A DNA stretch of 64,000 bases from Celeribacter neptunius. GTDB lineage: Bacteria; Pseudomonadota; Alphaproteobacteria; Rhodobacterales; Rhodobacteraceae. This document shows positions 1 to 64,000 of the stretch, one piece after another. The translations under genes were made by a program, and so were the position numbers. The notes beneath the pieces were generated by a model. It made no database searches, was not told the origin of the DNA, and saw only the letters and a program-made list of their open reading frames with translations. Positions within the stretch are counted from its first letter, which is position 1. Every line of letters begins with the position of its first letter. The stretch is from the NCBI RefSeq assembly GCF_900113955.1, contig NZ_FORH01000001.1, positions 1,046,395 to 1,110,394 on the forward strand, given 5' to 3'.

Positions 1-2288
1 AGCACTTCGGAGACATGGGTGACAGGGATGATTTCCAGCCCTTCCTTGACGTTGTCCGGGATCTCCGCGAGATCCTTGACGTTTTCCTCGGGGATCAGAA
101 CCGTCTTGATGCCGCCACGAAGCGCTGCGAGGAGTTTCTCCTTCAGCCCGCCGATGGCGGTGGCATTGCCGCGCAGGGACACTTCGCCGGTCATGGCGAT
201 ATCTTTGCGCACCGGGATCTGGGTCAAAACCGAAACGATGGTGGTGACCATGGCGAGACCGGCCGAGGGGCCGTCTTTCGGCGTTGCGCCATCGGGCACG
301 TGGACGTGGATGTCCATCGTGTCAAACAGCGGCGGTTTCACCCCGATCGAGGGCGCAATCGAGCGCACATAGGAGCTTGCCGCGTCGATCGACTCTTTCA
401 TCACATCGCCGAGCTTGCCGGTGGTCTTCATCCGCCCCTTGCCGGGGAGTTTCAGCGCCTCGATCTGCAACAGATCGCCGCCAACGGAGGTATAGGCCAG
501 CCCGGTGACAACCCCGATCTGATCCTCTTTCTCGGCCAGACCATAGCGGAATTTCTTCACGCCCAGGAAGTCTTCGAGATTGGCCGGCGTCACCGCGACG
601 CTTTCCACCTCTTTCTTGACCAGTTTGGTCACCGCCTTGCGGGCGATCTTGGCAAACTCGCGCTCGAGATTCCGCACCCCGGCCTCGCGGGTGTAATAGC
701 GGATCACATCCATGATCGCCGCGTCAGAGACCGAGAATTCCTTGGCCTTGAGGCCGTGGTTCTTGATCTGCTTCGGCAGCAAATGCTGTTTCGCGATCTC
801 GGATTTCTCCTCTTCGGTATACCCCGAAAGCGGAATGATCTCCATCCGGTCGAGAAGCGGCCCCGGCATGTTGTAGCTGTTCGAGGTGGTCAGGAACATC
901 ACGTTGGAGAGATCGTATTCGACCTCCATATAGTGGTCCACGAAGGTGGAGTTCTGTTCCGGATCAAGCACTTCGAGCATCGCCGACGCCGGATCGCCAC
1001 GGAAATCCTGACCCATCTTGTCGATCTCGTCCAAGAGGATCAGCGGGTTCGTGGTCTTGGCCTTTTTCAACGCCTGGATGATCTTGCCCGGCATGGAGCC
1101 AATGTAGGTCCGGCGGTGACCGCGGATCTCGGACTCGTCGCGCACACCGCCCAAGGAGATGCGAATGAACTCGCGCCCCGTGGCCTTGGCGACAGATTTG
1201 CCGAGAGAGGTCTTACCGACGCCCGGCGGGCCGACGAGGCACATGATCGGGCCTTTCAGCTTCTGCGAGCGTTGCTGCACCGCGAGATATTCGACGATGC
1301 GTTCCTTGACCTTCTCAAGCCCGTAGTGATCGGTATCGAGGATCTCCTCGGCTCGGCTCAGATCCTTTTTCACCCGCGACTTGGTGCCCCACGGAATGGA
1401 CAGCATCCAGTCGAGGTAGTTGCGCACCACCGTGGCCTCGGCCGACATCGGCGACATGTTCTTGAGCTTCTTGAGCTCGCCAAGCGCCTTTTCCTCGGCC
1501 TCTTTCGACAGCTTGGTCTCGGCGATCTTTTCCTCGAGCTCGGCAATTTCGCCTTCGCCCTCTTCGCCGTCGCCCAGCTCCTTCTGAATGGCTTTCATCT
1601 GCTCATTCAGATAATATTCGCGCTGGGTGCGCTCCATCTGGCTCTTGACCCGGGTCTTGATCTTCTTCTCGACCTGCAAGACGGACATTTCGCCCTGCAT
1701 CAAGCCATAGACAGCCTCGAGACGTTCATCGACCCCCAGGGTTTCGAGCAGTTTCTGCTTCTGCTCCACCTCGACGCCCAGATGACCGGCGACGAGATCG
1801 GCGAGTTTCGCCGGTTCACGGGTCTCGGAGACGGCGACCAGCGCCTCTTCCGGGATGTTCTTTTTGACCTTGGCGTAGCTTTCGAACTCTTCGCGCACCG
1901 AACGCAGGAGCGCCACCACGGCCTCGGCATCGCCTTCGACCTCGTCGAGCGGCACGACCTCGGCCTCGAAATAGGCGTCGTTTTCGCGGAACGCTTCAAG
2001 CCGCACCCGGCGCTCGCCCTCGACCAGCACTTTCACCGTGCCATCGGGCAGTTTCAGAAGTTGCAGCACATTGGCGAGAACGCCAACGCGGTAAATCCCG
2101 TCTTCGGTCGGGTCGTCCACCGCCGGATCGATCTGCGCCGAAAGCAGGATCTGCTTGTCTTGCGACATCACCTCTTCGAGCGCTTTGACCGATTTTTCAC
2201 GGCCGACGAACAGCGGCACGACCATGTGGGGGAAGACCACGATGTCGCGCAGCGGCAGGACGGGATAGGATTGGAGTTGCTCGTGCAT
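1..2288 (-). CDS. lon: Lon ATP-dependent protease, C-terminus cut by window edge
   Basis: ATP-dependent serine protease of the cytoplasm that degrades misfolded and short-lived regulatory proteins. About 762 residues are visible, against roughly 800 in the family, so only about 40 C-terminal residues are missing. The order is an N-terminal substrate-binding domain (VLPLRDIVVFPHMVVPLF near the start), an AAA+ module with Walker A GPPGVGKT near residue 354, and the LonC protease domain with PKDGPSAGLAM, whose Ser is about residue 675. The catalytic Lys lies in LKEK about 43 residues later. Two ATGs are possible, at 2294 and 2288; the GAGGA motif is better spaced for 2288. A possible heat-shock promoter lies upstream. 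The identification is secure. Confidence 0.97.
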   Translation of the reverse strand, partial: MHEQLQSYPVLPLRDIVVFPHMVVPLFVGREKSVKALEEVMSQDKQILLSAQIDPAVDDPTEDGIYRVGVLANVLQLLKLPDGTVKVLVEGERRVRLEAFRENDAYFEAEVVPLDEVEGDAEAVVALLRSVREEFESYAKVKKNIPEEALVAVSETREPAKLADLVAGHLGVEVEQKQKLLETLGVDERLEAVYGLMQGEMSVLQVEKKIKTRVKSQMERTQREYYLNEQMKAIQKELGDGEEGEGEIAELEEKIAETKLSKEAEEKALGELKKLKNMSPMSAEATVVRNYLDWMLSIPWGTKSRVKKDLSRAEEILDTDHYGLEKVKERIVEYLAVQQRSQKLKGPIMCLVGPPGVGKTSLGKSVAKATGREFIRISLGGVRDESEIRGHRRTYIGSMPGKIIQALKKAKTTNPLILLDEIDKMGQDFRGDPASAMLEVLDPEQNSTFVDHYMEVEYDLSNVMFLTTSNSYNMPGPLLDRMEIIPLSGYTEEEKSEIAKQHLLPKQIKNHGLKAKEFSVSDAAIMDVIRYYTREAGVRNLEREFAKIARKAVTKLVKKEVESVAVTPANLEDFLGVKKFRYGLAEKEDQIGVVTGLAYTSVGGDLLQIEALKLPGKGRMKTTGKLGDVMKESIDAASSYVRSIAPSIGVKPPLFDTMDIHVHVPDGATPKDGPSAGLAMVTTIVSVLTQIPVRKDIAMTGEVSLRGNATAIGGLKEKLLAALRGGIKTVLIPEENVKDLAEIPDNVKEGLEIIPVTHVSEV

Positions 2289-2748
2289 TTTCATTCCTCG
2301 TATTGGCAAAAGAGCCCGGCCCCGCTCGGCGGCAGCCTCCGCTCTTTCCTGTCTTGACCCTATATCTGGGGGCCTGTCCCCGTGATTTCAACCAAGTCAA
2401 GTTTCGGCTTGCCGGGTAGTCTGCCCCTCATGGCGCGGCGCCGCAAGGGCGGATTTGCCTCGGTTTGCGCGGGATTTCACCGCGCGGAAACCAGATTTCA
2501 TCTTGTGCCGGAGCCCGATGTGCCGCGGGGTGGGAAAAACCAAAGAAATTCAGACCGGTCCGGTGCCAGTCTCGCTCAGGCGCCGCGCTCTGGGCGCGAC
2601 CGCCCGTTTTCCAGGCATCTTTTCGGGCATCGCGGTTATCCACAGGCAGCGTCCTGAAATCCGGTGCAAGGCCCGGAAGAAAAGGCTTGGCAGAATCGTG
2701 CCACCACGTGCCACCATGAGATCTCCCGCCACACCGCGATGGACGAGG
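2289..2748. other. non-coding gap of about 460 bases between lon and the secreted orphan
   Basis: No convincing gene is visible. Several short frames of 60-150 codons are open on both strands, as expected at this GC, but none has a plausible ribosome site or recognisable protein. The gap holds the lon promoter and leader (2289-2400), one isolated DnaA-like box TTATCCACA at 2636-2644, and a short direct repeat GTGCCACCA near 2698-2716. Confidence 0.6.
2362..2391 (-). promoter_or_regulatory. possible sigma-32 type promoter of lon
   Basis: On the minus strand, GTTGAAA (from 2392) is followed after about 15 bases by CCCCAGATAT (ending 2362). This resembles the RpoH pattern CTTGAA-N13-17-CCCCATNT. 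It sits about 70 bases before the lon start, and lon is a classic RpoH target. The match is by eye and imperfect at the -10. Confidence 0.35.
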
Positions 2749-3357
2749 TTATTCGGCGCTCGTCCCTGTCCCGGTCGCCGGGGTCAGATAGCCGGTGCCG
2801 ATCACCTCCGAGTGCCCCCAATCGCCCGGATAATCGATCCTGAACAGCATCAGGACCCGATCCGTGAAATAGGGGATCAGCGTGACATCGCCCGAGAGCC
2901 CTGCCCCAGCTAGGAAACCGGCGCGGAGCTGCGGCAGGTCCTCGGGGCCACAGCGCGTCTCGGACAGCGCATCGGCGATCCACGCGGCCTCGGTGGTCGC
3001 CAGAAGATCGTCCACCTGATCGACATCATAGCCGGTTTCCGTGGGCGCGAGCTGCACCGGGACCCCGATCAACTCATCGAGAAAGGCGTTGAGGAATGAT
3101 CCATCCGCCTCGATCAGGGCCCAGTCGCCCTCGATCTCGCGCAGGGTGGAGATCGTTTCGGCTTCAACCTGCACCGAGAGCGCGCTGTCCCATTCACCGG
3201 CGATTTCGGCAAGGATTGCGGCGGCATCGCGACGCCCGCAGAGGCTCTCGCCTGTCAGCACGGGGCCTGCAAACATGGAACCAACGAACATGGGGCCAAC
3301 AGACACAGATCCGGCGAGAAGGCACAGGGCAACAGGGCCAAAGCACCGTTTCAGCAT
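2749..3357 (-). CDS. secreted hypothetical protein, 202 aa
   Basis: No family recognised. The start [16 protein letters not shown] is chosen because its ATG overlaps the tgt stop by one base (TGATG), which indicates translational coupling. The first 25-35 residues form a signal peptide: one Lys-Arg, then a hydrophobic run. The mature part is acidic and has Cys residues near GRRDAA and SETRCGPEDL that could form a disulphide. The C-terminal half (VTLIPYFTDRVLMLFRIDYPGDWGHSEV) looks like beta strands. It is probably periplasmic. Coupling to tgt is seen; a functional link to queuosine is not implied. Confidence 0.75.
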   Translation of the reverse strand: MLKRCFGPVALCLLAGSVSVGPMFVGSMFAGPVLTGESLCGRRDAAAILAEIAGEWDSALSVQVEAETISTLREIEGDWALIEADGSFLNAFLDELIGVPVQLAPTETGYDVDQVDDLLATTEAAWIADALSETRCGPEDLPQLRAGFLAGAGLSGDVTLIPYFTDRVLMLFRIDYPGDWGHSEVIGTGYLTPATGTGTSAE

Positions 3358-4502
3358 CAGATCGGCTCGATATCGCCCAGGGCCCGCGTGGCGTGGAACT
3401 CTGCCTCCCAGGCCGCAAACCCGCCTTCCGCGATGGCGTCGCGCATGCCTTGCATGATTTCCTGAAAATAATGCAAGTTGTGCCAGGTCAGCAGCATCGA
3501 GGAGATGATCTCCTGCGAGCGGAAGACATGGTGCAGATAGGCACGGGAATAGTTTGAGCAGGCCGGGCATGTGCAATGCTCATCCAGGGGCCGCGGATCG
3601 TCGGCGTGGCGGGCGTTCTTGATATTGACCTGACCTCTGCGGGTCCAGGCCTGACCGGTGCGGCCGGAGCGCGAGGGCAGAACACAATCCATCATGTCGA
3701 CGCCGCGTTTCACCGCGCCGACGATGTCATCGGGCTTGCCCACGCCCATCAGGTAGCGCGGCCTGTCCGTGGGCAGCATGTCGGGGGCAAAATCCAGCGC
3801 GCCGAACATCGCCTCCTGCCCCTCGCCCACGGCAAGCCCACCGATCGCGTAGCCGTCGAACCCGATCTCTTTCAGCGCCTCGGCGCTTTCCGCGCGGAAA
3901 TCCTGTTCCAGCCCGCCTTGCTGAATGCCGAAAAGCGCGTGCCCCGGACGGTCGCCAAAGGCCTCTTTCGAGCGGGCCGCCCACCGCATCGACAGCCGCA
4001 TGCTCTCGGCGATCCGGTCGCGGTCGGCCGGCAATGCCGGGCATTCGTCGAAACACATGACGATGTCGGAGCCCAGAAGTTTCTGGATCTCCATCGAGCG
4101 TTCCGGGGTCAGCTCGTGTTTCGAGCCATCGATATGGGAGCGGAAGGTCACGCCCTTTTCGGTCAGCTTGCGCAGATCCGAGAGGCTCATCACCTGAAAC
4201 CCGCCGCTGTCCGTGAGGATCGGCCGCTCCCAGTTCATGAACTTGTGCAACCCGCCCAGATTGGCGATGCGCTCGGCGGTCGGGCGCAGCATCAAATGAT
4301 AGGTGTTGCCCAGGAGGATATCGGCGCCGGTGGCGCGCACGCTTTCGGGCATCATTGCCTTGACGGTTGCCGCCGTGCCCACCGGCATGAAGGCCGGCGT
4401 GCGGATCTCGCCGCGCGGGGTGGAGATCACCCCGGTGCGGGCCTTGCCGTCGGTGGCATGGAGGGAAAATGAGAATCGTTGGGTCTGGGCGTCTTGTGTC
4501 AT
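3357..4502 (-). CDS. tgt: queuine tRNA-guanine transglycosylase
   Basis: Exchanges guanine-34 of GUN-anticodon tRNAs for the queuine precursor preQ1 in the cytoplasm. The 381 residues match the family length. TDSGG carries the general base Asp98, and [11 protein letters not shown] carries the nucleophile Asp272. The zinc site is Cys310, Cys312, Cys315 (CTCPAC) with His341 (TWHNL). The start [10 protein letters not shown] fits the family. The stop overlaps the downstream secreted orphan by one base, so the two are co-transcribed. Upstream lies a gap with a dispersed-repeat copy. No other queuosine gene is in the window. Confidence 0.97.
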
Positions 4503-4595
4503 GCGCCGGATTTAGCCCGAAACGCGCGCCGGGGCCAGAGAGAGAGCTGAGAGCGGGCCGAGGGGGAACGGCAGAGCGGCGTCGAATGTCGCAAG

Positions 4596-4740
4596 GGAGC
4601 CCGTTGGCGACATTGGGAGCTGTCGCGCAACCGCCCGGAACAGCCACGAAGTGGCCCGGGCGTGCGCCGGACCGTCCCGGCGGTCAGGCGCACGCCCTCA
4701 CGTCAGTCCGGTGACCAATATCCACTTCGTCCCGCAAAGC
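4596..4740 (-). repeat. dispersed hairpin repeat, copy A (shortened)
   Basis: This fills most of the 314-base gap before tgt. Read on the minus strand it keeps both signature hairpins. Hairpin 1 (4663-4692) has stems GCGCC/GGCGC and GACCG/CGGTC around the CCGGGA loop. Hairpin 2 has outer stem CCCGG/CCGGG and inner CCA-CTTCG-TGG. The 5' half seen in the longer copies is missing. The flanks are a plus-sense GAGCCCGTTGGCGACATT (4597-4614) and TCCCGCAAAGC (4730-4740), so the copy looks rearranged. Confidence 0.7.
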
Positions 4741-4816
4741 AGATGTCGCACCCTTCCCCAAAAGTGCGGAACCCGCCCCTTCCGGGACGGGTTCGCATGT
4801 CAGGATCGCGCGGAAA

Positions 4817-6178
4817 TCACTCCGCCGCTTCGATCGTTGCCTTGGCATCTTCGGGGATCGCCAGAGACAGGATGATCGCCGACAGGCCCGCGATGGTGAT
4901 CGGCGCCGCGAAGACCTGCTTGAGGAAGGTCGGCAGGTTCTGGGTCGCGTCCGGCACCAGCGTCACGCCGAGCGCCAGACCAAAGGACACGGCCATGATA
5001 TAGACCCGGCGCAGGGTGATTTCCTCCGCAGAGAGAATGCGGATACCGGCCACGGCGATGGTCGAGAACAGCACCAGCGTGGCGCCGCCCAGAACCGGCT
5101 TCGGAATGATCAGAAAGAAGGTGCCGATCACCGGGAACAGCCCGAGAATGACCAGAAAGCCCCCCATGTACATCCCCACATGCCGTGAGGCGACGCCGGT
5201 CATCTGAATGACGCCGTTGTTCTGCGAAAATGTCGTGTTCGGGAAGGTGTTGAAAATCGCCGCCAGCGCCGAGTTGACGCCATCGCCCAGCACACCGCCC
5301 TTGATCCGTTTCATGTAGAGCGGGCCTTCGACCGGCTGGCCGGAGATCACCGAGTTTGCAGTCAGGTCCCCCGAGGTCTCGATCGCTGTGACGAGATAGA
5401 GAAAGGCCAGCGGAATGAAGAGGCCGAAATCAAAATCAAAACCGTATTTGAACGGGATCGGCATGGCAAAGAGCTGCGCCGATTTCAACAGACCGAAGTT
5501 CACCAAGCCAAAGAAGCTCGCCACAATCGTGCCGACGATCAGCCCGATCATGATGGCGGAGATCCGGAGCATCGGCTTGCCGATGAAGGTCATCACCAGA
5601 ATGATCGCCACCACCAGCGTGCCCAGGAGCAGATAGAGCGGCTTGCCGAGATCTTCGCCCGCCATGGCACCGCCGGCAAAATCGGTAAAACCGGCCTTGA
5701 TCAGCGACAGCCCGATCACGGTGATGACGATGCCGGTGACCGTGGGGGTGATGATGCGTTGCAGCTTGTCCAGAAATTGCGACAGGATGATCTCGACCAG
5801 CGAGCCGACGAGGCACAGCCCGAAAATCATCGCGAGGATATCTTCCGGCGTGCCGCCGCGCCCCTTGACCGCGAAGCCTGCAGCGAGAATGGCGCCGAGG
5901 AACGCAAAAGACGTCCCTTGCAAAGACAACAGCCCGGAGCCCACCGGGCCGATGGTCTTGCATTGAATGAAGGTCGCCACGCCAGAGACGAAAAACGCCA
6001 TGGCGATCAGGTAAGGGGTGTATTCCCCCAGCCCAAGCGCCCCGCCGATGATCAGCGACGGCGTGGCAATCCCGACGATCGAGGCCAAGACGTGCTGTAC
6101 CGCGGCCAGCGCCGCCTTGGGCGGTGGCGGCACATCGTCGAGCTTATAGACCAAAGGCATGAATTCTTGCTGGCTCAT
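4817..6178 (-). CDS. NCS2 family purine (xanthine/urate-type) permease
   Basis: Inner-membrane nucleobase:cation symporter, 453 residues. Twelve to fourteen hydrophobic segments run through the whole length. The NCS2 signature QNNGVIQMTGVASRHVG is of the XanQ/UacT (xanthine or urate) kind rather than UraA. The acidic helix with AIETSGDLT (TM8 motif) is present. The start MSQQEFMPL is preferred because the reading frame further upstream is low-quality and AGAAG precedes this ATG. It stands alone between repeat copies A and B. Xanthine or urate is inferred from the motif; the exact substrate cannot be read. Confidence 0.88.
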   Translation of the reverse strand: MSQQEFMPLVYKLDDVPPPPKAALAAVQHVLASIVGIATPSLIIGGALGLGEYTPYLIAMAFFVSGVATFIQCKTIGPVGSGLLSLQGTSFAFLGAILAAGFAVKGRGGTPEDILAMIFGLCLVGSLVEIILSQFLDKLQRIITPTVTGIVITVIGLSLIKAGFTDFAGGAMAGEDLGKPLYLLLGTLVVAIILVMTFIGKPMLRISAIMIGLIVGTIVASFFGLVNFGLLKSAQLFAMPIPFKYGFDFDFGLFIPLAFLYLVTAIETSGDLTANSVISGQPVEGPLYMKRIKGGVLGDGVNSALAAIFNTFPNTTFSQNNGVIQMTGVASRHVGMYMGGFLVILGLFPVIGTFFLIIPKPVLGGATLVLFSTIAVAGIRILSAEEITLRRVYIMAVSFGLALGVTLVPDATQNLPTFLKQVFAAPITIAGLSAIILSLAIPEDAKATIEAAE

Positions 6179-6390
6179 CTTCTGATTTCCCGTAAAATTA
6201 TTCCTGCCCCGAGCCTGCGCCGGGGGCCTCTGTAACGAAAGCGTTACAAAGCCCGGTCTCGGGAGACAGCGCGAATGGTGCGGGATTTGCGCAAGAAACG
6301 GGCATGTTTGCGGCAATCTGCACAAGCGCGCCCCGTTCTGAGGTCCCGTTAGAGCCTATGGGGCGTGGCGCCAACGAAGGCGAACCTTGA

Positions 6391-6603
6391 GCCCTGTGGG
6401 GGCATTCGCCTGTCGGCGCGGAACAAGGCGAAGCCGCCGCGCCTGCGGTCATGCTGAAAGCGTGCCTAAGGCATGACCTGTCCCCGCAGGCTGGCGCATT
6501 TCACTGGCGCGCAAGAGATTGAACTTCCACGGGCTTGGCTGAGATAAAGCGTAGACCTCTTAGGTCAAAGCGCCATCCCACAGGCAGGCGTGTCACCGCC
6601 CCG
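6391..6603 (-). repeat. dispersed hairpin repeat, copy B
   Basis: This occupies the middle of the 483-base gap 6179-6661, which otherwise holds only the permease leader. On the minus strand it reads GGTGACACGCCTGCC, the GACCTaagAGGTC hairpin, the CTTTAT block, then an altered hairpin 1 region with an extra palindromic segment (GGTCATGCC...GCATGACC). Hairpin 2 is GGCGCGG/CCGCGCC with a TTCG loop at 6415-6448. A motif normally found at the 5' end (GAGCCCTGTGGGGGCATTCG, 6391-6410) lies inverted beyond hairpin 2. Confidence 0.75.
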
Positions 6604-6661
6604 GTTTCACCAGCCGAACGCCCGCTCAGTCCGTAACGCAGACGTGCCGGGGTTCCCTCGC

Positions 6662-7834
6662 TCAGCCTTTCGTCACATCGTGATCGTAGAGCCAGGAGAA
6701 CCGTTCCACCGCCTGTTTCGGCGCGATCTGACCGGCGAGACGCAGCGCCGCATGACCGAGGAAGCGTTTCGCCCCGCTCATGTGATAATTCCGGGCATTG
6801 GCGTTGGCGGCATCGATGACCCGCACGACGCGGGATCGCCGCTTGGCCTGATAGGCCGGCAGGGCCTGTTCAAGCGGCAGGGTCCCCAGACAATCCGCCA
6901 GCACCCAGGCATCTTCCAGCGCCATATTGGCGCCCTGGGCCAGGAACGGCAGGGTCGGATGCGCCGCATCGCCCAGAAGCGCGGTGCGGTCCGAATGCCA
7001 GCGCAATGCCACCGGATGGCGGAACAGCCCCCAGCGCGAGACCTCCTCGACCCGGCTCAGAAGCGCTTTCACCCCCGGGCCGAAATTGGCGAAATTGCGC
7101 ATCATCTCGGCCGGATCGCCCGTATGATGCCAGCCTTCTTCGACCCAGTCCTCGCACTCTTCGACGGCAACGATATTGATCAGGCTGCCCTTTCTCAGCG
7201 GATAGCTCACGACGTGACGGCCCGCCGCCATATGCACCATCGCCACCGGGTCCTCATTGCCAAGCGCCGGCACCGTGGCGCGCCAGGCGGTCTGGCCGGT
7301 AAAGAACGGCTTCGCCGGCCCGTTGAGCATTGGCCGCAGCTTGGAATGGAGCCCGTCGGCGCCGATCACCACGGCGTGGCGCGCCTCTGCACGCCCCCCT
7401 GCGCCATCGGCAAATGTCAGGCTCACCCCGTCCGGATCGCCATGGATCTCCGCAACCGTATGGGACAGGCGGATCTCGACACCGGCCTCACGCGCGCCGT
7501 CTTCCAGAAGCGCGATCAGGTCGGCGCGATGCATCAACAGGAAATCATCATCGGGCCGCGCCACGGTAAAATCGAGATGCAGCACCTCGCGCCCCATATA
7601 GCCGTCCATCAGCCGCACGCCCTCGGAGCGCACCGATTTCGAGACCGCATCGAGCCCGAGAGCTTTCAGCACCCGCGCGCCGTTGGGCGTGATCTGCAGG
7701 CCCGCGCCCACCTCGGTGATCTCGGGCGCCTGCTCATAGACGGTGACCTTGGCGCCCCTGAGCGCCAATGCCCGCGACACGGCCAACCCGGCCACACCTG
7801 CGCCCAAGACCGCGATATCCTGACCGATCAACAT
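6662..7834 (-). CDS. FAD-dependent aromatic monooxygenase (salicylate/urate hydroxylase-like)
   Basis: Class A flavoprotein monooxygenase, 390 residues. The N-terminal Rossmann motif is GAGVAGL (about residues 10-16), the DG motif is VIGADGLHSKLR, and the FAD-ribityl motif is RTALLGDAAHPTLPF followed by QGANMALEDA. The start MLIGQDIAVLG places the GxGxxG at the usual depth, and GGGAG lies about 10 bases upstream. The family includes salicylate, 3-hydroxybenzoate and urate (HpxO) hydroxylases. A purine permease lies next downstream on the same strand, but repeat copy B and nearly 500 bases separate them. A urate role is therefore only a suggestion. Confidence 0.88.
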   Translation of the reverse strand: MLIGQDIAVLGAGVAGLAVSRALALRGAKVTVYEQAPEITEVGAGLQITPNGARVLKALGLDAVSKSVRSEGVRLMDGYMGREVLHLDFTVARPDDDFLLMHRADLIALLEDGAREAGVEIRLSHTVAEIHGDPDGVSLTFADGAGGRAEARHAVVIGADGLHSKLRPMLNGPAKPFFTGQTAWRATVPALGNEDPVAMVHMAAGRHVVSYPLRKGSLINIVAVEECEDWVEEGWHHTGDPAEMMRNFANFGPGVKALLSRVEEVSRWGLFRHPVALRWHSDRTALLGDAAHPTLPFLAQGANMALEDAWVLADCLGTLPLEQALPAYQAKRRSRVVRVIDAANANARNYHMSGAKRFLGHAALRLAGQIAPKQAVERFSWLYDHDVTKG

Positions 7835-8070
7835 AGCATAGCGCTCCCTTTTTCGTTTCTCGTCCCCCGATGTCGCGACTGTAACCGTGCCTGAAATAAA
7901 AAACACCGGGAGATCTCCCGGTGTCTGTCATATTTTTGCACAAAGCTCACGGGCACAAATTGCCGCGAGAAACCATGTCGCAGCGGGATTTGGCGCATTT
8001 CGGAAATGACGCCTGCCGCGCCATGACCGCATCAGGCAATCATGGCAGCAACATTCATCCGCCGCAGGTC

Positions 8071-8493
8071 TCAGTCGTCGCGATGGACCTTTTCGCGGCG
8101 TTCGTGGCGCTCCTGGGCTTCGAGCGTCATGGTGGCGATCGGACGCGCGTCGAGACGTTTCAGCGAAATCGGTTCGCCGGTCACTTCGCAATAGCCGTAT
8201 TCGCCCTCGTCGATCCGGCGCAGGGCGGATTCGATCTTGGTCACCAGCTTGCGCTGCCGGTCGCGGGTGCGCAGCTCGAGCGCCCGGTCGGTTTCCTCGG
8301 AGGCGCGGTCGGTGATGTCGGGAATATTGCGGGTGCTGTCCTGCAGCCCCTCGATGGTGTGGCGGCTCTCGTCCAGCAGTTCCGCCTTCCAGGCCAAAAG
8401 CTTGCGACGAAAATATTCGAGCTGACGCTCATTCATGAATGGTTCGTCCTCGGCGGGACGATAATCATCAGGCAGAAAAACCTCAGCCTTCAT
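8071..8493 (-). CDS. dksA: RNA polymerase-binding stringent-response factor DksA
   Basis: Binds the RNA polymerase secondary channel and, with ppGpp, reprogrammes transcription. 140 residues from MKAEVFLPDD. The coiled-coil tip motif DxxDxA is intact (Asp59, Asp62, Ala64 in IPDITDRA), followed by ELRTRDRQRKL. The C-terminal zinc finger is degenerate: only one Cys remains in YCEVTGEPI and the second CxxC is absent, as in zinc-independent DksA proteins of Rhodobacter. A second in-frame start, MADNIQNS at 8550, has an equally good GGAGGG site and would add 19 residues. I chose the shorter form because its sequence opens like rhodobacterial homologues. Confidence 0.95.
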   Translation of the reverse strand: MKAEVFLPDDYRPAEDEPFMNERQLEYFRRKLLAWKAELLDESRHTIEGLQDSTRNIPDITDRASEETDRALELRTRDRQRKLVTKIESALRRIDEGEYGYCEVTGEPISLKRLDARPIATMTLEAQERHERREKVHRDD

Positions 8494-8683
8494 AGTGCTC
8501 ACCTCTGTCGTGGTCGCGCCTGCGGCAGAATTTTGAATGTTGTCAGCCATAAGGCACCCTCCAATTGCGGCTCGTTTACCCCTTTTGCCCCGGGATGTCA
8601 CGTCACAATCTCGGCTCCCTTGCACCTTTCCTGCCCCGCGCTATGATCTCCGGCAATCCCAGCCGACATAAGGTCCGTGCCCG

Positions 8684-9526
8684 ATGAAATTCACCTCCAC
8701 CGAGAGCTATGTCGCCCCTGCGGATCTCTCCGTCGCGGTCAATGCCGCGATCGCTCTGGAACGGCCCCTGCTTGTGAAGGGCGAGCCCGGCACCGGCAAG
8801 ACCGAACTGGCCCGACAAGTGGCCGCCTCGCTCGGGCTCACGATGATCGAGTGGAATATCAAATCCACCACCCGCGCCCAGCAAGGGCTCTATGAATACG
8901 ATGCGGTCTCGCGGCTCCGGGACAGCCAGCTGGGCGATCCCCGGGTCGAGGACGTCGGCCATTATATCAAAAAAGGCAAACTTTGGCAGGCGTTCGAAGC
9001 GCCCGAAAAAGTCGTGCTTCTGATCGATGAGATCGACAAGGCCGATATCGAGTTTCCGAATGATCTGTTGCAGGAGCTCGACAAGATGGCCTTCCATGTC
9101 TACGAGACCGGTGAAACCGTCGCCGCGTACCAGCGCCCGGTGGTGATCATCACCTCGAACAACGAAAAGGAATTGCCCGACGCCTTCCTGCGTCGCTGCT
9201 TCTTCCATTACATCCGTTTCCCGGACATGGAGACGATGAAACAGATCGTCGAGGTGCATTTCCCGGGGCTGAAAGCCGAGCTCCTGAGCGCCGCGCTGAC
9301 GCAGTTCTACGAGATCCGCGACACCCAGGGGCTGAAAAAGAAACCCTCGACCTCGGAAGTGCTCGACTGGCTGAAACTCCTCCTGGCCGAAGATCTGTCG
9401 CCCGAGGACCTCAAGCGTGACGGGATCAATGCCCTGCCGAAACTCCACGGCGCACTTTTGAAGAACGAACAGGACGTGGCCCTGTTCGAACGCTTGGCAT
9501 TTCTGGCCCGCGGACAGCGCCGGTAG
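8684..9526 (+). CDS. MoxR-type AAA ATPase
   Basis: AAA+ ATPase of the MoxR group, 280 residues, cytoplasmic. Walker A is GEPGTGKT at residues 33-40, Walker B is VVLLIDEIDKAD, sensor 1 is ITSNNEKEL and the arginine finger is LRRCFFHY. MoxR ATPases usually act as chaperones with a VWA-domain partner encoded next door, often a CoxE-like protein in Rhodobacterales. Here the next gene is on the opposite strand and is unrelated, so the partner must lie elsewhere. It diverges from dksA across a 190-base gap. Confidence 0.93.
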   Translation: MKFTSTESYVAPADLSVAVNAAIALERPLLVKGEPGTGKTELARQVAASLGLTMIEWNIKSTTRAQQGLYEYDAVSRLRDSQLGDPRVEDVGHYIKKGKLWQAFEAPEKVVLLIDEIDKADIEFPNDLLQELDKMAFHVYETGETVAAYQRPVVIITSNNEKELPDAFLRRCFFHYIRFPDMETMKQIVEVHFPGLKAELLSAALTQFYEIRDTQGLKKKPSTSEVLDWLKLLLAEDLSPEDLKRDGINALPKLHGALLKNEQDVALFERLAFLARGQRR

Positions 9527-9547
9527 CGGCGCGGCCCCGCCGGCGGC

Positions 9548-9868
9548 TTACTCGGCCTTGGTCTCGGCAGCTTTCGTGGCGGCTTTGGTGGCGCGCGGCT
9601 TTTTCGCAGCGGGCTTTTTCGCCGCCGGCTTCTTGGCTGCGGTGGTTTTCGGCGCGGCCGCCTTGGTCGCCGCCGGTTTTGCCGCAGTTTTCGCCGGAGC
9701 TTTGGTGGCAGCCTTCTTGCGCGGGGCGCGCTTCGGTTTCGGCGGGCTCAGGGCCTCCACCGCCATATGCCAATGCGCCTCGTCACGGCCTTCCGGCTGG
9801 CCCTCTTCAAGCCAGAGGTAATAGGCCGCTTCCTGGATCTTGGTGTCTTCAACTGTCGTCTGGGTCAT
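9548..9868 (-). CDS. DUF2934 protein with histone H1-like Lys/Ala tail
   Basis: 106 residues from MTQTTVEDTKIQ. Residues 10-40 (IQEAAYYLWLEEGQPEGRDEAHW) are a DUF2934 segment, a short helical module typical of alphaproteobacteria. The rest is a low-complexity tail of AAKKPA and ATKA repeats, like histone H1 and bacterial H1-like DNA-binding proteins. Tail binding to nucleic acid is inferred from charge; the role is unknown. It converges with the MoxR gene with 21 bases between stops. An upstream extension to 9946 is open but lacks family support. Confidence 0.85.
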   Translation of the reverse strand: MTQTTVEDTKIQEAAYYLWLEEGQPEGRDEAHWHMAVEALSPPKPKRAPRKKAATKAPAKTAAKPAATKAAAPKTTAAKKPAAKKPAAKKPRATKAATKAAETKAE

Positions 9869-10160
9869 TCTCAACTCGCTGTCAGTCTCAAATTTCTGAA
9901 CGGGATGATCGTTACTGCGGGTACTATTCCCTCTCAAATCTAACATTCGGGTGAATTCAAGCGCGAAGAAATCCGCAGTGTCCCACGGTTCGGCAGGCGT
10001 TCGCGCCGATCAGTCCGATTTTTCGCGTATTTTTTGAGCGCATCTGCGGAAAATTCGGCGAGAAAATTCAGGCACGGGCTTGCACATCCTGTCTCGGCTG
10101 CGCCAGAAGGTTAACGAAACCCCGTTCAATCCCCATTAAATCCCGGTCACAGGCTCTCTC

Positions 10161-10628
10161 ATGTCCAGCGCGCACTCCACCTCTCCTGCCCTCACCATCC
10201 GCCCCCTCAGAGCCGAAGACCGCCCCGAATGGCAGGCGCTCTGGCAGGCCTATCTCACCTTCTACGAGAGCAGCCTGCCACCGGAGATCTATGAGGCGAC
10301 ATTTGCCCGCAATGTCGATCCCGAGGCCAAGGAACGCGGGGCATTCGTCGCCGAGCGCGACGGCGCGCTGATCGGTCTCGTGCATTACATTTTCCACGCC
10401 CATAACTGGCATATCGAAGATGTCTGTTATTTGCAGGATCTCTACGTCTCCGAAGCGGCGCGGGGCACCGGCGCCGGGCGCGCGCTGATCGAAGCGGTGT
10501 ACCGGCGCGCCGATGAGAATGGCACGCCGACGGTCTACTGGACGACCCAGGAGTTCAATGAAACCGCGCGCAAGCTCTACGATCGGATCGGCAAGCTGAC
10601 GCCCTTCATCAAATATCAGCGTCCCTGA
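10161..10628 (+). CDS. GNAT family N-acetyltransferase
   Basis: 155-residue acetyl-CoA-dependent acetyltransferase. The acetyl-CoA-binding motif A is RGTGAGRALIEAV (around residues 100-112), preceded by the beta-4 strand VCYLQDLYVSEAA. The C-terminal YWTTQEFNETARKLYDRIG is motif B. This layout is like GNATs acting on small amines or amino groups, but the substrate cannot be told. It is monocistronic, convergent with the thiolase. The 292 bases upstream (9869-10160) hold no recognisable gene. Confidence 0.9.
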   Translation: MSSAHSTSPALTIRPLRAEDRPEWQALWQAYLTFYESSLPPEIYEATFARNVDPEAKERGAFVAERDGALIGLVHYIFHAHNWHIEDVCYLQDLYVSEAARGTGAGRALIEAVYRRADENGTPTVYWTTQEFNETARKLYDRIGKLTPFIKYQRP

Positions 10629-10667
10629 CCGGACCGCGCTGCCCCGCGCCGAGCGCAACAGCGCAGA

Positions 10668-11864
10668 TCAGCCGACAAGTTCCACCGCCACGGCCGTCGC
10701 CTCGCCACCGCCGATACAGAGGCTGGCAATGCCGCGCCTGCCACCGCGGGCGCGCAGCGCGTGGATCAGGGTGACGAGGATGCGCGCGCCGGTGGCGCCG
10801 ATCGGATGGCCGAGCGCACAGGCGCCCCCGTTGACATTGAGCCGGTCGCGCGCAATGCCCAGTTCCTTCGCCGCCGCCATGGCGACCACGGCAAAGGCCT
10901 CGTTGATCTCGAACAGATCGACATCTCCGACCGTCCAGCCCACTTGGCTGAGCAGTTTCTCAATCGCCGGGATCGGCGCGGTGGTGAACCATTCGGGCTC
11001 TTGCGCATGCGTCCTGTGGCCGAGAATGCGGGCCAGGACCGGCAGTCCCTCTGCCTCGGCTGTCGATTTTGCACAGAGCACCAGTGCCGCCGCGCCATCG
11101 GCATTGGCCGAAGAACTCGCGGCGGTGATCGTCCCGCCTTCGCCAAAGGCGCTGCGCAGGGTCGGGATCTTTTCCGGCGCGATCTGCGGCGGGCGCTCGT
11201 CATGGCTGACCACGACCTCGCCCTTGCGGGTCTTTACGCTCACCGGCGCGCATTCCGCCTCGAACGCCCCGCCGCCCACCGCCGCCTGGGCGCGCTCGAG
11301 CGTCTCGATGGCATAGGCATCCTGTTCCGCCCGGCTGAAGCCGTAGCGCGCCGCCGTGGCCTCGCCGAACTCGCCCATGGGCCTGCCGCGCTGATAGGCA
11401 TCCTCGAGCCCGTCCATCATCATGTGATCGATCACTTCGGAACTGCCGGCCTTGCGCCCCTTGCGCATCTCCTTGAGCAGGAACGGCGCGCCGGACATCA
11501 CCTCCATGCCGCCGGCCACGACGATCTTCGCGCTGCCGGCCCGGATCAGATCATGGCCCAGCATCACCGCTTTCATGCCGGACCCGCAGACCTTGTTGAT
11601 CGTGGTGGCGCCGGTGGCATCGATGAGCCCTGCCCCACGCGCCGCCTGACGTGCCGGCGCCTGACCGAGCCCGGCCGGCAGGACGCAGCCCATCAACACC
11701 TCAGAGACCTGATCCATGCTCAGCCCGGCGTCGCCAAGTGCTGCGCGGATCGCCACCGCGCCCAGCTCGGGCGTCGGCATATCGGCCAGAGCCCCCATGA
11801 AGGCGCCGAGCGGGGTGCGGCGGGCGGCGGCAATGACGATCGGGTCGAACGGGCTGTCGGTCAT
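10668..11864 (-). CDS. acetyl-CoA C-acetyltransferase (thiolase)
   Basis: Thiolase of 398 residues that condenses or cleaves acyl-CoAs (acetoacetyl-CoA or beta-oxidation type). The acyl-accepting Cys93 sits in INKVCGSGMKAV, the histidine motif in GGACALGHPIGATG and the second active Cys in SLCIGGGEA. The length suits the degradative/biosynthetic acetyltransferase group. It is transcribed away from a TetR gene, and the shared promoter carries paired TAGATT sites, so control by that TetR is likely. No other fatty-acid gene is adjacent, so the physiological direction is open. Confidence 0.95.
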   Translation of the reverse strand: MTDSPFDPIVIAAARRTPLGAFMGALADMPTPELGAVAIRAALGDAGLSMDQVSEVLMGCVLPAGLGQAPARQAARGAGLIDATGATTINKVCGSGMKAVMLGHDLIRAGSAKIVVAGGMEVMSGAPFLLKEMRKGRKAGSSEVIDHMMMDGLEDAYQRGRPMGEFGEATAARYGFSRAEQDAYAIETLERAQAAVGGGAFEAECAPVSVKTRKGEVVVSHDERPPQIAPEKIPTLRSAFGEGGTITAASSSANADGAAALVLCAKSTAEAEGLPVLARILGHRTHAQEPEWFTTAPIPAIEKLLSQVGWTVGDVDLFEINEAFAVVAMAAAKELGIARDRLNVNGGACALGHPIGATGARILVTLIHALRARGGRRGIASLCIGGGEATAVAVELVG

Positions 11865-11890
11865 GATGAAGATCCTCCTGAATTTTCATT

Positions 11891-11943
11891 TAGATTATGA
11901 TCGTCATCATTGTTGTCAACATTTAGATTGTGATGATAATCTA
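11891..11943. promoter_or_regulatory. probable TetR operators between thiolase and tetR
   Basis: TAGATT-gtgatgat-AATCTA at 11924-11943 is a perfect inverted repeat. 33 bases earlier (11891-11910) a second TAGATT is followed by ATGATCGTCAT, a related half site. The pair lies in an AT-rich 116-base gap between divergent starts, the usual place for a TetR autorepressor. Confidence 0.65.
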
Positions 11944-11980
11944 ACGAAAGCCATCACGACATCAGAAGCGGGATCAGATC

Positions 11981-12535
11981 ATGCGCATGAGCCGGGCCGA
12001 GGCCGCCGAAAACCGGAAGAAGGTCGTCCAGACCGCCAGCGAGCTGTTTCGCGAGCAAGGCTATGACGGCATTGGCATCGCCGGGCTGATGGCCGCCGCC
12101 GGGCTGACCCATGGCGGGTTTTACAAGAAATTCGCCAGCAAGGAGGCGCTGATCACCGAGGCGACCGCCGCCGGGCTGGCGGAAAATGCCGTGGCCTGGC
12201 AGACGGTCCTGGATCGCGCGGGAGACGAACCGCTCGCGGATTTTTCCCGTTGGTATCTGTCAGAAGATCACATCACCCACCGGGACAAGGGCTGTACCTA
12301 TGCGACGCTGGCCTGCGAGGCGCCACGGCACGGGCCGGACTTGCGCCAGGCTTTCGAGGACGGGCTGAAAACGAGTGTCGATCAGCTCTCCGGTGCCAGC
12401 GGGATGTCGCAGGCGGAGGCGATCCGCGAGATGTCCCGCTTGATCGGCGCCCTGATCCTCGCCCGCGCGGTCGAGGACCCGGCGCTTGCGGAACAGATCG
12501 TCTCCGCCAATCTGGAGAGGAAGACCCAGCGGTAA
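11981..12535 (+). CDS. TetR family transcriptional regulator
   Basis: 184-residue one-component repressor. The N-terminal helix-turn-helix spans about residues 9-55 (AENRKKVVQTASELFREQG, then MAAAGLTHGGFYKKFASKEAL). The C-terminal ligand domain with CTYATLACEAPRHGPDLR and REMSRLIGALILARAV resembles the LmrA/YxaF-type C-terminal family. It is divergent from the thiolase over a gap with matching operators, so it probably represses itself and the thiolase in response to an acyl-CoA or xenobiotic; the ligand is a guess. Repeat copy C begins 9 bases after its stop. Confidence 0.92.
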   Translation: MRMSRAEAAENRKKVVQTASELFREQGYDGIGIAGLMAAAGLTHGGFYKKFASKEALITEATAAGLAENAVAWQTVLDRAGDEPLADFSRWYLSEDHITHRDKGCTYATLACEAPRHGPDLRQAFEDGLKTSVDQLSGASGMSQAEAIREMSRLIGALILARAVEDPALAEQIVSANLERKTQR

Positions 12536-12543
12536 GGCTCGAA

Positions 12544-12769
12544 GAGGCCATTGGGGACATTCGCCATCCAGCTCAAGCCGTGACAAGCCTGCCCGTGGGG
12601 TGGCGCTCTGAGAATTGTACGATGCGGTTTATGGTGCAAAAGACATCCACGATCTGAGGTCTTTGCGCGGATGACAATGCGCCTCCCCGCCGGGACGGGC
12701 AGGCGCAGGCGCGGCGGCCTTCGGCCTTGTTCCGCGCCGAAAGCGAATGTCCCGTCCGTCCCGCAAAGC
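12544..12769 (+). repeat. dispersed hairpin repeat, copy C
   Basis: The order is GAGGCCATTGGGGACATTCG, a CCTGCCCGTGGGG block, GGTTTATGGTGC, hairpin 1 (12678-12705; stems GCGCCT/AGGCGC and CCCG/CGGG around CCGGGA), hairpin 2 (12708-12738; GGCGCGG/CCGCGCC with inner GGCC-TTC-GGCC), then TCCCGCAAAGC (12759-12769). It fills nearly all of the gap between tetR and the next gene. Confidence 0.85.
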
Positions 12770-12803
12770 GGCGCTCCAGCCGGCGCGACAAACCGTGCCC
12801 GGC

Positions 12804-13256
12804 TCAGGCCGTGCCGTAAAGCTCCTGCGCCCGGCGCTCGAACGCCCGGACGATCCGGTGCATGGCATCGTTGAACACCACACCGATCACCCCCTGCAGA
12901 ATGGCATTCTTGAACTCGAAATCGACGAAGAACTCGACATCGCAGCCGCCGTCCTCGGCCGGGTGAAAGATCCACCAGCTTTTCATGTAGCGAAACGGCC
13001 CGTCGAGATATTCGGTGTCGATCCGGCGCTCAGCGGGAAACAGCTTCACGCGTGAGCCGAATTTTTCCCGGAACACTTTGAAAGAGATGACAAGATCGGC
13101 GAGCATCAGCTCGTGATCGCCCATATCACTACGGCTTCTGATCCGTGCCGCGGCGTTCCACGGCAGGAATTTCGGATAGCTCTCGACATCCGCGACGAGC
13201 GCGTACATCTGATCGGCACTATAGGGGAGATGTTTTGTTTCCTGATGCGTCGGCAT
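12804..13256 (-). CDS. RatA/Coq10-type START-fold protein
   Basis: 150 residues of the polyketide cyclase/START superfamily, in the branch of Coq10 (ubiquinone-binding) and RatA. Motifs are PYSADQMYALVADVESYPKFLPW at the N-terminus and FEFKNAILQGVIGVVFNDAM near the end, with DGPFRYMKSWW between. In bacteria this family is thought to bind quinones; the ribosome-association toxin claim rests on E. coli RatA. The ATG at 13256 was preferred over a GTG two codons earlier. It diverges from hpt over 76 bases. Confidence 0.9.
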   Translation of the reverse strand: MPTHQETKHLPYSADQMYALVADVESYPKFLPWNAAARIRSRSDMGDHELMLADLVISFKVFREKFGSRVKLFPAERRIDTEYLDGPFRYMKSWWIFHPAEDGGCDVEFFVDFEFKNAILQGVIGVVFNDAMHRIVRAFERRAQELYGTA

Positions 13257-13332
13257 GGTCACTGGTTTTCTTTGCTCAGACTGATATGTCTATGGCCGGG
13301 GCGGAAAATGCAAGGGGACAAAAGGAACCACC

Positions 13333-13893
13333 ATGCCAGAGCGGCCATATCACATCGAGGTCATGATTTCAGCCAAGGCGATCGCCGCCCGGATCGAGGC
13401 GCTCTCCAAAGAGATTCGCCGGGCCTATAAGGACACCGACAAGTTGGTGGTGGTCGGGTTGTTGCGCGGCTCTTTCGTTTTCATCGCCGATCTGGTGCGC
13501 GAGCTCGAGATGAATGTCGAGGTCGATTTTCTCGAAGCCTCTTCCTATGGCAATGCCACCGAAAGCTCGCGCGAGGTGAAGATCCTCAAGGATCTGCGCG
13601 GCCCGATCGAAGGCCGCGACGTGCTGGTGGTCGAGGATATCGTCGACACCGGCCATACGCTCTCGGCGGTGCTCAAACTTTTGAAATCGCGCAATCCGCG
13701 CAAGCTCGAGACCATCGCGCTTCTCGACAAGCCGGCGCGGCGCGAGGTCGATCTCAAGGCGACCTGGACCGGGTTCGAGATCCCCGACGCGTTTGTCGTC
13801 GGCTATGGCATCGATTTCGCCCAGGCCAATCGCAACCTGCCCTACATCGGCTCCGTCGTGTTCGAAGATGAGGCGAAAGGGTCCGAGGCGTGA
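13333..13893 (+). CDS. hpt: hypoxanthine phosphoribosyltransferase
   Basis: Salvages hypoxanthine (and guanine) to IMP/GMP with PRPP in the cytoplasm. 186 residues. The PRPP loop is [10 protein letters not shown] at residues 101-110, and the flexible-loop region [10 protein letters not shown] and the early [10 protein letters not shown] segment are also typical. An AAGGA site lies 9 bases before the ATG. Its stop overlaps the GTG start of a small membrane gene by four bases, giving a two-gene operon. It belongs with guaA and guaB elsewhere in the window. Confidence 0.95.
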
Positions 13894-14033
13894 ACGAGCT
13901 GCGCTGGATGCTGCGCGCCAAACGCTGGGCGCAAAATCCGCCCTCGGCCAAACGGGTCAAATTCGTCTTTGCCGTCATCGCCATCTGCATCGGCCTCTAT
14001 GCCGTGGAAAAGACCGTCGGCCTGCCGGATTAG
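13890..14033 (+). CDS. small membrane protein, 47 aa, coupled to hpt
   Basis: The GTG start overlaps the hpt stop (GTGA), giving [20 protein letters not shown], one hydrophobic helix ([17 protein letters not shown]) and a short tail ending GLPD. It has one predicted membrane span and a basic, tryptophan-containing cytoplasmic N-terminus. To my knowledge a similar small gene often follows hpt in Rhodobacterales. The function is unknown. Codon use and the tight overlap support it as real despite its size. Confidence 0.75.
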
Positions 14034-14125
14034 ATGGAGGTCAACGGCTCGACAAAGGTAAAGGCGCGCCACATCTCCCCCTGATATGACGCGCCACCCT
14101 CCCCTTGCTGGTCCCCTTCCGCCCC

Positions 14126-15004
14126 TCAGGCGGCCACGCCCAGCAAATGCGGTTCCTGTGCCGCCAGCGCCGCGGCGATGCGTTTGCGTGCCTGTCTCAG
14201 CCGCGGGGCATCCGCCAGATCGGCATGCGATGCGACGAAAATCGGCATCGACGGCAATTCGATCAGCGGCTCGAGCTTCACCAGATCGGGCGAGCTGTTG
14301 CCCAGGAAGGTCGGCAGGAGCACCCGGCCCATGCCCTCCTCGGCCAGCGCCTTGAGCGACATGAAACTGTCGGAGGCGGCGGTGAATCGAACTTTGCGCC
14401 GCTCCAATTCCTCGCGCAGCTTATGCGCCGCATGCGAGCGCCCGATGGCACCGGTGAGACCGAGCCAGCGGTCTTCCGGAATTTCATGGGAACGGGCGTA
14501 GAAGCCAAAGCGCATCTGTGCCGCCACCTCGCCCACCAGATCGTCGGGCAGCTTGTAGGTCGGGCGCACGGTGACATCGGCCTGCAACCGCGCCAGATCG
14601 ACATGGAGATTGGAGGAGATCAGCTCAAACGAGAGATCGCGTTCGCGGGCCGAAAGATGCGCCAGGATCTTTGGCAGCATATAGGCACAAAGCGTATCGG
14701 TGGAGGTGACGCGGATCACGCCCGCGAGCGCGGTATCGCCGACCTGTGCCAGACGCTCCACCGCCCCCACCGCGGCCTCGACCTCGCGCGCCGCCTCGAT
14801 CAGTCGCAGCTTTTCGGGCGCAATCTCATAGCCGCGCACCGATTTCTCGAACAGCTCGACGCCGAGCCGCGCCTCGATCGCCGCCACGCGCCTGAGCACC
14901 GTGGCATGGTTCACTCCCAGCTCGCGTGCCGCCCCGGACACCGAACCGGAGCGCGCCACAGCCAGGACGAAGCGATAATCGTCCCAATTTGGCCTGTGCA
15001 ACAT
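14126..15004 (-). CDS. LysR family transcriptional regulator
   Basis: 292 residues. The N-terminal winged helix is WDDYRFVLAVARSGSVSGAARELGVNHATVLRRVAAIEARLG, and the substrate-binding domain begins near ALAGVIRVTSTDTLCAYMLP. The start MLHRPNWDDY is chosen for the GAGGGAGG site just upstream; the open frame continues to 15076 without support. The HTH has the NHATVLRRV variant seen in the branch annotated as AaeR/DsdC-like solo regulators. No divergent target is adjacent, so the regulon is unknown. Confidence 0.92.
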   Translation of the reverse strand: MLHRPNWDDYRFVLAVARSGSVSGAARELGVNHATVLRRVAAIEARLGVELFEKSVRGYEIAPEKLRLIEAAREVEAAVGAVERLAQVGDTALAGVIRVTSTDTLCAYMLPKILAHLSARERDLSFELISSNLHVDLARLQADVTVRPTYKLPDDLVGEVAAQMRFGFYARSHEIPEDRWLGLTGAIGRSHAAHKLREELERRKVRFTAASDSFMSLKALAEEGMGRVLLPTFLGNSSPDLVKLEPLIELPSMPIFVASHADLADAPRLRQARKRIAAALAAQEPHLLGVAA

Positions 15005-15169
15005 TTCGAGACCTCCCTCTCGTCGATGTGCTGATCTTAGCACAGGGGTTTGCCGCTTCGCTTTGAGGGAGATCACGCACGAGACAGAGCCCTGAAATGA
15101 TCGAAACCCTGTTCTCGGCCCGTGGCTGACTCGTGGCTAGCCCGTAGATCCCCTATCCCGCGCGCCGCT

Positions 15170-16285
15170 TCAGCGCAGCGGATCGGTCTTGTAGAGCTTC
15201 ACCTTCAACCCGCCGTGGGCAATCGGTGCGCCGGTCGGCAGCCAAGGCAGTTTCGTCGCCTTGGCGAGGCTGTCGTCCGAGGTGATCATGCCAACGCGCC
15301 ATCCGGAAAATTTTTCCGCCATCACCTGTCCGAAAGCGCCATAGAGGGCGAAGAGGTCCTTTTTCTTGCCGATCCGCGCCCCGTAAGGCGGGTTGACGAT
15401 GACCAGACCGGGCGGGCCGTCGGGGCGCTCAATCGCCGAGACCGGCACCGGTTTGAATGTGCAGAGATCCGCCACCCCGGCCCGTTCGGCATTGTCATTC
15501 GCCATCTGGATCACGTTCACATTGCGATCGGAGCCGTAGAAATGCTGATCCGTCTCACGCATCTGCCAGCCGTCCTTGTAGCTGCGCAAAACTTGGGGAT
15601 CGAAACAGGCGAGCTGTTCAAAGGCAAAACGGCGCTCCCGTCCGGGCATCAGCCCACGGGCGATCTCGGCCGCTTCAATGACGAAAGTCCCGGAGCCGCA
15701 CATCGGATCGAGCACCGGCTCATGCCCGTCATAACCACAGGCGCGCAGGAAGGCGGCGGCCATGGTCTCGCGCATCGGCGCCTTGCCGACGCCCGCCTTG
15801 AACCCGCGCTTGTGCAGCGCCTCGCCGGAGGTATCGACGGAGATGCGCACCAGATCGTCCTCGATCCGCACCTTGAGCACCACCTCGGCCTCGGGTGACA
15901 CCGGCGCGCCGAGCTCCTCGGTGATGGCGCGTTCGATCCGCTCCTGCGCCGCCCCGGCATGGTAGATCTTGTTGCGCTTGCCGGTCACCACCTCGACGCG
16001 GAACGCCACATCGGGGCGGAGCACGTCGCCCCATGGGAACTTGCGCGAGCGTTTGTCGAGCTGGGCCAGATGAAAGGCGCGGAATTCGCCGATCCGGGCC
16101 AGGACCCGCGCCGCGGTCCGCAGGCTCAGGTTGGCACGGATCACATCGTCCCAGCTGCCCTCAAAGGTCACACCACCGCCGACGGCCACGGGCGCCGGGA
16201 ACCCGGCCGCGATGGCCTCGTCGAGCAGGACCTCTTCGAGACCCGGCTGGGTCCCGAGGAAAATTTCAAAAGTCTCTGACGCCAC
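15170..16285 (-). CDS. THUMP-domain class I RNA methyltransferase (RlmL/YpsC type)
   Basis: S-adenosylmethionine-dependent guanine-N2 methyltransferase, probably on 23S rRNA. 371 residues: N-terminal THUMP-like region (GLEEVLLDEAIAAGF, HKRGFKAGVGKAPMRETMAA), then a Rossmann methyltransferase with SAM motif LDPMCGSGTFVIEAA and catalytic NPPYG. The start is GTG, directly abutting the lipA stop (TAAGTG), so it is translated from the lipA message. The exact RNA position cannot be read. Confidence 0.92.
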   Translation of the reverse strand: MASETFEIFLGTQPGLEEVLLDEAIAAGFPAPVAVGGGVTFEGSWDDVIRANLSLRTAARVLARIGEFRAFHLAQLDKRSRKFPWGDVLRPDVAFRVEVVTGKRNKIYHAGAAQERIERAITEELGAPVSPEAEVVLKVRIEDDLVRISVDTSGEALHKRGFKAGVGKAPMRETMAAAFLRACGYDGHEPVLDPMCGSGTFVIEAAEIARGLMPGRERRFAFEQLACFDPQVLRSYKDGWQMRETDQHFYGSDRNVNVIQMANDNAERAGVADLCTFKPVPVSAIERPDGPPGLVIVNPPYGARIGKKKDLFALYGAFGQVMAEKFSGWRVGMITSDDSLAKATKLPWLPTGAPIAHGGLKVKLYKTDPLR

Positions 16286-17236
16286 TTACGCCTGCCCGAG
16301 CTTTTTCAGGCGGTTCTCGCGCAGACGGGCGAAATCATCACCGGCATGGTAGGACGAGCGCGTCAGCGGCGTGGCGGAGACCATCAGGAAGCCCTTGTTC
16401 ACCGCAGCTTTCTCATAGCTCTTGAACGCGTCGGGCGTCACGAATTCGGCCACCACGTGGTGTTTCGGCGTCGGCTGCAGATATTGCCCGATGGTCATGA
16501 AATCGATGTCGGCGGCGCGCATGTCATCCATGACCTGCAACACCTCGGGGCGTTTCTCGCCGAGGCCCACCATGATACCGGATTTGGTGAACATGGTCGG
16601 ATCGAGTTCCTTCACCCGCTGCAACAGCCGCAGGGAGTGGAAATAGCGCGCGCCGGGGCGCACCTCGTGATAGAGGCCCGGCACGGTCTCGAGATTGTGG
16701 TTGAACACATCGGGCCGGGCTTCGACCACGGTTTCCAGCGCCGAAGGGGCACATTTCAGGAAGTCGGGCGTCAGGATCTCGATCGTGGTCTCGGGGCTCC
16801 GTTTGCGCACGGCGCGGATGGTCATGGCGAAATGCTCCGCGCCCCCGTCCTCAAGGTCATCGCGATCGACCGAGGTGATCACCACATGTTTCAGCCCAAG
16901 CTTCTGAACCGCATCGGCGACTCGCCCCGGTTCGAACACGTCGAGCTCATCCGGCCGCCCGGTGGCGACGTTGCAGAAGGTACAGCCGCGGGTACAGATC
17001 TCGCCCATGATCATCATCGTGGCGTGGCCCTGCGACCAGCATTCGCCGGCATTCGGACAGCCCGCCTCTTCGCAGACCGTGGTGAGCTTGTGCTCGCGCA
17101 TGATCTTATGCGTGTCCATATAGCCCTTGGATGTCGGCGCCTTGACCCGGATCCAGTCCGGTTTCTTGGGCTGGGCATTGTCGGGGCGATGCGCCTTTTC
17201 AGGGTGACGCTGATCGGGGATCTTGAGATCACGCAT
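16286..17236 (-). CDS. lipA: lipoyl synthase
   Basis: Radical SAM enzyme that inserts two sulphurs into octanoyl-protein to make lipoate for PDH, OGDH and the glycine system. 316 residues from [16 protein letters not shown]. The auxiliary 4Fe-4S cluster Cys are 55, 60 and 66 ([12 protein letters not shown]), and the radical SAM cluster Cys are 81, 85 and 88 (CTRGCTFC). The C-terminal SSY motif is present ([11 protein letters not shown]). A GTG at 17275 would extend it by 13 residues; the ATG has AAAGG and fits homologues. Confidence 0.97.
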
Positions 17237-17455
17237 ATCTGGGCCTTTCTCGGGAGCTTTCTCCGTTTGGACCACGATATAGGCAAAGCGTCCGCAAATG
17301 TCTCGCGAAAACCGCGAAATGCCGCCGCGCAGAACATGTGCGGGGCTTCTCGCTGCATGTGCATTGATGCGGGCTTTAGAATCGCTCTAAAAGACCTGCG
17401 ACAGAATGAAGCGCCGCCCTCCCCGCGCCGCTTTGAAACCCAAAGGAGCACTCAT

Positions 17456-18004
17456 ATGAAAGCCGGTTACAAACTCCCCGAAGTGACCTTCCACACCCGC
17501 GTGCGCGACGAGAGCATCGGCGGCGACAACCCGTTCAAATGGGAAGACAAGACCACCGCCGACTATTTTGCCGGCAAGCGCGTCGTGCTGTTCTCCCTGC
17601 CGGGCGCTTTCACCCCCACCTGCTCCACCTACCAGCTGCCGGGCTTTGAAAAAGGCTTCCCGGAATTTGCCGCCGAGGGCATCGACGCGATCTATTGCAT
17701 GTCCGTCAACGACAGCTTCGTCATGAACAAATGGGCGCAATCTCAAGAGCTTGAGAATGTCGGCGTGATCCCGGACGGCTCCGGCGAATTCACCCGCCGC
17801 GTCGGCATGCTGGTGCGCAAGGACAACCTGGGCTTCGGTCTGCGCTCCTGGCGCTATGCCGCCGTCGTCAATGACGGTGTCGTCGAAGCCTGGTTCGAAG
17901 AGCCGGGTCTGTCCGACAACCACGGCTCCGACCCCTACGGCGTCTCCTCGCCGGAGAACGTGCTGAAATGGCTCAAGGGCGAAGAGGCGGAAGCCGTCGC
18001 CTAA
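17456..18004 (+). CDS. peroxiredoxin, Prx5 type
   Basis: Thiol peroxidase reducing H2O2 and organic peroxides, 182 residues. The peroxidatic Cys56 lies in PGAFTPTCSTYQLPGF, the Prx5 form of the PxxxTxxC motif, with the conserved Arg in RRVGMLV. A further Cys81 is in IYCMSVND. AAGGAG precedes the ATG by 8 bases. A strong terminator follows 40 bases after the stop, so it is probably monocistronic. oxyR lies 800 bases away and is a plausible regulator, though no site was found here. Confidence 0.94.
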   Translation: MKAGYKLPEVTFHTRVRDESIGGDNPFKWEDKTTADYFAGKRVVLFSLPGAFTPTCSTYQLPGFEKGFPEFAAEGIDAIYCMSVNDSFVMNKWAQSQELENVGVIPDGSGEFTRRVGMLVRKDNLGFGLRSWRYAAVVNDGVVEAWFEEPGLSDNHGSDPYGVSSPENVLKWLKGEEAEAVA

Positions 18005-18042
18005 GCCAATCGGTTTCGCCGGACAGGCATTAGACAGACAAG

Positions 18043-18071
18043 AGGCCCGTGGAGCAATCCGCGGGCCTTTT
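18043..18071 (+). terminator. intrinsic terminator of peroxiredoxin gene
   Basis: Stem AGGCCCG/CGGGCCT with a 12-base loop followed by TTTT, 38 bases after the stop codon. Confidence 0.85.
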
Positions 18072-18170
18072 CCCTGGTGACGATGCAAGCGCAGCATTTC
18101 GGTGCGATGCGAACGCCACAGCCACCGGCGGAATACCGCTGCATACCGAAATTGCGCCGGATGCATGGCT

Positions 18171-18812
18171 TCATGTCATGAAGAGCAGGATCAGAAATGG
18201 CACGCCAAAAAGGAAGAACATGACATACAAAACCATCCAGTTGAGATGCGAATTCAGGCTCTTGTTCACAGTGGCCGAAATTGCCTCCATCCGCCGCTCG
18301 GCTTCGGTCCGGACATAGGGCTTGCTCCGTAATTCCCCGATCTCGCGCGCAATGCGCTCGGCCCCCGCTTCGGTGTCAATGAGACCGAAGAGCGAAATCT
18401 CCAGAGGCGGACCTTCGGGTTTTCCCACCTCTTCCAGCCCGAAGAACTGAAAGAGACGTGTGGAACCGGGTTGCGATGCCATCCCGACACGCAAAGCCCC
18501 GACCTTGGACAGATCGACGGTTACGCGCTTGCCGATATGAGCCGGGACGTAATCGAGCCTGTCGGGGGTGACGCCTAAAATGAGGCGTCCGCGCAAGAGC
18601 CTCAGGAACACCACCAATGACTGCCAGACGCCGAAGGTGCAGAACGCGACGACGAGGCCAGAGACCAGTTTGAGCCAAAGCGCGTTGAGCAGCAGCAAAA
18701 GCGATAGCCCGACCGCCAACCCAAACCCGCTCCCAAGGCCAAGAAAAATCAGATAGAGGACATCCGTCTTGGTCCATTTTCGGCGATAGAGAAGATACTC
18801 CGGCTCCGACAT
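18171..18812 (-). CDS. membrane protein of unknown function, 213 aa
   Basis: No family recognised. Two hydrophobic helices lie near the N-terminus (VLYLIFLGLGSGFGLAVGL and LWLKLVSGLVVAFCTFGVW) and one at the very C-terminus (WMVLYVMFFLFGVPFLILL). Between them is a soluble domain (RLILGVTPDRLDYVPAHIGK...) that resembles PH-like YdbS-type membrane modules, but this is only an impression. It follows oxyR with a 3-base gap, so the two are co-transcribed. An envelope stress role is possible but unproven. Confidence 0.8.
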   Translation of the reverse strand: MSEPEYLLYRRKWTKTDVLYLIFLGLGSGFGLAVGLSLLLLLNALWLKLVSGLVVAFCTFGVWQSLVVFLRLLRGRLILGVTPDRLDYVPAHIGKRVTVDLSKVGALRVGMASQPGSTRLFQFFGLEEVGKPEGPPLEISLFGLIDTEAGAERIAREIGELRSKPYVRTEAERRMEAISATVNKSLNSHLNWMVLYVMFFLFGVPFLILLFMT

Positions 18813-18815
18813 CCC

Positions 18816-19739
18816 CTATCCCCGCTCCCGCGCCTCATGCATCAGCTCCTCGCCCGCCTCGGATAGCAACGCCGCCAGTTCGGTGAACCAGGCTTTCGCC
18901 TCCGTCGATTGCCGCCGCACCAGGGCGACCGTGCGCTCGGGCTGCGGCTCCGGAAAGCGCAGCACCGCCATCTCGGGGCTGGCGGCTTTCTCCGAGCAGA
19001 GCGCGATCTCCGGCAAGAGCGTCAGGCCAAACCCCTGCGCCACCAGCCCGCAGAGCGTCGCCAGCGAGGAGGCGCCGAGATCGACCGTCTGATGCGTGCG
19101 CTTGACGCCACAGACATCGAGCGCCTGATCGGCGAGGCAATGCCCCTCGTCCAAGAGCAATAGCGCATCGGGCGAGAGATCGGTCGGGCGCGGCACGGTC
19201 TGCGCCGTCAGCGCGTCGAGCCGCGATTGTGACCCGGCCAGAAGGAAATGATCGGTAAACAGCGGCTCCGCCAGCAGGCCCGGCGTGTCATAGGGCAGCG
19301 CGATCACCGCGGCGTCGAGCTGGCCGCGCGAGACATCGGCGATCAGCTCGGCGGTCTGGGCCTCGCGCACCCTGAGATCTAGATCGAGCGCCGCCGCCTT
19401 GATCCTCGTGAGGGCCCGCGGCAAGAGATAGGGCGCGATGGTCGGGATGACGCCGAGGGTGAGCCGCCCGGTGAGACCTTTCGAGAGCCGGATCTCGGCC
19501 TCGAGATCGCGGGTCATGCCGAGGATCTTCTGGCTGCGGTCGAGCACCACCTGGCCTGCGCGGGTGAGGCGAATGTCGCGCGGCAGCCGCTCGACGAGCA
19601 GGGTGCCAAGCGTGGCCTCCATCTCCTTGATCTGTTGTGACAGGGCCGGCTGGGTCACATGCACCCGTTCGGCGGCGCCGGAAAAGCTCCGCGCCTCGGC
19701 CAGGGCCACGAAATAGGTCATTTGTTTCAATGTCAGCAT
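18816..19739 (-). CDS. oxyR: hydrogen peroxide-sensing regulator OxyR
   Basis: LysR-type activator of peroxide defence, 307 residues. HTH in residues 1-60 (MLTLKQMTYFVALAEARSFS, then TQPALSQQIKEMEATLG). The redox pair is conserved: Cys201 and Cys210 in LDEGHCLADQALDVCG, matching Cys199/Cys208 of E. coli OxyR. That separates it from ordinary LysR proteins. The start MLTLKQ has a GGGG site; the frame runs on upstream through repeat copy D but that is not coding. No katG or ahpC is adjacent. A perfect 15-base palindrome lies 13 bases before the start and suggests autoregulation. Confidence 0.93.
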   Translation of the reverse strand: MLTLKQMTYFVALAEARSFSGAAERVHVTQPALSQQIKEMEATLGTLLVERLPRDIRLTRAGQVVLDRSQKILGMTRDLEAEIRLSKGLTGRLTLGVIPTIAPYLLPRALTRIKAAALDLDLRVREAQTAELIADVSRGQLDAAVIALPYDTPGLLAEPLFTDHFLLAGSQSRLDALTAQTVPRPTDLSPDALLLLDEGHCLADQALDVCGVKRTHQTVDLGASSLATLCGLVAQGFGLTLLPEIALCSEKAASPEMAVLRFPEPQPERTVALVRRQSTEAKAWFTELAALLSEAGEELMHEARERG

Positions 19740-19752
19740 GGCGCCCCTTTCG

Positions 19753-19767
19753 ATTAGAATATCTAAT
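19753..19767. promoter_or_regulatory. palindromic LysR-type site before oxyR
   Basis: ATTAGA-ATA-TCTAAT is a perfect inverted repeat, compatible with the LysR T-N11-A rule and with OxyR half-site ATAG/CTAT spacing. Its position just upstream of the start fits autorepression by OxyR. Confidence 0.6.
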
Positions 19768-19804
19768 ACGAATGGCGCGCGGTGACAATTTCGAAGACGG
19801 GGGG

Positions 19805-20034
19805 ATGAGCCCTTTGGGGGCATTCGAGCGATGAGCGCCTGCGCAGGCCCGTGGGTGAGCGCCGAGCCTTCAGAGGTCATCACTTTATACTTGCCAAATC
19901 CGTGAAACTTCAATGCGTTGTGCGCGGTTGGCAATGCGCTCGCCCGCCGGAACGGGCCAGCGCAGGCGCGGCGGCTTCGCCTTGTTCCGCGCCAGATGCA
20001 CGTCGTTCGGACGCCCGCTAAGTCCCGCAAAGCG
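19805..20034 (+). repeat. dispersed hairpin repeat, copy D (full length)
   Basis: The core 19805-19993 is 189 bases, the same length as copy E. Order: ATGAGCCCTTTGGGGGCATTCG, CAGGCCCGTGGGTG block, AGAGGTCATCACTTTATACTTGCC, hairpin 1 (19937-19964; GCGCT/AGCGC and GCCCG/CGGGC around CCGGAA), hairpin 2 (19967-19993; GCGCGG/CCGCGC, loop CTTCG), then AGTCCCGCAAAGC (20022-20034). The 393-base gap 19740-20132 holds this copy and the oxyR promoter; the remaining 100 bases show nothing. Confidence 0.88.
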
Positions 20035-20132
20035 GTCATGCAAGACGTTGACCAGCCCCCTTCCCGCTGCCCCCTTTCTTCGCCAGAGTCTTTGCACGGG
20101 CCTCATCCGGGGGGCTTCGCCCCGGCTCTCGC

Positions 20133-21341
20133 TCACCCAATCAGATTGCTATATCCGGCCGCATCATAATGTTTCTTCAGCCGCTGCAAGGCGATGCGCA
20201 GCACGATCTTGCCGGAGCGCGCCGACCAGCCCATGCGCTTTTCCGCCTGCTCCATGCCTTCGAGATAACAGCAACAGCGGAGCGCCACATCGCCGAGCCC
20301 AGGCCCGAGATCCGAGAGCGCCGCGGCGAGCCGCGCCCTGGCCGGCTCGATGCCGAACCCGCGCACATCGCCAAGCGTCCCCGCATCGATGCGACCGGTC
20401 AGGAAGCGATCCCAATTCTGGGTCACATGCGGCGCCATCTGCGCCAGTTCGAAATCCTCGCGCAGCCGCTCGGCCACGGCGACCAGTTCGGGCGCCAGAA
20501 ACGGCTCCCCGTGCTTGTCGCGACGCCGGGCCAGCACGAGGATCGGGCTTTCGGCCGCCTGATACCGAATACGCCGCGAGGTCTTTCGCGCCGGTTCCAC
20601 CCCTGCCCCCGAGCCATCCGCCGGACCGGCACGCTCTTCGGGCGCGTCGAGCGCGCCGTCCCGCTCCAGCCCGAAGCGCATCGGCGCCTCGGCAAACCCG
20701 GCCCGCGTGCCCTCCTCCTGCGCCAGGATTTCACGCAGCGCGGCGCGGCCTGCGGCGGTGATCGTGTAGCGGCGAATCTGCCCCTTGGTGGTGGCGCTGA
20801 TCCAGTCCTTGAGCGCCATGGCCTGAGCAATCGTGCGATCGAGCACCGCCGTGCGCGTGGTGCGCCCGTCCGGCAGGTCGCGCACCACCACCGCCTTGTC
20901 CATGTCCCGTGCCACCGCGAGACAGGCCCCGGGTTCGCAGAGCCGTCGGAGTACCCGCCGGGCCTCGCGCAGAATCGTGGCGTCATCCGGCGGGCTGCTC
21001 TCTGGGGTCTCATCGAACGGGGATTGCTCGGTCATGCTGTCCGGCTCCTTGTCGGGGGATCTCTTCGGGAATGACATGTCGCCGCCGATCCGGGCCGCAT
21101 TTCGCTCCGGCGCCAACCGGCGCAAGGCGTTCAGCGCCTCATCGATCAGCGGGTCATCGCGTTTCAACTCGAGCCTTCGGACCTGCCGCAGAACGGTCGA
21201 GGGGGCGCAGCCATCGCGCCGCGCAAGCTCACGCAACGAGTTGCCGCGTTCCGTATGCGCCAGGTAGCGAACGGCCTCCTTCGGCACCCATTTCGGCAAC
21301 GTACCCGTCCGGGGTGGCAGCCCTTTTCCAATCTCCAACAT
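20133..21341 (-). CDS. DUF6456 domain protein with N-terminal HTH
   Basis: 402 residues. The N-terminus (WVPKEAVRYLAHTERGNSLRELARRDGCAPSTVLRQVRRLE) is a helix-turn-helix. The middle (LREARRVLRRLCEPGACLAVARDMDKAVVV) resembles a winged domain, and the C-terminus (ESPILVLARRRDKHGEPFL to GWSARSGKIVLRIALQRLKKHY) is DUF6456, an alphaproteobacterial domain of unknown role. It is probably a DNA-binding regulator. It diverges from a DUF6477 gene over an AT-rich gap with DnaA-like boxes and a palindrome. The start is the ATG at 21341 or 21344, after GGGGGAA. Confidence 0.88.
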   Translation of the reverse strand: MLEIGKGLPPRTGTLPKWVPKEAVRYLAHTERGNSLRELARRDGCAPSTVLRQVRRLELKRDDPLIDEALNALRRLAPERNAARIGGDMSFPKRSPDKEPDSMTEQSPFDETPESSPPDDATILREARRVLRRLCEPGACLAVARDMDKAVVVRDLPDGRTTRTAVLDRTIAQAMALKDWISATTKGQIRRYTITAAGRAALREILAQEEGTRAGFAEAPMRFGLERDGALDAPEERAGPADGSGAGVEPARKTSRRIRYQAAESPILVLARRRDKHGEPFLAPELVAVAERLREDFELAQMAPHVTQNWDRFLTGRIDAGTLGDVRGFGIEPARARLAAALSDLGPGLGDVALRCCCYLEGMEQAEKRMGWSARSGKIVLRIALQRLKKHYDAAGYSNLIG

Positions 21342-21451
21342 CATTTCCCCCAATTCATGTTGTTCCAGGTCGTGTTGTTACGGGTTCGAGCGTCTGCACA
21401 TTGTTCTGATTTTTAAAACAATCGAATCTGCGGCAACTTCAATTCACAGGA

Positions 21452-21515
21452 AATCCACAGAAAACCTCAGGGTTATCCACGCATTTTCCGCAATGTTATC
21501 CACAATCTTATCACA
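21452..21515. promoter_or_regulatory. cluster of DnaA-box-like sequences
   Basis: AT-rich stretch with AATCCACA (21452-21459), TTATCCACG (21473-21481), TTATCCACA (21496-21504) and TTATCACA (21508-21515), all in the same direction and 12-23 bases apart. TTATCCACA is the consensus DnaA box. It lies within the 368-base divergent promoter region 21342-21709. Confidence 0.55.
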
Positions 21516-21559
21516 ACTATGGGTTGCATTCATTATGCAAAGGATTTTCACCCGGTACG

Positions 21560-21589
21560 TTGACAGAATTGTTCACCATCAGTGAACAA
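21560..21589 (+). promoter_or_regulatory. TTGACA hexamer overlapping a 21-base palindrome
   Basis: TTGACA at 21560-21565 is followed by TTGTTCAC-catca-GTGAACAA (21569-21589), a perfect inverted repeat with 8-base arms. A site just after a -35 element would block RNA polymerase, so it looks like an operator for the plus-strand DUF6477 gene. It is not an alphaproteobacterial LexA box, which is a direct repeat of GTTC spaced by 7. Confidence 0.55.
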
Positions 21590-21709
21590 AGAGAAAAACG
21601 ACCGCACGTCATCTTTCTACCGTGCGCAACACACCCACAGGTTGTGCAAAGCTCCTGATGTCACGCCGCGCCGCGTGGCCCCGCCACCTCGCAAGATCAG
21701 GAGACACCG

Positions 21710-22039
21710 ATGACCGCCCCACCGATGCCCGGCTCCCTCTCCACCCTGAACGCGCTGCGCCGCCCGAGGCTTCTGGTCCGGGCGGCCTGTTTCGGGCTCG
21801 GGACCTACAATCGCAACCGCGATCTCAGAGTCAGGCTGCACCTGCAGACCCTGCCCTCACCGCAACGGGCGCTGTCGCTCCTGATCGAGGAAGAGGCCAG
21901 ATGCGAGGCGGGCCGTCGCGCCGGCGACACCGATTACAATGTGAGGCAGCATGTCGAGCTTCTGATCGCACTCATGGGCGAGGCCCGAGGCCTGTTGCGG
22001 CACAGCACCTCAAGCGCGGAGACTTCGACGCATTCGTAA
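21710..22039 (+). CDS. DUF6477 family protein
   Basis: 109 residues. LNALRRPRLLVRAACFGLGTYNRNRDLR, EEEARCEAGRRAGDTDYNVRQHVELLIALMGEARGL matches the DUF6477 family of Rhodobacterales, a small helical protein with no known function. The AGGAGA site is well placed. It is the divergent partner of the DUF6456 gene, an arrangement I believe is conserved in the order, so the two may act together. Nothing in the sequence shows an enzyme activity. Confidence 0.82.
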   Translation: MTAPPMPGSLSTLNALRRPRLLVRAACFGLGTYNRNRDLRVRLHLQTLPSPQRALSLLIEEEARCEAGRRAGDTDYNVRQHVELLIALMGEARGLLRHSTSSAETSTHS

Positions 22040-22223
22040 AAACTGCCAGACCTGAAAACTGCGGCCTGAAAACGGCCGGGGTGACACATCGCGGCGTTTC
22101 GACGGCCAGCGAGCGGCTCAGACGGCCTCCAAAGCTGGTCTGGCCCCGCAACATTCCCACTCAGGCCCCACTCAGACCTGAATCCATCTTGCCTCACGCG
22201 CGCCGGGCGCATAAAGGCAAGAC

Positions 22224-23807
22224 ATGACCCAGATTTCCCATGACCGCCTCCTCATCATCGACTTTGGCTCTCAGGTGACGCAGCTCATCGCGCGGCGTCT
22301 GCGCGAGCTCAATGTCTATTGCGAAATCCACCCTTATCAGAAGGTCACCGACGCGAGCCTCAAGGAGTTCGATCCGAAAGCGATCATCTTCTCCGGCGGC
22401 CCGGATTCGGTGATGCGCGAGGGCAGCCCGCGCCCGCCGAAAGCGGCCTATGAGCTGGGCGTGCCGATCCTCGGCATCTGCTACGGCCAGCAGGTGATGA
22501 TGCACGATCTGGGCGGCCGGGTCGAAGCCGGTGAACATGCCACCGCCGAGTTTGGCCGCGCCTATGTGACGCCCTCCGAGACCCGTCCGGATTTCCTCAA
22601 TGGCTGGTTCATGGACGGCACAGAAAAGGGCGTCGGCAAGGAACAGGTCTGGATGTCCCATGGCGACCACGTGGCAGAGATCGCCCCGGGGTTCGAGGTC
22701 TACGGCACAAGCCCTGGCGCGCCCTTCGCCATCACCGCCGATCTCGCCCGCAATTTCTACGCCGTGCAATTCCACCCGGAAGTGCACCACACGCCGAATG
22801 GCGCCACGCTCTATGAAAATTTCGTGCGCCTCGCCGGTTTCAAAGGCGACTGGACCATGGGCGCCTATCGCGAAGAGATGATCCAGAAGATCCGCGAACA
22901 GGTCGGTGACAGCCATGTGATCTGCGGCCTTTCCGGTGGCGTCGACAGCTCCGTCACCGCGATCCTGCTCCATGAAGCGATCGGCGATCAGCTGACCTGC
23001 GTCTTTGTGGATCACGGCCTTCTGCGCCTCAACGAGGCCGAAGAAGTCGTGAAAATGTTCCGCGACAATTACAACATCAAGCTGATCCATGCCGACGAAT
23101 CCGATCTGTTCCTCGGCGAATTGGAAGGCGTCTCCGACCCGGAGGTCAAACGCAAGACCATCGGCAAACTGTTCATCGACGTATTCCAGAAATACGCCTC
23201 CGAGATCGAGGATGCCGAATTCCTTGCCCAGGGCACGCTCTACCCGGATGTGATTGAAAGCGTCTCCTTCTCCGGCGGCCCCTCGGTGACGATCAAATCG
23301 CACCACAATGTCGGCGGGCTGCCCGAGAAAATGGGGCTCAAACTCGTAGAACCGCTCAGAGAGCTGTTCAAGGACGAGGTGCGTGCGCTGGGCCATGAGC
23401 TCGGCCTGCCGGCAAGCTTCATTGGCCGTCACCCCTTCCCCGGGCCGGGCCTGGCGATCCGGTGTCCCGGCGAGATCACCCGCGACAAGCTGGAAATCCT
23501 GCGCAAGGCCGATGCGGTCTATATCGATCAGATCCGCAAACACGGGCTTTACGACGAGATCTGGCAGGCCTTTGCCGCCATCCTGCCGATGCGCACCGTC
23601 GGCGTGATGGGCGATGGGCGCACCTACGATTACGCGCTGGCGCTGCGCGCGGTGACGAGCGTGGACGGCATGACCGCCGATTACTACCCGTTCAGCCACG
23701 AGTTCCTGGGCGAGACCTCGACCCGGATCATCAACGAGGTCAAGGGCGTCAACCGCGTGTTCTACGATTGCACCTCGAAACCGCCGGGCACGATCGAGCT
23801 GGAGTGA
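22224..23807 (+). CDS. guaA: GMP synthase (glutamine-hydrolysing)
   Basis: Converts XMP to GMP in the cytoplasm. 527 residues. The N-terminal class I glutamine amidotransferase has Cys86 (GICYGQQ), His184 and Glu186 (FHPEVHHT). The ATP pyrophosphatase domain has the PP-loop LSGGVDSS at 236-243, and the C-terminal dimerisation domain contains the XMP-binding [12 protein letters not shown] and ends PGTIELE, the typical GMPS terminus. It is monocistronic with its own terminator. Its pathway partner guaB is at the right end of the window. Confidence 0.98.
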
Positions 23808-23846
23808 GCCGGGCCGCAGCAAAGCGCGCCCCTCCCACAAAAATGC

Positions 23847-23880
23847 AAAGGCGTTCCCATGATCGGGAGCGCCTTTTCTT
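23847..23880 (+). terminator. intrinsic terminator of guaA
   Basis: Stem AAAGGCG-TTCCC / CGGGA-GCGCCTTT around ATGAT, then a T-rich tail, about 40 bases after the stop. Confidence 0.85.
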
Positions 23881-23938
23881 TTGCCAAGCCGGACCGCGTC
23901 TCGCTATGCAGGACGAACCGAAGACTGAGGAGGCGACG

Positions 23939-24217
23939 GTGAGCAAAATCCTGCTGACAGGCACCATGACCTGCGCGCAAGACGAAATCGAAAGCGTGGT
24001 GTCGCTTCTGCCGATGCATATCCGCCAGTCGCGGGCCGAGCCGGGCTGTCTGCAGTTCGAGCTGTGGCAGGATGAATTGAAACCCACCGAGTTCCACATC
24101 ACCGAAGTGTTCCGCGACGAACGCGCCTTCGAGGCGCATCAGGATCGCACCCGCAATTCCGACTGGTTCCGGGTCACCGGCCATATGATGCGCGACTATC
24201 GAAAGTCCTCCGCATGA
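23939..24217 (+). CDS. antibiotic biosynthesis monooxygenase (ABM) domain protein
   Basis: 92 residues from a GTG that follows a strong GAGGAGG site; an ATG at 23906 would add 11 residues but has no such site. VSKILLTGTMTCAQDEIESV, then EPGCLQFELWQDELKPTEFHITEVFRDERAFEAHQ, is the ferredoxin-like ABM fold seen in quinol monooxygenase YgiN and heme-degrading relatives. No heme or quinone ligand can be assigned. Its stop begins the ATGA relay into the downstream EamA exporter. Confidence 0.85.
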   Translation: MSKILLTGTMTCAQDEIESVVSLLPMHIRQSRAEPGCLQFELWQDELKPTEFHITEVFRDERAFEAHQDRTRNSDWFRVTGHMMRDYRKSSA

Positions 24218-24247
24218 GAAAGACACCGGCATGAGAAAGATCCCGGC
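24214..24247 (+). repeat. 17-base tandem duplication forming an ATGA start/stop relay
   Basis: ATGAGAAAGACACCGGC and ATGAGAAAGATCCCGGC are adjacent (24214-24230, 24231-24247), with two mismatches. Each encodes a six-codon frame (MRKTPA, MRKIPA) whose TGA overlaps the next ATG. The first ATG overlaps the ABM stop and the last TGA overlaps the EamA start at 24248. Confidence 0.85.
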
Positions 24248-25147
24248 ATGAGCCAGCACAGCCATCCGTTGAAAGCCGCGCTCTGGATGAGCGGCGCGCT
24301 TTTGGGGTTCTCCTCCATGGCCGTGGCCGGGCGACAGCTGGCGGGCCATCTCGACACGTTCGAAATCCTCGGCTATCGCTCGTTTTTCGGCCTGCTGATC
24401 GTCCTGACGGCCGGCATCGCCCAGAACCGCCTGGCGGAGTTCCGGCCCAAGGCCATGGCGCTGCATATCGGCCGCAACCTCGGGCATTTCGCGGGACAGA
24501 ACCTCTGGCTCTTCGCGCTCACCCTCATTCCCATGGCGCAGCTCTTTGCGCTCGAATTCTCCTACCCGATCCTCGTCGGGCTCGGCGCCACGGTGTTTCT
24601 CGGCGAAAAGATGACACCGACGCGGGCGCTGACCTCGATCATGGGCTTTGCCGGGATTCTGGTCGTCGCCCGCCCCTTTGGAGGCGATGAATTTTCCATC
24701 GGGCTGATCGCCGCCGTGCTCTGTGCCTTTGGCTTTGCCGCTTCGGCGCTGTTCACCAAACGTCTGACCCTGACCGCCCATGTCTCCGTGCTGGGCATCA
24801 TGTTCTGGATGGTCACTTTGCAGCTCCTGTTCGGGCTGATCTGCGCCCTGGCCGATAGCCATGCCGTGCTGCCAAGGCTGATCGATCTGCCCTGGGTGAT
24901 CGTCGTCGCCGTCGCCGGGCTCGGGGCACATTTCTGCCTGACCACGGCGCTGTCGCTGGCGCCCGCCTCGATCGTCACCCCGATCGACTTCCTGCGCCTG
25001 CCGATCATCGCCGTGGTCGGAATGCTGTTCTACGGCGAGTCCCTCGACATCTACGTCTTCATCGGCGCTTTGATCATTTTTTCCGGCAATTATATCAACA
25101 TATTGTCGGAGAACCGTCGAATTGCACGGGTCCCGCCGCAGCCCTGA
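24248..25147 (+). CDS. EamA/DMT family exporter
   Basis: Inner-membrane drug/metabolite transporter of 299 residues with ten predicted helices in two EamA repeats (first AALWMSGALLGFSSMAV onward, second after ALTSIMGFAGILVV). Glycine-rich packing motifs and the conserved charged end of helix 4 (LEFSYPILVGLGATVFLGEKM) are visible. It is translationally linked to the ABM gene through the ATGA relay. The substrate is unknown; family members export amino acids or other metabolites. Confidence 0.9.
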   Translation: MSQHSHPLKAALWMSGALLGFSSMAVAGRQLAGHLDTFEILGYRSFFGLLIVLTAGIAQNRLAEFRPKAMALHIGRNLGHFAGQNLWLFALTLIPMAQLFALEFSYPILVGLGATVFLGEKMTPTRALTSIMGFAGILVVARPFGGDEFSIGLIAAVLCAFGFAASALFTKRLTLTAHVSVLGIMFWMVTLQLLFGLICALADSHAVLPRLIDLPWVIVVAVAGLGAHFCLTTALSLAPASIVTPIDFLRLPIIAVVGMLFYGESLDIYVFIGALIIFSGNYINILSENRRIARVPPQP

Positions 25148-25309
25148 TGCAGAAATGTCAATGCGGTCAGACGAATCTATGACGCGGCGTCAGAATTGCT
25201 TGAAAATTAACCGCAGCTTAGGCTGTCTGGACAATAAGAGCGGAAATTCGCTCACCACGACACTTTTGGATCTATAGAGCGGGCCCGGTGCCCGTCAGGG
25301 ATGGAGATC

Positions 25310-26422
25310 ATGAAAAATACGACACTTTTGGCCGCTTCGCTCGCTGTTGGCGCAGTTGGCGGCGCAACCGGCGCCTTTGCCGGCGGGATGGACCGTTCGG
25401 GCCAGTCCATCAATGCCATTTTCGAAACCGGCACCTATGTCGAGCTGAGCTTTGGTTCGGTGAACCCGGATGTTTCGGGCTATTTCCCGCATCCGCTTGC
25501 CGGCGATCTCGAGTCCGGCAACATGGCCGCGTCCTACACGCAAATTGCCGGCGCCTATAAGCGCGACCTGTCGGACCAGCTTTCGATGGCGCTGATCATC
25601 GACCAGCCTTTTGGTGCCGACGTGGATTATCCGGCCACGACCAGCTACCCACTCGCCGGCTCCACGGCAACCGTGGATACCTGGGCCGTGACCGCATTGC
25701 TGCGTTACAAGTTCAACGACCGGTTCTCCGTCCATGGCGGTGTCCGCCATCTCTCCACCAAGGGCGAAGTCGATCTCTACAGCTCGGGCTCGAACTTCTA
25801 CAACATGTCGACCTCGACCGAGAGCGACTGGGGCTACCTTGTGGGCGCAGCTTATGAGATCCCGGATATCGCCCTGCGCGCCTCGCTGACCTACAATTCG
25901 CAGATCGACATCGACTTCACGGCAGATGAGGTCTCAGCACTTGGCGCGAATACCTCCGATTTGGCTGTGAGCCTGCCGCAATCTGTGAATTTCGATTTCC
26001 AAACGGGGATCGCCGCCGATACGCTGCTGATGTTCTCGGCCCGCTGGGCAGAATGGACAAAAACCACCATCGCGCCGGATGATTACGTGACGATCATCGG
26101 TGACAACCTCGTTGACCATGACAACGACACGATTTCCTACAGCCTCGGCGTCGGACGTCGTTTCAACGACAAACTGTCGGGCTCGCTCTCTGTGGGTTAT
26201 GAAAAATCCTATGGCGGCATTCAGGGCAACCTCGCGCCGCGTGATGGTTACACCTCGCTCACCGCAGGCCTGAAATACCAGATGACCGAACAAACCGCGA
26301 TTTCGGGCGGTGTCTCCTATGTGTGGGTCGGCGATGCCAATACCACGATCTCGGGGATCGACACCGAGTTCACCGACAACACCGCGATCGGCTTTGGCCT
26401 GAAACTGTCGCATCACTTCTGA
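25310..26422 (+). CDS. FadL/OmpP1-type outer membrane beta-barrel
   Basis: 370 residues, signal peptide MKNTTLLAASLAVGAVGGATGAFA, then a beta-barrel of alternating strands ending SHHF, a typical C-terminal Phe outer-membrane signature. The N-terminal GMDRSGQSINAIFETGTYVELSFG region recalls the FadL hatch (NPAG-type start is changed). FadL proteins take up long-chain fatty acids or hydrophobic compounds. An ATG three codons earlier (25301) is possible but has worse spacing. It is monocistronic, with a strong terminator. Confidence 0.85.
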   Translation: MKNTTLLAASLAVGAVGGATGAFAGGMDRSGQSINAIFETGTYVELSFGSVNPDVSGYFPHPLAGDLESGNMAASYTQIAGAYKRDLSDQLSMALIIDQPFGADVDYPATTSYPLAGSTATVDTWAVTALLRYKFNDRFSVHGGVRHLSTKGEVDLYSSGSNFYNMSTSTESDWGYLVGAAYEIPDIALRASLTYNSQIDIDFTADEVSALGANTSDLAVSLPQSVNFDFQTGIAADTLLMFSARWAEWTKTTIAPDDYVTIIGDNLVDHDNDTISYSLGVGRRFNDKLSGSLSVGYEKSYGGIQGNLAPRDGYTSLTAGLKYQMTEQTAISGGVSYVWVGDANTTISGIDTEFTDNTAIGFGLKLSHHF

Positions 26423-26446
26423 TCTGCGGCTCATCAAAGCATTGCG

Positions 26447-26478
26447 AGGCCCTGCCATTTGGCGGGGCCTTTTCTTTT
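26447..26478 (+). terminator. intrinsic terminator of the FadL-type gene
   Basis: Stem AGGCCCTGCC/GGCGGGGCCT with loop ATTT, followed by TTTCTTTT, 25 bases after the stop. Confidence 0.9.
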
Positions 26479-26540
26479 GCTATGCCAAAAGCTCTTTGAC
26501 TGCCTGATGCGACGTTTCATGTTCAGCCCTCAGAGCCGCG

Positions 26541-26769
26541 ATGAGCCCATTGGGGACATTTGGATACTGAGCGCCAGCGCTGGCCCGTGGGGGAGCGCTT
26601 TGACCTCTGTGGTCGCCGCTTTATGCTTGCCAGATCCGTGTAGGATCAATCCGTTGAGCGCGGCTGAGAATGCGCTCGCCCGCCGGAACGGGCCAGCGCA
26701 GGCGCGGCGGCTTCGCCTTGTTCCGCGCCTGATAGAACTTCGTTTGAACAGCAGAAAAGTCCGCAAAGC
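26541..26769 (+). repeat. dispersed hairpin repeat, copy E (full length)
   Basis: The core 26541-26729 is 189 bases. Order: ATGAGCCCATTGGGGACATT, TGGCCCGTGGGGGAGCGC, GACCTCTGTGGTC, GCTTTATGCTTGCCAGATCCGTG, hairpin 1 (26673-26700; GCGCT/AGCGC, GCCCG/CGGGC, loop CCGGAA), hairpin 2 (26703-26729), then AGTCCGCAAAGC. It lies in the 471-base gap 26423-26893; apart from a terminator at the left, the rest of the gap shows nothing. Confidence 0.88.
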
Positions 26770-26893
26770 CCCCTCCCCCCACAGGCCCGCTCTCCTGCGC
26801 ATCGTTCATTTTCCGCGACGGGGGTTTGCGCAAGTTCCGGTTTGTCTTTGACCCTCTGCTGGCGCACATCTGTCACCAAAACGGAGAGACGCC

Positions 26894-27811
26894 ATGGCCC
26901 CCCAGAAAACCATATCCGCCGCCGCATGGGCAGGGCTCTTTGCCATGGGCTTTCTCTGGGGCTGTTCCTTTCTCGCCGTGGCCATCCTGATCCGCGAATT
27001 GCCGATCTACTGGGTGGTGGCCGGACGTGTCACGATCGCCTCGATCGTGCTTTGGTCCTATGTGCTGATCATGCGCCTGCCGGTGCCGGTGCTGTCGCGC
27101 TATCTCTGGCGTTTTGTCGTCGTCGGCTGCCTGACCTCGGCCCTGCCGTTCCTTCTGATCACCTGGGCGCAGCAGCATATCCCGTCGGGGCTTGCCGGCA
27201 TTCTCAACGCTTCGACCGCGATTTTCGGCGTGTTGTTTGCGGCGCTGATCTTTGCCGATGAAAAACTCGGACTGCGCAAGGGCACGGGCGTTCTCCTCGG
27301 CGTTCTGGGCATCGTCACCGTGATCGGGCCGGAGGCGCTCAAATCCTTTGATCTTACCTCGCTCGGGCAGATCGCGATGATTGCGGCGACGCTCTCCTAC
27401 GGGCTGTCGAATGCGGTGGGGCGCATCCTCTTGTCGGATCTGCGCCCCGAAGTCGCCGCCGCGGGCATGCTCTCCGGCGCCGCGCTCTTTGCCCTGCCCG
27501 TCGCGCTTTTCACCTCCGGCCTGCCGCCGGTCGCGCTCAAACCCGAGACCTGGGGCGCGTTGTTCTATCTTGCCATCATGTCCACCAGCCTGACCTACAT
27601 CATCTATTACAAGGTGATGAAGGCCGCCGGCGCGGGCAACACCTCGCTGACCACGCTGATCGTGGCGCCGGTGTCGATTGCATTGGGCGCTCTGGTGCTG
27701 GGCGAAAGCCTGCCGGTTCAGGCCTATTTCGGCTTTGGCCTGATCGCGCTTGGGCTTTTGGTGATCGACGGGCGGATTTTGCGGCGGTTGCGCGCGATGA
27801 TCCCCGCTTAA
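26894..27811 (+). CDS. EamA/DMT family exporter (second)
   Basis: 305-residue ten-helix transporter with two EamA domains (AWAGLFAMGFLWGCSFLAVAIL, and from ALSYGLSNAVGRILLSDL). It has LNASTAIFGVLFAALIFADEKL at the end of helix 4 and STSLTYIIYYKVMKAAGAG in the second half, both typical of the RhaT/EamA group. It is only distantly similar to the EamA gene at 24248, so the two are not a recent duplication. The substrate is unknown. It stands first in a run of plus-strand genes leading to metA, with 57 bases to the next gene. Confidence 0.9.
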   Translation: MAPQKTISAAAWAGLFAMGFLWGCSFLAVAILIRELPIYWVVAGRVTIASIVLWSYVLIMRLPVPVLSRYLWRFVVVGCLTSALPFLLITWAQQHIPSGLAGILNASTAIFGVLFAALIFADEKLGLRKGTGVLLGVLGIVTVIGPEALKSFDLTSLGQIAMIAATLSYGLSNAVGRILLSDLRPEVAAAGMLSGAALFALPVALFTSGLPPVALKPETWGALFYLAIMSTSLTYIIYYKVMKAAGAGNTSLTTLIVAPVSIALGALVLGESLPVQAYFGFGLIALGLLVIDGRILRRLRAMIPA

Positions 27812-27868
27812 ACTCTTGCAGCACCGCGCGCCCCGTGGCACCAAACGGGCGGGCAACGGGAAAGACAG

Positions 27869-28741
27869 ATGACATATAGTTCCAGCGCAGATTGGCAGGC
27901 CTGTTCGGCCAAACGGCTCATTCTTTTCGGCATGTCCGGTCTCGGCAAGACCGTGATTTCCAACATGCTGCGCGACACCAAACAGTGGTATCACTACTCG
28001 GTCGATTACCGCATCGGCACGCGTTATCTGGGCGAGGCGATCGACGACAACCTGAAAAAGGTGGCGATGCGCGAACCGTTCCTGCGCGAGCAATTCCTGT
28101 CGAACAGCATCTATATCAAGGCCAATCTGACCTTCGACAATCTCGCACCCGTCTCCTATTTCCTCGGCAAACCCGGCGCAGAAGATCTGGGCGGCATTCC
28201 GATCAAGGAATTCCAGCGCCGCCAGGCGCTGTTTCGCGAGGCCGAGGAGGCTGCGCTCTTGGACACCGGACATTTCATCGACCGGGCGCAGGCGCTCTAT
28301 GACTATCCGCATTTCGTCTGTGACACCGGCGGGTCGATCTGTGAATGGGTCGATCCCGAAGACCCCGAGGACAAGATCCTCAAGGCGCTCTCCGAAGATG
28401 CGCTTCTGGTGTGGCTCAAGGGCAGCGAGGATCACACAGAGGAACTCATTCGCCGCTTCGACAAGGCGCCGAAACCGATGTCCTATCAGCCGGAATTCCT
28501 CGCCGCGATCTGGGCGGAATATCTCGCCGAGAAAGGCGTCGCAGAAACCGAGGTCAACCCGGATGATTTCATCCGCTACACCTATGCCCGGGCGCTCAAC
28601 CACCGCCAGCCGCGCTACGAGGCGATGGCGAAAAACTGGGGCATCACCCTCGACTATGAGGATGTAAAACGGATCACCGGCCCCGAAGACCTTTTCGCGC
28701 TCATTGGCCAGGCGCTTGATAAACGCAATCAACAGGCCTAA
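27869..28741 (+). CDS. P-loop ATPase/kinase-like protein of unknown function
   Basis: 290 residues, no named family recognised. RLILFGMSGLGKTVISNML (about residues 16-34) is a good Walker A, followed by SVDYRIGTRYLGEAID, reminiscent of shikimate-kinase-like enzymes that use an Asp two strands later. FVCDTGGSICEWVDPEDPEDK could hold the Walker B/acidic site. The C-terminus is helical and acidic. It lies 31 bases before metA on the same strand. To my knowledge similar proteins occur in other Rhodobacterales. A nucleotide-dependent role is clear; the substrate is not. Confidence 0.85.
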   Translation: MTYSSSADWQACSAKRLILFGMSGLGKTVISNMLRDTKQWYHYSVDYRIGTRYLGEAIDDNLKKVAMREPFLREQFLSNSIYIKANLTFDNLAPVSYFLGKPGAEDLGGIPIKEFQRRQALFREAEEAALLDTGHFIDRAQALYDYPHFVCDTGGSICEWVDPEDPEDKILKALSEDALLVWLKGSEDHTEELIRRFDKAPKPMSYQPEFLAAIWAEYLAEKGVAETEVNPDDFIRYTYARALNHRQPRYEAMAKNWGITLDYEDVKRITGPEDLFALIGQALDKRNQQA

Positions 28742-28772
28742 ATCAATCTCCTTCTGACAAAGGACCCGAACC

Positions 28773-29696
28773 ATGCCGATCACCCTGCCCGAGACCCTTC
28801 CCGCCTATGACGTGCTTTCCTCCGAGGGCGTCATGGTCATGGGCGAAGGCCGGGCGAAATCGCAGGAGATCCGGCCGCTCAAGATCGCGTTGTTGAATCT
28901 GATGCCGAAAAAGATCCAGACGGAGAACCAGTTCGCCCGTCTGATCGGCGCGACGCCGCTGCAGATCGATTTCAAGCTCATCCGCATGAGCGAACATCAG
29001 ACCCGCAACACCGCGGCCGAGCATATGGAACAGTTCTACCGCCCGTTCAACGAGGTGAAAGCCTCGGGCGAAAAATTCGACGGGCTGATCATCACCGGCG
29101 CGCCGATCGAGCATCTGGCCTTTGACGAGGTCACCTATTGGGATGAGCTCAAGGATGTGTTCGAGTGGACCCAGAGCCATGTGCATTCCACCTTCGGCGT
29201 CTGCTGGGGCGGCATGGCGATGATCAACTATTTCCACGGTGTCAAAAAATACCCGCTCGATCACAAGGCTTTCGGTCTTTTCCAACAGGAAAACCTGGCG
29301 CCGAACTCGCCCTATCTGCGCGGGTTCTCGGATCAGTGTTTCATCCCGGTGAGCCGCTGGACCGAGATGCGCCAGTCAGAGATCGACGCCGTGCCGACGC
29401 TCATTCCGCTTCTGGGATCGGACGAGACCGGCCCCTGTCTGGTGCAGGACCCGGAGCATCGCGCGCTCTACATCTTCAACCATTTCGAATATGACACGGG
29501 CACGTTGTTCGAGGAATATCAACGGGATGTCGATGGCGGCAAGGAGATCATCCTGCCCAAACATTATTTCCCCGATGACAATCCGGCGCTCAAACCGGTG
29601 AACCGCTGGCGCAGCCATGCGCATCTTCTCTACGGCAACTGGATCAACGAGATCTATCAGACCACGCCCTATCATCTGGAAGAGATCGGGAGTTAA
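28773..29696 (+). CDS. metAA: homoserine O-acetyltransferase (MetA fold)
   Basis: Activates homoserine for methionine synthesis in the cytoplasm. 307 residues with catalytic Cys144 ([11 protein letters not shown]. coli Cys142) and the His/Glu pair in FNHFEYDT. The acyl-CoA selectivity position reads [11 protein letters not shown] with Glu where E. coli MetA (succinyl) has Gly. In the family Glu at this place gives acetyl-CoA use, so acetyltransferase is inferred. The 31-base gap upstream is too short for a SAM riboswitch. The downstream hydrolase starts 5 bases after the stop. Confidence 0.95.
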
Positions 29697-29701
29697 CTCC
29701 G

Positions 29702-30646
29702 TTGGGTTTCACCGATGGACCACGCAAACTTGCGGACGCGTACCATATCACCAGTAATCGTGGCTTTCAGCGCGCACTCAAGACCCGCCGTCGCGGCGAT
29801 CTGGTCAAAACCTCGGAGGGCGCGCAGATCCATGTCGAGGCCTATGGCCAGAAAGACGCGCCACCGGTGGTGCTGATCCATGGCGCCTCGGGTTCCACCT
29901 ATGACATGAATTTCCGCCTCGCGCCGGCGCTGGCGCAAGAGTTCTGCGTCTATGTGGTCGACCGGCCAGGGTACGGCCACAGCCCGCGGATCAAGGACGA
30001 AAGCCTCGCGGCGCAGGCGCGCACTCTGCGCGACGCGATCCGGATCCTCGACAGCCGCCGCCCGATCGTGCTGGGGCAATCCTACGGCGGCGCTGTCGCG
30101 CTCGAATGGGCATTGCAATCGCAGGAGGTGGCGGCGCTGGTGCTGGTCTCCGCGCCCTCGCATGACTGGGAGACCGGCCATCCGCTGCTGCACCGTACGC
30201 TGGCGCGTCCCTATCTCGGTTGGTGGGCGGCAGAGCTGATTTCACTCCTTGTGCCCGCGTTCATCGTCGATAAACAGCTGGCCGAGGTCTTTGCCCCCGA
30301 TCCGGTGCCCGAGGGCTATGGCGAGCATTTTCAGCCGCGCAATTCGATCTTTCCGCCGCGCCACCGGATGAACGCGCGCCAGCGCATCGCATTAAAATCC
30401 GAGATCGCCACCATGGTGCCGCGCTACCCTGACCTCACCCTGCCGATCGAGAGCCTGCATGGCACGGCGGACACCATCGTTCCTGATCATGTCCACGCCC
30501 TGCCCTTTGACGCGGCTGTCGAGAGCAATCGCCTGACGCGTTTGCCGGACACCGGCCATATGCCGCATCACGTGGCCACCGAAGCGGTGGTGCAGGCGGT
30601 CACGCGGGCGGGCGAGCGGGCGGGCAGCCGTGCCGCATTGCACTGA
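29702..30646 (+). CDS. alpha/beta hydrolase
   Basis: 314 residues from a TTG start, the only usable start after the metA stop, with GGGAG 9 bases before it. The fold is read from PPVVLIHGASGSTYDMNF (oxyanion HG), nucleophile Ser in VLGQSYGGAVAL, acid Asp in LHGTADTIVPD and His in DTGHMPHH. This matches small-molecule esterases or C-C hydrolases. It follows metA closely, though MetX-type acyltransfer is unlikely because the MetX sequence signatures are absent. The substrate is unknown. Confidence 0.85.
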   Translation: MGFTDGPRKLADAYHITSNRGFQRALKTRRRGDLVKTSEGAQIHVEAYGQKDAPPVVLIHGASGSTYDMNFRLAPALAQEFCVYVVDRPGYGHSPRIKDESLAAQARTLRDAIRILDSRRPIVLGQSYGGAVALEWALQSQEVAALVLVSAPSHDWETGHPLLHRTLARPYLGWWAAELISLLVPAFIVDKQLAEVFAPDPVPEGYGEHFQPRNSIFPPRHRMNARQRIALKSEIATMVPRYPDLTLPIESLHGTADTIVPDHVHALPFDAAVESNRLTRLPDTGHMPHHVATEAVVQAVTRAGERAGSRAALH

Positions 30647-30697
30647 GGGGCCAAAGCCCTCATAGTGTTAAACAGATTAACAAGGACAAGCTGCAAC

Positions 30698-31585
30698 ATG
30701 ACCGATCTGCCTTTTGATGGTGCCATCTCGAAATACTTCGAGAAAGACGCCCCGAAATCCATTCGCAAGGCAATCGAGGACGGCAGCAAAAAGGAAATTC
30801 TCTCTCCGTCCTTCCCCTATGACAAATGGATGAAGAAATCCGATTACGAGGATGAGATCAAAGCCCTGCAACGGGAGTTGGTCAAGATGCTCGCCGATGT
30901 GCGCCAGACCGGCAAGCGCGTGGTCGTGGTCTTCGAGGGCCGCGATGCCGCCGGCAAGGGCGGCACGATCAAACGCTTTCGCGAGAATCTGAACCCGCGC
31001 TCGGCCCGTGTCGTGGCGCTGTCGAAACCGACCGAACGCGAAGCCGGTCAGTGGTATTTCCAGCGCTATATCGATCATCTGCCGACCGAGGGCGAGATCG
31101 TGCTGTTCGACCGCTCGTGGTACAACCGCGGCGTGGTGGAAAAAGTCTTTGGTTTCTGCAAGGACGATCAGCGCGAGCGGTTTTTCCATCAGCTCCCGGA
31201 ATTCGAGGAAATGCTGGTCTCCGAGGGCATCCAGCTGTTCAAGATCTGGCTCAATGTCGGGCGCGCCGAACAGCTCAAACGCTTTCTCGCCCGTGAGCAG
31301 GATGTGTTGAAACAGTGGAAACTCTCCTCGATCGATGTCGAGGGGCTGAAACGCTGGGATGCGTATACATCCGCGATCGCAGAGACCATGGAGCGCAGCC
31401 ACACGCTTATCGCGCCCTGGACGGTGATCCGCTCGGATGACAAGTACCGCGCGCGCCTCAATGCGATCCGCTCGGTGCTCGACCGGATCGATTACAAGGG
31501 CAAGAATGCCGAGAACCTCGGTCAGATCGATGGTCAGATCGTCGACGGGCCGCGGCTTTTGACCACTGGCGACGAAGACGAATGA
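30698..31585 (+). CDS. ppk2: polyphosphate kinase 2
   Basis: Transfers phosphate between polyphosphate and nucleotides. 295 residues from [14 protein letters not shown]; the frame opens earlier at a GTG (30665) without a good site. Walker A is [10 protein letters not shown] at residues 81-90, Walker B is [12 protein letters not shown] (Asp138), and the lid contains [15 protein letters not shown]. The single PPK2 domain and about 300 residues point to class I (NDP-type), as in Ruegeria and Rhodobacter homologues. A TetR gene follows 20 bases downstream. Confidence 0.94.
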
Positions 31586-31604
31586 GCGGGATGGCTGAAC
31601 CGGC

Positions 31605-32234
31605 ATGAGCAAACGCGGCTATCATCACGGCAATCTGCGACAGGCGCTGGTCGATGCGGCTCTGGTGCTGATCGAGCAGAAAGGCCCGACCGGCTTCACC
31701 CTGTCGGAAGCGGCCAAGACGGCGGGGGTGACGCCCGCCGCCGTCTATCGCCATTTCGAGGGCCGCGAGGATCTGATCGCCGAGATCGCGCGGCAGGGGT
31801 TCGAGGTCTTCGCCGATCTGCTCGATTATGCCTTTGAGAGCGGTCAACCTTCGGCTCTGGCCTCCTTCGAGGCCACGGGCCGCGCCTATCTCGCCTTTGC
31901 CCGCAAATACCCCGGGCATTACATCGCCATGTTCGAGAGCGGCATCTCCATGCAACGCACGCCGGAGCTGCATCAGGTGGCGACCCGGGCCCTGGGGGTG
32001 CTGGAACGCGCCGCCGAACATCTGTCGCAACAGATCCCGGCCGAGAACCGCCCGCCGCCACAGATGTTTGCCGCCCATATCTGGGCCATGTCGCACGGGG
32101 TGGTCGAACTTTTCGCCCGCGGAACCCCCGGCGCGAAATGCCCGTTTCCGCCCGAAGACCTTTTGGAAACCGGAATCGGTATATACCTTCGGGGATTGGG
32201 CCTCATTCCTCAGGATACGCCAGAGGACACGTGA
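31605..32234 (+). CDS. TetR family regulator with WHG (TetR_C_33) domain
   Basis: 209 residues. HTH in about residues 10-55 (NLRQALVDAALVLIEQKG, TLSEAAKTAGVTPAAVYRHFEGREDL). The C-terminal part FARKYPGHYIAMFESG and AAHIWAMSHGVVELFARG is the WHG ligand domain. It is co-directional with ppk2 (19-base gap) and with the Tat-type esterase after it (29 bases). No palindrome stands out in these small gaps, so its operator may be before the operon. Confidence 0.92.
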   Translation: MSKRGYHHGNLRQALVDAALVLIEQKGPTGFTLSEAAKTAGVTPAAVYRHFEGREDLIAEIARQGFEVFADLLDYAFESGQPSALASFEATGRAYLAFARKYPGHYIAMFESGISMQRTPELHQVATRALGVLERAAEHLSQQIPAENRPPPQMFAAHIWAMSHGVVELFARGTPGAKCPFPPEDLLETGIGIYLRGLGLIPQDTPEDT

Positions 32235-32263
32235 CGGCCCCGAGCCTCGGAGGGGACGCAGAT

Positions 32264-33073
32264 ATGGATCGACAGAACCGGGACCGACTGACCCGCAGGC
32301 GCCTGCTTTGCTCCGGCCTGGCCACGGCGACCACCGCGCTTTTGCCGATGCCTCTGTTGGCGCGGGACAAGCCCAAGACCATGAGCTACGGCGATGAGAA
32401 GCTCGACATCTACAAGGCCGGTCAGACGCGCGGGGCGATGATCTATGTCCATGGCGGCGCCTGGCGCATGGGATCGCGCAAGAACGTCAACGCCAAACCC
32501 GACTGGTGCAACGCCATGGGGCTCGATTTCATCTCGATCGATTACCCGCTCCTGCCCAAGGCTCCGGTCAAGGATCAGATTAACTCCGTCCGGCAAGCCA
32601 TTGAATGGGTGTTCAGAAATCACAGTGAGCCCGCAAAGACCCTGGTCATGGGCCATTCCGCCGGTGCCCATCTCGCCGCCATGGCAACGCTGATCGGCTG
32701 GTCGCCGAAACCGGCGGGCGTCATTCTCAACGACTCTGGTGCACTCGATCTGGTGACGCTGGCACGGGCCTATCAGGGCCATCTGCCCTTCGGCACGCGC
32801 CACGCGTTCAAGGACCGCGACGACTGGGGCACGCTGTCGCCGGCCTACCGTCTGGCGCGCAATATGCCGCCCACGCTGGGGATCTGGTCCAAGGCCCGCG
32901 GCCATGCCATGGCGATGTCGAATTTTGCCACCAATATGCGTGGCATGGGCGGCGACATCACCCTGTTCGACGGCAGCGCCTATGGCCATGCCGAGCTGAA
33001 CCGCGAGCTGGGCCGCGGCAAGATGCCCGATCTGGAACAGGCAATCACCCGGTTCATGCGCAAGGTGCTGTGA
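32264..33073 (+). CDS. exported alpha/beta hydrolase (BD-FAE/esterase type)
   Basis: 269 residues after the GGAGGGG site before ATG 32264. The N-terminus DRLTRRRLLCSGLATATTA has a twin-arginine pattern and a hydrophobic stretch ending ARDK, so Tat export to the periplasm is likely. The catalytic core has HGG (MIYVHGGAWRMG), the nucleophile Ser in GHSAGAHLAA and a late His in AYGHAELN. This is the hormone-sensitive-lipase/BD-FAE layout. The substrate is unknown. It is the last gene of the ppk2-tetR run. Confidence 0.85.
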   Translation: MDRQNRDRLTRRRLLCSGLATATTALLPMPLLARDKPKTMSYGDEKLDIYKAGQTRGAMIYVHGGAWRMGSRKNVNAKPDWCNAMGLDFISIDYPLLPKAPVKDQINSVRQAIEWVFRNHSEPAKTLVMGHSAGAHLAAMATLIGWSPKPAGVILNDSGALDLVTLARAYQGHLPFGTRHAFKDRDDWGTLSPAYRLARNMPPTLGIWSKARGHAMAMSNFATNMRGMGGDITLFDGSAYGHAELNRELGRGKMPDLEQAITRFMRKVL

Positions 33074-33122
33074 GACTACCAGGGGTCTTGCCCGCCTTGC
33101 GGAGGACCCGCGGGACCTGCCC

Positions 33123-34238
33123 TCAGCTGCCCTCTTTGAACACCACCAACGCGCCGGGGGACCAGCTCACACGGACCGTTGCACCGACGTCGAGCACGTC
33201 GCGACCGAAGATGTTGCGCATGGAGATGCGCACGGTCTTGTCGACGCCTTCGAAACGCACGTCGTAATAGGTCATGTCACCGTAATAGACGACCTCCTCG
33301 ATCACGGCCGGGGCCTCGCGATGGCTGGCCACCTGCCCCTCATAGAGCAGCGTCAGGGTCTCCGGGCGGAAACCGACGCTGCCGGCCCCTTGCGGAAAGC
33401 CCTCCGGACTTTGATCCGCAGCGACCTCCGCCTCGCCCAGACCGGCGACGGAAACGAGCCTCTTGCCGCCCTCCTCGCGACATGTCGCAGGCAGGAAATT
33501 CATCACCCCGATGAAATCGGCAACGCGTTTCGATTTCGGACGCCGGTAGAGCACCTCCGGATCGTCGCATTGGGCAATCTCGCCCTCGAACATCACCGCG
33601 ATACGGTCGGACATCACGAGCGCCTCTTCCTGATCATGGGTGACCAGGATAAAGGTGATGCCGACCTCGCGCTGGAGCTTGATCAGCTCGACCTGCATCT
33701 GTTCGCGCATCTTGCGATCGAGCGCCGAGAGCGGCTCATCAAGCAAGAGCACCTTGGGTTTCAACACCAGAGCACGGGCCAGTGCCACACGTTGCCGCTG
33801 ACCGCCGGAAAGCGCATGCGCCGCGCGGTGGCCATAGCCCTTGAGGCCGACCATCTCGAGCGCGGCCTCGGCGGCGGCGCGCTTCTCCGCCTTCGACATC
33901 GGGGATTTGCGCAGCCCGAAGGCGACGTTTTCCAACACGGTGAGATGCGGAAAGATCGCGTAGCTCTGGAACACCATATTGGTGGGGCGCTTGTTGGCAG
34001 GCACCCCGCGCATGTCGCGCTCCGAGATCATCACCGTGCCGCTGTCATAGTCCTCGAACCCGGCGATGGTGCGCAACAGCGTGGTCTTGCCACAACCAGA
34101 GGGCCCGAGAAGCGAGAAGAACTCGCCCTGCCCGATCTCGAGCGTGATGCCGCGGAGCGCGTGATAGTCGCCGTAATGTTTCTGGACATTCGAAAGCGAA
34201 ATGAGCGCAGGCCCGGCGGGTCGTTTCTTGATGGTCAT
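33123..34238 (-). CDS. potA: ABC transporter ATPase, spermidine/putrescine type
   Basis: Energises uptake of polyamines or related compounds. 371 residues: Walker A GPSGCGKT at 45-52, signature LSGGQRQR at 143-150, Walker B VLLLDEP at 163-169, then the TOBE domain in the last 110 residues. The start MTIKKRPAG is one base beyond the stop of the permease gene upstream. It completes a potB-potC-potA order on the minus strand. The potA symbol is by family; the real substrate may be another cationic solute. Confidence 0.9.
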   Translation of the reverse strand: MTIKKRPAGPALISLSNVQKHYGDYHALRGITLEIGQGEFFSLLGPSGCGKTTLLRTIAGFEDYDSGTVMISERDMRGVPANKRPTNMVFQSYAIFPHLTVLENVAFGLRKSPMSKAEKRAAAEAALEMVGLKGYGHRAAHALSGGQRQRVALARALVLKPKVLLLDEPLSALDRKMREQMQVELIKLQREVGITFILVTHDQEEALVMSDRIAVMFEGEIAQCDDPEVLYRRPKSKRVADFIGVMNFLPATCREEGGKRLVSVAGLGEAEVAADQSPEGFPQGAGSVGFRPETLTLLYEGQVASHREAPAVIEEVVYYGDMTYYDVRFEGVDKTVRISMRNIFGRDVLDVGATVRVSWSPGALVVFKEGS

Positions 34239-34239
34239 C

Positions 34240-35040
34240 TTAGAGGAAGCCCCCGGTGTCTTTAAGCCCGGCGCGCTTGGCGCCACGGCGGCGGAAGAAT
34301 TCGGCGATGGTAATCAGCAGGACCGACAGAACGACGAGGATCGTGCCAAGCGCCATCACGGCGGGTAGCAGTTTCGGGAACCGCAGCATGGAGAACAGGT
34401 ACACCGGCAGGGTCGGGTCGGAGCCAGTGAGGAAGAAGGCGATGATGAACTCATCCATCGAGATGGTGAAAGAGATCAGCAAGGCCGAGATGATCCCCGG
34501 CATCACCAGCGGCAGGGTCACGAGGCGAAAGGCCGACGCCGGCGTCTCGCCAAGATCATAGGCCGCCTCTTCGAGCGACGGATCGAGCGAGGCAAAGGCC
34601 GATTGCAGGATGGCGATGGCAAAAGGCGTACAGATCAGCGTGTGCCCGGCGATCACCGACCAGGCGCCAGTGTCGAACCCCATGCGCAGGATCACGATCA
34701 GAAGCGAGACGGCGACGATGATCTCCGGCAACACCAAGGGCAGCATGATGAAGCCCATGATGCCCTTTTGCCCGGGAAAGGAATAGCGCGTCGCGGCCAT
34801 GGCGGCGAACACCCCGAGCACGGTGGCGAGCACAGCAGAGGTCACGGCGATCTTCAACGAGTTCAGGAGCGCGCCATGCATTTCCGTGAGCGTCAAAAGC
34901 TGGGTGAACCACTCCGTGGTGAAGTTCTCCAACGGAAAGGCGATGATCGTCGAGCTGTTGAAGGCAAAGAGCGGCAACAGAAAGATCGGCGCATAGAGGA
35001 AGACCAGATAGAGGATGGCATAGGCTTTGAGCGATTTCAT
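34240..35040 (-). CDS. potC: ABC transporter permease, PotC type
   Basis: 266-residue inner-membrane permease with six helices. The EAA loop for coupling to the ATPase is SLEEAAYDLGETPASAFRLVTLP. It matches the PotC/YdcV branch (FAFNSS and LENFTTEWF near the N-terminus, SMDEFIIAFFLTG later). Its ATG overlaps the PotB stop by four bases (ATGA) and its own stop is followed after one base by PotA, so the three genes are tightly coupled. Confidence 0.92.
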   Translation of the reverse strand: MKSLKAYAILYLVFLYAPIFLLPLFAFNSSTIIAFPLENFTTEWFTQLLTLTEMHGALLNSLKIAVTSAVLATVLGVFAAMAATRYSFPGQKGIMGFIMLPLVLPEIIVAVSLLIVILRMGFDTGAWSVIAGHTLICTPFAIAILQSAFASLDPSLEEAAYDLGETPASAFRLVTLPLVMPGIISALLISFTISMDEFIIAFFLTGSDPTLPVYLFSMLRFPKLLPAVMALGTILVVLSVLLITIAEFFRRRGAKRAGLKDTGGFL

Positions 35041-35945
35041 TTCCGGCCCCCATTCGCCTTGCCGCCGCCCGCGGCGCGATGGCCGAGGATCAGGAAAAGG
35101 ATCGAGATCACCGCCACGATCAGCATCGCCAGCACCGCCAGCGTCGCCCCCAGCGGCGCATTGTTCAGGCGCAGGAACTGGGTCTGGATCATATTGGCGA
35201 TCATCAGCCCGCCCGGCCCGCCAACGAGCCGCGGCGTGACATAGTCGCCAATCGTGGGAATGAAGACGATCAAGACGGCGGCGACCACGCCCGGCGCCGC
35301 CAGCGGCAGGGTCACGCGCAGGAAGGTCATGGTCCGGCTCTCGCCGAGATCGCGCGAGGCCTCGAGAAGCGAGCGGTCGATCTTTTCAAGCGCGACAAAG
35401 ATGGGCAGGATCGCAAACGGCGCATAGGCATGCGCCAGCGTGATCACCACCGCGTTGACGTTATAGAGGATGAAAGTCAGAGGTTCATCAATCAAACCAA
35501 CCGCTTGCAGGCCTGAGTTGAGAACGCCGTTATAGCCGAGAATGACCTTCCACAGGAACACCCGGATCAGGTACGAGGTCCAGAACGGGATGGTGATCAG
35601 GAAAATCCACAGGCTCTTGTGCTCGGGCTTCACCCCGAAAGACACGAAATAGGCGATCGGAAAGGCCAGCAGCACGGTGATCAGGGTCACCAGACCCGAG
35701 ACCATCAGCGAGCGCAGCATAAGCTGGCGATAGAGCGGATCGGTGAGCGCCTCGCGATAATTCACCAGCGACAGGCCCGGCTCGAAATCGCGCACCCCGG
35801 TCTGGGTCAGAAAGGAGATCGCGAAAATCGCTATCAGCGGCACGGCCAGGAGCAGGAGCGCATAAAGCGCGGTCGGCGAGACCAGCAAAAGCCCCACGCC
35901 CTTCTCCGAACGGAAAAACTGATGCAGCCTTTCCCCTATCCTCAT
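35037..35945 (-). CDS. potB: ABC transporter permease, PotB type
   Basis: 302-residue permease with six membrane helices. EAA loop: SLLEASRDLGESRTMTFLRVTLP. The substrate-facing segment IPTIGDYVTPRLVGG is typical of PotB/PotH proteins. The start is ATG 35945 after GGTGGGG; the frame opens further to a TTG at 35999 but without support. First gene of the operon. No PotD/PotF solute-binding protein lies on either side, which is unusual for this importer class. Confidence 0.92.
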   Translation of the reverse strand: MRIGERLHQFFRSEKGVGLLLVSPTALYALLLLAVPLIAIFAISFLTQTGVRDFEPGLSLVNYREALTDPLYRQLMLRSLMVSGLVTLITVLLAFPIAYFVSFGVKPEHKSLWIFLITIPFWTSYLIRVFLWKVILGYNGVLNSGLQAVGLIDEPLTFILYNVNAVVITLAHAYAPFAILPIFVALEKIDRSLLEASRDLGESRTMTFLRVTLPLAAPGVVAAVLIVFIPTIGDYVTPRLVGGPGGLMIANMIQTQFLRLNNAPLGATLAVLAMLIVAVISILFLILGHRAAGGGKANGGRK

Positions 35946-36031
35946 GCGCACCCCACCATGTTGTCGCCTCTTGCTTCGTGCCTCATGAAAATCGTTCAAA
36001 TGTTTTGATCAAATTTGCAAGCGCTTTCCCG

Positions 36032-36859
36032 TCATTCCGCCGGGACAATGCTCAAATCCAGGGCCGCCGCCAGTTGATCGATCATCAAACGGGCGAAATC
36101 GGCATTGGCATGAATCACATCATCGACCGGGTGCCGAATATTCCCGGCCTTCGCCAAACGCAGCGAGCCACGCATGAACTTGTATTTGGTAAACAACCCA
36201 TCGCGGATCGTGCGCGGCGGTTGCGCCAGATAGCGCACCCCGGCCGCCCGGCAGATCCGGCGCGCGATCCGGTCATATTCCTGCGACAGCCAGATCCCGT
36301 CGCCGCGCTCGTGCAGCCGGGTGAAACCGGCGAATTTATACCCCTGTTCCCTGGCCGAAACGGCCGGGCGCGGCTGGCTCGCCAGAAACACCGGCGCCGC
36401 GCCCGCCTGCGCCAGGTCCCGCGCCAGACGATAGCCCAATGTCGCCCGCAACCGCTCGCGGCAATAGGCCTCGGTGAGCGCGCCGGAGGTCAGCGGCCGG
36501 TTGCGTTCCACCGCATCCCTATGGCCCGCGACCGAGGGCAGCGCCATGCTGGAAACCTGATTGAACACCCGCACCGGCGCAAAGATCGAGAATTGCAGAC
36601 CGGTGACCACGAAAGCATCGATTCCGGCCAGATCGAGCCGGTCCTGCCCGGTCAGGGCCAACAACCGCGCCCGCGCCTCGGCATCGTCACTCACCAGCGC
36701 GCCCTCTTCGACCCGGTAACATTCCAGGCTTTTGCCATGGGCACCAAAGGGGATGAAACGCATTTCGGGCCAGCGCGCCGCCCACTGATCGCTGGCGGTG
36801 ACAAAGGCGGCCATATGGGAATTGCCGAGGACACAGACGGTCTTTGCTGGCAGTGTCAT
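36032..36859 (-). CDS. SGNH-like hydrolase-fold protein, cassette 1
   Basis: 275 residues, function unknown. The N-terminal VCVLGNSHMAAFV places GNSH at 12-15, where SGNH enzymes have GDS(L). A late NIRHPVDDVIHANADF recalls the DxxH block V, and VVTGLQFSIF and ASQPRP are shared with the paralogue at 38041. The usual nucleophile Ser is the S of GNSH. Its ATG overlaps the GSCFA stop by four bases. There is no signal peptide, so it is probably cytoplasmic. An acyl-transfer or esterase role is inference from the fold only. Confidence 0.8.
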   Translation of the reverse strand: MTLPAKTVCVLGNSHMAAFVTASDQWAARWPEMRFIPFGAHGKSLECYRVEEGALVSDDAEARARLLALTGQDRLDLAGIDAFVVTGLQFSIFAPVRVFNQVSSMALPSVAGHRDAVERNRPLTSGALTEAYCRERLRATLGYRLARDLAQAGAAPVFLASQPRPAVSAREQGYKFAGFTRLHERGDGIWLSQEYDRIARRICRAAGVRYLAQPPRTIRDGLFTKYKFMRGSLRLAKAGNIRHPVDDVIHANADFARLMIDQLAAALDLSIVPAE

Positions 36860-37992
36860 TTCCGCAAAGCCTCCAAGAGCGCCTCTTCACAGATCAGCTC
36901 ATCCTCGGGCGCCTCGACATCCGCGTCCTCCTCATCGGTCTCGGCAGGCCCGCTGAGCGCCCGAAGCCCCCGGAGATCAACGTCAGATCCCGCGCGCGCG
37001 CCATGCGCCGTCTCGCCCGCCTCCATCTCCGCAAGCGCATCGAGCAAACCATGCGCGACCAGAAACACGCCCATCACGGTCTCGACCATCTCCTGCGTCA
37101 CCCCCCGCAGGTTGGCCTCATAGGCGGTCGCCGCCATCGCCGTGGAGGTGACGATCTCGTAGGAAGGAAAATAATCGACCGCGGCTTCTCCCGCCGCGAC
37201 ATCGCCGGCCGCCGCCCGCAGCACGGATTTCGAATAGCTGCTGGCGCTGAGCACGTGATCGCCGGAGGCCGTCGCCGTCAGCGGTACCGGAGAAACCGTC
37301 AGCAAGAGTTTGATATTCGGGTTCAATTCCTGCATGAGGCGAAGCGTTTCCCGGAGATCCTCCAGCACCTCGTCATAGCTGAAATTGTGAAAGGCAAAGC
37401 GCCTTTCCCGATAGCGCCCGGCGATCACCCCCGGCGCCATGGCGAGCGTCTTGCCGGCACGTTTGTCGATCCAGCCTTCGGTCAGGCCGAGGGTGAAGAC
37501 AAGGACATCCGTGGAGCTGATCAGGGCCAGAACCGCCTCGAGATGCGCGCGGCGCAATTCCATCGCCTCTTCGAGAGAGGCACAGCCGGTCGGCTCGACC
37601 CCGGGCCGCAGCATGTCGTACCAACGCCCCTTGCGGGTCAGGAACAGCCGTTTGTCGACCCGCCCCGCCATCGCGTCTTCGAGCAATTCGCGCATTTGCC
37701 GGGCGGTGTAGATATTGCCGTAGCGCGCCGAATAGAGGCCGTAGCCGAAGCGCGTCGCCAGTTCCTCGCCCATGCCCTTGGGCGCCGGTTCGCCGTCCAG
37801 GACATTGATCCCGGCGAGGCGCAGATACCGGCCGATATGCTGGGCAAAACAGCTGCCCGCCGTGGCCACCCGGGTGGTGTGGGTGAGATGAAATTTCGGC
37901 TTGTGCAGCCCCGGCCAATCCATGCGATCCGTCTCGACCACCCCGCTGCGCCAGAAACCCTCCGGCGGGATATCTTCGTAAGGATGGGTCAA
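36856..37992 (-). CDS. GSCFA domain protein, cassette 1
   Basis: 378 residues. GSCFA motif at 46-50 in RVATAGSCFAQHI, then GLYSARYGNIYT, VFTLGLTEGW, NFSYDEVLEDL and LTVSPVPLTATASGDHVL, all diagnostic of the GSCFA family (PF08885), which is related to SGNH/GDSL hydrolases but poorly understood. After residue 320 comes an acidic low-complexity linker that ends in DELICEEALLEALRK. It is coupled by ATGA to the SGNH-like gene. A parallel pair follows upstream, so this is one half of a tandem duplication. Confidence 0.87.
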   Translation of the reverse strand: MTHPYEDIPPEGFWRSGVVETDRMDWPGLHKPKFHLTHTTRVATAGSCFAQHIGRYLRLAGINVLDGEPAPKGMGEELATRFGYGLYSARYGNIYTARQMRELLEDAMAGRVDKRLFLTRKGRWYDMLRPGVEPTGCASLEEAMELRRAHLEAVLALISSTDVLVFTLGLTEGWIDKRAGKTLAMAPGVIAGRYRERRFAFHNFSYDEVLEDLRETLRLMQELNPNIKLLLTVSPVPLTATASGDHVLSASSYSKSVLRAAAGDVAAGEAAVDYFPSYEIVTSTAMAATAYEANLRGVTQEMVETVMGVFLVAHGLLDALAEMEAGETAHGARAGSDVDLRGLRALSGPAETDEEDADVEAPEDELICEEALLEALRK

Positions 37993-38040
37993 CTCGAATC
38001 CTGCTCCATATTGATCACCAGACAGGTAGATAGCTGCGTT

Positions 38041-38832
38041 TCATGCCAATTTTGCGGCAAGATGTGTCAACATCCGCTCTCCATATCGCGCATTCGCATG
38101 CCGGAAATCAACTTTGCGCCCGTTCTTTTGCCAGAACGGCGGTCGCAGCGTGCCGACCATGAACCGCGTGTCGGTGAACAGATCCTCGTCGATGGTCTCC
38201 GGCGGCTGCGCCATGTAATGCGCCCCGACGCGCGCGCAGGTCTCATGCGCCAGCCGCTCATAGGTTTCGGAGATGAACGCCCCCGAACCACGCTCCAATG
38301 CACTGCAAAAGGTTCCGAACCGGGTACCTTTGACCAGGACCTGACGGGTCGGGCGCGGCTGGCACATCACCCAGATCGGCAGATCCGTCGCCTGACGCAG
38401 ATCCCGCACGACATCCATGGCCAGTGCGTTCGACAAGCGATCGACGATGATGCGGCGCAGGAGCGCCTCGGAGATCAGCGTCATGCCGTTTCGTGCCGCC
38501 GTTTCGTGATCTCTGGCGCTGTCCATCGCCACCACCCCGAGATCGCGAAACACCTGCGTCACATGGAAAATGGAAAACCGCATCCCGGTCACCAGGATGG
38601 CGTCGAAATCCGCCAGCCGCGCGCGTTCCTTGCGCCCCGCCCGAGCCGCCTTGCCGTCCGGATCGTCGAAATTGCCGCAAAACAGACCGTCTTCGATCGT
38701 ATAGGCTTGCAGCCGATCACCATGCGCGGCCACGCACTCCAGATCGATGCCGAGATCCTGATCGGATTGCTGAAGCGCCCGCATATAGGCCCCGACATGG
38801 GAATTGCCGATCATCAACGCGCGTTTGCTCAT
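38041..38832 (-). CDS. SGNH-like hydrolase-fold protein, cassette 2
   Basis: 263 residues, paralogue of the protein at 36032. GNSHVGAY lies at 9-16, then LVTGMRFSIFHV, CQPRPTRQ, and a C-terminal VDFRHANARYGERML that resembles the SGNH block V with its His. The paralogues align along the full length but are quite divergent, so the duplication is old or the two have diverged in role. ATGA overlap with the upstream GSCFA gene. No signal peptide and no membrane span. Unknown function. Confidence 0.8.
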   Translation of the reverse strand: MSKRALMIGNSHVGAYMRALQQSDQDLGIDLECVAAHGDRLQAYTIEDGLFCGNFDDPDGKAARAGRKERARLADFDAILVTGMRFSIFHVTQVFRDLGVVAMDSARDHETAARNGMTLISEALLRRIIVDRLSNALAMDVVRDLRQATDLPIWVMCQPRPTRQVLVKGTRFGTFCSALERGSGAFISETYERLAHETCARVGAHYMAQPPETIDEDLFTDTRFMVGTLRPPFWQKNGRKVDFRHANARYGERMLTHLAAKLA

Positions 38833-39905
38833 TTCTGCAGCGCCTCGATCAGGCTCTCCTCACAGACGAGATCATCCTCCTGCCCATCGAGATATTCAGG
38901 GTCCTCCGCCGGAGCGGGATCTTCCGCGTCCCGTCTCGCGCTGTCCTGCGTGTCCCGCAGCCCGTAGGCGTCCAGAAACACCGCCATGACATCGGCCACA
39001 ACCTCCGGACGAATGCTGCGCAGGTTGTCCTGATAGGCCATGCCGTCGCGCGCCCATGTGGTCACGATCTCATAGCCCGGGAAATAATCCACATTGTTGA
39101 ACCGCATCGCCATCTCACCGGCCACCGAGCGCAGGGTCGACTTGGTGTAGGTGCTCGCATTGAGCACATGATCGCCCGATGCGGTGGCGGTGATCGGCAC
39201 GGGAGAGGTGGTCAGAATGATCTTTATCTTCTTATGAAACTGCCGCAATGTCGCACGGATCGCCTTGAGATCCTTCAACAATTCCGAATGGCTGAAATTG
39301 TGGAAACGATAGGTGCCGGGATCATATTCGCCGGCGATCACCCCCGGGGCGACCGGCAGGCAGCGCCCCGTCGGACCATGTAGCCAGGCCTCGGTCAGGC
39401 CCAGGGTGAAGACAAAGACATCCGTTGTCTCGAACAGTCCTCGAAGGCGCGCCAGATGCAATCGGCGCAGCTCGAGAACCTCTCTCACGCTGGCACAGCC
39501 ATCCGGCTCCACATTCGGGCGCAGCATGTCGAAAAACCGCCCTTTCCGCTGCCAGATCAGTTCCTCGCGCACCGTCCCTGTCTGGACGTCCTGCAAAAGC
39601 TCGAGCAATTGCCGCGGCGTGTAGATATTGCCGTACCGCGCCGAATGCAGCCCGTAGCCGAATTCCCGCGCCAGGTCTTCCTGCAAGGCCTCCGGTGCGG
39701 GTTCGACGTCCAGAATGGGCATGTTCTGATCCGCGAGCGCCTGACGGATCCGCTGCGCGAAACAGCTTCCGGCCGTGGCCACCCGCGTCTCGGGCTCGAT
39801 CGCGAATTTCGGCACGAACAGATCCGGCCAAAGCGTCTTGTCCGTCTGGACCACGCCGGTTTTCCAAAATGCACTCGGCGCCAGATCTGAATAGGGATTT
39901 TTCAA
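38829..39905 (-). CDS. GSCFA domain protein, cassette 2
   Basis: 358 residues, paralogue of the protein at 36856. The GSCFA motif is again at 46-50 (RVATAGSCFAQRI), with the same FWKTGVVQTD opening, GLHSARYGNIYT, VFTLGLTEAW, NFSHSELLKDL and LTTSPVPITATASGDHVL. The linker after residue 315 has changed completely, yet the terminus DDLVCEESLIEALQK is kept. First gene of the four-gene run; the rpsI terminator is just upstream, so it has its own promoter. Confidence 0.87.
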   Translation of the reverse strand: MKNPYSDLAPSAFWKTGVVQTDKTLWPDLFVPKFAIEPETRVATAGSCFAQRIRQALADQNMPILDVEPAPEALQEDLAREFGYGLHSARYGNIYTPRQLLELLQDVQTGTVREELIWQRKGRFFDMLRPNVEPDGCASVREVLELRRLHLARLRGLFETTDVFVFTLGLTEAWLHGPTGRCLPVAPGVIAGEYDPGTYRFHNFSHSELLKDLKAIRATLRQFHKKIKIILTTSPVPITATASGDHVLNASTYTKSTLRSVAGEMAMRFNNVDYFPGYEIVTTWARDGMAYQDNLRSIRPEVVADVMAVFLDAYGLRDTQDSARRDAEDPAPAEDPEYLDGQEDDLVCEESLIEALQK

Positions 39906-39990
39906 AATGCACTCGCCTTACGTTTCTCATCAACTATGAGACAGCGGCCCAGCCCTGCCAAGGGCAAACAACGGTCGCTAAGAAAGAGAA

Positions 39991-40020
39991 AACCGCCGAC
40001 AGGTCTCCCTGCGGCGGCTT
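39991..40020 (-). terminator. intrinsic terminator of rplM-rpsI
   Basis: Stem CCGCCG-a-CAGG / CCTG-CGGCGG with loop TCTC; on the minus strand it is followed by TTTTCTCTTTC. It lies 26 bases after the rpsI stop. Confidence 0.9.
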
Positions 40021-40045
40021 TCCGAACATGTGATCCAGTGAGCGC

Positions 40046-40531
40046 TTAACGCTTGGAGAACTGGAAGGACCGGCGGGCTTTGCGCTTACCGAATTTCTTA
40101 CGCTCGACGACGCGGCTGTCGCGGGTCAGGAAGCCGGCGGCTTTCAGAGCGCCACGCAGTTCCGGGTTGTAGAGCTGCAGAGCTTTCGAGATGCCGTGTT
40201 TCACAGCACCGGCCTGACCGGAGAGACCGCCGCCCTTGACGGTGGCGACGACGTCGAATTCACCTTCGACGCCAGCGATCTCGGCCGGCTGTTTCACGAT
40301 CAGCTGGAGCACCGGACGGGCAAAGTAGACGGACATGTCCTTGCCGTTAACGGTGACCTTGCCGGAGCCCGGCTTGATCCAGACACGGGCAACAGCGTCT
40401 TTACGCTTGCCAGTGGCGTAGGAACGGCCCAGCTCGTCACGGACGGGTTCACGGGGCGCAGCCACTTCGACGACGGCTTCGCCACCGGCGACGGCATTCA
40501 GCTCGTCGAGGGATTTGATTTCATCAGCCAT
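40046..40531 (-). CDS. rpsI: 30S ribosomal protein S9
   Basis: Component of the small subunit head; its C-terminal tail reaches the P-site tRNA. 161 residues. An alphaproteobacterial N-terminal extension of about 35 residues ([20 protein letters not shown]) precedes the S9 core [21 protein letters not shown]. The end [17 protein letters not shown] has the universal KR terminus. It begins two bases after the rplM stop, the standard operon. Confidence 0.98.
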
Positions 40532-40533
40532 GA

Positions 40534-40998
40534 TTATGCGCTCCGGGTGTTTTTCTTGTTCATGGACTTGACGTCCAGAACTTCGGGGTTCTGAGCCTCA
40601 TGCGGGTGCTCGGCACCGGCGTAGACGCGCAGGTTGGTCATCTGCTTGCGGGACAGTTTGCCGCCCGGCAGCATGCGCTGCACAGCTTTGGTCACGACGC
40701 GCTCGGGGTGATCGCCCTCGAGGATCTGGCCCATGGTGCGGGATTTGATGCCGCCCGGGTGGCCGGTGTGCCAGTAGAAACGCTCATCCGTGCGTTTCTT
40801 GCCGGTCAGCTGGATCTTGTCGGCGTTGATCACGATGACATTGTCACCCATGTCCATGGACGGGGTGAAGGTGGCTTTGTGTTTGCCACGCAGACGCATG
40901 GCGACGATCGAGGCGAGACGGCCCAGCACCACGCCCTCGGCGTCGATGATGATCCATTTCTTGTCGATGTCCGCCGGTGTTGCGGAGAAGGTTTTCAT
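40534..40998 (-). CDS. rplM: 50S ribosomal protein L13
   Basis: Early-assembling large-subunit protein of 154 residues, [30 protein letters not shown] onward, with the family block [17 protein letters not shown] and the late [20 protein letters not shown]. The frame is open upstream to 41097 but the ATG at 40998 is the family start. It heads the rplM-rpsI operon. The 266 bases upstream are AT-rich and hold the promoter, with no further gene. Confidence 0.98.
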
Positions 40999-41264
40999 TG
41001 GTCTTGCCCTTTTGGGTGAGAATTCGATTGAGCGTGTTCTAAGCATTTCACGCGCCGGGTCAAGCGCCGTTTTCCTGTGTTTTTCTAGAAAAAACAATAT
41101 GTTAAAAAATAGGTATTATTTTACCCCAAAAATCCGGGCTTTCACGGCGCCTTCAGAGCTGTTCAAAGGGATTTCACAGGCCAAATCACGCTTGCGCTGT
41201 GTCATATCAGGCTGGTCGAGCCTGATCTAGGCTCGGCCCAGCCAGAACCCAGCGGAAAGACCGG

Positions 41265-41957
41265 ATGCAAGCCCTCTCCAGATACAAGGATTATCTCAAA
41301 CAGATCGTCTATGGCGGCAATGACGGGATCGTCACCACATTTGCCGTGGTGGCGGGCTTTGCCGGCGCCGATGCCACCGGGCTCGACAAGGTCGGAACGC
41401 TGGCCGTGCTGATCTTCGGCCTCGCCAATCTCTTTGCCGATGCCACATCCATGGGGCTGGGCGAGTTTCTCTCCGCCCGCGCCGCGCGCGACATGATCCG
41501 CCACCGGCACCGGCAGTTGCACCGCGATCCCTCGCTTCAGGTCCGGGGGCTGACCGAACATCTGAAGGAACACGGGCTTTCCACCCTGGATGCCACCACC
41601 ATGGCCTCGCTGGCGGCGCAATCGCCGGGGCTGATGGCGGAAATGACATTGAGCCAAGTCGAAGGCATCGAAGATCCCGGGCAAGGCGCGCTCTGGCCGC
41701 GGGCGCTGATCACCTTCATCTCCTTCGTCAGTTTCGGCACCCTGCCGCTCCTGCCCTATCTGTTCAGCACCCCGGGTCCCAATCAGATCTATTACGCCAG
41801 CACAGCCACTTTCGTGGCGCTGGTGCTGTTGGGGCTGTTGCGCCATGTCGCCACCCGCGCGGGGCTGGGCCGGGCCCTTGGCGAGACCGTGCTGGTCGGC
41901 AGCCTCTGTGCCTTTGTCGCCTATGGGGTCGGGCTTCTGGTTGCCGGCCTGGCCTGA
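41265..41957 (+). CDS. VIT1/CCC1 family membrane transporter
   Basis: 230 residues. KDYLKQIVYGGNDGIVTTFAVVAGFAGA is the first-helix motif of the VIT family; GLANLFADATSMGLGEFLSARA is the second. About five helices, with a hydrophilic, partly acidic loop (90-140) that in relatives binds metal. The relatives move Fe2+ or Mn2+ out of the cytoplasm. It is monocistronic and converges with nothing close. Metal choice cannot be read. Confidence 0.9.
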   Translation: MQALSRYKDYLKQIVYGGNDGIVTTFAVVAGFAGADATGLDKVGTLAVLIFGLANLFADATSMGLGEFLSARAARDMIRHRHRQLHRDPSLQVRGLTEHLKEHGLSTLDATTMASLAAQSPGLMAEMTLSQVEGIEDPGQGALWPRALITFISFVSFGTLPLLPYLFSTPGPNQIYYASTATFVALVLLGLLRHVATRAGLGRALGETVLVGSLCAFVAYGVGLLVAGLA

Positions 41958-42074
41958 GCCGGAGCCGCCCCCCGCTCGCCCGCCCTGCCGGCCTCGCCAC
42001 GGCAGAGATGTGAACGGTAACGGGACCGACAACAGGACCGGGAACAGCCACGGTAACAGGGTTGTGAAAATTTA

Positions 42075-42090
42075 GTATACAAATGTATAC
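42075..42090. promoter_or_regulatory. paired GTATAC sites before icd
   Basis: GTATAC at 42075-42080 and again at 42085-42090 sit one helical turn apart (TAGTATACAAATGTATACA). This resembles GntR-family operators (T-GT-n-AC-A type). It lies 74 bases before the icd start, in the promoter zone. Confidence 0.5.
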
Positions 42091-42163
42091 ACCCCTTCCC
42101 TCGGCTTGCGGAATGCGCTAACAAAAGGCGACTCTCCCTCATCCTCCAAGGAGCGCTCCCCAG

Positions 42164-43378
42164 ATGACCAAGATCAAGGTAGAAAACCCCATCGTCGAAA
42201 TGGACGGTGATGAGATGACCCGCATCATGTGGGACTTCATCAAGAAGAAACTCATCCTCCCCTATCTCGACATCGACCTGCTCTATTATGATCTCGGCAT
42301 CGAGAGCCGCGACGAGACCGACGACCAGATCACCGTGGATGCGGCCGAAAAGACCAAAGAGGTCGGCGTCGCGGTGAAATGCGCCACGATCACCCCGGAC
42401 GAGCAGCGCGTCGAGGAATTCAATCTCAAGCGCATGTACCGCTCGCCCAATGGCACGATCCGCAACATCTTGGGCGGGACGATCTTTCGCCAGCCGATCA
42501 TCTGCAAGAACGTGCCGCGGCTTGTGCCGGGCTGGACCAGCCCGATCGTCGTCGGCCGCCATGCTTACGGTGATCAGTATCGCGCAACGGATTTTCATTT
42601 CCCGGGCGCCGGCAAGCTGACGATGAAATTCGTCGGCGAAGATGGTACGGTGATCGAGAAAGAAGTGTTCGATGCCCCCTCCGCCGGGGTCTATCAGGCG
42701 ATGTACAACCTCGATGCCTCGATCCGCGATTTCGCCCGCGCCTCGCTCAACTACGGTCTCTCGGTGGGCTGGCCGGTCTACCTGTCGACCAAGAACACCA
42801 TCCTCAAGGCCTATGATGGCCGGTTCAAGGATCTCTTCCAGGAGATCTATGACGAGGAATTCGCCGACAAGTTCAAGAAGGCCGGGATCTGGTACGAACA
42901 CCGTCTGATCGACGACATGGTCGCCTGTGCGCTCAAATGGTCCGGTAAATTCGTCTGGGCCTGCAAGAACTACGATGGCGACGTCCAGTCCGACACGGTG
43001 GCACAGGGCTTTGGCTCGCTGGGCCTCATGACCTCGCAGCTGATGACCCCCGATGGCAAGATCGTCGAGGCCGAAGCGGCGCATGGCACGGTGACGCGCC
43101 ACTATCGCCAGCATCAGGCCGGCGAAGCCACCTCCACGAACTCGGTTGCCTCGATCTATGCCTGGACCGGCGGCCTCAAGCACCGCGCCAAGCTCGACAA
43201 CAACGAGCAGCTGATGCGGTTTGCCACCACGCTCGAGAAAGTCATCGTCGACACGGTGGAAAGCGGCTTCATGACGAAAGACCTCGCTTTGCTCGTCGGC
43301 CCGAACCAGAGCTGGCTCACCACCATGGGCTTTTTGGAAAAGATCGACGAGAACCTGAACAAGGCTTTGGCAGGCTAA
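42164..43378 (+). CDS. icd: NADP-dependent isocitrate dehydrogenase (eukaryote-like, type II)
   Basis: TCA-cycle enzyme making 2-oxoglutarate and NADPH. 404 residues, [31 protein letters not shown], the opening of the eukaryotic-like homodimeric group common in alphaproteobacteria. Substrate-binding [16 protein letters not shown] and the metal-site signature [17 protein letters not shown] are present, and [12 protein letters not shown] is NADP-binding. An AAGGAG site precedes the ATG. It is monocistronic with a very strong terminator. A GntR-like operator lies upstream. Confidence 0.98.
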
Positions 43379-43403
43379 GACCCCCAGTCCGACCTGCCAA
43401 TAT

Positions 43404-43433
43404 GGCCGGGGCCCGCACGCCCCGGCCTTTTTT
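43404..43433 (+). terminator. intrinsic terminator of icd
   Basis: Stem GGCCGGGGC/GCCCCGGCC with a 6-base loop, then TTTTTT, 25 bases after the stop. Confidence 0.93.
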
Positions 43434-43459
43434 ATGTGCCCAGGATATGCACCCGACCC

Positions 43460-44434
43460 TCACGACCGGCGCGGAAACAGGGTGGCGAGCCAGTCGAGAA
43501 AGACCCGCACCCGGGGCGAGAGCTGGCGGTTGCGCGGATAGAGCAGCGAGATCGGCGTCGGGCGCGGCGGCGTGGCGGCGAGCACTTCGATGAGACGGCC
43601 GGCCCTGATGTCCTCCTCGGCCTGATAGCGCAGGATCTGGATCAGACCGTGCCCCAAGCGCGCCGAGGCGAGATAGCTCTCGCTGGCACTGACCGCAAAC
43701 CGGCTGGGCAGGACCATTTCCCGCGCCTCGCCCTGCTCCGAGAATTCCAGCGGCAGCAGCCCGCCGCGCGCCGCGGACCAGAACCCGACCATCTGATGTC
43801 CGGTGAGCGCGTCATGGGAGTCGGGCCTGCCGAAACGCGCCAGATAGGACGGTGCGGCCAGCGTCACCTTGTCGAGAGACGCCACCCGGCGCACCACCAT
43901 GGCACCGTTTATGTCACCGGCCATGTCATCGCCCGCGTCACCTGCGGCCAGCGCGTCCCGCGCCTCCCCACGACACGCCCCCCGGCATTCCCCCCAACAC
44001 TCCCCCAGGCGCAAGACACAATCGACCCCCTTACGCGTGAGATCGCCGTGACCATTGCCTTCGCTGAGCTGGAGATCGAGATCCGGATAGCTGTCGAGAA
44101 AACCCGCAAGCTTCGGCAAGATGAAATGCCGCGTCAGCGGGCCATCGGCCTCGACCCGCAACAACCCTCTGGGCTTGGCGCCGGCAAAGGCCTCCTCGGC
44201 CTCCTCGATCTCGGAGAGGATCGAAAGACATCGCTGATAATAGGCCTCGCCATCGAGCGTCGGGCGAACCGAGCGCGTGGTCCGTTGCAAAAGCTGCACC
44301 CCCAGACGCGCCTCCAGCCGCTTCACCGCATCCGTCGCCGTCGAACGCGGCAGGGACAGATCCTCGGCAGCTCGGGTAAAGCTGCGCCGTTCGACAATCC
44401 GCGTGAACACGCGCATAGCGTCAAGCCGGTCCAT
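43460..44434 (-). CDS. LysR family regulator with an expanded in-frame insertion
   Basis: 324 residues from MDRLDAMRVFTRIVERRSF. HTH: TRAAEDLSLPRSTATDAVKRLEARLG (CrgA/DmlR-like branch). In the effector domain after VDCVLRLGE there is an insertion, GECWGECRGACRGEARD then ALAAGDAGDDMAGDI, not expected in the family, encoded by four tandem 12-base units. The domain resumes with VVRRVASLDK. The gene is open and otherwise intact. Whether the insert disturbs ligand binding is unknown. It is divergent from hupE across 257 bases. Confidence 0.9.
   Translation of the reverse strand: MDRLDAMRVFTRIVERRSFTRAAEDLSLPRSTATDAVKRLEARLGVQLLQRTTRSVRPTLDGEAYYQRCLSILSEIEEAEEAFAGAKPRGLLRVEADGPLTRHFILPKLAGFLDSYPDLDLQLSEGNGHGDLTRKGVDCVLRLGECWGECRGACRGEARDALAAGDAGDDMAGDINGAMVVRRVASLDKVTLAAPSYLARFGRPDSHDALTGHQMVGFWSAARGGLLPLEFSEQGEAREMVLPSRFAVSASESYLASARLGHGLIQILRYQAEEDIRAGRLIEVLAATPPRPTPISLLYPRNRQLSPRVRVFLDWLATLFPRRS
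43958..44005 (-). repeat. 4 x 12-base in-frame minisatellite inside lysR
   Basis: On the minus strand the units are GGGGAGTGTTGG, GGGGAATGCCGG, GGGGCGTGTCGT and GGGGAGGCGCGG, encoding GECW, GECR, GACR and GEAR. The unit is four codons, so copy-number change would not shift the frame. Confidence 0.85.
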
Positions 44435-44691
44435 TTGTTCGATTACCCCGAATAGTGTTGACAAACTATGCCCAATTATACGGTGAAGATCATCCCTTAA
44501 ATCTGGTCCGACACAGCACCGCCTGCGCCGTATTCCGAACCGATCCCGATGCCGGTGAAACCGTGCAACGAGGCGCGAAACCCTCTTTCGACCCGCCGGT
44601 TCAAGCCCCTTGCATCCCGGCGGCGGCTTTGCCACTCTGGGGGCATATTTCCAAATTCAATGAACCGTTTATCCACGGAAAGGCCGAGAGA

Positions 44692-45270
44692 ATGCGCAAG
44701 AGCTCCACCGTCACCCTGCTGTCCCTTTTGGCGGCCGCCCTGGCCACGCCGGCGCTCGCGCATCTGCCGCCGGAGCAACACGGATCGTTTCTCGCCGGCG
44801 CATCGCATCCGCTCTTCGGCCTCGATCACGTGCTGGCGATGCTGGCCGTGGGGGTCTGGGCGCTGCAAATCGGGGGCCGCGCGATCTGGGCCGTGCCGGC
44901 AGGCTTCGTCGGCGCCATGACACTGGGCTATCTCGGCGCCGGCCTCGGCCTGCCGCTGCCGGTGGTCGAGCCGATGATCCTCGCCTCGACCATCCTACTC
45001 GGCCTGATGGTGACCCTGGCGCTGCGCCCCGCGCTTTGGGGCGGGGTCGCCATTGCCGCCTTCTTCGGCCTGTTCCACGGCCATGCCCATGGCGCGGAAC
45101 TGGGCGCCGCATCTGCCCTGCCCTTTGGGGTCGGTTTCATCCTGATCACCGCGCTGCTGCATGCCGCCGGTGTCGTCATGGCGCAGTACATGGCGCGCGC
45201 CCATCCGCTGGCACCGCGTTTTCTCGGCGCCGCATCGGCGGTGCTCGGCCTGTCGCTGGCGTTCGGCTAA
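44692..45270 (+). CDS. HupE/UreJ family protein
   Basis: 192 residues with signal-like start MRKSSTVTLLSLLAAALATPALA and six membrane helices. The nickel-binding-type motif HPLFGLDHVLAMLAVG and the HGHAHGAE segment are the family hallmarks. HupE/UreJ proteins import nickel or another transition metal for hydrogenase or urease. Neither enzyme is encoded in the window. The start is the ATG after the AAAGGCCGAGAG region; the frame upstream to 44455 is not supported. The metal is uncertain. Confidence 0.9.
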   Translation: MRKSSTVTLLSLLAAALATPALAHLPPEQHGSFLAGASHPLFGLDHVLAMLAVGVWALQIGGRAIWAVPAGFVGAMTLGYLGAGLGLPLPVVEPMILASTILLGLMVTLALRPALWGGVAIAAFFGLFHGHAHGAELGAASALPFGVGFILITALLHAAGVVMAQYMARAHPLAPRFLGAASAVLGLSLAFG

Positions 45271-45432
45271 GCCCTGAACCATTAGAGGCGATGAAAAAGA
45301 TCAGGCGCGGCCCCGTGTCGCGCCGGTTTTCTGGGGGGATTTTTTCAGGGCATTTGTCAGGGATCTTTCGGAAGAGATCCTGCGTCGCACATCGCTCTCC
45401 GCCCTGAAAGCACTCCGCCCTGAAAATACCAG

Positions 45433-45454
45433 AATGAATTAACCTTAATTCATT
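45433..45454. promoter_or_regulatory. 22-base perfect palindrome upstream of the MQISS pair
   Basis: Arms AATGAATTAA and TTAATTCATT around CC, 100 bases before the first MQISS start, in an AT-rich stretch. Contains two TTAA cores separated by only two bases, so it is not a standard CtrA box (TTAA-N7-TTAA). Confidence 0.55.
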
Positions 45455-45555
45455 GAATACACGATGAAATATATGAAAACTTTTACCTGTTAGGCGTGTT
45501 TTAAGCATCCCTCTTCTAGACTCTCCCAAAACGGAGAGCAGAAGGTTTCCCGTCG

Positions 45556-46152
45556 ATGCAGATCTCATCTGCCTATCAGCAAGCCGCGTTCATGGGCGCT
45601 ACGAAAGACACGTTTTCCCTGCCGGCGCGCGCCGCCGGGGCTGTGTCCGCCATGTCCGGATCTGCCGGGCTGCCCTCCGCCCAGGCCAACGCCGCAGACC
45701 CGGTCGACAGCGCCCTCCCCCAGACATCCAAGCAATCCGCGATCCGCGCCGCACGCGACATCTTCGCGCCCTATGATCTGACGGCGATTTCCCCGACTGA
45801 AATCGACCAGTTGACCCGCGATCTCAAGACCGCGCGCTTCGACGATCTGGGCTTTGTCCTGGGCTTGGAGCGCGAGGGCGCGAGCTACCGGCAGGAGATG
45901 GAAAACTCGGGCAGCGTCTATGGCATCGGCGATGCCGGGTTCAACGCCGACGCCCCGGTCAATCTGATCGACAAGACCCGCGCCGATCTGGCGCTGGCAC
46001 AGCGCTATGGTCAGGACACCGAGCGGCTTTCGCACCAGCTTGAGAAACTCGAGGTGGCGCAGATGAGCCGCGTTTCGCTGCCCCCCGCTGCGCGACCGCA
46101 ACTCGCAGAGAACCTGATCCTGCTTCAGACCGGGCAGACCCCGGGAACCTAG
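45556..46152 (+). CDS. uncharacterised protein, MQISS paralogue 1, 198 aa
   Basis: No function recognised. N-terminus MQISSAYQQAAFMG, then an Ala/Ser-rich disordered stretch, then a helical domain IFAPYDLTAISPTEIDQLTRDLKTARFDDLGFVL, and near the end DLALAQRYGQDTERLSHQLEKLEVAQ. The YDL-x-x-ISP-x-EID-x-L block and the trailing helix are shared with the next gene, so the two are tandem paralogues. The block resembles short proteins found near flagellar genes in other alphaproteobacteria, from memory only. Confidence 0.78.
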   Translation: MQISSAYQQAAFMGATKDTFSLPARAAGAVSAMSGSAGLPSAQANAADPVDSALPQTSKQSAIRAARDIFAPYDLTAISPTEIDQLTRDLKTARFDDLGFVLGLEREGASYRQEMENSGSVYGIGDAGFNADAPVNLIDKTRADLALAQRYGQDTERLSHQLEKLEVAQMSRVSLPPAARPQLAENLILLQTGQTPGT

Positions 46153-46188
46153 TTTCATCACATACCGTATTGTCCAGAAGGGATTTAC

Positions 46189-46767
46189 ATGCAGATTTCC
46201 AGCAGCATTCAAAACCTTATGTCAGCAACGAGCAGTAAAACCGCCGCCGCCGATGCAGGGACACAGGCCAGCACGGCGCGCTTTACCGTCACGCCTGATC
46301 CACTCTCACCAGAGTCACTTTCATCGGGGCCACTCTCATCGGAGCCCTCCTCGAAAGACCGGATTTATGCCGATTACGACCTGAACAACATTTCGCCGCG
46401 CGAAATCGATGAGCTTGCAGACCGGTTGCGCGAGAACGGCAGCTACGAGTTCAAAGAGATGATGATGCTGGAGACCCGCGGCGAGCGCTTTACCCAGCAT
46501 CTGCAAGACTCCTTGCGCGATGCCGGCATTCTCGACGAGATCACCTTCGAGCCTACCCGGCGCTTTGACTACCTCGGCTCGGCAGCGGATCAGATCGAAC
46601 TGTCACGACGTCACGGCGACCCGACCGAGATGGCACAGGACAATCTCGACGCGCTGCGGGACATCCATCAGCGCTCCGAGGAGATCCGAACCGCAGAGCG
46701 CGCGCCCGTCGGCACAGGTGCGGCATTGACCCGTTCTCTGTTCGCGTTTCAAACCGCTGAAATTTGA
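46189..46767 (+). CDS. uncharacterised protein, MQISS paralogue 2, 192 aa
   Basis: N-terminus MQISSSIQNLMSATSS, a Ser/Pro-rich linker with a repeated PLS-S-x-P pattern, then YADYDLNNISPREIDELADRLRENG and ending near QIELSRRHGDPTEMAQDNLDALRDI. Same architecture as the preceding gene, 36 bases away. Both lack a signal peptide and have a disordered N-terminal third. They may be substrates of an export system or structural adaptors; no evidence decides this. Confidence 0.78.
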   Translation: MQISSSIQNLMSATSSKTAAADAGTQASTARFTVTPDPLSPESLSSGPLSSEPSSKDRIYADYDLNNISPREIDELADRLRENGSYEFKEMMMLETRGERFTQHLQDSLRDAGILDEITFEPTRRFDYLGSAADQIELSRRHGDPTEMAQDNLDALRDIHQRSEEIRTAERAPVGTGAALTRSLFAFQTAEI

Positions 46768-46883
46768 CCTCACGCGCCTGATCTGCCGCTATTTTCGGCA
46801 TGCGCCCGGCGGGAGATGTCTTCTTGCCCCGGAGCGTTGATTTTTCGCTGGACAGGTCAATAATACTGTCCTATCTCGACGAT

Positions 46884-47507
46884 ATGCCAGCACCCGTCCC
46901 CATTCCCCTCAGCCCGCAAAAGCACAGCCTTCTCGAGGATGCGCAGGGTTTCTCCATTGCGCTCATCACCACGGCGATCGGGCTGACGATCATTTCGCAG
47001 CTGGGCTTCATCACCGGTCAGACCGCGGGTCTGGCGCTGGTGATTTCCTATCTCACCGGCTGGTCGTTTTCCTGGGTGTTCTGGCTGATCAACATCCCCT
47101 TCTATGTCCTGGCGTATTTTCGCATGGGGGTGGAATTCACCGTCAAATCCGCGCTCTGCGTCACCATCCTGTCTGTGCTCATCGCGGTGATCCCGCAATG
47201 GATGACATTCGAACATCTCAACCCGCTTTTCGGCACCGTGGCCTTCGGCATCCTCACCGGCTACGGGCTTTTGGGCACCTTCCGGCACAAGGGGTCGCTG
47301 GGCGGGCTGGGCGTCGTGGCGCTTTACGCGCAGGACCGTTTCGGCATCCGCGCCGGCTATGTCCAGCTCGGCTTCGACGCCGTGCTCTTTGCCGTGGCAT
47401 TCTTCCTTTTCGAACCGAGCCGGGTCCTGTATTCGCTCTTGGGCGCGGTGATCCTCAACGGGGTGATCGCCTTCAATCACCGCCGCGATCGTTATATCGG
47501 CGAATGA
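46884..47507 (+). CDS. YitT family membrane protein (DUF161), first copy
   Basis: 207 residues with five or six membrane helices. DAQGFSIALITTAIGLTIISQLGFITGQTAGLALVIS, later GYGLLGTFRHKGSLGGLGVVALY, is the YitT pattern (ITGQxxG, GGSLGG). The ATG at 46884 has only a weak site. The C-terminus NHRRDRYIGE is shared with the next gene, so they are tandem duplicates. The role is unknown; YitT proteins are thought to be transporters. Confidence 0.88.
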   Translation: MPAPVPIPLSPQKHSLLEDAQGFSIALITTAIGLTIISQLGFITGQTAGLALVISYLTGWSFSWVFWLINIPFYVLAYFRMGVEFTVKSALCVTILSVLIAVIPQWMTFEHLNPLFGTVAFGILTGYGLLGTFRHKGSLGGLGVVALYAQDRFGIRAGYVQLGFDAVLFAVAFFLFEPSRVLYSLLGAVILNGVIAFNHRRDRYIGE

Positions 47508-47534
47508 GACCCTAACAGCGAAACGGGACGAGAG

Positions 47535-48149
47535 ATGCAGACAGAGGTGCAAAACGCCGAAACACATACGTGGTTCGAGGATCTTCAGGGCTTTCTTTTC
47601 GGCACGTCCATGTGCGCCTTTGCCCTGGTGATGCTGCGCTCTCTCGGGCTGATCACCGGCCAGACCGCCGGGCTGGCGATCCTGATTTCCTATGTCTTCG
47701 GCCTGCCCTTTGGTTGGGTGTTCTTTGTCGTCAACCTGCCGTTCTACTGGTTTGGCTACAAACGCATGGGCAAGACCTTTGTCGGCAAGACCTTCATCAA
47801 CGTGGCGCTGATCTCGGTCCTGTCCGAATGGTTCCCGAGCCTGGTGGATTTCAGCGACCTGACGCCGTGGTTCGGCGCCATCATCATCGGCTTCATGACC
47901 GGCGCCGGTCTCATGGCGATTTTCCGGCACGGCGGCTCGCTCGGCGGGCTGGGCATCCTGGCGCTCTATCTGCAGGACGCCACCGGGTTCAAAGCCGGCT
48001 ATGTGCAGCTCGCCTTTGACGCCTGCCTGTTTGCCGTGGCGTTCTTCTTCCTGCCGCTGCCGCAGGTGCTCTATTCGCTTCTGGGCGCCGTGGTGGTCAA
48101 TCTGGTGATCGCCATCAACCATCGCCGCGACCGCTATATCGCGATGTAA
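47535..48149 (+). CDS. YitT family membrane protein (DUF161), second copy
   Basis: 204 residues. WFEDLQGFLFGTSMCAFALVMLRSLGLITGQTAGLAILIS and AIFRHGGSLGGLGILALYLQDATG follow the same order as the preceding gene, ending NHRRDRYIAM. The gap between them is 27 bases. A small multidrug-resistance gene starts 12 bases after its stop. The clear parallel with the first copy indicates an old tandem duplication kept in one operon. Confidence 0.9.
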   Translation: MQTEVQNAETHTWFEDLQGFLFGTSMCAFALVMLRSLGLITGQTAGLAILISYVFGLPFGWVFFVVNLPFYWFGYKRMGKTFVGKTFINVALISVLSEWFPSLVDFSDLTPWFGAIIIGFMTGAGLMAIFRHGGSLGGLGILALYLQDATGFKAGYVQLAFDACLFAVAFFFLPLPQVLYSLLGAVVVNLVIAINHRRDRYIAM

Positions 48150-48161
48150 GAGGACCGGAGC

Positions 48162-48497
48162 ATGCCCGCGCATTATATCTACCTCGTCCTCGCGATCTCG
48201 CTCGAGGTCATCGGCACCACGGCCATGGCCGCCTCTCAGCAATTTACCCGGCTGATCCCGGTGGTCATTCTGGTGATCTCCTACGGGCTGTCCTTTTACT
48301 TCCTGTCGCTGACGCTCAAAGTGGTGCCCGTGGGCATTGCCTATGCGGTCTGGTCGGGGCTGGGCATCGTTCTGATCTCGATGATCGGGCTGGTGTTTCT
48401 CGGGCAAAAGCTCGACCTCCCCGCGATCCTCGGCATGGCACTGATCATTCTCGGTGTGCTGGTGATCCACCTGTTCTCGAAAACCGCCGGGCATTAA
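48162..48497 (+). CDS. small multidrug resistance (SMR) efflux protein
   Basis: 111 residues, four helices. The essential Glu15 is in AISLEVIGTTAMAAS, and the family motifs SYGLSFYFLSLTLK (helix 2) and GIAYAVWSGLGIVLI (helix 3) are present. It belongs to the EmrE/SugE superfamily and is closest in look to EmrE, exporting cationic compounds by proton exchange. It is the last gene of the YitT-YitT-SMR run. Its stop lies inside a 16-base tandem duplication. Confidence 0.92.
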   Translation: MPAHYIYLVLAISLEVIGTTAMAASQQFTRLIPVVILVISYGLSFYFLSLTLKVVPVGIAYAVWSGLGIVLISMIGLVFLGQKLDLPAILGMALIILGVLVIHLFSKTAGH

Positions 48498-48511
48498 AAC
48501 CGCCGGGCATT
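48480..48511 (+). repeat. 16-base tandem duplication at the SMR stop codon
   Basis: AAAACCGCCGGGCATT occurs twice in direct succession (48480-48495 and 48496-48511) with no mismatch. The stop TAA is made at the junction; without the second copy the next codon would be TGA, so the protein end is unchanged. Confidence 0.85.
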
Positions 48512-48641
48512 GAGGCCGAAACCACCGCTCTGAGCGCCGCATCGCCGGGTTATTCCGCCTCTGCGCGCTTTTAACGCTGGCCTTTTCGCCGAAAGCCCGT
48601 TACCCGCAAGCCAACTCATTCTAGACGGACGTACGCACCCT

Positions 48642-50459
48642 ATGGATCTTCGCAATATCGCCATCATCGCTCACGTTGACCACGGCAAGACCACGCTCGT
48701 GGACGAGCTTCTCAAACAGTCGGGCACGTTCCGCGAAAACCAGGCCACCACCGAGCGCGCCATGGATTCCAACGATCTGGAACGTGAACGCGGCATCACC
48801 ATTCTGGCGAAAGCCACTTCGGTCGAGTGGAAAGGTCACCGCATCAACATCGTCGACACGCCCGGCCACGCCGACTTTGGCGCAGAAGTCGAGCGCATCC
48901 TCTCCATGGTCGACGGGGTTGTCCTTTTGGTGGACGCCGCCGAAGGCCCGATGCCGCAGACCAAATTCGTGACCTCGAAAGCGCTGGCTCTGGGCCTGCG
49001 CCCGATCGTCGTGCTGAACAAGGTCGACAAACCCGACGCCGAGCCGGACCGCGCGCTGGACGAATGTTTCGATCTCTTCGCCTCGTTGGACGCCAATGAT
49101 GATCAGCTCGATTTCCCGCATCTCTACGCCTCCGGCCGCTCCGGCTGGTGTGACGCCGAGCTCGACGGGCCGCGCAAGAACCTCGACGCGCTGTTCAACC
49201 TGATCCTGAACCACGTCCCTGCGCCGCGTCAGCTCAAGCATCAGGACGAGCCGTTCAAAATGCTCGCCACCACGCTGGGCTCCGACCCGTTCCTGGGCCG
49301 CCTGCTCACCGGTCGCGTTGAAAGCGGCAAGATCAAAGCCGGCGCCACCGTGCAGGCTCTGACCCGCAACGGCCAGAAGATCGAACAATTCCAGGTCAAG
49401 AAGATCCAGGCCTTCCGCGGTCTCGCCATGGCCGAGATCGAGGAAGCCATCGCCGGCGATATCGTTTCGCTCTCCGGCATGACCAAGGCGACCGTGTCCG
49501 ACACGATCTGTGCCCTCGAAGTCGATGAGCCGCTCGAAGCCCAGCCGATCGATCCGCCGACCATCACCGTCACCTTCGGCATCAACGACAGCCCGCTGGC
49601 CGGTCGCGAAGGCAAAAAGGTGCAGTCGCGCGTGATCCGCGATCGTCTCATGAAAGAGGCGGAGACCAACGTCGCGATCAAGGTCAAGGACACCCCCGGC
49701 GGCGAGGCCTTCGAGGTCTCCGGCCGTGGCGAATTGCAGATGGGCGTGTTGATCGAGAACATGCGCCGCGAAGGCTTCGAACTGTCGATCTCCCGCCCGC
49801 AGGTGATCATGCGCGAGGAAGACGGTCAGCGCATGGAGCCGGTCGAGGAAGTCACGGTTGACGTCGACGACGAATATTCGGGCGCTGTGATCGAAAAGCT
49901 CACCGGTACCCGCAAGGGCGAGCTGACCGAGATGAAACAGCAGAACGGCAAGACGCGGATCATCGCCCATGTGCCGTCGCGCGGTCTCATCGGCTATCAC
50001 GGCGAGTTCCTCACCGACACCCGCGGCACCGGCGTGCTGAACAGGGTGTTCCACGGCTGGACCCCGTTCAAAGGCGCGATCCCGGGCCGTCGTCAGGGCG
50101 TGCTGATCTCGATGGAAGATGGCGAGACCGTCGCCTATGCGCTGTGGAACCTCGAGGAGCGCGGCAAGCTCTTCCTCGGCGCCCAAGCCAAGGTCTACCA
50201 GGGCATGATCATCGGCGAGCATTCGCGCGACAACGATCTCGAGGTGAACCCGCTGAAAGGCAAGAAACTCACCAACGTGCGTGCCTCGGGCACCGATGAC
50301 GCGGTGCGTCTGACCACGCCAACCACCCTGTCGCTGGAAGAGGCCATCGCCTATATCAACGACGACGAGCTGGTGGAAGTGACGCCCGAGAGCGTGCGCC
50401 TGCGCAAACGCTATCTCGACCCGCATGAGCGCAAGCGCATGGCGAAAGCCGCGCAGTAA
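48642..50459 (+). CDS. typA: translational GTPase TypA/BipA
   Basis: Ribosome-associated GTPase needed for large-subunit assembly under stress or cold. 605 residues. G1 is [10 protein letters not shown] (10-19), the switch segment is [15 protein letters not shown]3 is [10 protein letters not shown], and G4 is LNKVD. The EF-G-like domains follow, then the TypA-specific C-terminus [33 protein letters not shown]. Monocistronic with its own terminator. Confidence 0.98.
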
Positions 50460-50484
50460 GCCCCTCATTGGTGCAGAAATTTGG

Positions 50485-50514
50485 AAAGACCCGCCCCTAC
50501 GGCGGGTCTTTTTA
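50485..50514 (+). terminator. intrinsic terminator of typA
   Basis: Stem AAGACCCGCC/GGCGGGTCTT with a five-base loop, then TTTT, 26 bases after the stop. Confidence 0.92.
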
Positions 50515-50596
50515 CATCTGCGCGCAGAACCTGTGCACGCAAACCGCTTAGGATCGGGGCCCATCTGCGCTATCTATGGTTCAAAGGAGACCAGCC

Positions 50597-51184
50597 ATGC
50601 GCAAGATCCAGAGCCAAGGGGTTCATCACATCACCATCGTCGGAAGCGATCGCCAGACCAGCATCGATTTCTGGGAGGGCTTGCTTGGCATGCCCTTTGT
50701 TTTTGATCAGCCCAATCTCGACGATCCGGAACAGGGCCATCTCTATTTCGATCCCGGCGACGGACGCTTGATCACGGTGTTCACCAATGAAAGCCGCAAG
50801 CCCGGGCGTCACCGGATAGATCAGGGACCGGGAAGCTTGCATCACCTGGCCTTGAATGTCTCGAAAGTCACCTTCGACCAGGTGGTGGAGCGGCTGGGCG
50901 CGCGTGGCGTGGAGCATTCCGGCGTCAAGGATCGCGGCTTCATGGACAGTATCTATTTCCGCGAGCCCAATGGCATGCTGATCGAACTTGCTTCCTACCG
51001 GTTCGAACCACCGGCGGGTTACACCCATGTGGATGTGCTGCACCGCGCCCATCTGATCCGGGTGGCCGCAGGCGACGATCATATCGACAAGGTGCACCTG
51101 GCCGACGCGATCGAGGCGCTGGTGGCAGAAGGCACGAAGAGCCTGTCCGCGGATCGCAGCCCGAAAACCCCTTTCGCGAAATAA
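50597..51184 (+). CDS. VOC (glyoxalase/dioxygenase) superfamily protein
   Basis: 195 residues. Two beta-alpha-beta-beta-beta units: VHHITIVGSDRQTSIDFWEGLLG and SLHHLALNVSKVTFDQVVERL. Possible metal ligands are a His of VHHIT, a His of LHHLA and Glu of MLIELASYR. The ATG at 50597 has AAAGGAG seven bases upstream. This is the ring-cleaving dioxygenase/glyoxalase layout; the substrate is unknown. The C-terminal 40 residues are extra to the domain. Repeat copy F starts right after it. Confidence 0.88.
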   Translation: MRKIQSQGVHHITIVGSDRQTSIDFWEGLLGMPFVFDQPNLDDPEQGHLYFDPGDGRLITVFTNESRKPGRHRIDQGPGSLHHLALNVSKVTFDQVVERLGARGVEHSGVKDRGFMDSIYFREPNGMLIELASYRFEPPAGYTHVDVLHRAHLIRVAAGDDHIDKVHLADAIEALVAEGTKSLSADRSPKTPFAK

Positions 51185-51223
51185 TGTCCCGGAATGCGAC
51201 CGGGCCGGGAAACTGTGGCCGTC

Positions 51224-51448
51224 GGCCTTGTGGGACCTTCTGCCATTCGAATAAAGCGCAACCACCCGGAATCAAGCCGAAGGCGCCGGGCGTGCGCCGG
51301 ACCGTCCCGGCGGTCAGGCGCATTGCCATCTTCGTGCAACGATTAGGTCTTTCTCACATTTGGTAGGCATAAAGCGCAACGATCAAAAGTCGCAGCGCCT
51401 GCCCGCGGTCCGGCGCTCGCCCTCATGACCAATGTCCCCCAAGGCCTC
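51224..51448 (-). repeat. dispersed hairpin repeat, copy F
   Basis: On the minus strand: GAGGCCTTGGGGGACATTGG, GCGGGCAGGCGC block, GCGCTTTATGCCTACC, then hairpin 1 (GCGCC/GGCGC and GACCG/CGGTC around CCGGGA; 51294-51321), hairpin 2 (CCCGG/CCGGG with inner GCC-TTC-GGC; 51266-51291) and GGTCCCACAAGGCC. It fills most of the 335-base gap 51185-51519, together with the alaS-operon terminator at the right. Confidence 0.78.
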
Positions 51449-51470
51449 AAAACCGATCTGTACCCAAAGA

Positions 51471-51500
51471 AAAAGGCGCGAGGTCTCCCTCGCGCCTTTT
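51471..51500 (-). terminator. intrinsic terminator of the alaS-DUF1330 transcript
   Basis: Stem AAAAGGCGCGAGG/CCTCGCGCCTTTT with loop TCTC, preceded (minus-strand followed) by a T-run. Symmetrical, so it may also act in the plus direction. Confidence 0.9.
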
Positions 51501-51519
51501 CAACTGAATAGCGTGAAAC

Positions 51520-51807
51520 TTACTCTTCGGTCTCGACCACCAGCAACTCGCGTTCCGAAGCGCCTTTGGCGTGGCTCAGCGCCTCCTGGTACTCGGGCGA
51601 GTGATAACAGGCCACCGCCGCCTCGACCGTGTCGAATTTCGCCACCACGTTGCGCGGGCGCTCCTTGCCTTCGAGCTGCACATAGCGGGCAGCCCGAGCG
51701 ATGAACTTGCCGCCATGTTTGGCGATCGCGGGACCGGCGAGCTTGGCGTATTTGCCATAGGCCTCTTCGTCGGTGACGGTCACATGGGCAATCCAGAGTG
51801 CGGGCAT
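51520..51807 (-). CDS. DUF1330 family protein
   Basis: 95 residues: MPALWIAHVTVTDEEAYGKYAKLAGPAIAKHGGKFIARAARYVQLEGKERPRNVVAKFDT. This is the dimeric ferredoxin-like fold of DUF1330, related to the ABM group. The function is unknown in the family. It begins 3 bases after the alaS stop, so it is translated from the alaS message, a pairing not required by any known pathway. Confidence 0.9.
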   Translation of the reverse strand: MPALWIAHVTVTDEEAYGKYAKLAGPAIAKHGGKFIARAARYVQLEGKERPRNVVAKFDTVEAAVACYHSPEYQEALSHAKGASERELLVVETEE

Positions 51808-51810
51808 GTC

Positions 51811-54465
51811 TTATCCTTTCAACAGCGTTTCAGCAGCAGCGATGGCGGCCTCGGCACCGGAGAAATCCTTGCCGCCGCCCTGCGCCATATCGGGACGGCC
51901 ACCGCCGCCCTTGCCACCGACGGCGGGCACAGCGGCCTTCAAGACGTCAACGGCAGAGATCTTGTCCGTGAGATCATCGGTGACGCCACAGGCCACGGCG
52001 ACCTTGCCGTCTTCCTCGGCGATCAACAGGATCACGCCGGACCCAAGATTGCCCTTATGCGCATCGATGAGGCCGCGCAGATCCTTGCCCGAAACGCCCT
52101 TGAGCGCCTGCGCCAGGAACGGCACACCATTGACATCCTTGGCCTCGGCACCGCCACCAGAGGCCCCGCCCCCCATGGCAATCTGCTGCTTGAGATTGGC
52201 AACCTCCTGTTCGAGCTTCTTGCGCTCGTCGGACAGCGCCTTGACGCGCTCCACGACCTCGCCCACCGGGGTTTTCAACAGGTTCGCCACCTCGAGCGCG
52301 CGATGTGCCTCTCCCTCGAGATGGGCAATCGCGGCCTGACCGGTCAGCGCCTCGATCCGGCGCACACCGGCCGAGGAGGCACTGTCGCCCAGAATGACGC
52401 AAAGACCGATGTCGCCGGTGCGTTTCACATGGGTGCCGCCGCAAAGCTCGAGCGAATAGGTCATGCCATCGGCGCCCTTGCCGGTGTCGGCCGTGCCCAT
52501 GGAGACAACGCGCACCTCGTCCCCGTATTTCTCACCGAACAGCGCCTGCGCGCCGATGGCACGGGCATCGTCCGGGGTCATGATCCGGGTCTCGACGGCG
52601 GTGTTTTGACGAATGAACCGGTTCACATCGCGCTCGACCTTGGAAATCTCTTCCGAGCTGAGCCCTTTGGCATGCGAGAAGTCGAACCGCAGACGATCCG
52701 GCGCATTCAGCGACCCGCGCTGCGCCACGTGATCGCCCAGGGTCTCGCGCAGCGCCTCGTGCAAGAGGTGCGTGGCGGAGTGGTTGGCGCGGATGGCGGA
52801 GCGGCGTGCGTGATCGACCTCGAGCGCGGCCGGCTGCCCCACCGCGATCTCGCCATTTTCCACCTCGGCGAAATGGATGAACACGCCAGCGACCTTCTTG
52901 GTGTCCGTCACCTTGGCGATGGCTTTTTCCACGCGGATCACACCGGTATCGCCGACCTGACCACCGGATTCGCCGTAGAACGGCGTCTGGTTGACGACGA
53001 TCTGCACCGTGTCCCCGGCTTTGACGCTGTCGACACGGGCGCCGTCTTTCACCAGGGCGACCACCTCGCCCTCGGCCTTTTCGGTGTCATAGCCCAGGAA
53101 TTCGGTCGTCCCCTTGTCCTCGGCAATGTCGTACCAGACGGTGGCATCGGCGGCCTCGCCGGAGCCGGCCCAGGCGGCACGCGCCTTGGCCTTCTGCTCC
53201 GCCATGGCGGCATCGAACCCGTCGGTATCGACCTCGCGGCCCTGTTCGCGCAGCGCGTCCTGGGTGAGATCGAGCGGGAAACCGTAAGTGTCGTAGAGCT
53301 TGAACGCCGCTTCGCCCGGAAGTTTCTCGCCCTCGGGCAGATCGGTGAGCTCGTCTTCCAGGAGTTTCAGTCCGCGATCGAGCGTCTGGATGAAGCGGGT
53401 TTCCTCGAGCTTCAGCGTCTCTTCGATCATCGCCTGACCGGTGCGCAACTCCGGATAGGCCTCGCCCATCTGGCGCACGAGCTCGGGCACCAGCGTGTGC
53501 ATGATCGGATCTTTCGCGCCCAGAAGGTGGGCGTGGCGCATGGCGCGGCGCATGATCCGCCGCAGCACGTAACCGCGGCCCTCATTTGACGGCATCACGC
53601 CATCGGCGATCAGGAAGGAGGTGGAGCGCAGGTGATCCGCGATCACCCGGTGATGCACATTCTTGTCGCCATAGGGATCAACCGAGGTCGCATGCGCCGA
53701 GGCCTCGATCAAGGACTTCATCATGTCGGTGTCGAAATTGTCGTGGCTGCCCTGCAACAGCGCCGAAATCCGCTCCAGCCCCATGCCGGTGTCGATCGAC
53801 TGCATCTCCAGCTCCGTCATGGTGCCGTCGGCGAAACGTTCGTTCTGCATGAACACGACGTTCCAGATCTCGATGAACCGATCCCCATCTTCTTCCGGAG
53901 AGCCCGGAGGACCGCCCCAGATGTGATCGCCATGGTCGTAGAAAATCTCGGTACAGGGACCGCAGGGGCCGGTGTCGCCCATCTGCCAGAAATTGTCCGA
54001 GGTGGCGATGCGGATGATCCGGTCTTCCGGCACGCCGACCTTTTTCCAGATCTCGAACGCCTCGTCATCGGTGTGATAGACGGTGGTGTAGAGCTTGTCC
54101 TTCGGGATGTCGAAATCTTTGGTGATCAGCTCCCAGGCAAAGGGGATCGCATCCTCCTTGAAATAGTCGCCAAAGGAGAAATTCCCCAGCATTTCGAAGA
54201 ACGTATGGTGACGCGCCGTGTAGCCGACATTGTCCAAGTCGTTATGTTTGCCGCCGGCGCGGACGCATTTCTGCGCCGTGGTGGCACGGGTGTAGTCGCG
54301 TTTCTCCACCCCGGTGAAACAGTTCTTGAACTGTACCATGCCGGAGTTGGTGAACATCAGGGTCGGGTCGTTGCGCGGCACCAGCGGCGAGCTGGGCACA
54401 ACGGTGTGACCATTGCGTTCAAAATAGTTGAGAAAGGTGGAGCGAATGTCGTTCACGCTGGGCAT
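51811..54465 (-). CDS. alaS: alanyl-tRNA synthetase
   Basis: Charges tRNA-Ala. 884 residues, class II: catalytic domain from [47 protein letters not shown] and [21 protein letters not shown], tRNA-recognition helices, then the editing domain with zinc ligands in [14 protein letters not shown] and [15 protein letters not shown], and the glycine-rich C-Ala end. Start [11 protein letters not shown]. It lies downstream of recA with a terminator between. Confidence 0.98.
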
Positions 54466-54547
54466 GTTGGGCGCATCCTTACGGAGAGTTCTGGCGTTCA
54501 GGACGGTTTACCGCTCCCAAGCGGGCCTGTCCATAACGGCAAACAGC

Positions 54548-54582
54548 AAAAAGGGCTGAAACCCTGAGGTTCCAACCCTTTT
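54548..54582 (-). terminator. intrinsic terminator of recA
   Basis: Imperfect 11-base stem (GGGCTGAAACC / GGTTCCAACCC around CTGA) with A and T runs on its sides; on the minus strand it is followed by TTTTTG. It lies 93 bases after the recA stop. Confidence 0.75.
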
Positions 54583-54674
54583 GCTCGAAACAGGTGGACC
54601 CACCATGCCTTCATGGCGGGCCTATCCAACGCCTGTCTCCCCCCGTCCCGAGGGAGGGGCTTTGTCCAACCAAC

Positions 54675-55745
<1,071 letters not shown>

Positions 55746-55840
55746 GTTTCGCAATCCTTATTTCACACCCGACATCACGCGGCAATGCGGATCGCCCCGA
55801 TCGGGCCCGGCATCCGGCGCGGTGACATCGCGGGGCTCTT

Positions 55841-55855
55841 GTTCACCTCTTGTTC
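55841..55855. promoter_or_regulatory. LexA (SOS) box 1 before recA
   Basis: GTTC-ACCTCTT-GTTC: exact alphaproteobacterial direct-repeat LexA site (GTTC-N7-GTTC). 96 bases upstream of the recA start. Confidence 0.85.
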
Positions 55856-55869
55856 TAAAATATCATTAT

Positions 55870-55884
55870 GAACAAAATGAGAAC
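55870..55884. promoter_or_regulatory. LexA (SOS) box 2 before recA
   Basis: GAAC-AAAATGA-GAAC: the same direct-repeat site in the opposite orientation, 15 bases beyond box 1. Confidence 0.85.
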
Positions 55885-55922
55885 ATATCAACCAAAAATT
55901 CGAAAATCGTCCGGAAAGCCAT

Positions 55923-55947
55923 AAAAAAGGCCCCTTGCGGGGCCTTT
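55923..55947 (-). terminator. intrinsic terminator of cckA
   Basis: Stem GGCCCC/GGGGCC with loop TTGC; on the minus strand a run of six T follows. It lies 19 bases after the cckA stop. Confidence 0.9.
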
Positions 55948-55965
55948 GCGCCTGTCTCGACCGGA

Positions 55966-58314
55966 TTACTGGAACTGGGCCTGGACCGTCGCGGTGAGTT
56001 CCGAGAGCGAGAAGGGTTTCGGCAGAAAGACCGAGTTCGGGATTCGCGCCTGTTGTTCGGAGAAATGATCCTCGGCATAGCCGGAGACAAAGACCACTTT
56101 CACGCCGGGACGATGCTGCAACGCTTCGGAAACCCAGCTCGGCCCGTCCATGCCCGGCATGATCACGTCGGAGACGAAGACATCGATATGCAGGCTGTCG
56201 TCCTCGAGCGTATCAAGCGCCTCTTCGGCGCTCTCCGCCTCGATCACCGTATAGCCACGCAGCCGCAGCGCGCGCGAGGCAAAGGCCCGTACCGGGGCTT
56301 CGTCCTCGACCAGAAGGATCACGCCGGAGCCGCGTTCCGGCTGCGCCATCGAGGCGTCCGGAATGGGTTTCTTGCCGGCTTCGACCACCGCTTCGGCCCG
56401 GGCCGTATGGGCCGGCAGGAAGATGGTGAAGGCGGTTCCCGAGCCCACCACCGAGTCGACGAAGATGAACCCACCGGTCTGTTTGATGATACCATAGGCG
56501 GTGGAGAGCCCGAGCCCGGTGCCCTCTCCCGTGCGCTTGGTGGTGTAGAACGGCTCGAACACCTTCTGCAGCCGCTCCGGCGGGATACCGACGCCCTGGT
56601 CGGTGACGCTGACCACCACATATTCACCGGCGGGCAAGGTCGCCCGGTCGCGGGTGAAGGCTTCGCGCAGCACCTCGTTGCGGGTCTCGACCTTGATCTC
56701 GCCGCCCGTCGGCATGGCGTCGCGGGCATTCACCACCAGGTTCATGATCACCTGTTCGAGCTGGCGCTTGTCGACCCGGATCGGCAGGAGCCCGGCGTCG
56801 TGATTGAGCGTCAGCCGCACCTTCTCGCCCACCAGACGGTTCAACAGATGGGTCAGATCCGACAGCGTGTCGCGCAGGTCGATGACCTCGGGTTTCAGCG
56901 TCTGCTTGCGCGAGAACGCCAGCAATTGACCGACCAGCGAGGCGGCGCGATTGGCGTTCTGGTGGATCTGCACCAGATCGCCGTAATCCGAATCCGATTT
57001 GTCATGGCGCAGCAGGAGCAGGTCACAATGGCCGGAAATCGCGGTCAGCAGGTTGTTGAAATCATGCGCCACGCCGCCGGCGAGCTGACCGATCGCCTGC
57101 ATTTTCTGGCTCTGCACGAATTGCGCCTCAAGCGATTTCAGCTCGGTGGCATCCGAGAGCACGGCGATCAGCTCGACCTGAGACTCCCCGCCTTCCACGC
57201 GGTTCAGAGAGATTTGCAGGAAAGTGTCATTCTGCGGCCGCGAGGCGCGGACGAATTCCGGTTTGCGGGCCCTCCCCATGGCCACGTCGCGCACCCAGTC
57301 CTGAACCGGACGGCCCAGCCCCTCGACCAGATCCGACAGGCCCAGCTTGTCATGGGTCGGGATCGCCAGAAGCTCCCGCGCCGGGCGATTGGATTGCAGC
57401 AACGTGCCGTCGATCGCCACTTTCAAAAGCGCCACGGGCAGCGCGTCGAACGCGTCCCATTCCCCGACATTGGGCGCGGCCTCGGGCATGAAATAGAGCT
57501 CTTTGCGGCCCGAGCCGCCGCTTTCATATTGCACGACACGGGCATTGATCCGGCCTTCGACACCGGCCAGCACATGCACATCGCCCGAGCGGATCGGCAG
57601 GTCGGTGACCATACGGTCGAGCGTCTTTTCGCGATGGCCGATGAGCCGGCGCATCGGGTCGTTCATGAACAGCACCCGGTTGTTCTTCGACAGCGTCACC
57701 ATCGGCAGCGAGATCGCATCGCCGTCCAGAACGCTGCCCTTTTCGGCCATATCCTCGAACCGCCACAGGAACCCGTCTTCGCCGATCATATGCACCGCGA
57801 GCCGCACATGGCCGTGGCGCATCACCACATCCTCGCGCGCAGCCCCCTTGGCCAGCGCCCGCGATTGCAGGCGGCTCAGCGTCGAGGCCGGAGCGGCAAA
57901 GATATCCTCGAGCGTCGACAGAAGCGTCTGACCGCCCCGGCCGCCGAAGCGTTCGATCGCAGCGCGGTTCTCATAGCCGATCACCCCGTTGAGATCGGTG
58001 GTGAAGGACGGCGCGGCATCATTGGCGACGAATTCTTCCAAAGCGTCATAAAGGCGACGGCGCAGGCGCGACTGGCGATAGCTCAGGAACCGCACCAGAA
58101 GGGCGGCCCAGAGCAGTGCCGCACCGATGCCGAAGGTCCACAGACCGAAGAGCGGCATCGGGATCAGCAGCGCCAGAATGCAAAGCGCCAGCCCGCCGCC
58201 GGCGACGGCCATGCTATAGGGCGAAAGTCTCTCTGCCTGTTTCGACAGCGGACCTACGGTCATTGTTGTGCTGAACACCTGCGTCCTCTCACATTCTGCT
58301 CCCATGCTTCGCAT
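55966..58314 (-). CDS. cckA: hybrid histidine kinase CckA
   Basis: Cell-cycle kinase that feeds phosphate to ChpT and CtrA. 782 residues: two membrane helices near 36-51 and 57-75, PAS-like regions, H box with His417 (GGVAHDFNNLL), ATPase boxes (VIMNLVVNARDAM, GVGIPPERLQKVFEPFYTTK, GTGLGLSTAYGI), and a receiver domain with Asp716 (SDVIMPGMDG). The start is the ATG at 58314 after GGGGAGA; ATG 58263 (MTVGPLSK) is a shorter alternative. The place next to recA is usual in Rhodobacterales. Confidence 0.93.
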   Translation of the reverse strand: MRSMGAECERTQVFSTTMTVGPLSKQAERLSPYSMAVAGGGLALCILALLIPMPLFGLWTFGIGAALLWAALLVRFLSYRQSRLRRRLYDALEEFVANDAAPSFTTDLNGVIGYENRAAIERFGGRGGQTLLSTLEDIFAAPASTLSRLQSRALAKGAAREDVVMRHGHVRLAVHMIGEDGFLWRFEDMAEKGSVLDGDAISLPMVTLSKNNRVLFMNDPMRRLIGHREKTLDRMVTDLPIRSGDVHVLAGVEGRINARVVQYESGGSGRKELYFMPEAAPNVGEWDAFDALPVALLKVAIDGTLLQSNRPARELLAIPTHDKLGLSDLVEGLGRPVQDWVRDVAMGRARKPEFVRASRPQNDTFLQISLNRVEGGESQVELIAVLSDATELKSLEAQFVQSQKMQAIGQLAGGVAHDFNNLLTAISGHCDLLLLRHDKSDSDYGDLVQIHQNANRAASLVGQLLAFSRKQTLKPEVIDLRDTLSDLTHLLNRLVGEKVRLTLNHDAGLLPIRVDKRQLEQVIMNLVVNARDAMPTGGEIKVETRNEVLREAFTRDRATLPAGEYVVVSVTDQGVGIPPERLQKVFEPFYTTKRTGEGTGLGLSTAYGIIKQTGGFIFVDSVVGSGTAFTIFLPAHTARAEAVVEAGKKPIPDASMAQPERGSGVILLVEDEAPVRAFASRALRLRGYTVIEAESAEEALDTLEDDSLHIDVFVSDVIMPGMDGPSWVSEALQHRPGVKVVFVSGYAEDHFSEQQARIPNSVFLPKPFSLSELTATVQAQFQ

Positions 58315-58578
58315 GAGTCTCCCCACGCGCCGCAGGAGCTCCCCCCAGCATCGCATGAGCCGTCCGCCATATGCCTGTCAGAGGCGGATTCTTGCTCAGA
58401 TCGTAGCCGACCCGCCCCGGGGATTTGAAGCTTTTTGGTGAACGGCGCTTTAAATAATGGTGCAATCTAGGATAAATCGCACGCCACTCTCCGTAAAGTT
58501 GTATTACAGGTAAATTTTTCCCGCAACTGCAGTATCCCCGCGCCGTCGGCAGCGGATACGGATCCGACGCATGGCGGC

Positions 58579-59760
58579 TCAGCCGGCCCGTTCCAGAATG
58601 GCGCAAAAGAACCCGTCCCCGCCTTCAAGCGGGCTGATCAGACGCTCGCGGCGCAGATGAAACGCCGGGTGACGGCTCACAAACCCGGCCACCTGATCCT
58701 GATTTTCGGCGCGAAACAGCGAACAGGTGGCATAGGCCAGCGTGCCGCCCGGGCGGACCATCGGCGCCACCTCCTCGAGGATCTCGGCCTGCAGCCCCTT
58801 GAGCACATCAAGCCGCGCCGCGGTGAGCGCCCATTTGCCCTGCGGGCTGCGCGAAAAAGCGCCGGAACCGGAACACGGCACATCGCAGAGAATGAGATCA
58901 TAGCCATCGGCCAGCTCGGATTTACGTGCCGTCTTGATCGTGAGCCCGGCGCGCGAGGCCCGGGGCGCGATGTCCTGCATCCGGGCCGGGTCGACATCAT
59001 GGGCGGTCAGGCTCAGATCGGCATGCGCCCCCATGGCGAGGCTCTTGCCGCCGCCGCCGGCGCAATAGTCCAGCACCTCCAACCCGTCGTGGAGCGGCAG
59101 CGCATCGATGATGGCCTGCGACCCCGCGTCCTGCAGCTCCACCACACCGGTGAGATAGGCCTGCGACCGGGCCACGCTACGCGCGCCGCGGGTCACTTTC
59201 AAAGCGCATTCGGACAGCGGATGCGGCACCGCCTCGATACCGTCATCGGCCAGAAGTTCGAGCGCGTGCCCGAGCGTCGATTTGCGATTGTTGACCCTGA
59301 GAAACACCTCGGAACGTTGCCGCATCAGCCCGAGCACCGGCTCGAGCGTGTCGCCCAGGGTCTCCTCATAGAGCGGCAGGAGCCAGTCCGGGCAATCGAG
59401 CCGGACGCCCTGCGGCGCCTCTTCCAGTGCCGCCCCGGCCCCGCGTTCGGCCTCGGTCAGCGGCCGCGGGGCAAAACGATCCTCGCAAAACAGCGCGTCG
59501 GGATCGGTGCCGGCAGCGCGCAATGCGCCGATCATCAGCTGACGCCCCGAGGGACGTCCCTCGCCCGCGCCGCCAAGCCAGGCATAGGACCGCCGACAGC
59601 GCAGCGCATCGAACACGTGATCGCGGATCGCGGCGCGGTCCTTGGAGCCGGCGAAGCGATGGCCCCGCGCCCAAGTGGTCAGGACCCGCTCGGCATTCTC
59701 GCCGGCAAGCACATCGTCAAGGATTTCAATCGCAGCGGAAAGGCGTGCGGCGGGTGTCAT
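58579..59760 (-). CDS. RsmB-type NOL1/NOP2/Sun RNA m5C methyltransferase
   Basis: Methylates cytosine-5 in rRNA. 393 residues: the N-terminal NusB-like helical region (SAAIEILDDVLAGENAERVL) then the SAM domain with LDYCAGGGGKSLAMGAH, the catalytic-Cys motif CDVPCSGSGAFSRSPQGKW and the second Cys in YATCSLFRAENQDQV. The gene is usually called rsmB or sun in this order, but the target base is not readable. A 10-base-arm palindrome lies 57 bases upstream. Confidence 0.92.
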   Translation of the reverse strand: MTPAARLSAAIEILDDVLAGENAERVLTTWARGHRFAGSKDRAAIRDHVFDALRCRRSYAWLGGAGEGRPSGRQLMIGALRAAGTDPDALFCEDRFAPRPLTEAERGAGAALEEAPQGVRLDCPDWLLPLYEETLGDTLEPVLGLMRQRSEVFLRVNNRKSTLGHALELLADDGIEAVPHPLSECALKVTRGARSVARSQAYLTGVVELQDAGSQAIIDALPLHDGLEVLDYCAGGGGKSLAMGAHADLSLTAHDVDPARMQDIAPRASRAGLTIKTARKSELADGYDLILCDVPCSGSGAFSRSPQGKWALTAARLDVLKGLQAEILEEVAPMVRPGGTLAYATCSLFRAENQDQVAGFVSRHPAFHLRRERLISPLEGGDGFFCAILERAG

Positions 59761-59816
59761 ATCGGGCTCCGGCGTTCCGGGGCCTTTGCAACCCCTTTTG
59801 CTCAGACCTACACCGC

Positions 59817-59843
59817 ATCGTGCGCGCGTTCAACGCGCACGAT
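59817..59843. promoter_or_regulatory. 10-base-arm hairpin upstream of the RsmB-type gene
   Basis: ATCGTGCGCG and CGCGCACGAT around a 7-base loop. No T-run follows on either side, so it is not a normal terminator. It lies between two minus-strand genes and could be an operator or a rho-independent-type barrier. Confidence 0.4.
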
Positions 59844-59875
59844 CACGTGCCCCCATCTGCACCCGCAACCGGGGC

Positions 59876-61216
59876 TCAGCGCGCCAGCAACTTGGCGATC
59901 AGATCGCGGTCGAGCACCCGGTCGCCGCAATTCTCCTCATCGGGCAGCGCATCGCAGAGCTTCTTGACGCCCTTGAGCGTCATGGGACCGGCCAGCCCGT
60001 CGAGCTTGCCACGGTAAAGCCCGCTCGCCTTCATGTCCTCCTGCAACATGTAGAAGGCCATATTCGGGTTCGCCTTGTGCAATTCGGTCGCGAACGCCTT
60101 GGTCACACCGCCGGGCATGGCGCGGATTTCGCGCGACAGGCGCGGGAAATCACGGGTCATCTTATGGGTGGCCACTTCGATGCTTTGCAAGAATTGCGCC
60201 TGTTCCGTCTCCGAGAGCATCTCGAGATGGGCATCGAGCACCGCGCGCGCCCCGGCCGGGTCCTTGCGGATATTATAGTGGTTGCCATCGCGTTGCAGCG
60301 AAATCAGCTCGCGCAGCGCGTCGAGATTGCCCTGATCCGCGGCCTCTCCGAGGGTGGCCAATGTCTTTGGCCCGCTGGCCCGCATCGAGATGCCCCAGGT
60401 GCTGCGCTTCGACTCGAGCACGGCGATCCGGGTTTCGCCCGCGGCGCGGGCCCTGTCGGCATAGCCGTCGAATTTGCCGCGCGACTCCGGCCCGAGATAG
60501 CCCCACATCGCGCCTTCGGCCAGAATGCTCCAGGCGCGACTGTCGCCCAGCATCCCGGCGCGTTCGAGATAGGCCTGCGCCTCTTTCCAGCCGCGCTCGC
60601 CCCACATCACGTCCTCACCATAGGCGGCGAGTCCTTCGCCATTGCCGGACTGGGCGGCGGCCTCGAAGAGGCTCAGCGCCTTCGCCCGGTCTTTGCCCAG
60701 AGGCTTGCCATAGAGATAGAATTTGCCGAGCGCGACCTGCGCCCGCGCGTCATTCGTGGCCGCGGCGGCCTCGAGCATCGGCAAGCCGCGCTCGACATCG
60801 CGCTCAAAGCCCCAGCCGCCGATCAGGTTCTGCCCCAGGACCCGCTGGGCATCGACATTGCCCTGGGTCGCGGCCGCGCTCAAAAGCCGGTCCGCCTCGG
60901 CCAGATCTTTCGGCACGGGCACGCCCCACAGATAGGCTTGACCGAGGATCAGCTGCGCTTTCGCATCCCCGGCCTCAGCCGCCCGCGACAACAGCGTGAT
61001 CGCGGCTTCGGTGTCCTGATCGAGCTCCTCGCTGCCCCAAAGCAGCGCCGACCCCAGATCACGGGCCGCCGCCAGATCCCCGGCATCGGCGGCGCTGCGC
61101 AGCGCCGCAAAATCCGCAGCCGACGCCACGGGCCCGCTCAAAAGCCATGATGCGAGCACACACCCGAGCAATCCACCGGTGGCAAGCCGCCAGCTCCGCA
61201 TGTCAGAATAGGCCAT
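59876..61216 (-). CDS. exported Sel1-repeat protein with peptidoglycan-binding-like end
   Basis: 446 residues. Signal peptide about 1-35 (RLATGGLLGCVLASWLLSGPVASA). Then five or so Sel1/TPR-like repeats of 36 residues (AEAGDAKAQLILGQAYLWG, AATNDARAQVALGKFYLYG, and others). The last 80 residues have DMKASGLYRGKLDGLAGPMTLKGVKKLCD, close to a PG_binding_1 fold. It is probably a periplasmic scaffold. The GGAGGGG site supports the ATG at 61216. No partner is adjacent. Confidence 0.85.
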   Translation of the reverse strand: MAYSDMRSWRLATGGLLGCVLASWLLSGPVASAADFAALRSAADAGDLAAARDLGSALLWGSEELDQDTEAAITLLSRAAEAGDAKAQLILGQAYLWGVPVPKDLAEADRLLSAAATQGNVDAQRVLGQNLIGGWGFERDVERGLPMLEAAAATNDARAQVALGKFYLYGKPLGKDRAKALSLFEAAAQSGNGEGLAAYGEDVMWGERGWKEAQAYLERAGMLGDSRAWSILAEGAMWGYLGPESRGKFDGYADRARAAGETRIAVLESKRSTWGISMRASGPKTLATLGEAADQGNLDALRELISLQRDGNHYNIRKDPAGARAVLDAHLEMLSETEQAQFLQSIEVATHKMTRDFPRLSREIRAMPGGVTKAFATELHKANPNMAFYMLQEDMKASGLYRGKLDGLAGPMTLKGVKKLCDALPDEENCGDRVLDRDLIAKLLAR

Positions 61217-61455
61217 TTCCCCCTCCTTTTCCCCTCAGATCAGCCGAGGCGCGAAAAGGACCAACAATTTGCCGCCACACACCTAACGTGCAGCCATTCG
61301 GCACCTCGGCCATTGAGGCTAATGTACCAGAATTCTAAGGGAAAAGAAAGCGGGCGCGATGTCGCTCCCCCGCGGCGCGGCGCGACGAATCCCCACCTGA
61401 GCGGACCGCCGGACAGCGGGCACAGGCGCCTTGAGCCGCAAGGTTCAAAGCCCAT

Positions 61456-62337
61456 TCATCCCGGCGCGCCCAGTGTCTTTTTCAACCAGTCGATGAAGGC
61501 CCGCGCCTGTGGCCGCACCGGTCCGACCGGGGTGACCGCGTAATAGGTGATCGCAAACGGCGACGGCAGCGGCAGCTTGTGCAACACGCCGGCCGCAAGC
61601 TCGTCACGCACCAGAACTTCCGTGGTGAAGGACAGGCCCAACCCCTGACGCGCCAGCGACAATTGCAGGGAGGGGACGCCGATATCGACATTCTTCAGCT
61701 TTGTCGCATCCAGACCGAACGCCGCCAGGGCCATTTCCTCGAACGCGACCCCGGGCGACCAGATCCACGGCAGCTGATCGGGCGGGACCATCCCATCCTG
61801 CACCAGAGACGGCGCCCCCACGGCAATCAAATCGCTTTCAAGAAGCGGTTCGGCAATAAGGCCGGGCCAATGCGCATCGGCGGGCCCGCCACGGATCGCA
61901 AGATCGAACCCCAGCGCCGCGATATCCACGGTTTCCTGGGACGGCAGGACCGACACCTGGATCTCGGGGTGAAGCTTCCAGAACTCATGCAGCTTCGGCA
62001 GCACCGCAGCCTGCGCGATATAGACCGTCGCGGCGATCTGCACCGGGGACCGGCTCTGATCCTGCCTGAGCTCCCCGACCCCGTCGGCGATGATCCCGAA
62101 CCCCTCGCTCAGATGTTGCGCCAGCCGCTTGCCAGCCTCCGTCAGAACCACGCTCCGCCCGGCTCGTCTGACCAGCGGCACTCCGAGATCCTCCTCCAGC
62201 GCCCGCACCCTCTGCGCGATCGCCGCATGGGTGACATTCAACGCCCGCGCCGCCGCAGCAAAATTTCCGCTGCGCGCCGTCAGTTCGAACGCCCTGAGAG
62301 ACGCGAGCGAGGGCAAGGTCTTCCAGTCCGGGACCAT
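61456..62337 (-). CDS. LysR family regulator, GcvA type
   Basis: 293 residues. PSLASLRAFELTARSGNFAAAARALNVTHAAIAQRVRALEEDLG is the GcvA/AmpR-type HTH; the effector domain contains VDIAALGFDLAIRGGPADAHWPGL, typical of the branch. It diverges from a small Arg-rich gene, over a 98-base gap with a perfect TGTTTC/GAAACA palindrome. Its target may be that small gene or itself. The gap 61217-61455 downstream shows nothing. Confidence 0.92.
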   Translation of the reverse strand: MVPDWKTLPSLASLRAFELTARSGNFAAAARALNVTHAAIAQRVRALEEDLGVPLVRRAGRSVVLTEAGKRLAQHLSEGFGIIADGVGELRQDQSRSPVQIAATVYIAQAAVLPKLHEFWKLHPEIQVSVLPSQETVDIAALGFDLAIRGGPADAHWPGLIAEPLLESDLIAVGAPSLVQDGMVPPDQLPWIWSPGVAFEEMALAAFGLDATKLKNVDIGVPSLQLSLARQGLGLSFTTEVLVRDELAAGVLHKLPLPSPFAITYYAVTPVGPVRPQARAFIDWLKKTLGAPG

Positions 62338-62371
62338 TATAATACCTCATCTATCATTTTGGATTTTTAGA

Positions 62372-62387
62372 TGTTTCGAAAGAAACA
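62372..62387. promoter_or_regulatory. palindrome between lysR and the small Arg-rich gene
   Basis: TGTTTC-GAAA-GAAACA, perfect 6-base arms, in an AT-rich divergent promoter region. Fits the T-N11-A core expected of LysR sites. Confidence 0.5.
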
Positions 62388-62435
62388 ACAGAAACTGATA
62401 TCTGATCAAGCATAGAAAGAAAGGAGAATGAAGAA

Positions 62436-62663
62436 ATGATGCATATAATTTCCTCCGACCTGATCCGCGCCTATGCCGAATTCAGCGCCGACGGGCACCC
62501 GATCAACCGGGAGCGCGCCAATCTTCGCGCCTTTCGTCAGGCCCGGCGCGCAGAACGCTCCGCTGCCCGCGCGGCGAAACGGTCAATGCCTCTCTGGCGG
62601 CACCTGGCATCGGGTTTCCTCCGCCGGGCCGCACCCTCCGCCAGCCCCCCGAAACGGGCATGA
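62436..62663 (+). CDS. small Arg/Ala-rich hypothetical protein, 75 aa
   Basis: MMHIISSDLIRAYAEFSADGHPINRERANLRAFRQARRAERSAARAAKRSM. There is no known domain. It is strongly basic in the middle and recalls the small Arg-rich proteins (DUF1127-like) seen beside regulators in alphaproteobacteria, but the DUF1127 core is not clear. An AAGGAG site lies 11 bases before the ATG, and the divergent LysR supports a real gene. The coding signal is short, so confidence is moderate. Confidence 0.55.
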   Translation: MMHIISSDLIRAYAEFSADGHPINRERANLRAFRQARRAERSAARAAKRSMPLWRHLASGFLRRAAPSASPPKRA

Positions 62664-62740
62664 TGACAGCCGCCAGTTTCCCCCCTGCCGTTTCACCTGT
62701 CCCCATGATGAGCGGCGCCCGGATCGTGAGCCCCAAAAAC

Positions 62741-62772
62741 AAAGGCTTGCCAGAGAGACCTGGCAAGCCTTT
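62741..62772 (-). terminator. intrinsic terminator of guaB
   Basis: Stem AAAGGCTTGCCAG/CTGGCAAGCCTTT with a 6-base loop; on the minus strand it is followed by TTTGTTTTT. It lies 79 bases after the guaB stop. Confidence 0.92.
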
Positions 62773-62850
62773 GTCGTGTCAATGGGCGGATCGATCGTGC
62801 CTGCAACGGCCGCGACGTTCCTGTGGCGGGCGTCGGCGCCCCCTGCCCCG

Positions 62851-64000
<1,150 letters not shown>

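Follow-up and report, generated by a model that had tools for sequence, protein, structure and literature searches.

The BIME/REP sequences of Escherichia coli are mosaics of palindromes that lie at the 3' ends of genes and in convergent gaps, and a role at 3' ends has been proposed for them. The RIME sequences of rhizobia are alphaproteobacterial intergenic repeats that are also built as mosaic palindromes.

The REPIN, or REP doublet, of Pseudomonas and other bacteria is presented as two inverted palindromes around a spacer, which form a hairpin in single-stranded DNA or mRNA and show compensatory changes; according to the abstract, the doublets are randomly distributed in extragenic space (PMC3116915). 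Another study places a GTAG or CGTC tag at the foot of the palindrome in the REPIN/RAYT system (PMC3733652). Two more families appear in a further paper: Caulobacter CIR1-4, which are about 110 bp long and intergenic, consist of two inverted repeats, are conserved between species and carry GANTC sites, and YPAL/RU-2 of Yersinia, which is about 168 bp long, intergenic and not AT-rich, has internal inverted repeats and target duplications of 3-26 bp, and may affect upstream transcripts (PMC2229807).

Here we describe a repeat present in a window of 64,000 nucleotides from the genome of Celeribacter neptunius. No description of this repeat was found in open-licence papers. Rfam gave no family at gathering score in the window, no match at E<=1 for one of the copies (copy E) and nothing above the gathering threshold at eight loci of relatives.

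Copies and structure of the repeat

A preliminary description of the window had proposed that six intergenic gaps carry versions of one element. This homology is borne out, since all six copies (Table 1) were recovered with a covariance model (CM; 45.1-177.5 bits); the remaining rows of the window search up to E 0.22 come from D, E, F and A as shadows on the opposite strand, and the independent rows beyond the six copies all lie at E >= 0.59. The extents given were set by our own end rule and include about 10 outer nt per side, which are conserved as a consensus, yet are not copied between recent pairs.

Copies D and E are indeed equal in length, with cores of 161 nt and a total of 248 nt each; they share 137/161 core positions (z 47 against shuffled sequence). 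The core of copy A has 68 nt and is identical to that of F at 59/65 positions (z 20.9, pairwise against shuffled sequence), while the A-B pair taken on its own shows no significant pairwise similarity (z 1.0). The order of blocks first proposed applies to C, D, E and F and fails in A and B, where the end blocks (modules X and Y, see below) have changed places with respect to the inner part, the inner core being on the minus strand and the X-to-Y frame on the plus strand. In addition, copy A is without the CCCGTGGG block and the CTTTAT block, and copy B has an extra 30-nt hairpin at 6448. That no copy lies inside a gene also stands: our gene model made copy D overlap the upstream gene, and alignment with relatives removes this overlap by moving the start codon of that gene.

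Table 1. Copies of the repeat in the window and parts of the type example, copy E
Feature	Coordinates	Strand	Description
Copy A	4584..4748	-	Short element without a loop; minus-strand core 4632-4699; X at the left end, Y at the right; CM 45.1 bits, E 5e-8
Copy B	6376..6647	-	Full element; minus-strand core 6415-6599; X at the left end, Y at the right; CM 101.7 bits
Copy C	12531..12777	+	Full element; core 12577-12738; convergent gap; CM 138.0 bits
Copy D	19794..20041	+	Full element; core 19833-19993; upstream of minus-strand gene starting at ~19739; CM 177.5 bits
Copy E	26530..26777	+	Full element; core 26569-26729; flanked by plus-strand genes on both sides and preceded by a terminator; CM 175.2 bits
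Copy F	51217..51461	-	Full element; core 51263-51424; convergent gap; CM 145.5 bits
Long stem, left arm region (copy E)	26569..26598	+	Pairs with right arm; two-sided changes across genera
Loop with CTTTAT motif, 73 nt (copy E)	26599..26671	+	Conserved loop length and TTTAT
Right arm (copy E)	26672..26699	+	Itself an imperfect palindrome; hairpin 1 of the preliminary description
Second hairpin (copy E)	26701..26729	+	Bulge TTGTTCC; hairpin 2 of the preliminary description; basis of the 29-mer search

The core consists of a stem of about 21 bp with a 6-nt bulge, which closes a loop of 72-76 nt (35/36 copies, from 28 genera) and is followed by a second hairpin. The exact motif TTTAT occurs in the loop of 31 of these 36 copies, and the 29-mer of the second hairpin, with up to three mismatches, occurs at 43 places in the genome (none for a reversed-pattern control). 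The two arms are reverse complements of each other and covary, so that, as in the REPIN plan, a spacer separates two imperfect palindromes in inverted orientation.

Two-sided changes affect 24 of the 31 pairs in an alignment of 37 copies from 28 genera, in which 96.3% of the cells are paired compared with 34-51% in slid controls; in relatives, they affect 22/31 pairs (31 distinct copies). This covariation supports the view that the repeat is too structured to be a random one. The long-range stem is paired at 95.7% and the local hairpins at 77% and 87%; at two column pairs, the long-range pairing is found in 36/36 copies and the local alternatives in 21/36 and 12/36. On the core strand, the G.U:A.C ratios of relatives are 31:8 and 30:10. 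The 76 aligned copies of the own genome have a raw ratio of 41:43, which becomes 39:19 only after the two outermost pairs are removed. The covariation, along with the excess of G.U over A.C in relatives, suggests that it is one particular strand, as RNA or single-stranded DNA, whose fold is maintained.

Distribution, ends and spread

The preliminary description had counted six members and had named the lack of further copies in the genome as the outcome that would speak against the family. The CM search that it had called for, run with the core of about 161 nt, gave 107 matches in the C. neptunius genome, corresponding to 106 places (adjacent rows at C5:769869-770054 were merged as one copy), and further matches across genera of the family. 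With one genome per genus, matches were found in 90 of 198 genomes of the family (own genome included), and tandem arrays of the element are present in other genera. With stricter filters, the 19 same-genus genomes had 0-9 matches each, under a single setting in which 71 candidates were scored per genome and the own genome gave 72. With these filters, the CM had no match in 16 genomes from other families. A blastn search of copy E against 50,697 phage records gave no match, and carriage by phages was dropped on this basis.

In C. neptunius, the core is usually framed by two related, inverted end modules, X and Y, which bring the element to about 230-250 nt. One X and one Y were found in 67/68 classified copies, unselected, among 94 copies; a second, two-ended set of 84 copies was selected by a rule that admits only X-Y or Y-X. 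Among 32 rows in relatives, only 3, representing two places, have X/Y-like ends. Members of recent pairs cease to resemble each other at the X and Y modules or close to them. Similarity as a whole ends sharply about 10 nt beyond X and Y, and a GAANGNCNG-type consensus borders both ends and is not copied between recent pairs. No target-site duplication above 2 bp was found in the 84 copies compared with shuffled pairs, and the 2-bp excess (12 versus 5.8) does not exceed the noise expected from trying many offsets. A hairpin already present at the insertion site was rejected as the target because the 10-24 nt outside the ends are not more complementary within than between copies.

Seven end matches were first taken as solo ends; when read over about 330 nt, five proved to be short or mosaic versions of the element. 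The end-only match at C18:180219 has no partner end within its 3-kb locus, and that at C9:19920 has a weak X-like partner (5/21 mismatches) at a distance of 576 nt, on the far side of a small gene that matches no Pfam family. A larger element with the same ends was rejected, as the two core-less end matches gave no transposase between X/Y-like ends.

Several sites were compared with those of relatives. For copy D, the alignment rows listed show no counterpart at this position in eight relatives. Copy E was not present at the same site in the eight relatives aligned, in which 39-218 nt separate the flanking aligned segments versus 351-468 here. The core-only copy c091 is absent from four relatives, where the two stop codons are 4 nt apart, a clean empty site. 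Copies c010, c034 and c032 were not common to the relatives compared; five sites were tried in that comparison, c002 and c074 yielding none, which brings the sites compared overall to six. Copies on different contigs reach 98% core identity with unrelated flanks. This last observation, the burst in one species and the absence from relatives at the compared sites support the conclusion that the element spreads within the genome by copying.

PF01797, the RAYT-type transposase, had no match in the own genome (99.99% complete) and was present in 5 of 14 control genomes; a RAYT-driven REPIN was rejected on this basis. Given the lack of both a PF01797 gene and a target-site duplication above 2 bp, the mobiliser is missing.

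Position at gene 3' ends and possible roles

The gaps occupied by copies are convergent in 60 cases, tandem in 37 and divergent in 4 (n=101), versus 15/107/60 for other gaps from the same loci, which gives convergent gaps an odds ratio of 16. These counts rely on genes called with our own hexamer model, which was checked by synteny around D and E only, and exclude c001, c003 (copy D), c033, c054 and c090, whose overlap with predicted genes exceeds 20 nt. An element lies within 25 nt of 70 of the 125 stop codons that adjoin copies (79 of the 84 two-ended copies were entered). In other genera, 14/26 loci are convergent; the bias is weaker in relatives, with 13 convergent, 17 tandem and 1 divergent (31 rows, one place counted twice). 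With RefSeq coding sequences, a Salipiger match is flanked by two facing stops at distances of 15 and 13 nt.

It is from position alone that a putative 3'-end role appears the most likely function. We have about even confidence in the best explanation, which is that of a non-autonomous REPIN/BIME-like element of Rhodobacteraceae that spreads by copying and may double as a two-way transcript end. According to our gene model, copies settle close behind stop codons, most commonly between convergent genes; there, a BIME-like hairpin boundary would define where each of the two facing transcripts ends and limit antisense read-through, and in some gaps the element would be the sole thing between two stops. 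Strong intrinsic terminators are not implied: a lax scan was positive for 73/84 copies and a stricter one for 45/84, and these scans were not used as proof because the positives rest mostly on weak tracts, such as the TTTAT in the core. The U-tracts behind the element's hairpins are weak at best, at 26/125 adjoining 3' ends the stop is already followed by a strict intrinsic terminator before the element begins, and four relatives have a copy that separates the ribosomal protein genes L23 and L2, where one would hardly expect a terminator.

A tenable but less probable alternative is a purely selfish REPIN-like element without host function, in which the 3'-end bias reflects target choice or purging from promoters and operons. 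The copy-number burst in one species, the similar copies with unrelated flanks, the tandem arrays in other genera and the REPIN-like inverted-repeat plan all agree with it, and the uncopied consensus at both ends fits a target preference. However, purging alone predicts avoidance of divergent gaps rather than the convergent odds ratio, and it does not predict so many stops within 25 nt; moreover, in two close species, the same gap is filled by two different family members in opposite orientation. Unlikely, in our opinion, is a stronger version of the 3'-end reading, a family-wide mobile two-way terminator, folding as a single strand, that would be copied into convergent stop-to-stop gaps and could be exchanged there, would be moved by an unrecognised machinery other than RAYT, and would both supply and renew the transcript ends of the family.

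It is very improbable that the element is a MITE derived from a classical DDE transposon and that X and Y are its terminal inverted repeats. This origin would account for the paired, inverted ends of nearly all classified copies and for the fading of recent similarity at or near them, but not for the 29/32 relatives' rows without such ends, the clean empty site of a core-only copy in four relatives or the lack of a transposase between X/Y-like ends at the two core-less end matches, and it was set aside because target duplications above 2 bp were not found. That the copies are dispersed small-RNA genes, each transcribed as a structured trans-acting RNA, is very improbable: the one-polarity G.U excess in relatives, the conserved unpaired loop motif and the covariation across 28 genera fit this idea, but there is no constant promoter flank (similarity stops about 10 nt outside X and Y), copy number varies from 0 to >100 within one genus and Rfam has no match.

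An abundant, strongly covarying element in 90 of the 198 genera sampled matched no Rfam family and no description that we found. If it truly sets 3' ends in convergent gaps, it would illustrate how a genome can build selfish repeats into its regulatory layout, and gaps that have the element in one species and lack it in a close one offer a test bed. Should it be selfish and nothing more, what moves it becomes a question of its own, as this genome gave no match to the enzyme usual for REPINs.

Comparison with described systems

Compared with REPINs, the repeat shares the spaced inverted palindromes, the hairpin, the compensatory changes, the dispersed extragenic copies and the tandem clusters; it differs in having no RAYT/PF01797 gene, a long loop with a conserved motif, a second hairpin and the X/Y frame, and in its strong convergent-gap bias, whereas the abstract reports a random extragenic distribution of REP doublets. 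In its features, it resembles BIME/REP: it is extragenic and located at 3' ends and in convergent gaps; unlike them, its core is one long stem-loop of near-constant length, with a second hairpin and the X/Y frame.

The CIRs, by their description, are likewise alphaproteobacterial, intergenic, composed of two inverted repeats and conserved across species. However, GANTC is conserved in CIRs, whereas 11/91 own cores carry one. GANTC is at background in these cores (12 in 15 kb; 0.78 per kb in the window), for which reason a CcrM-linked CIR was dropped; the site is present in 11/34 copies of relatives and 18/37 copies from other genera. YPAL, again by its description, resembles the repeat in length, internal inverted repeats, a composition that is not AT-rich, intergenic location and a possible effect on upstream transcripts; it differs in its 3-26-bp target duplications, against none above 2 bp here, and in its unrelated hosts. 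RIME is likened to it by general description, as an alphaproteobacterial intergenic mosaic palindrome.

The preliminary description had found no family that it could name, which remains true of Rfam and of the literature found, but not of the general plan, which is that of a REPIN/BIME/RIME/CIR/YPAL-like class. Owing to this plan, to the wrong block order in A and B and to the comparison with RIME and CIR at the level of description, its interpretation holds only in part. By this plan, the repeat falls within a class already known, that of dispersed palindromic intergenic repeats.

Extent of the family

The six copies (A–F) that a preliminary description had claimed in the window (G000:C5:1046395-1110394, in a genome of 4.4 Mb) were all recovered with R1, a covariance model of the 161-nt core trained on 28 copies with its structure drawn by hand, the other rows being reverse-strand shadows or having E >= 0.59. 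The block order proposed for the element holds for copies C–F but fails for A and B, whose end blocks differ from it. The further copies expected elsewhere in the Celeribacter neptunius genome exist: with 150 candidates scored, R1 gave 107 matches at E<=1e-3. They correspond to 106 places spread over nine contigs, 56 of them on the + and 50 on the - strand. A 29-nt hairpin pattern, allowed at most 3 mismatches, had 43 matches and its reversed control 0. The repeat had been said to match no family that could be named, and a comparison with Rfam gave no match; nor did full-text searches of open-licence literature find a description (including PMC3116915, PMC2864571, PMC2873474, PMC2229807, and PMC3733652).

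In a comparison set of 40 relatives, searched with stricter filters (71 candidates scored; 72 matches in the own genome under the same setting), R1 found 0–9 matches in each of 19 same-genus genomes, 1–14 in five genomes from other genera of the family, and none in 16 genomes from other families of the class. A family-wide sample gave matches at E<=1e-5 in 90 of 198 genomes, the own genome among the 90. These counts are floors, since only 14 candidates were scored per genome and 16 genomes besides the own one reached 13–14. This is one structured, dispersed family that is expanding by lineage. Carriers of plasmid-borne copies include Salipiger, Pacificitalea, Sulfitobacter, and Leisingera; blastn with copy E returned no phage match. 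Three loci from other genera hold tandem arrays (see the table).

A long stem-loop kept across genera

The right arm of the core is the reverse complement of the left arm, and both arms are also imperfect palindromes. The columns mismatched within either arm are paired between the arms, with covariation. A cross-genus set comprises 37 copies from 28 genera, taken from the best-scoring loci in 28 of the 90 genomes with matches. In this set, 96.3% of cells are paired, and two-sided changes occur in 24 of 31 pairs; sliding the partner by 1–3 columns lowers the pairing to 34–51%. The long-range stem is kept at 95.7%, versus 77% and 87% for the left and right local hairpins. Over the 28 genera examined in detail, the family is kept as a long stem-loop. 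The loop measures 72–76 nt in 35 of 36 copies (one truncated row was dropped), an exact TTTAT lies about 20 nt into it in 31 of 36, the others having a near variant at loop position 20–22, and CAAA immediately precedes the right arm in 29 of 36. The unpaired loop motif listed in the table is kept across genera.

In relatives, the excess of G.U over A.C on the core strand (31:8 and 30:10) points to folding as a single strand of one polarity; the raw counts in 76 own copies are 41:43. The P values of this excess (3e-4 and 2e-3) are not independent tests because the rows are related and were aligned to fit this very structure.

Position relative to genes

Genes of the own genome were called with a home-made hexamer model, whose only check was synteny around copies D and E. 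By these calls, 101 of 106 copies overlap no gene. Sixty of these lie in convergent, 37 in tandem, and 4 in divergent gaps, versus 15, 107, and 60 of the element-free gaps of at least 60 nt at the same loci (Fisher odds ratio 16 for convergent gaps). Among the 3' ends adjoining 79 two-ended copies, 70 of 125 fall within 25 nt of the element, which is flush on both sides in 14 of the 48 convergent gaps of that set. The family here has a strong bias toward 3' ends and convergent gaps. The bias is weaker in same-genus genomes and a few other relatives, where 31 rows, two of them for a single place, gave 13 convergent, 17 tandem, and 1 divergent gaps. In other genera, 26 usable loci of 28 gave 14 convergent, 9 tandem, and 3 divergent gaps, versus 1, 9, and 9 for the other gaps at those loci. 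By RefSeq coordinates, two facing stops lie 15 and 13 nt away from a Salipiger match, and a triple tandem array in Pacificitalea lies between facing CDS (in an incomplete gene table).

The inference from this placement is that the element would act as a two-way transcript end, in a BIME-like role. Where 3' ends are at least 46 nt away (n=41), a strict intrinsic terminator precedes the element in 26. What speaks against a simple terminator role is that four relatives (G004, G013, G014, and G016) have a copy separating the ribosomal protein genes for L23 and L2; three L23 proteins and one L2 protein were identified with Pfam, the others through similarity. In a fifth relative, G015, the locus includes only the L2 side of the site, and the own copy c050 has its L23-side flank in common with the relatives. 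The length of the stretch between the core copy and the L23 gene varies among the four.

End modules, copying, and comparison with known repeats

Both ends could be classified in 68 of 94 own copies examined, and 67 of these 68 have one X and one Y module; the core runs from X to Y in 30 of them and from Y to X in the other 37. A consensus of GAANGNCNG-like type lies immediately outside both ends. Since X/Y-like ends are missing in all but 3 of 32 rows from relatives (the 3 rows being 2 places, both in G019), the core is probably an older unit than its frame. A third, 30-nt hairpin occurs in 27 of 106 copies (with up to 7/30 mismatches), in both orientations and mainly in the right-arm region; it looks like a nested repeat in its own right. 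At one locus, module-like ends surround a 159-aa gene without a Pfam match, whose product looks secreted; this arrangement may be a version of the element with cargo, or a product of chance.

Features and sites (X and Y, end modules; L, loci cut from genomes; G000, own genome; G006 and G019, relatives)
Feature	Location	Sequence type or remark
Module X	one frame end of core, G000	TTTGAGCCC.TTTGGGGACATT
Module Y	other frame end of core, G000	TTTGCGGGACGGAGCGGACATT
30-nt hairpin	window 6448-6477	GTCATGCC..GCATGAC
Loop motif (example)	window 26620-26640	TTTATnCC.GCCAAATCC-like
Ends around 159-aa gene	L246 1501-2097 (G000:C9:19920 onward)	Y end, weak X-like end (5/21 mismatches)
L23-L2 site	L094, L095, L096, L097; L107 partly; own L179	
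Arrays of three tandem cores	L372, L395, L401	spacing 171-204 nt
Recurring hairpin, copy D site in relatives	L289, L291, L293, L295, L299	GCCCTCGCAAGTGTGCGAGGGCGTTCGCGCC
AT-rich palindrome, c034 site	L310 (G006)	GCGTTTTTCG..CGAAAAACG
Gap with different, oppositely oriented members in G006 and G019	L149 5990-6160, L150 6704-6983	convergent, stop-to-stop

Several observations speak for copying. The closest core pair is 99.4% identical and 56 kb apart on the same contig; the closest on different contigs is 98.2% identical. Ungapped comparison of ten pairs showed unrelated flanks; the similarity fades at or close to modules X and Y, in some pairs already inside a module. Copies D and E are absent from the same gaps in eight relatives; at the copy D site, relatives have another recurring hairpin sequence. 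Copy c091, a core only, separates two stop codons. In four relatives, these stops are 4 nt apart; in two others, other sequence adds 168 and 593 nt at this position. At the c010 site, five relatives keep the terminator and lack the element. Between the c034 stops, three relatives have other sequences, and three have a small gene and other sequence in place of c032; c002 and c074 yielded no comparison. A different palindrome lies between the c034 stops in G006. The close species G006 and G019 have three occupied gaps in common, of which one pair is nearly identical, one is strongly different, and the third holds different members in opposite orientation. A search for target duplications revealed none above 2 bp.

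An enzyme may copy the element in trans, acting on the folded strand. The family is not filed as REPIN because RAYT, the Y1 transposase (PF01797) of REPINs, was not found in this genome, nor as CIR because GANTC is not conserved in it. In its proposed way of working, it is like REPIN/BIME elements.
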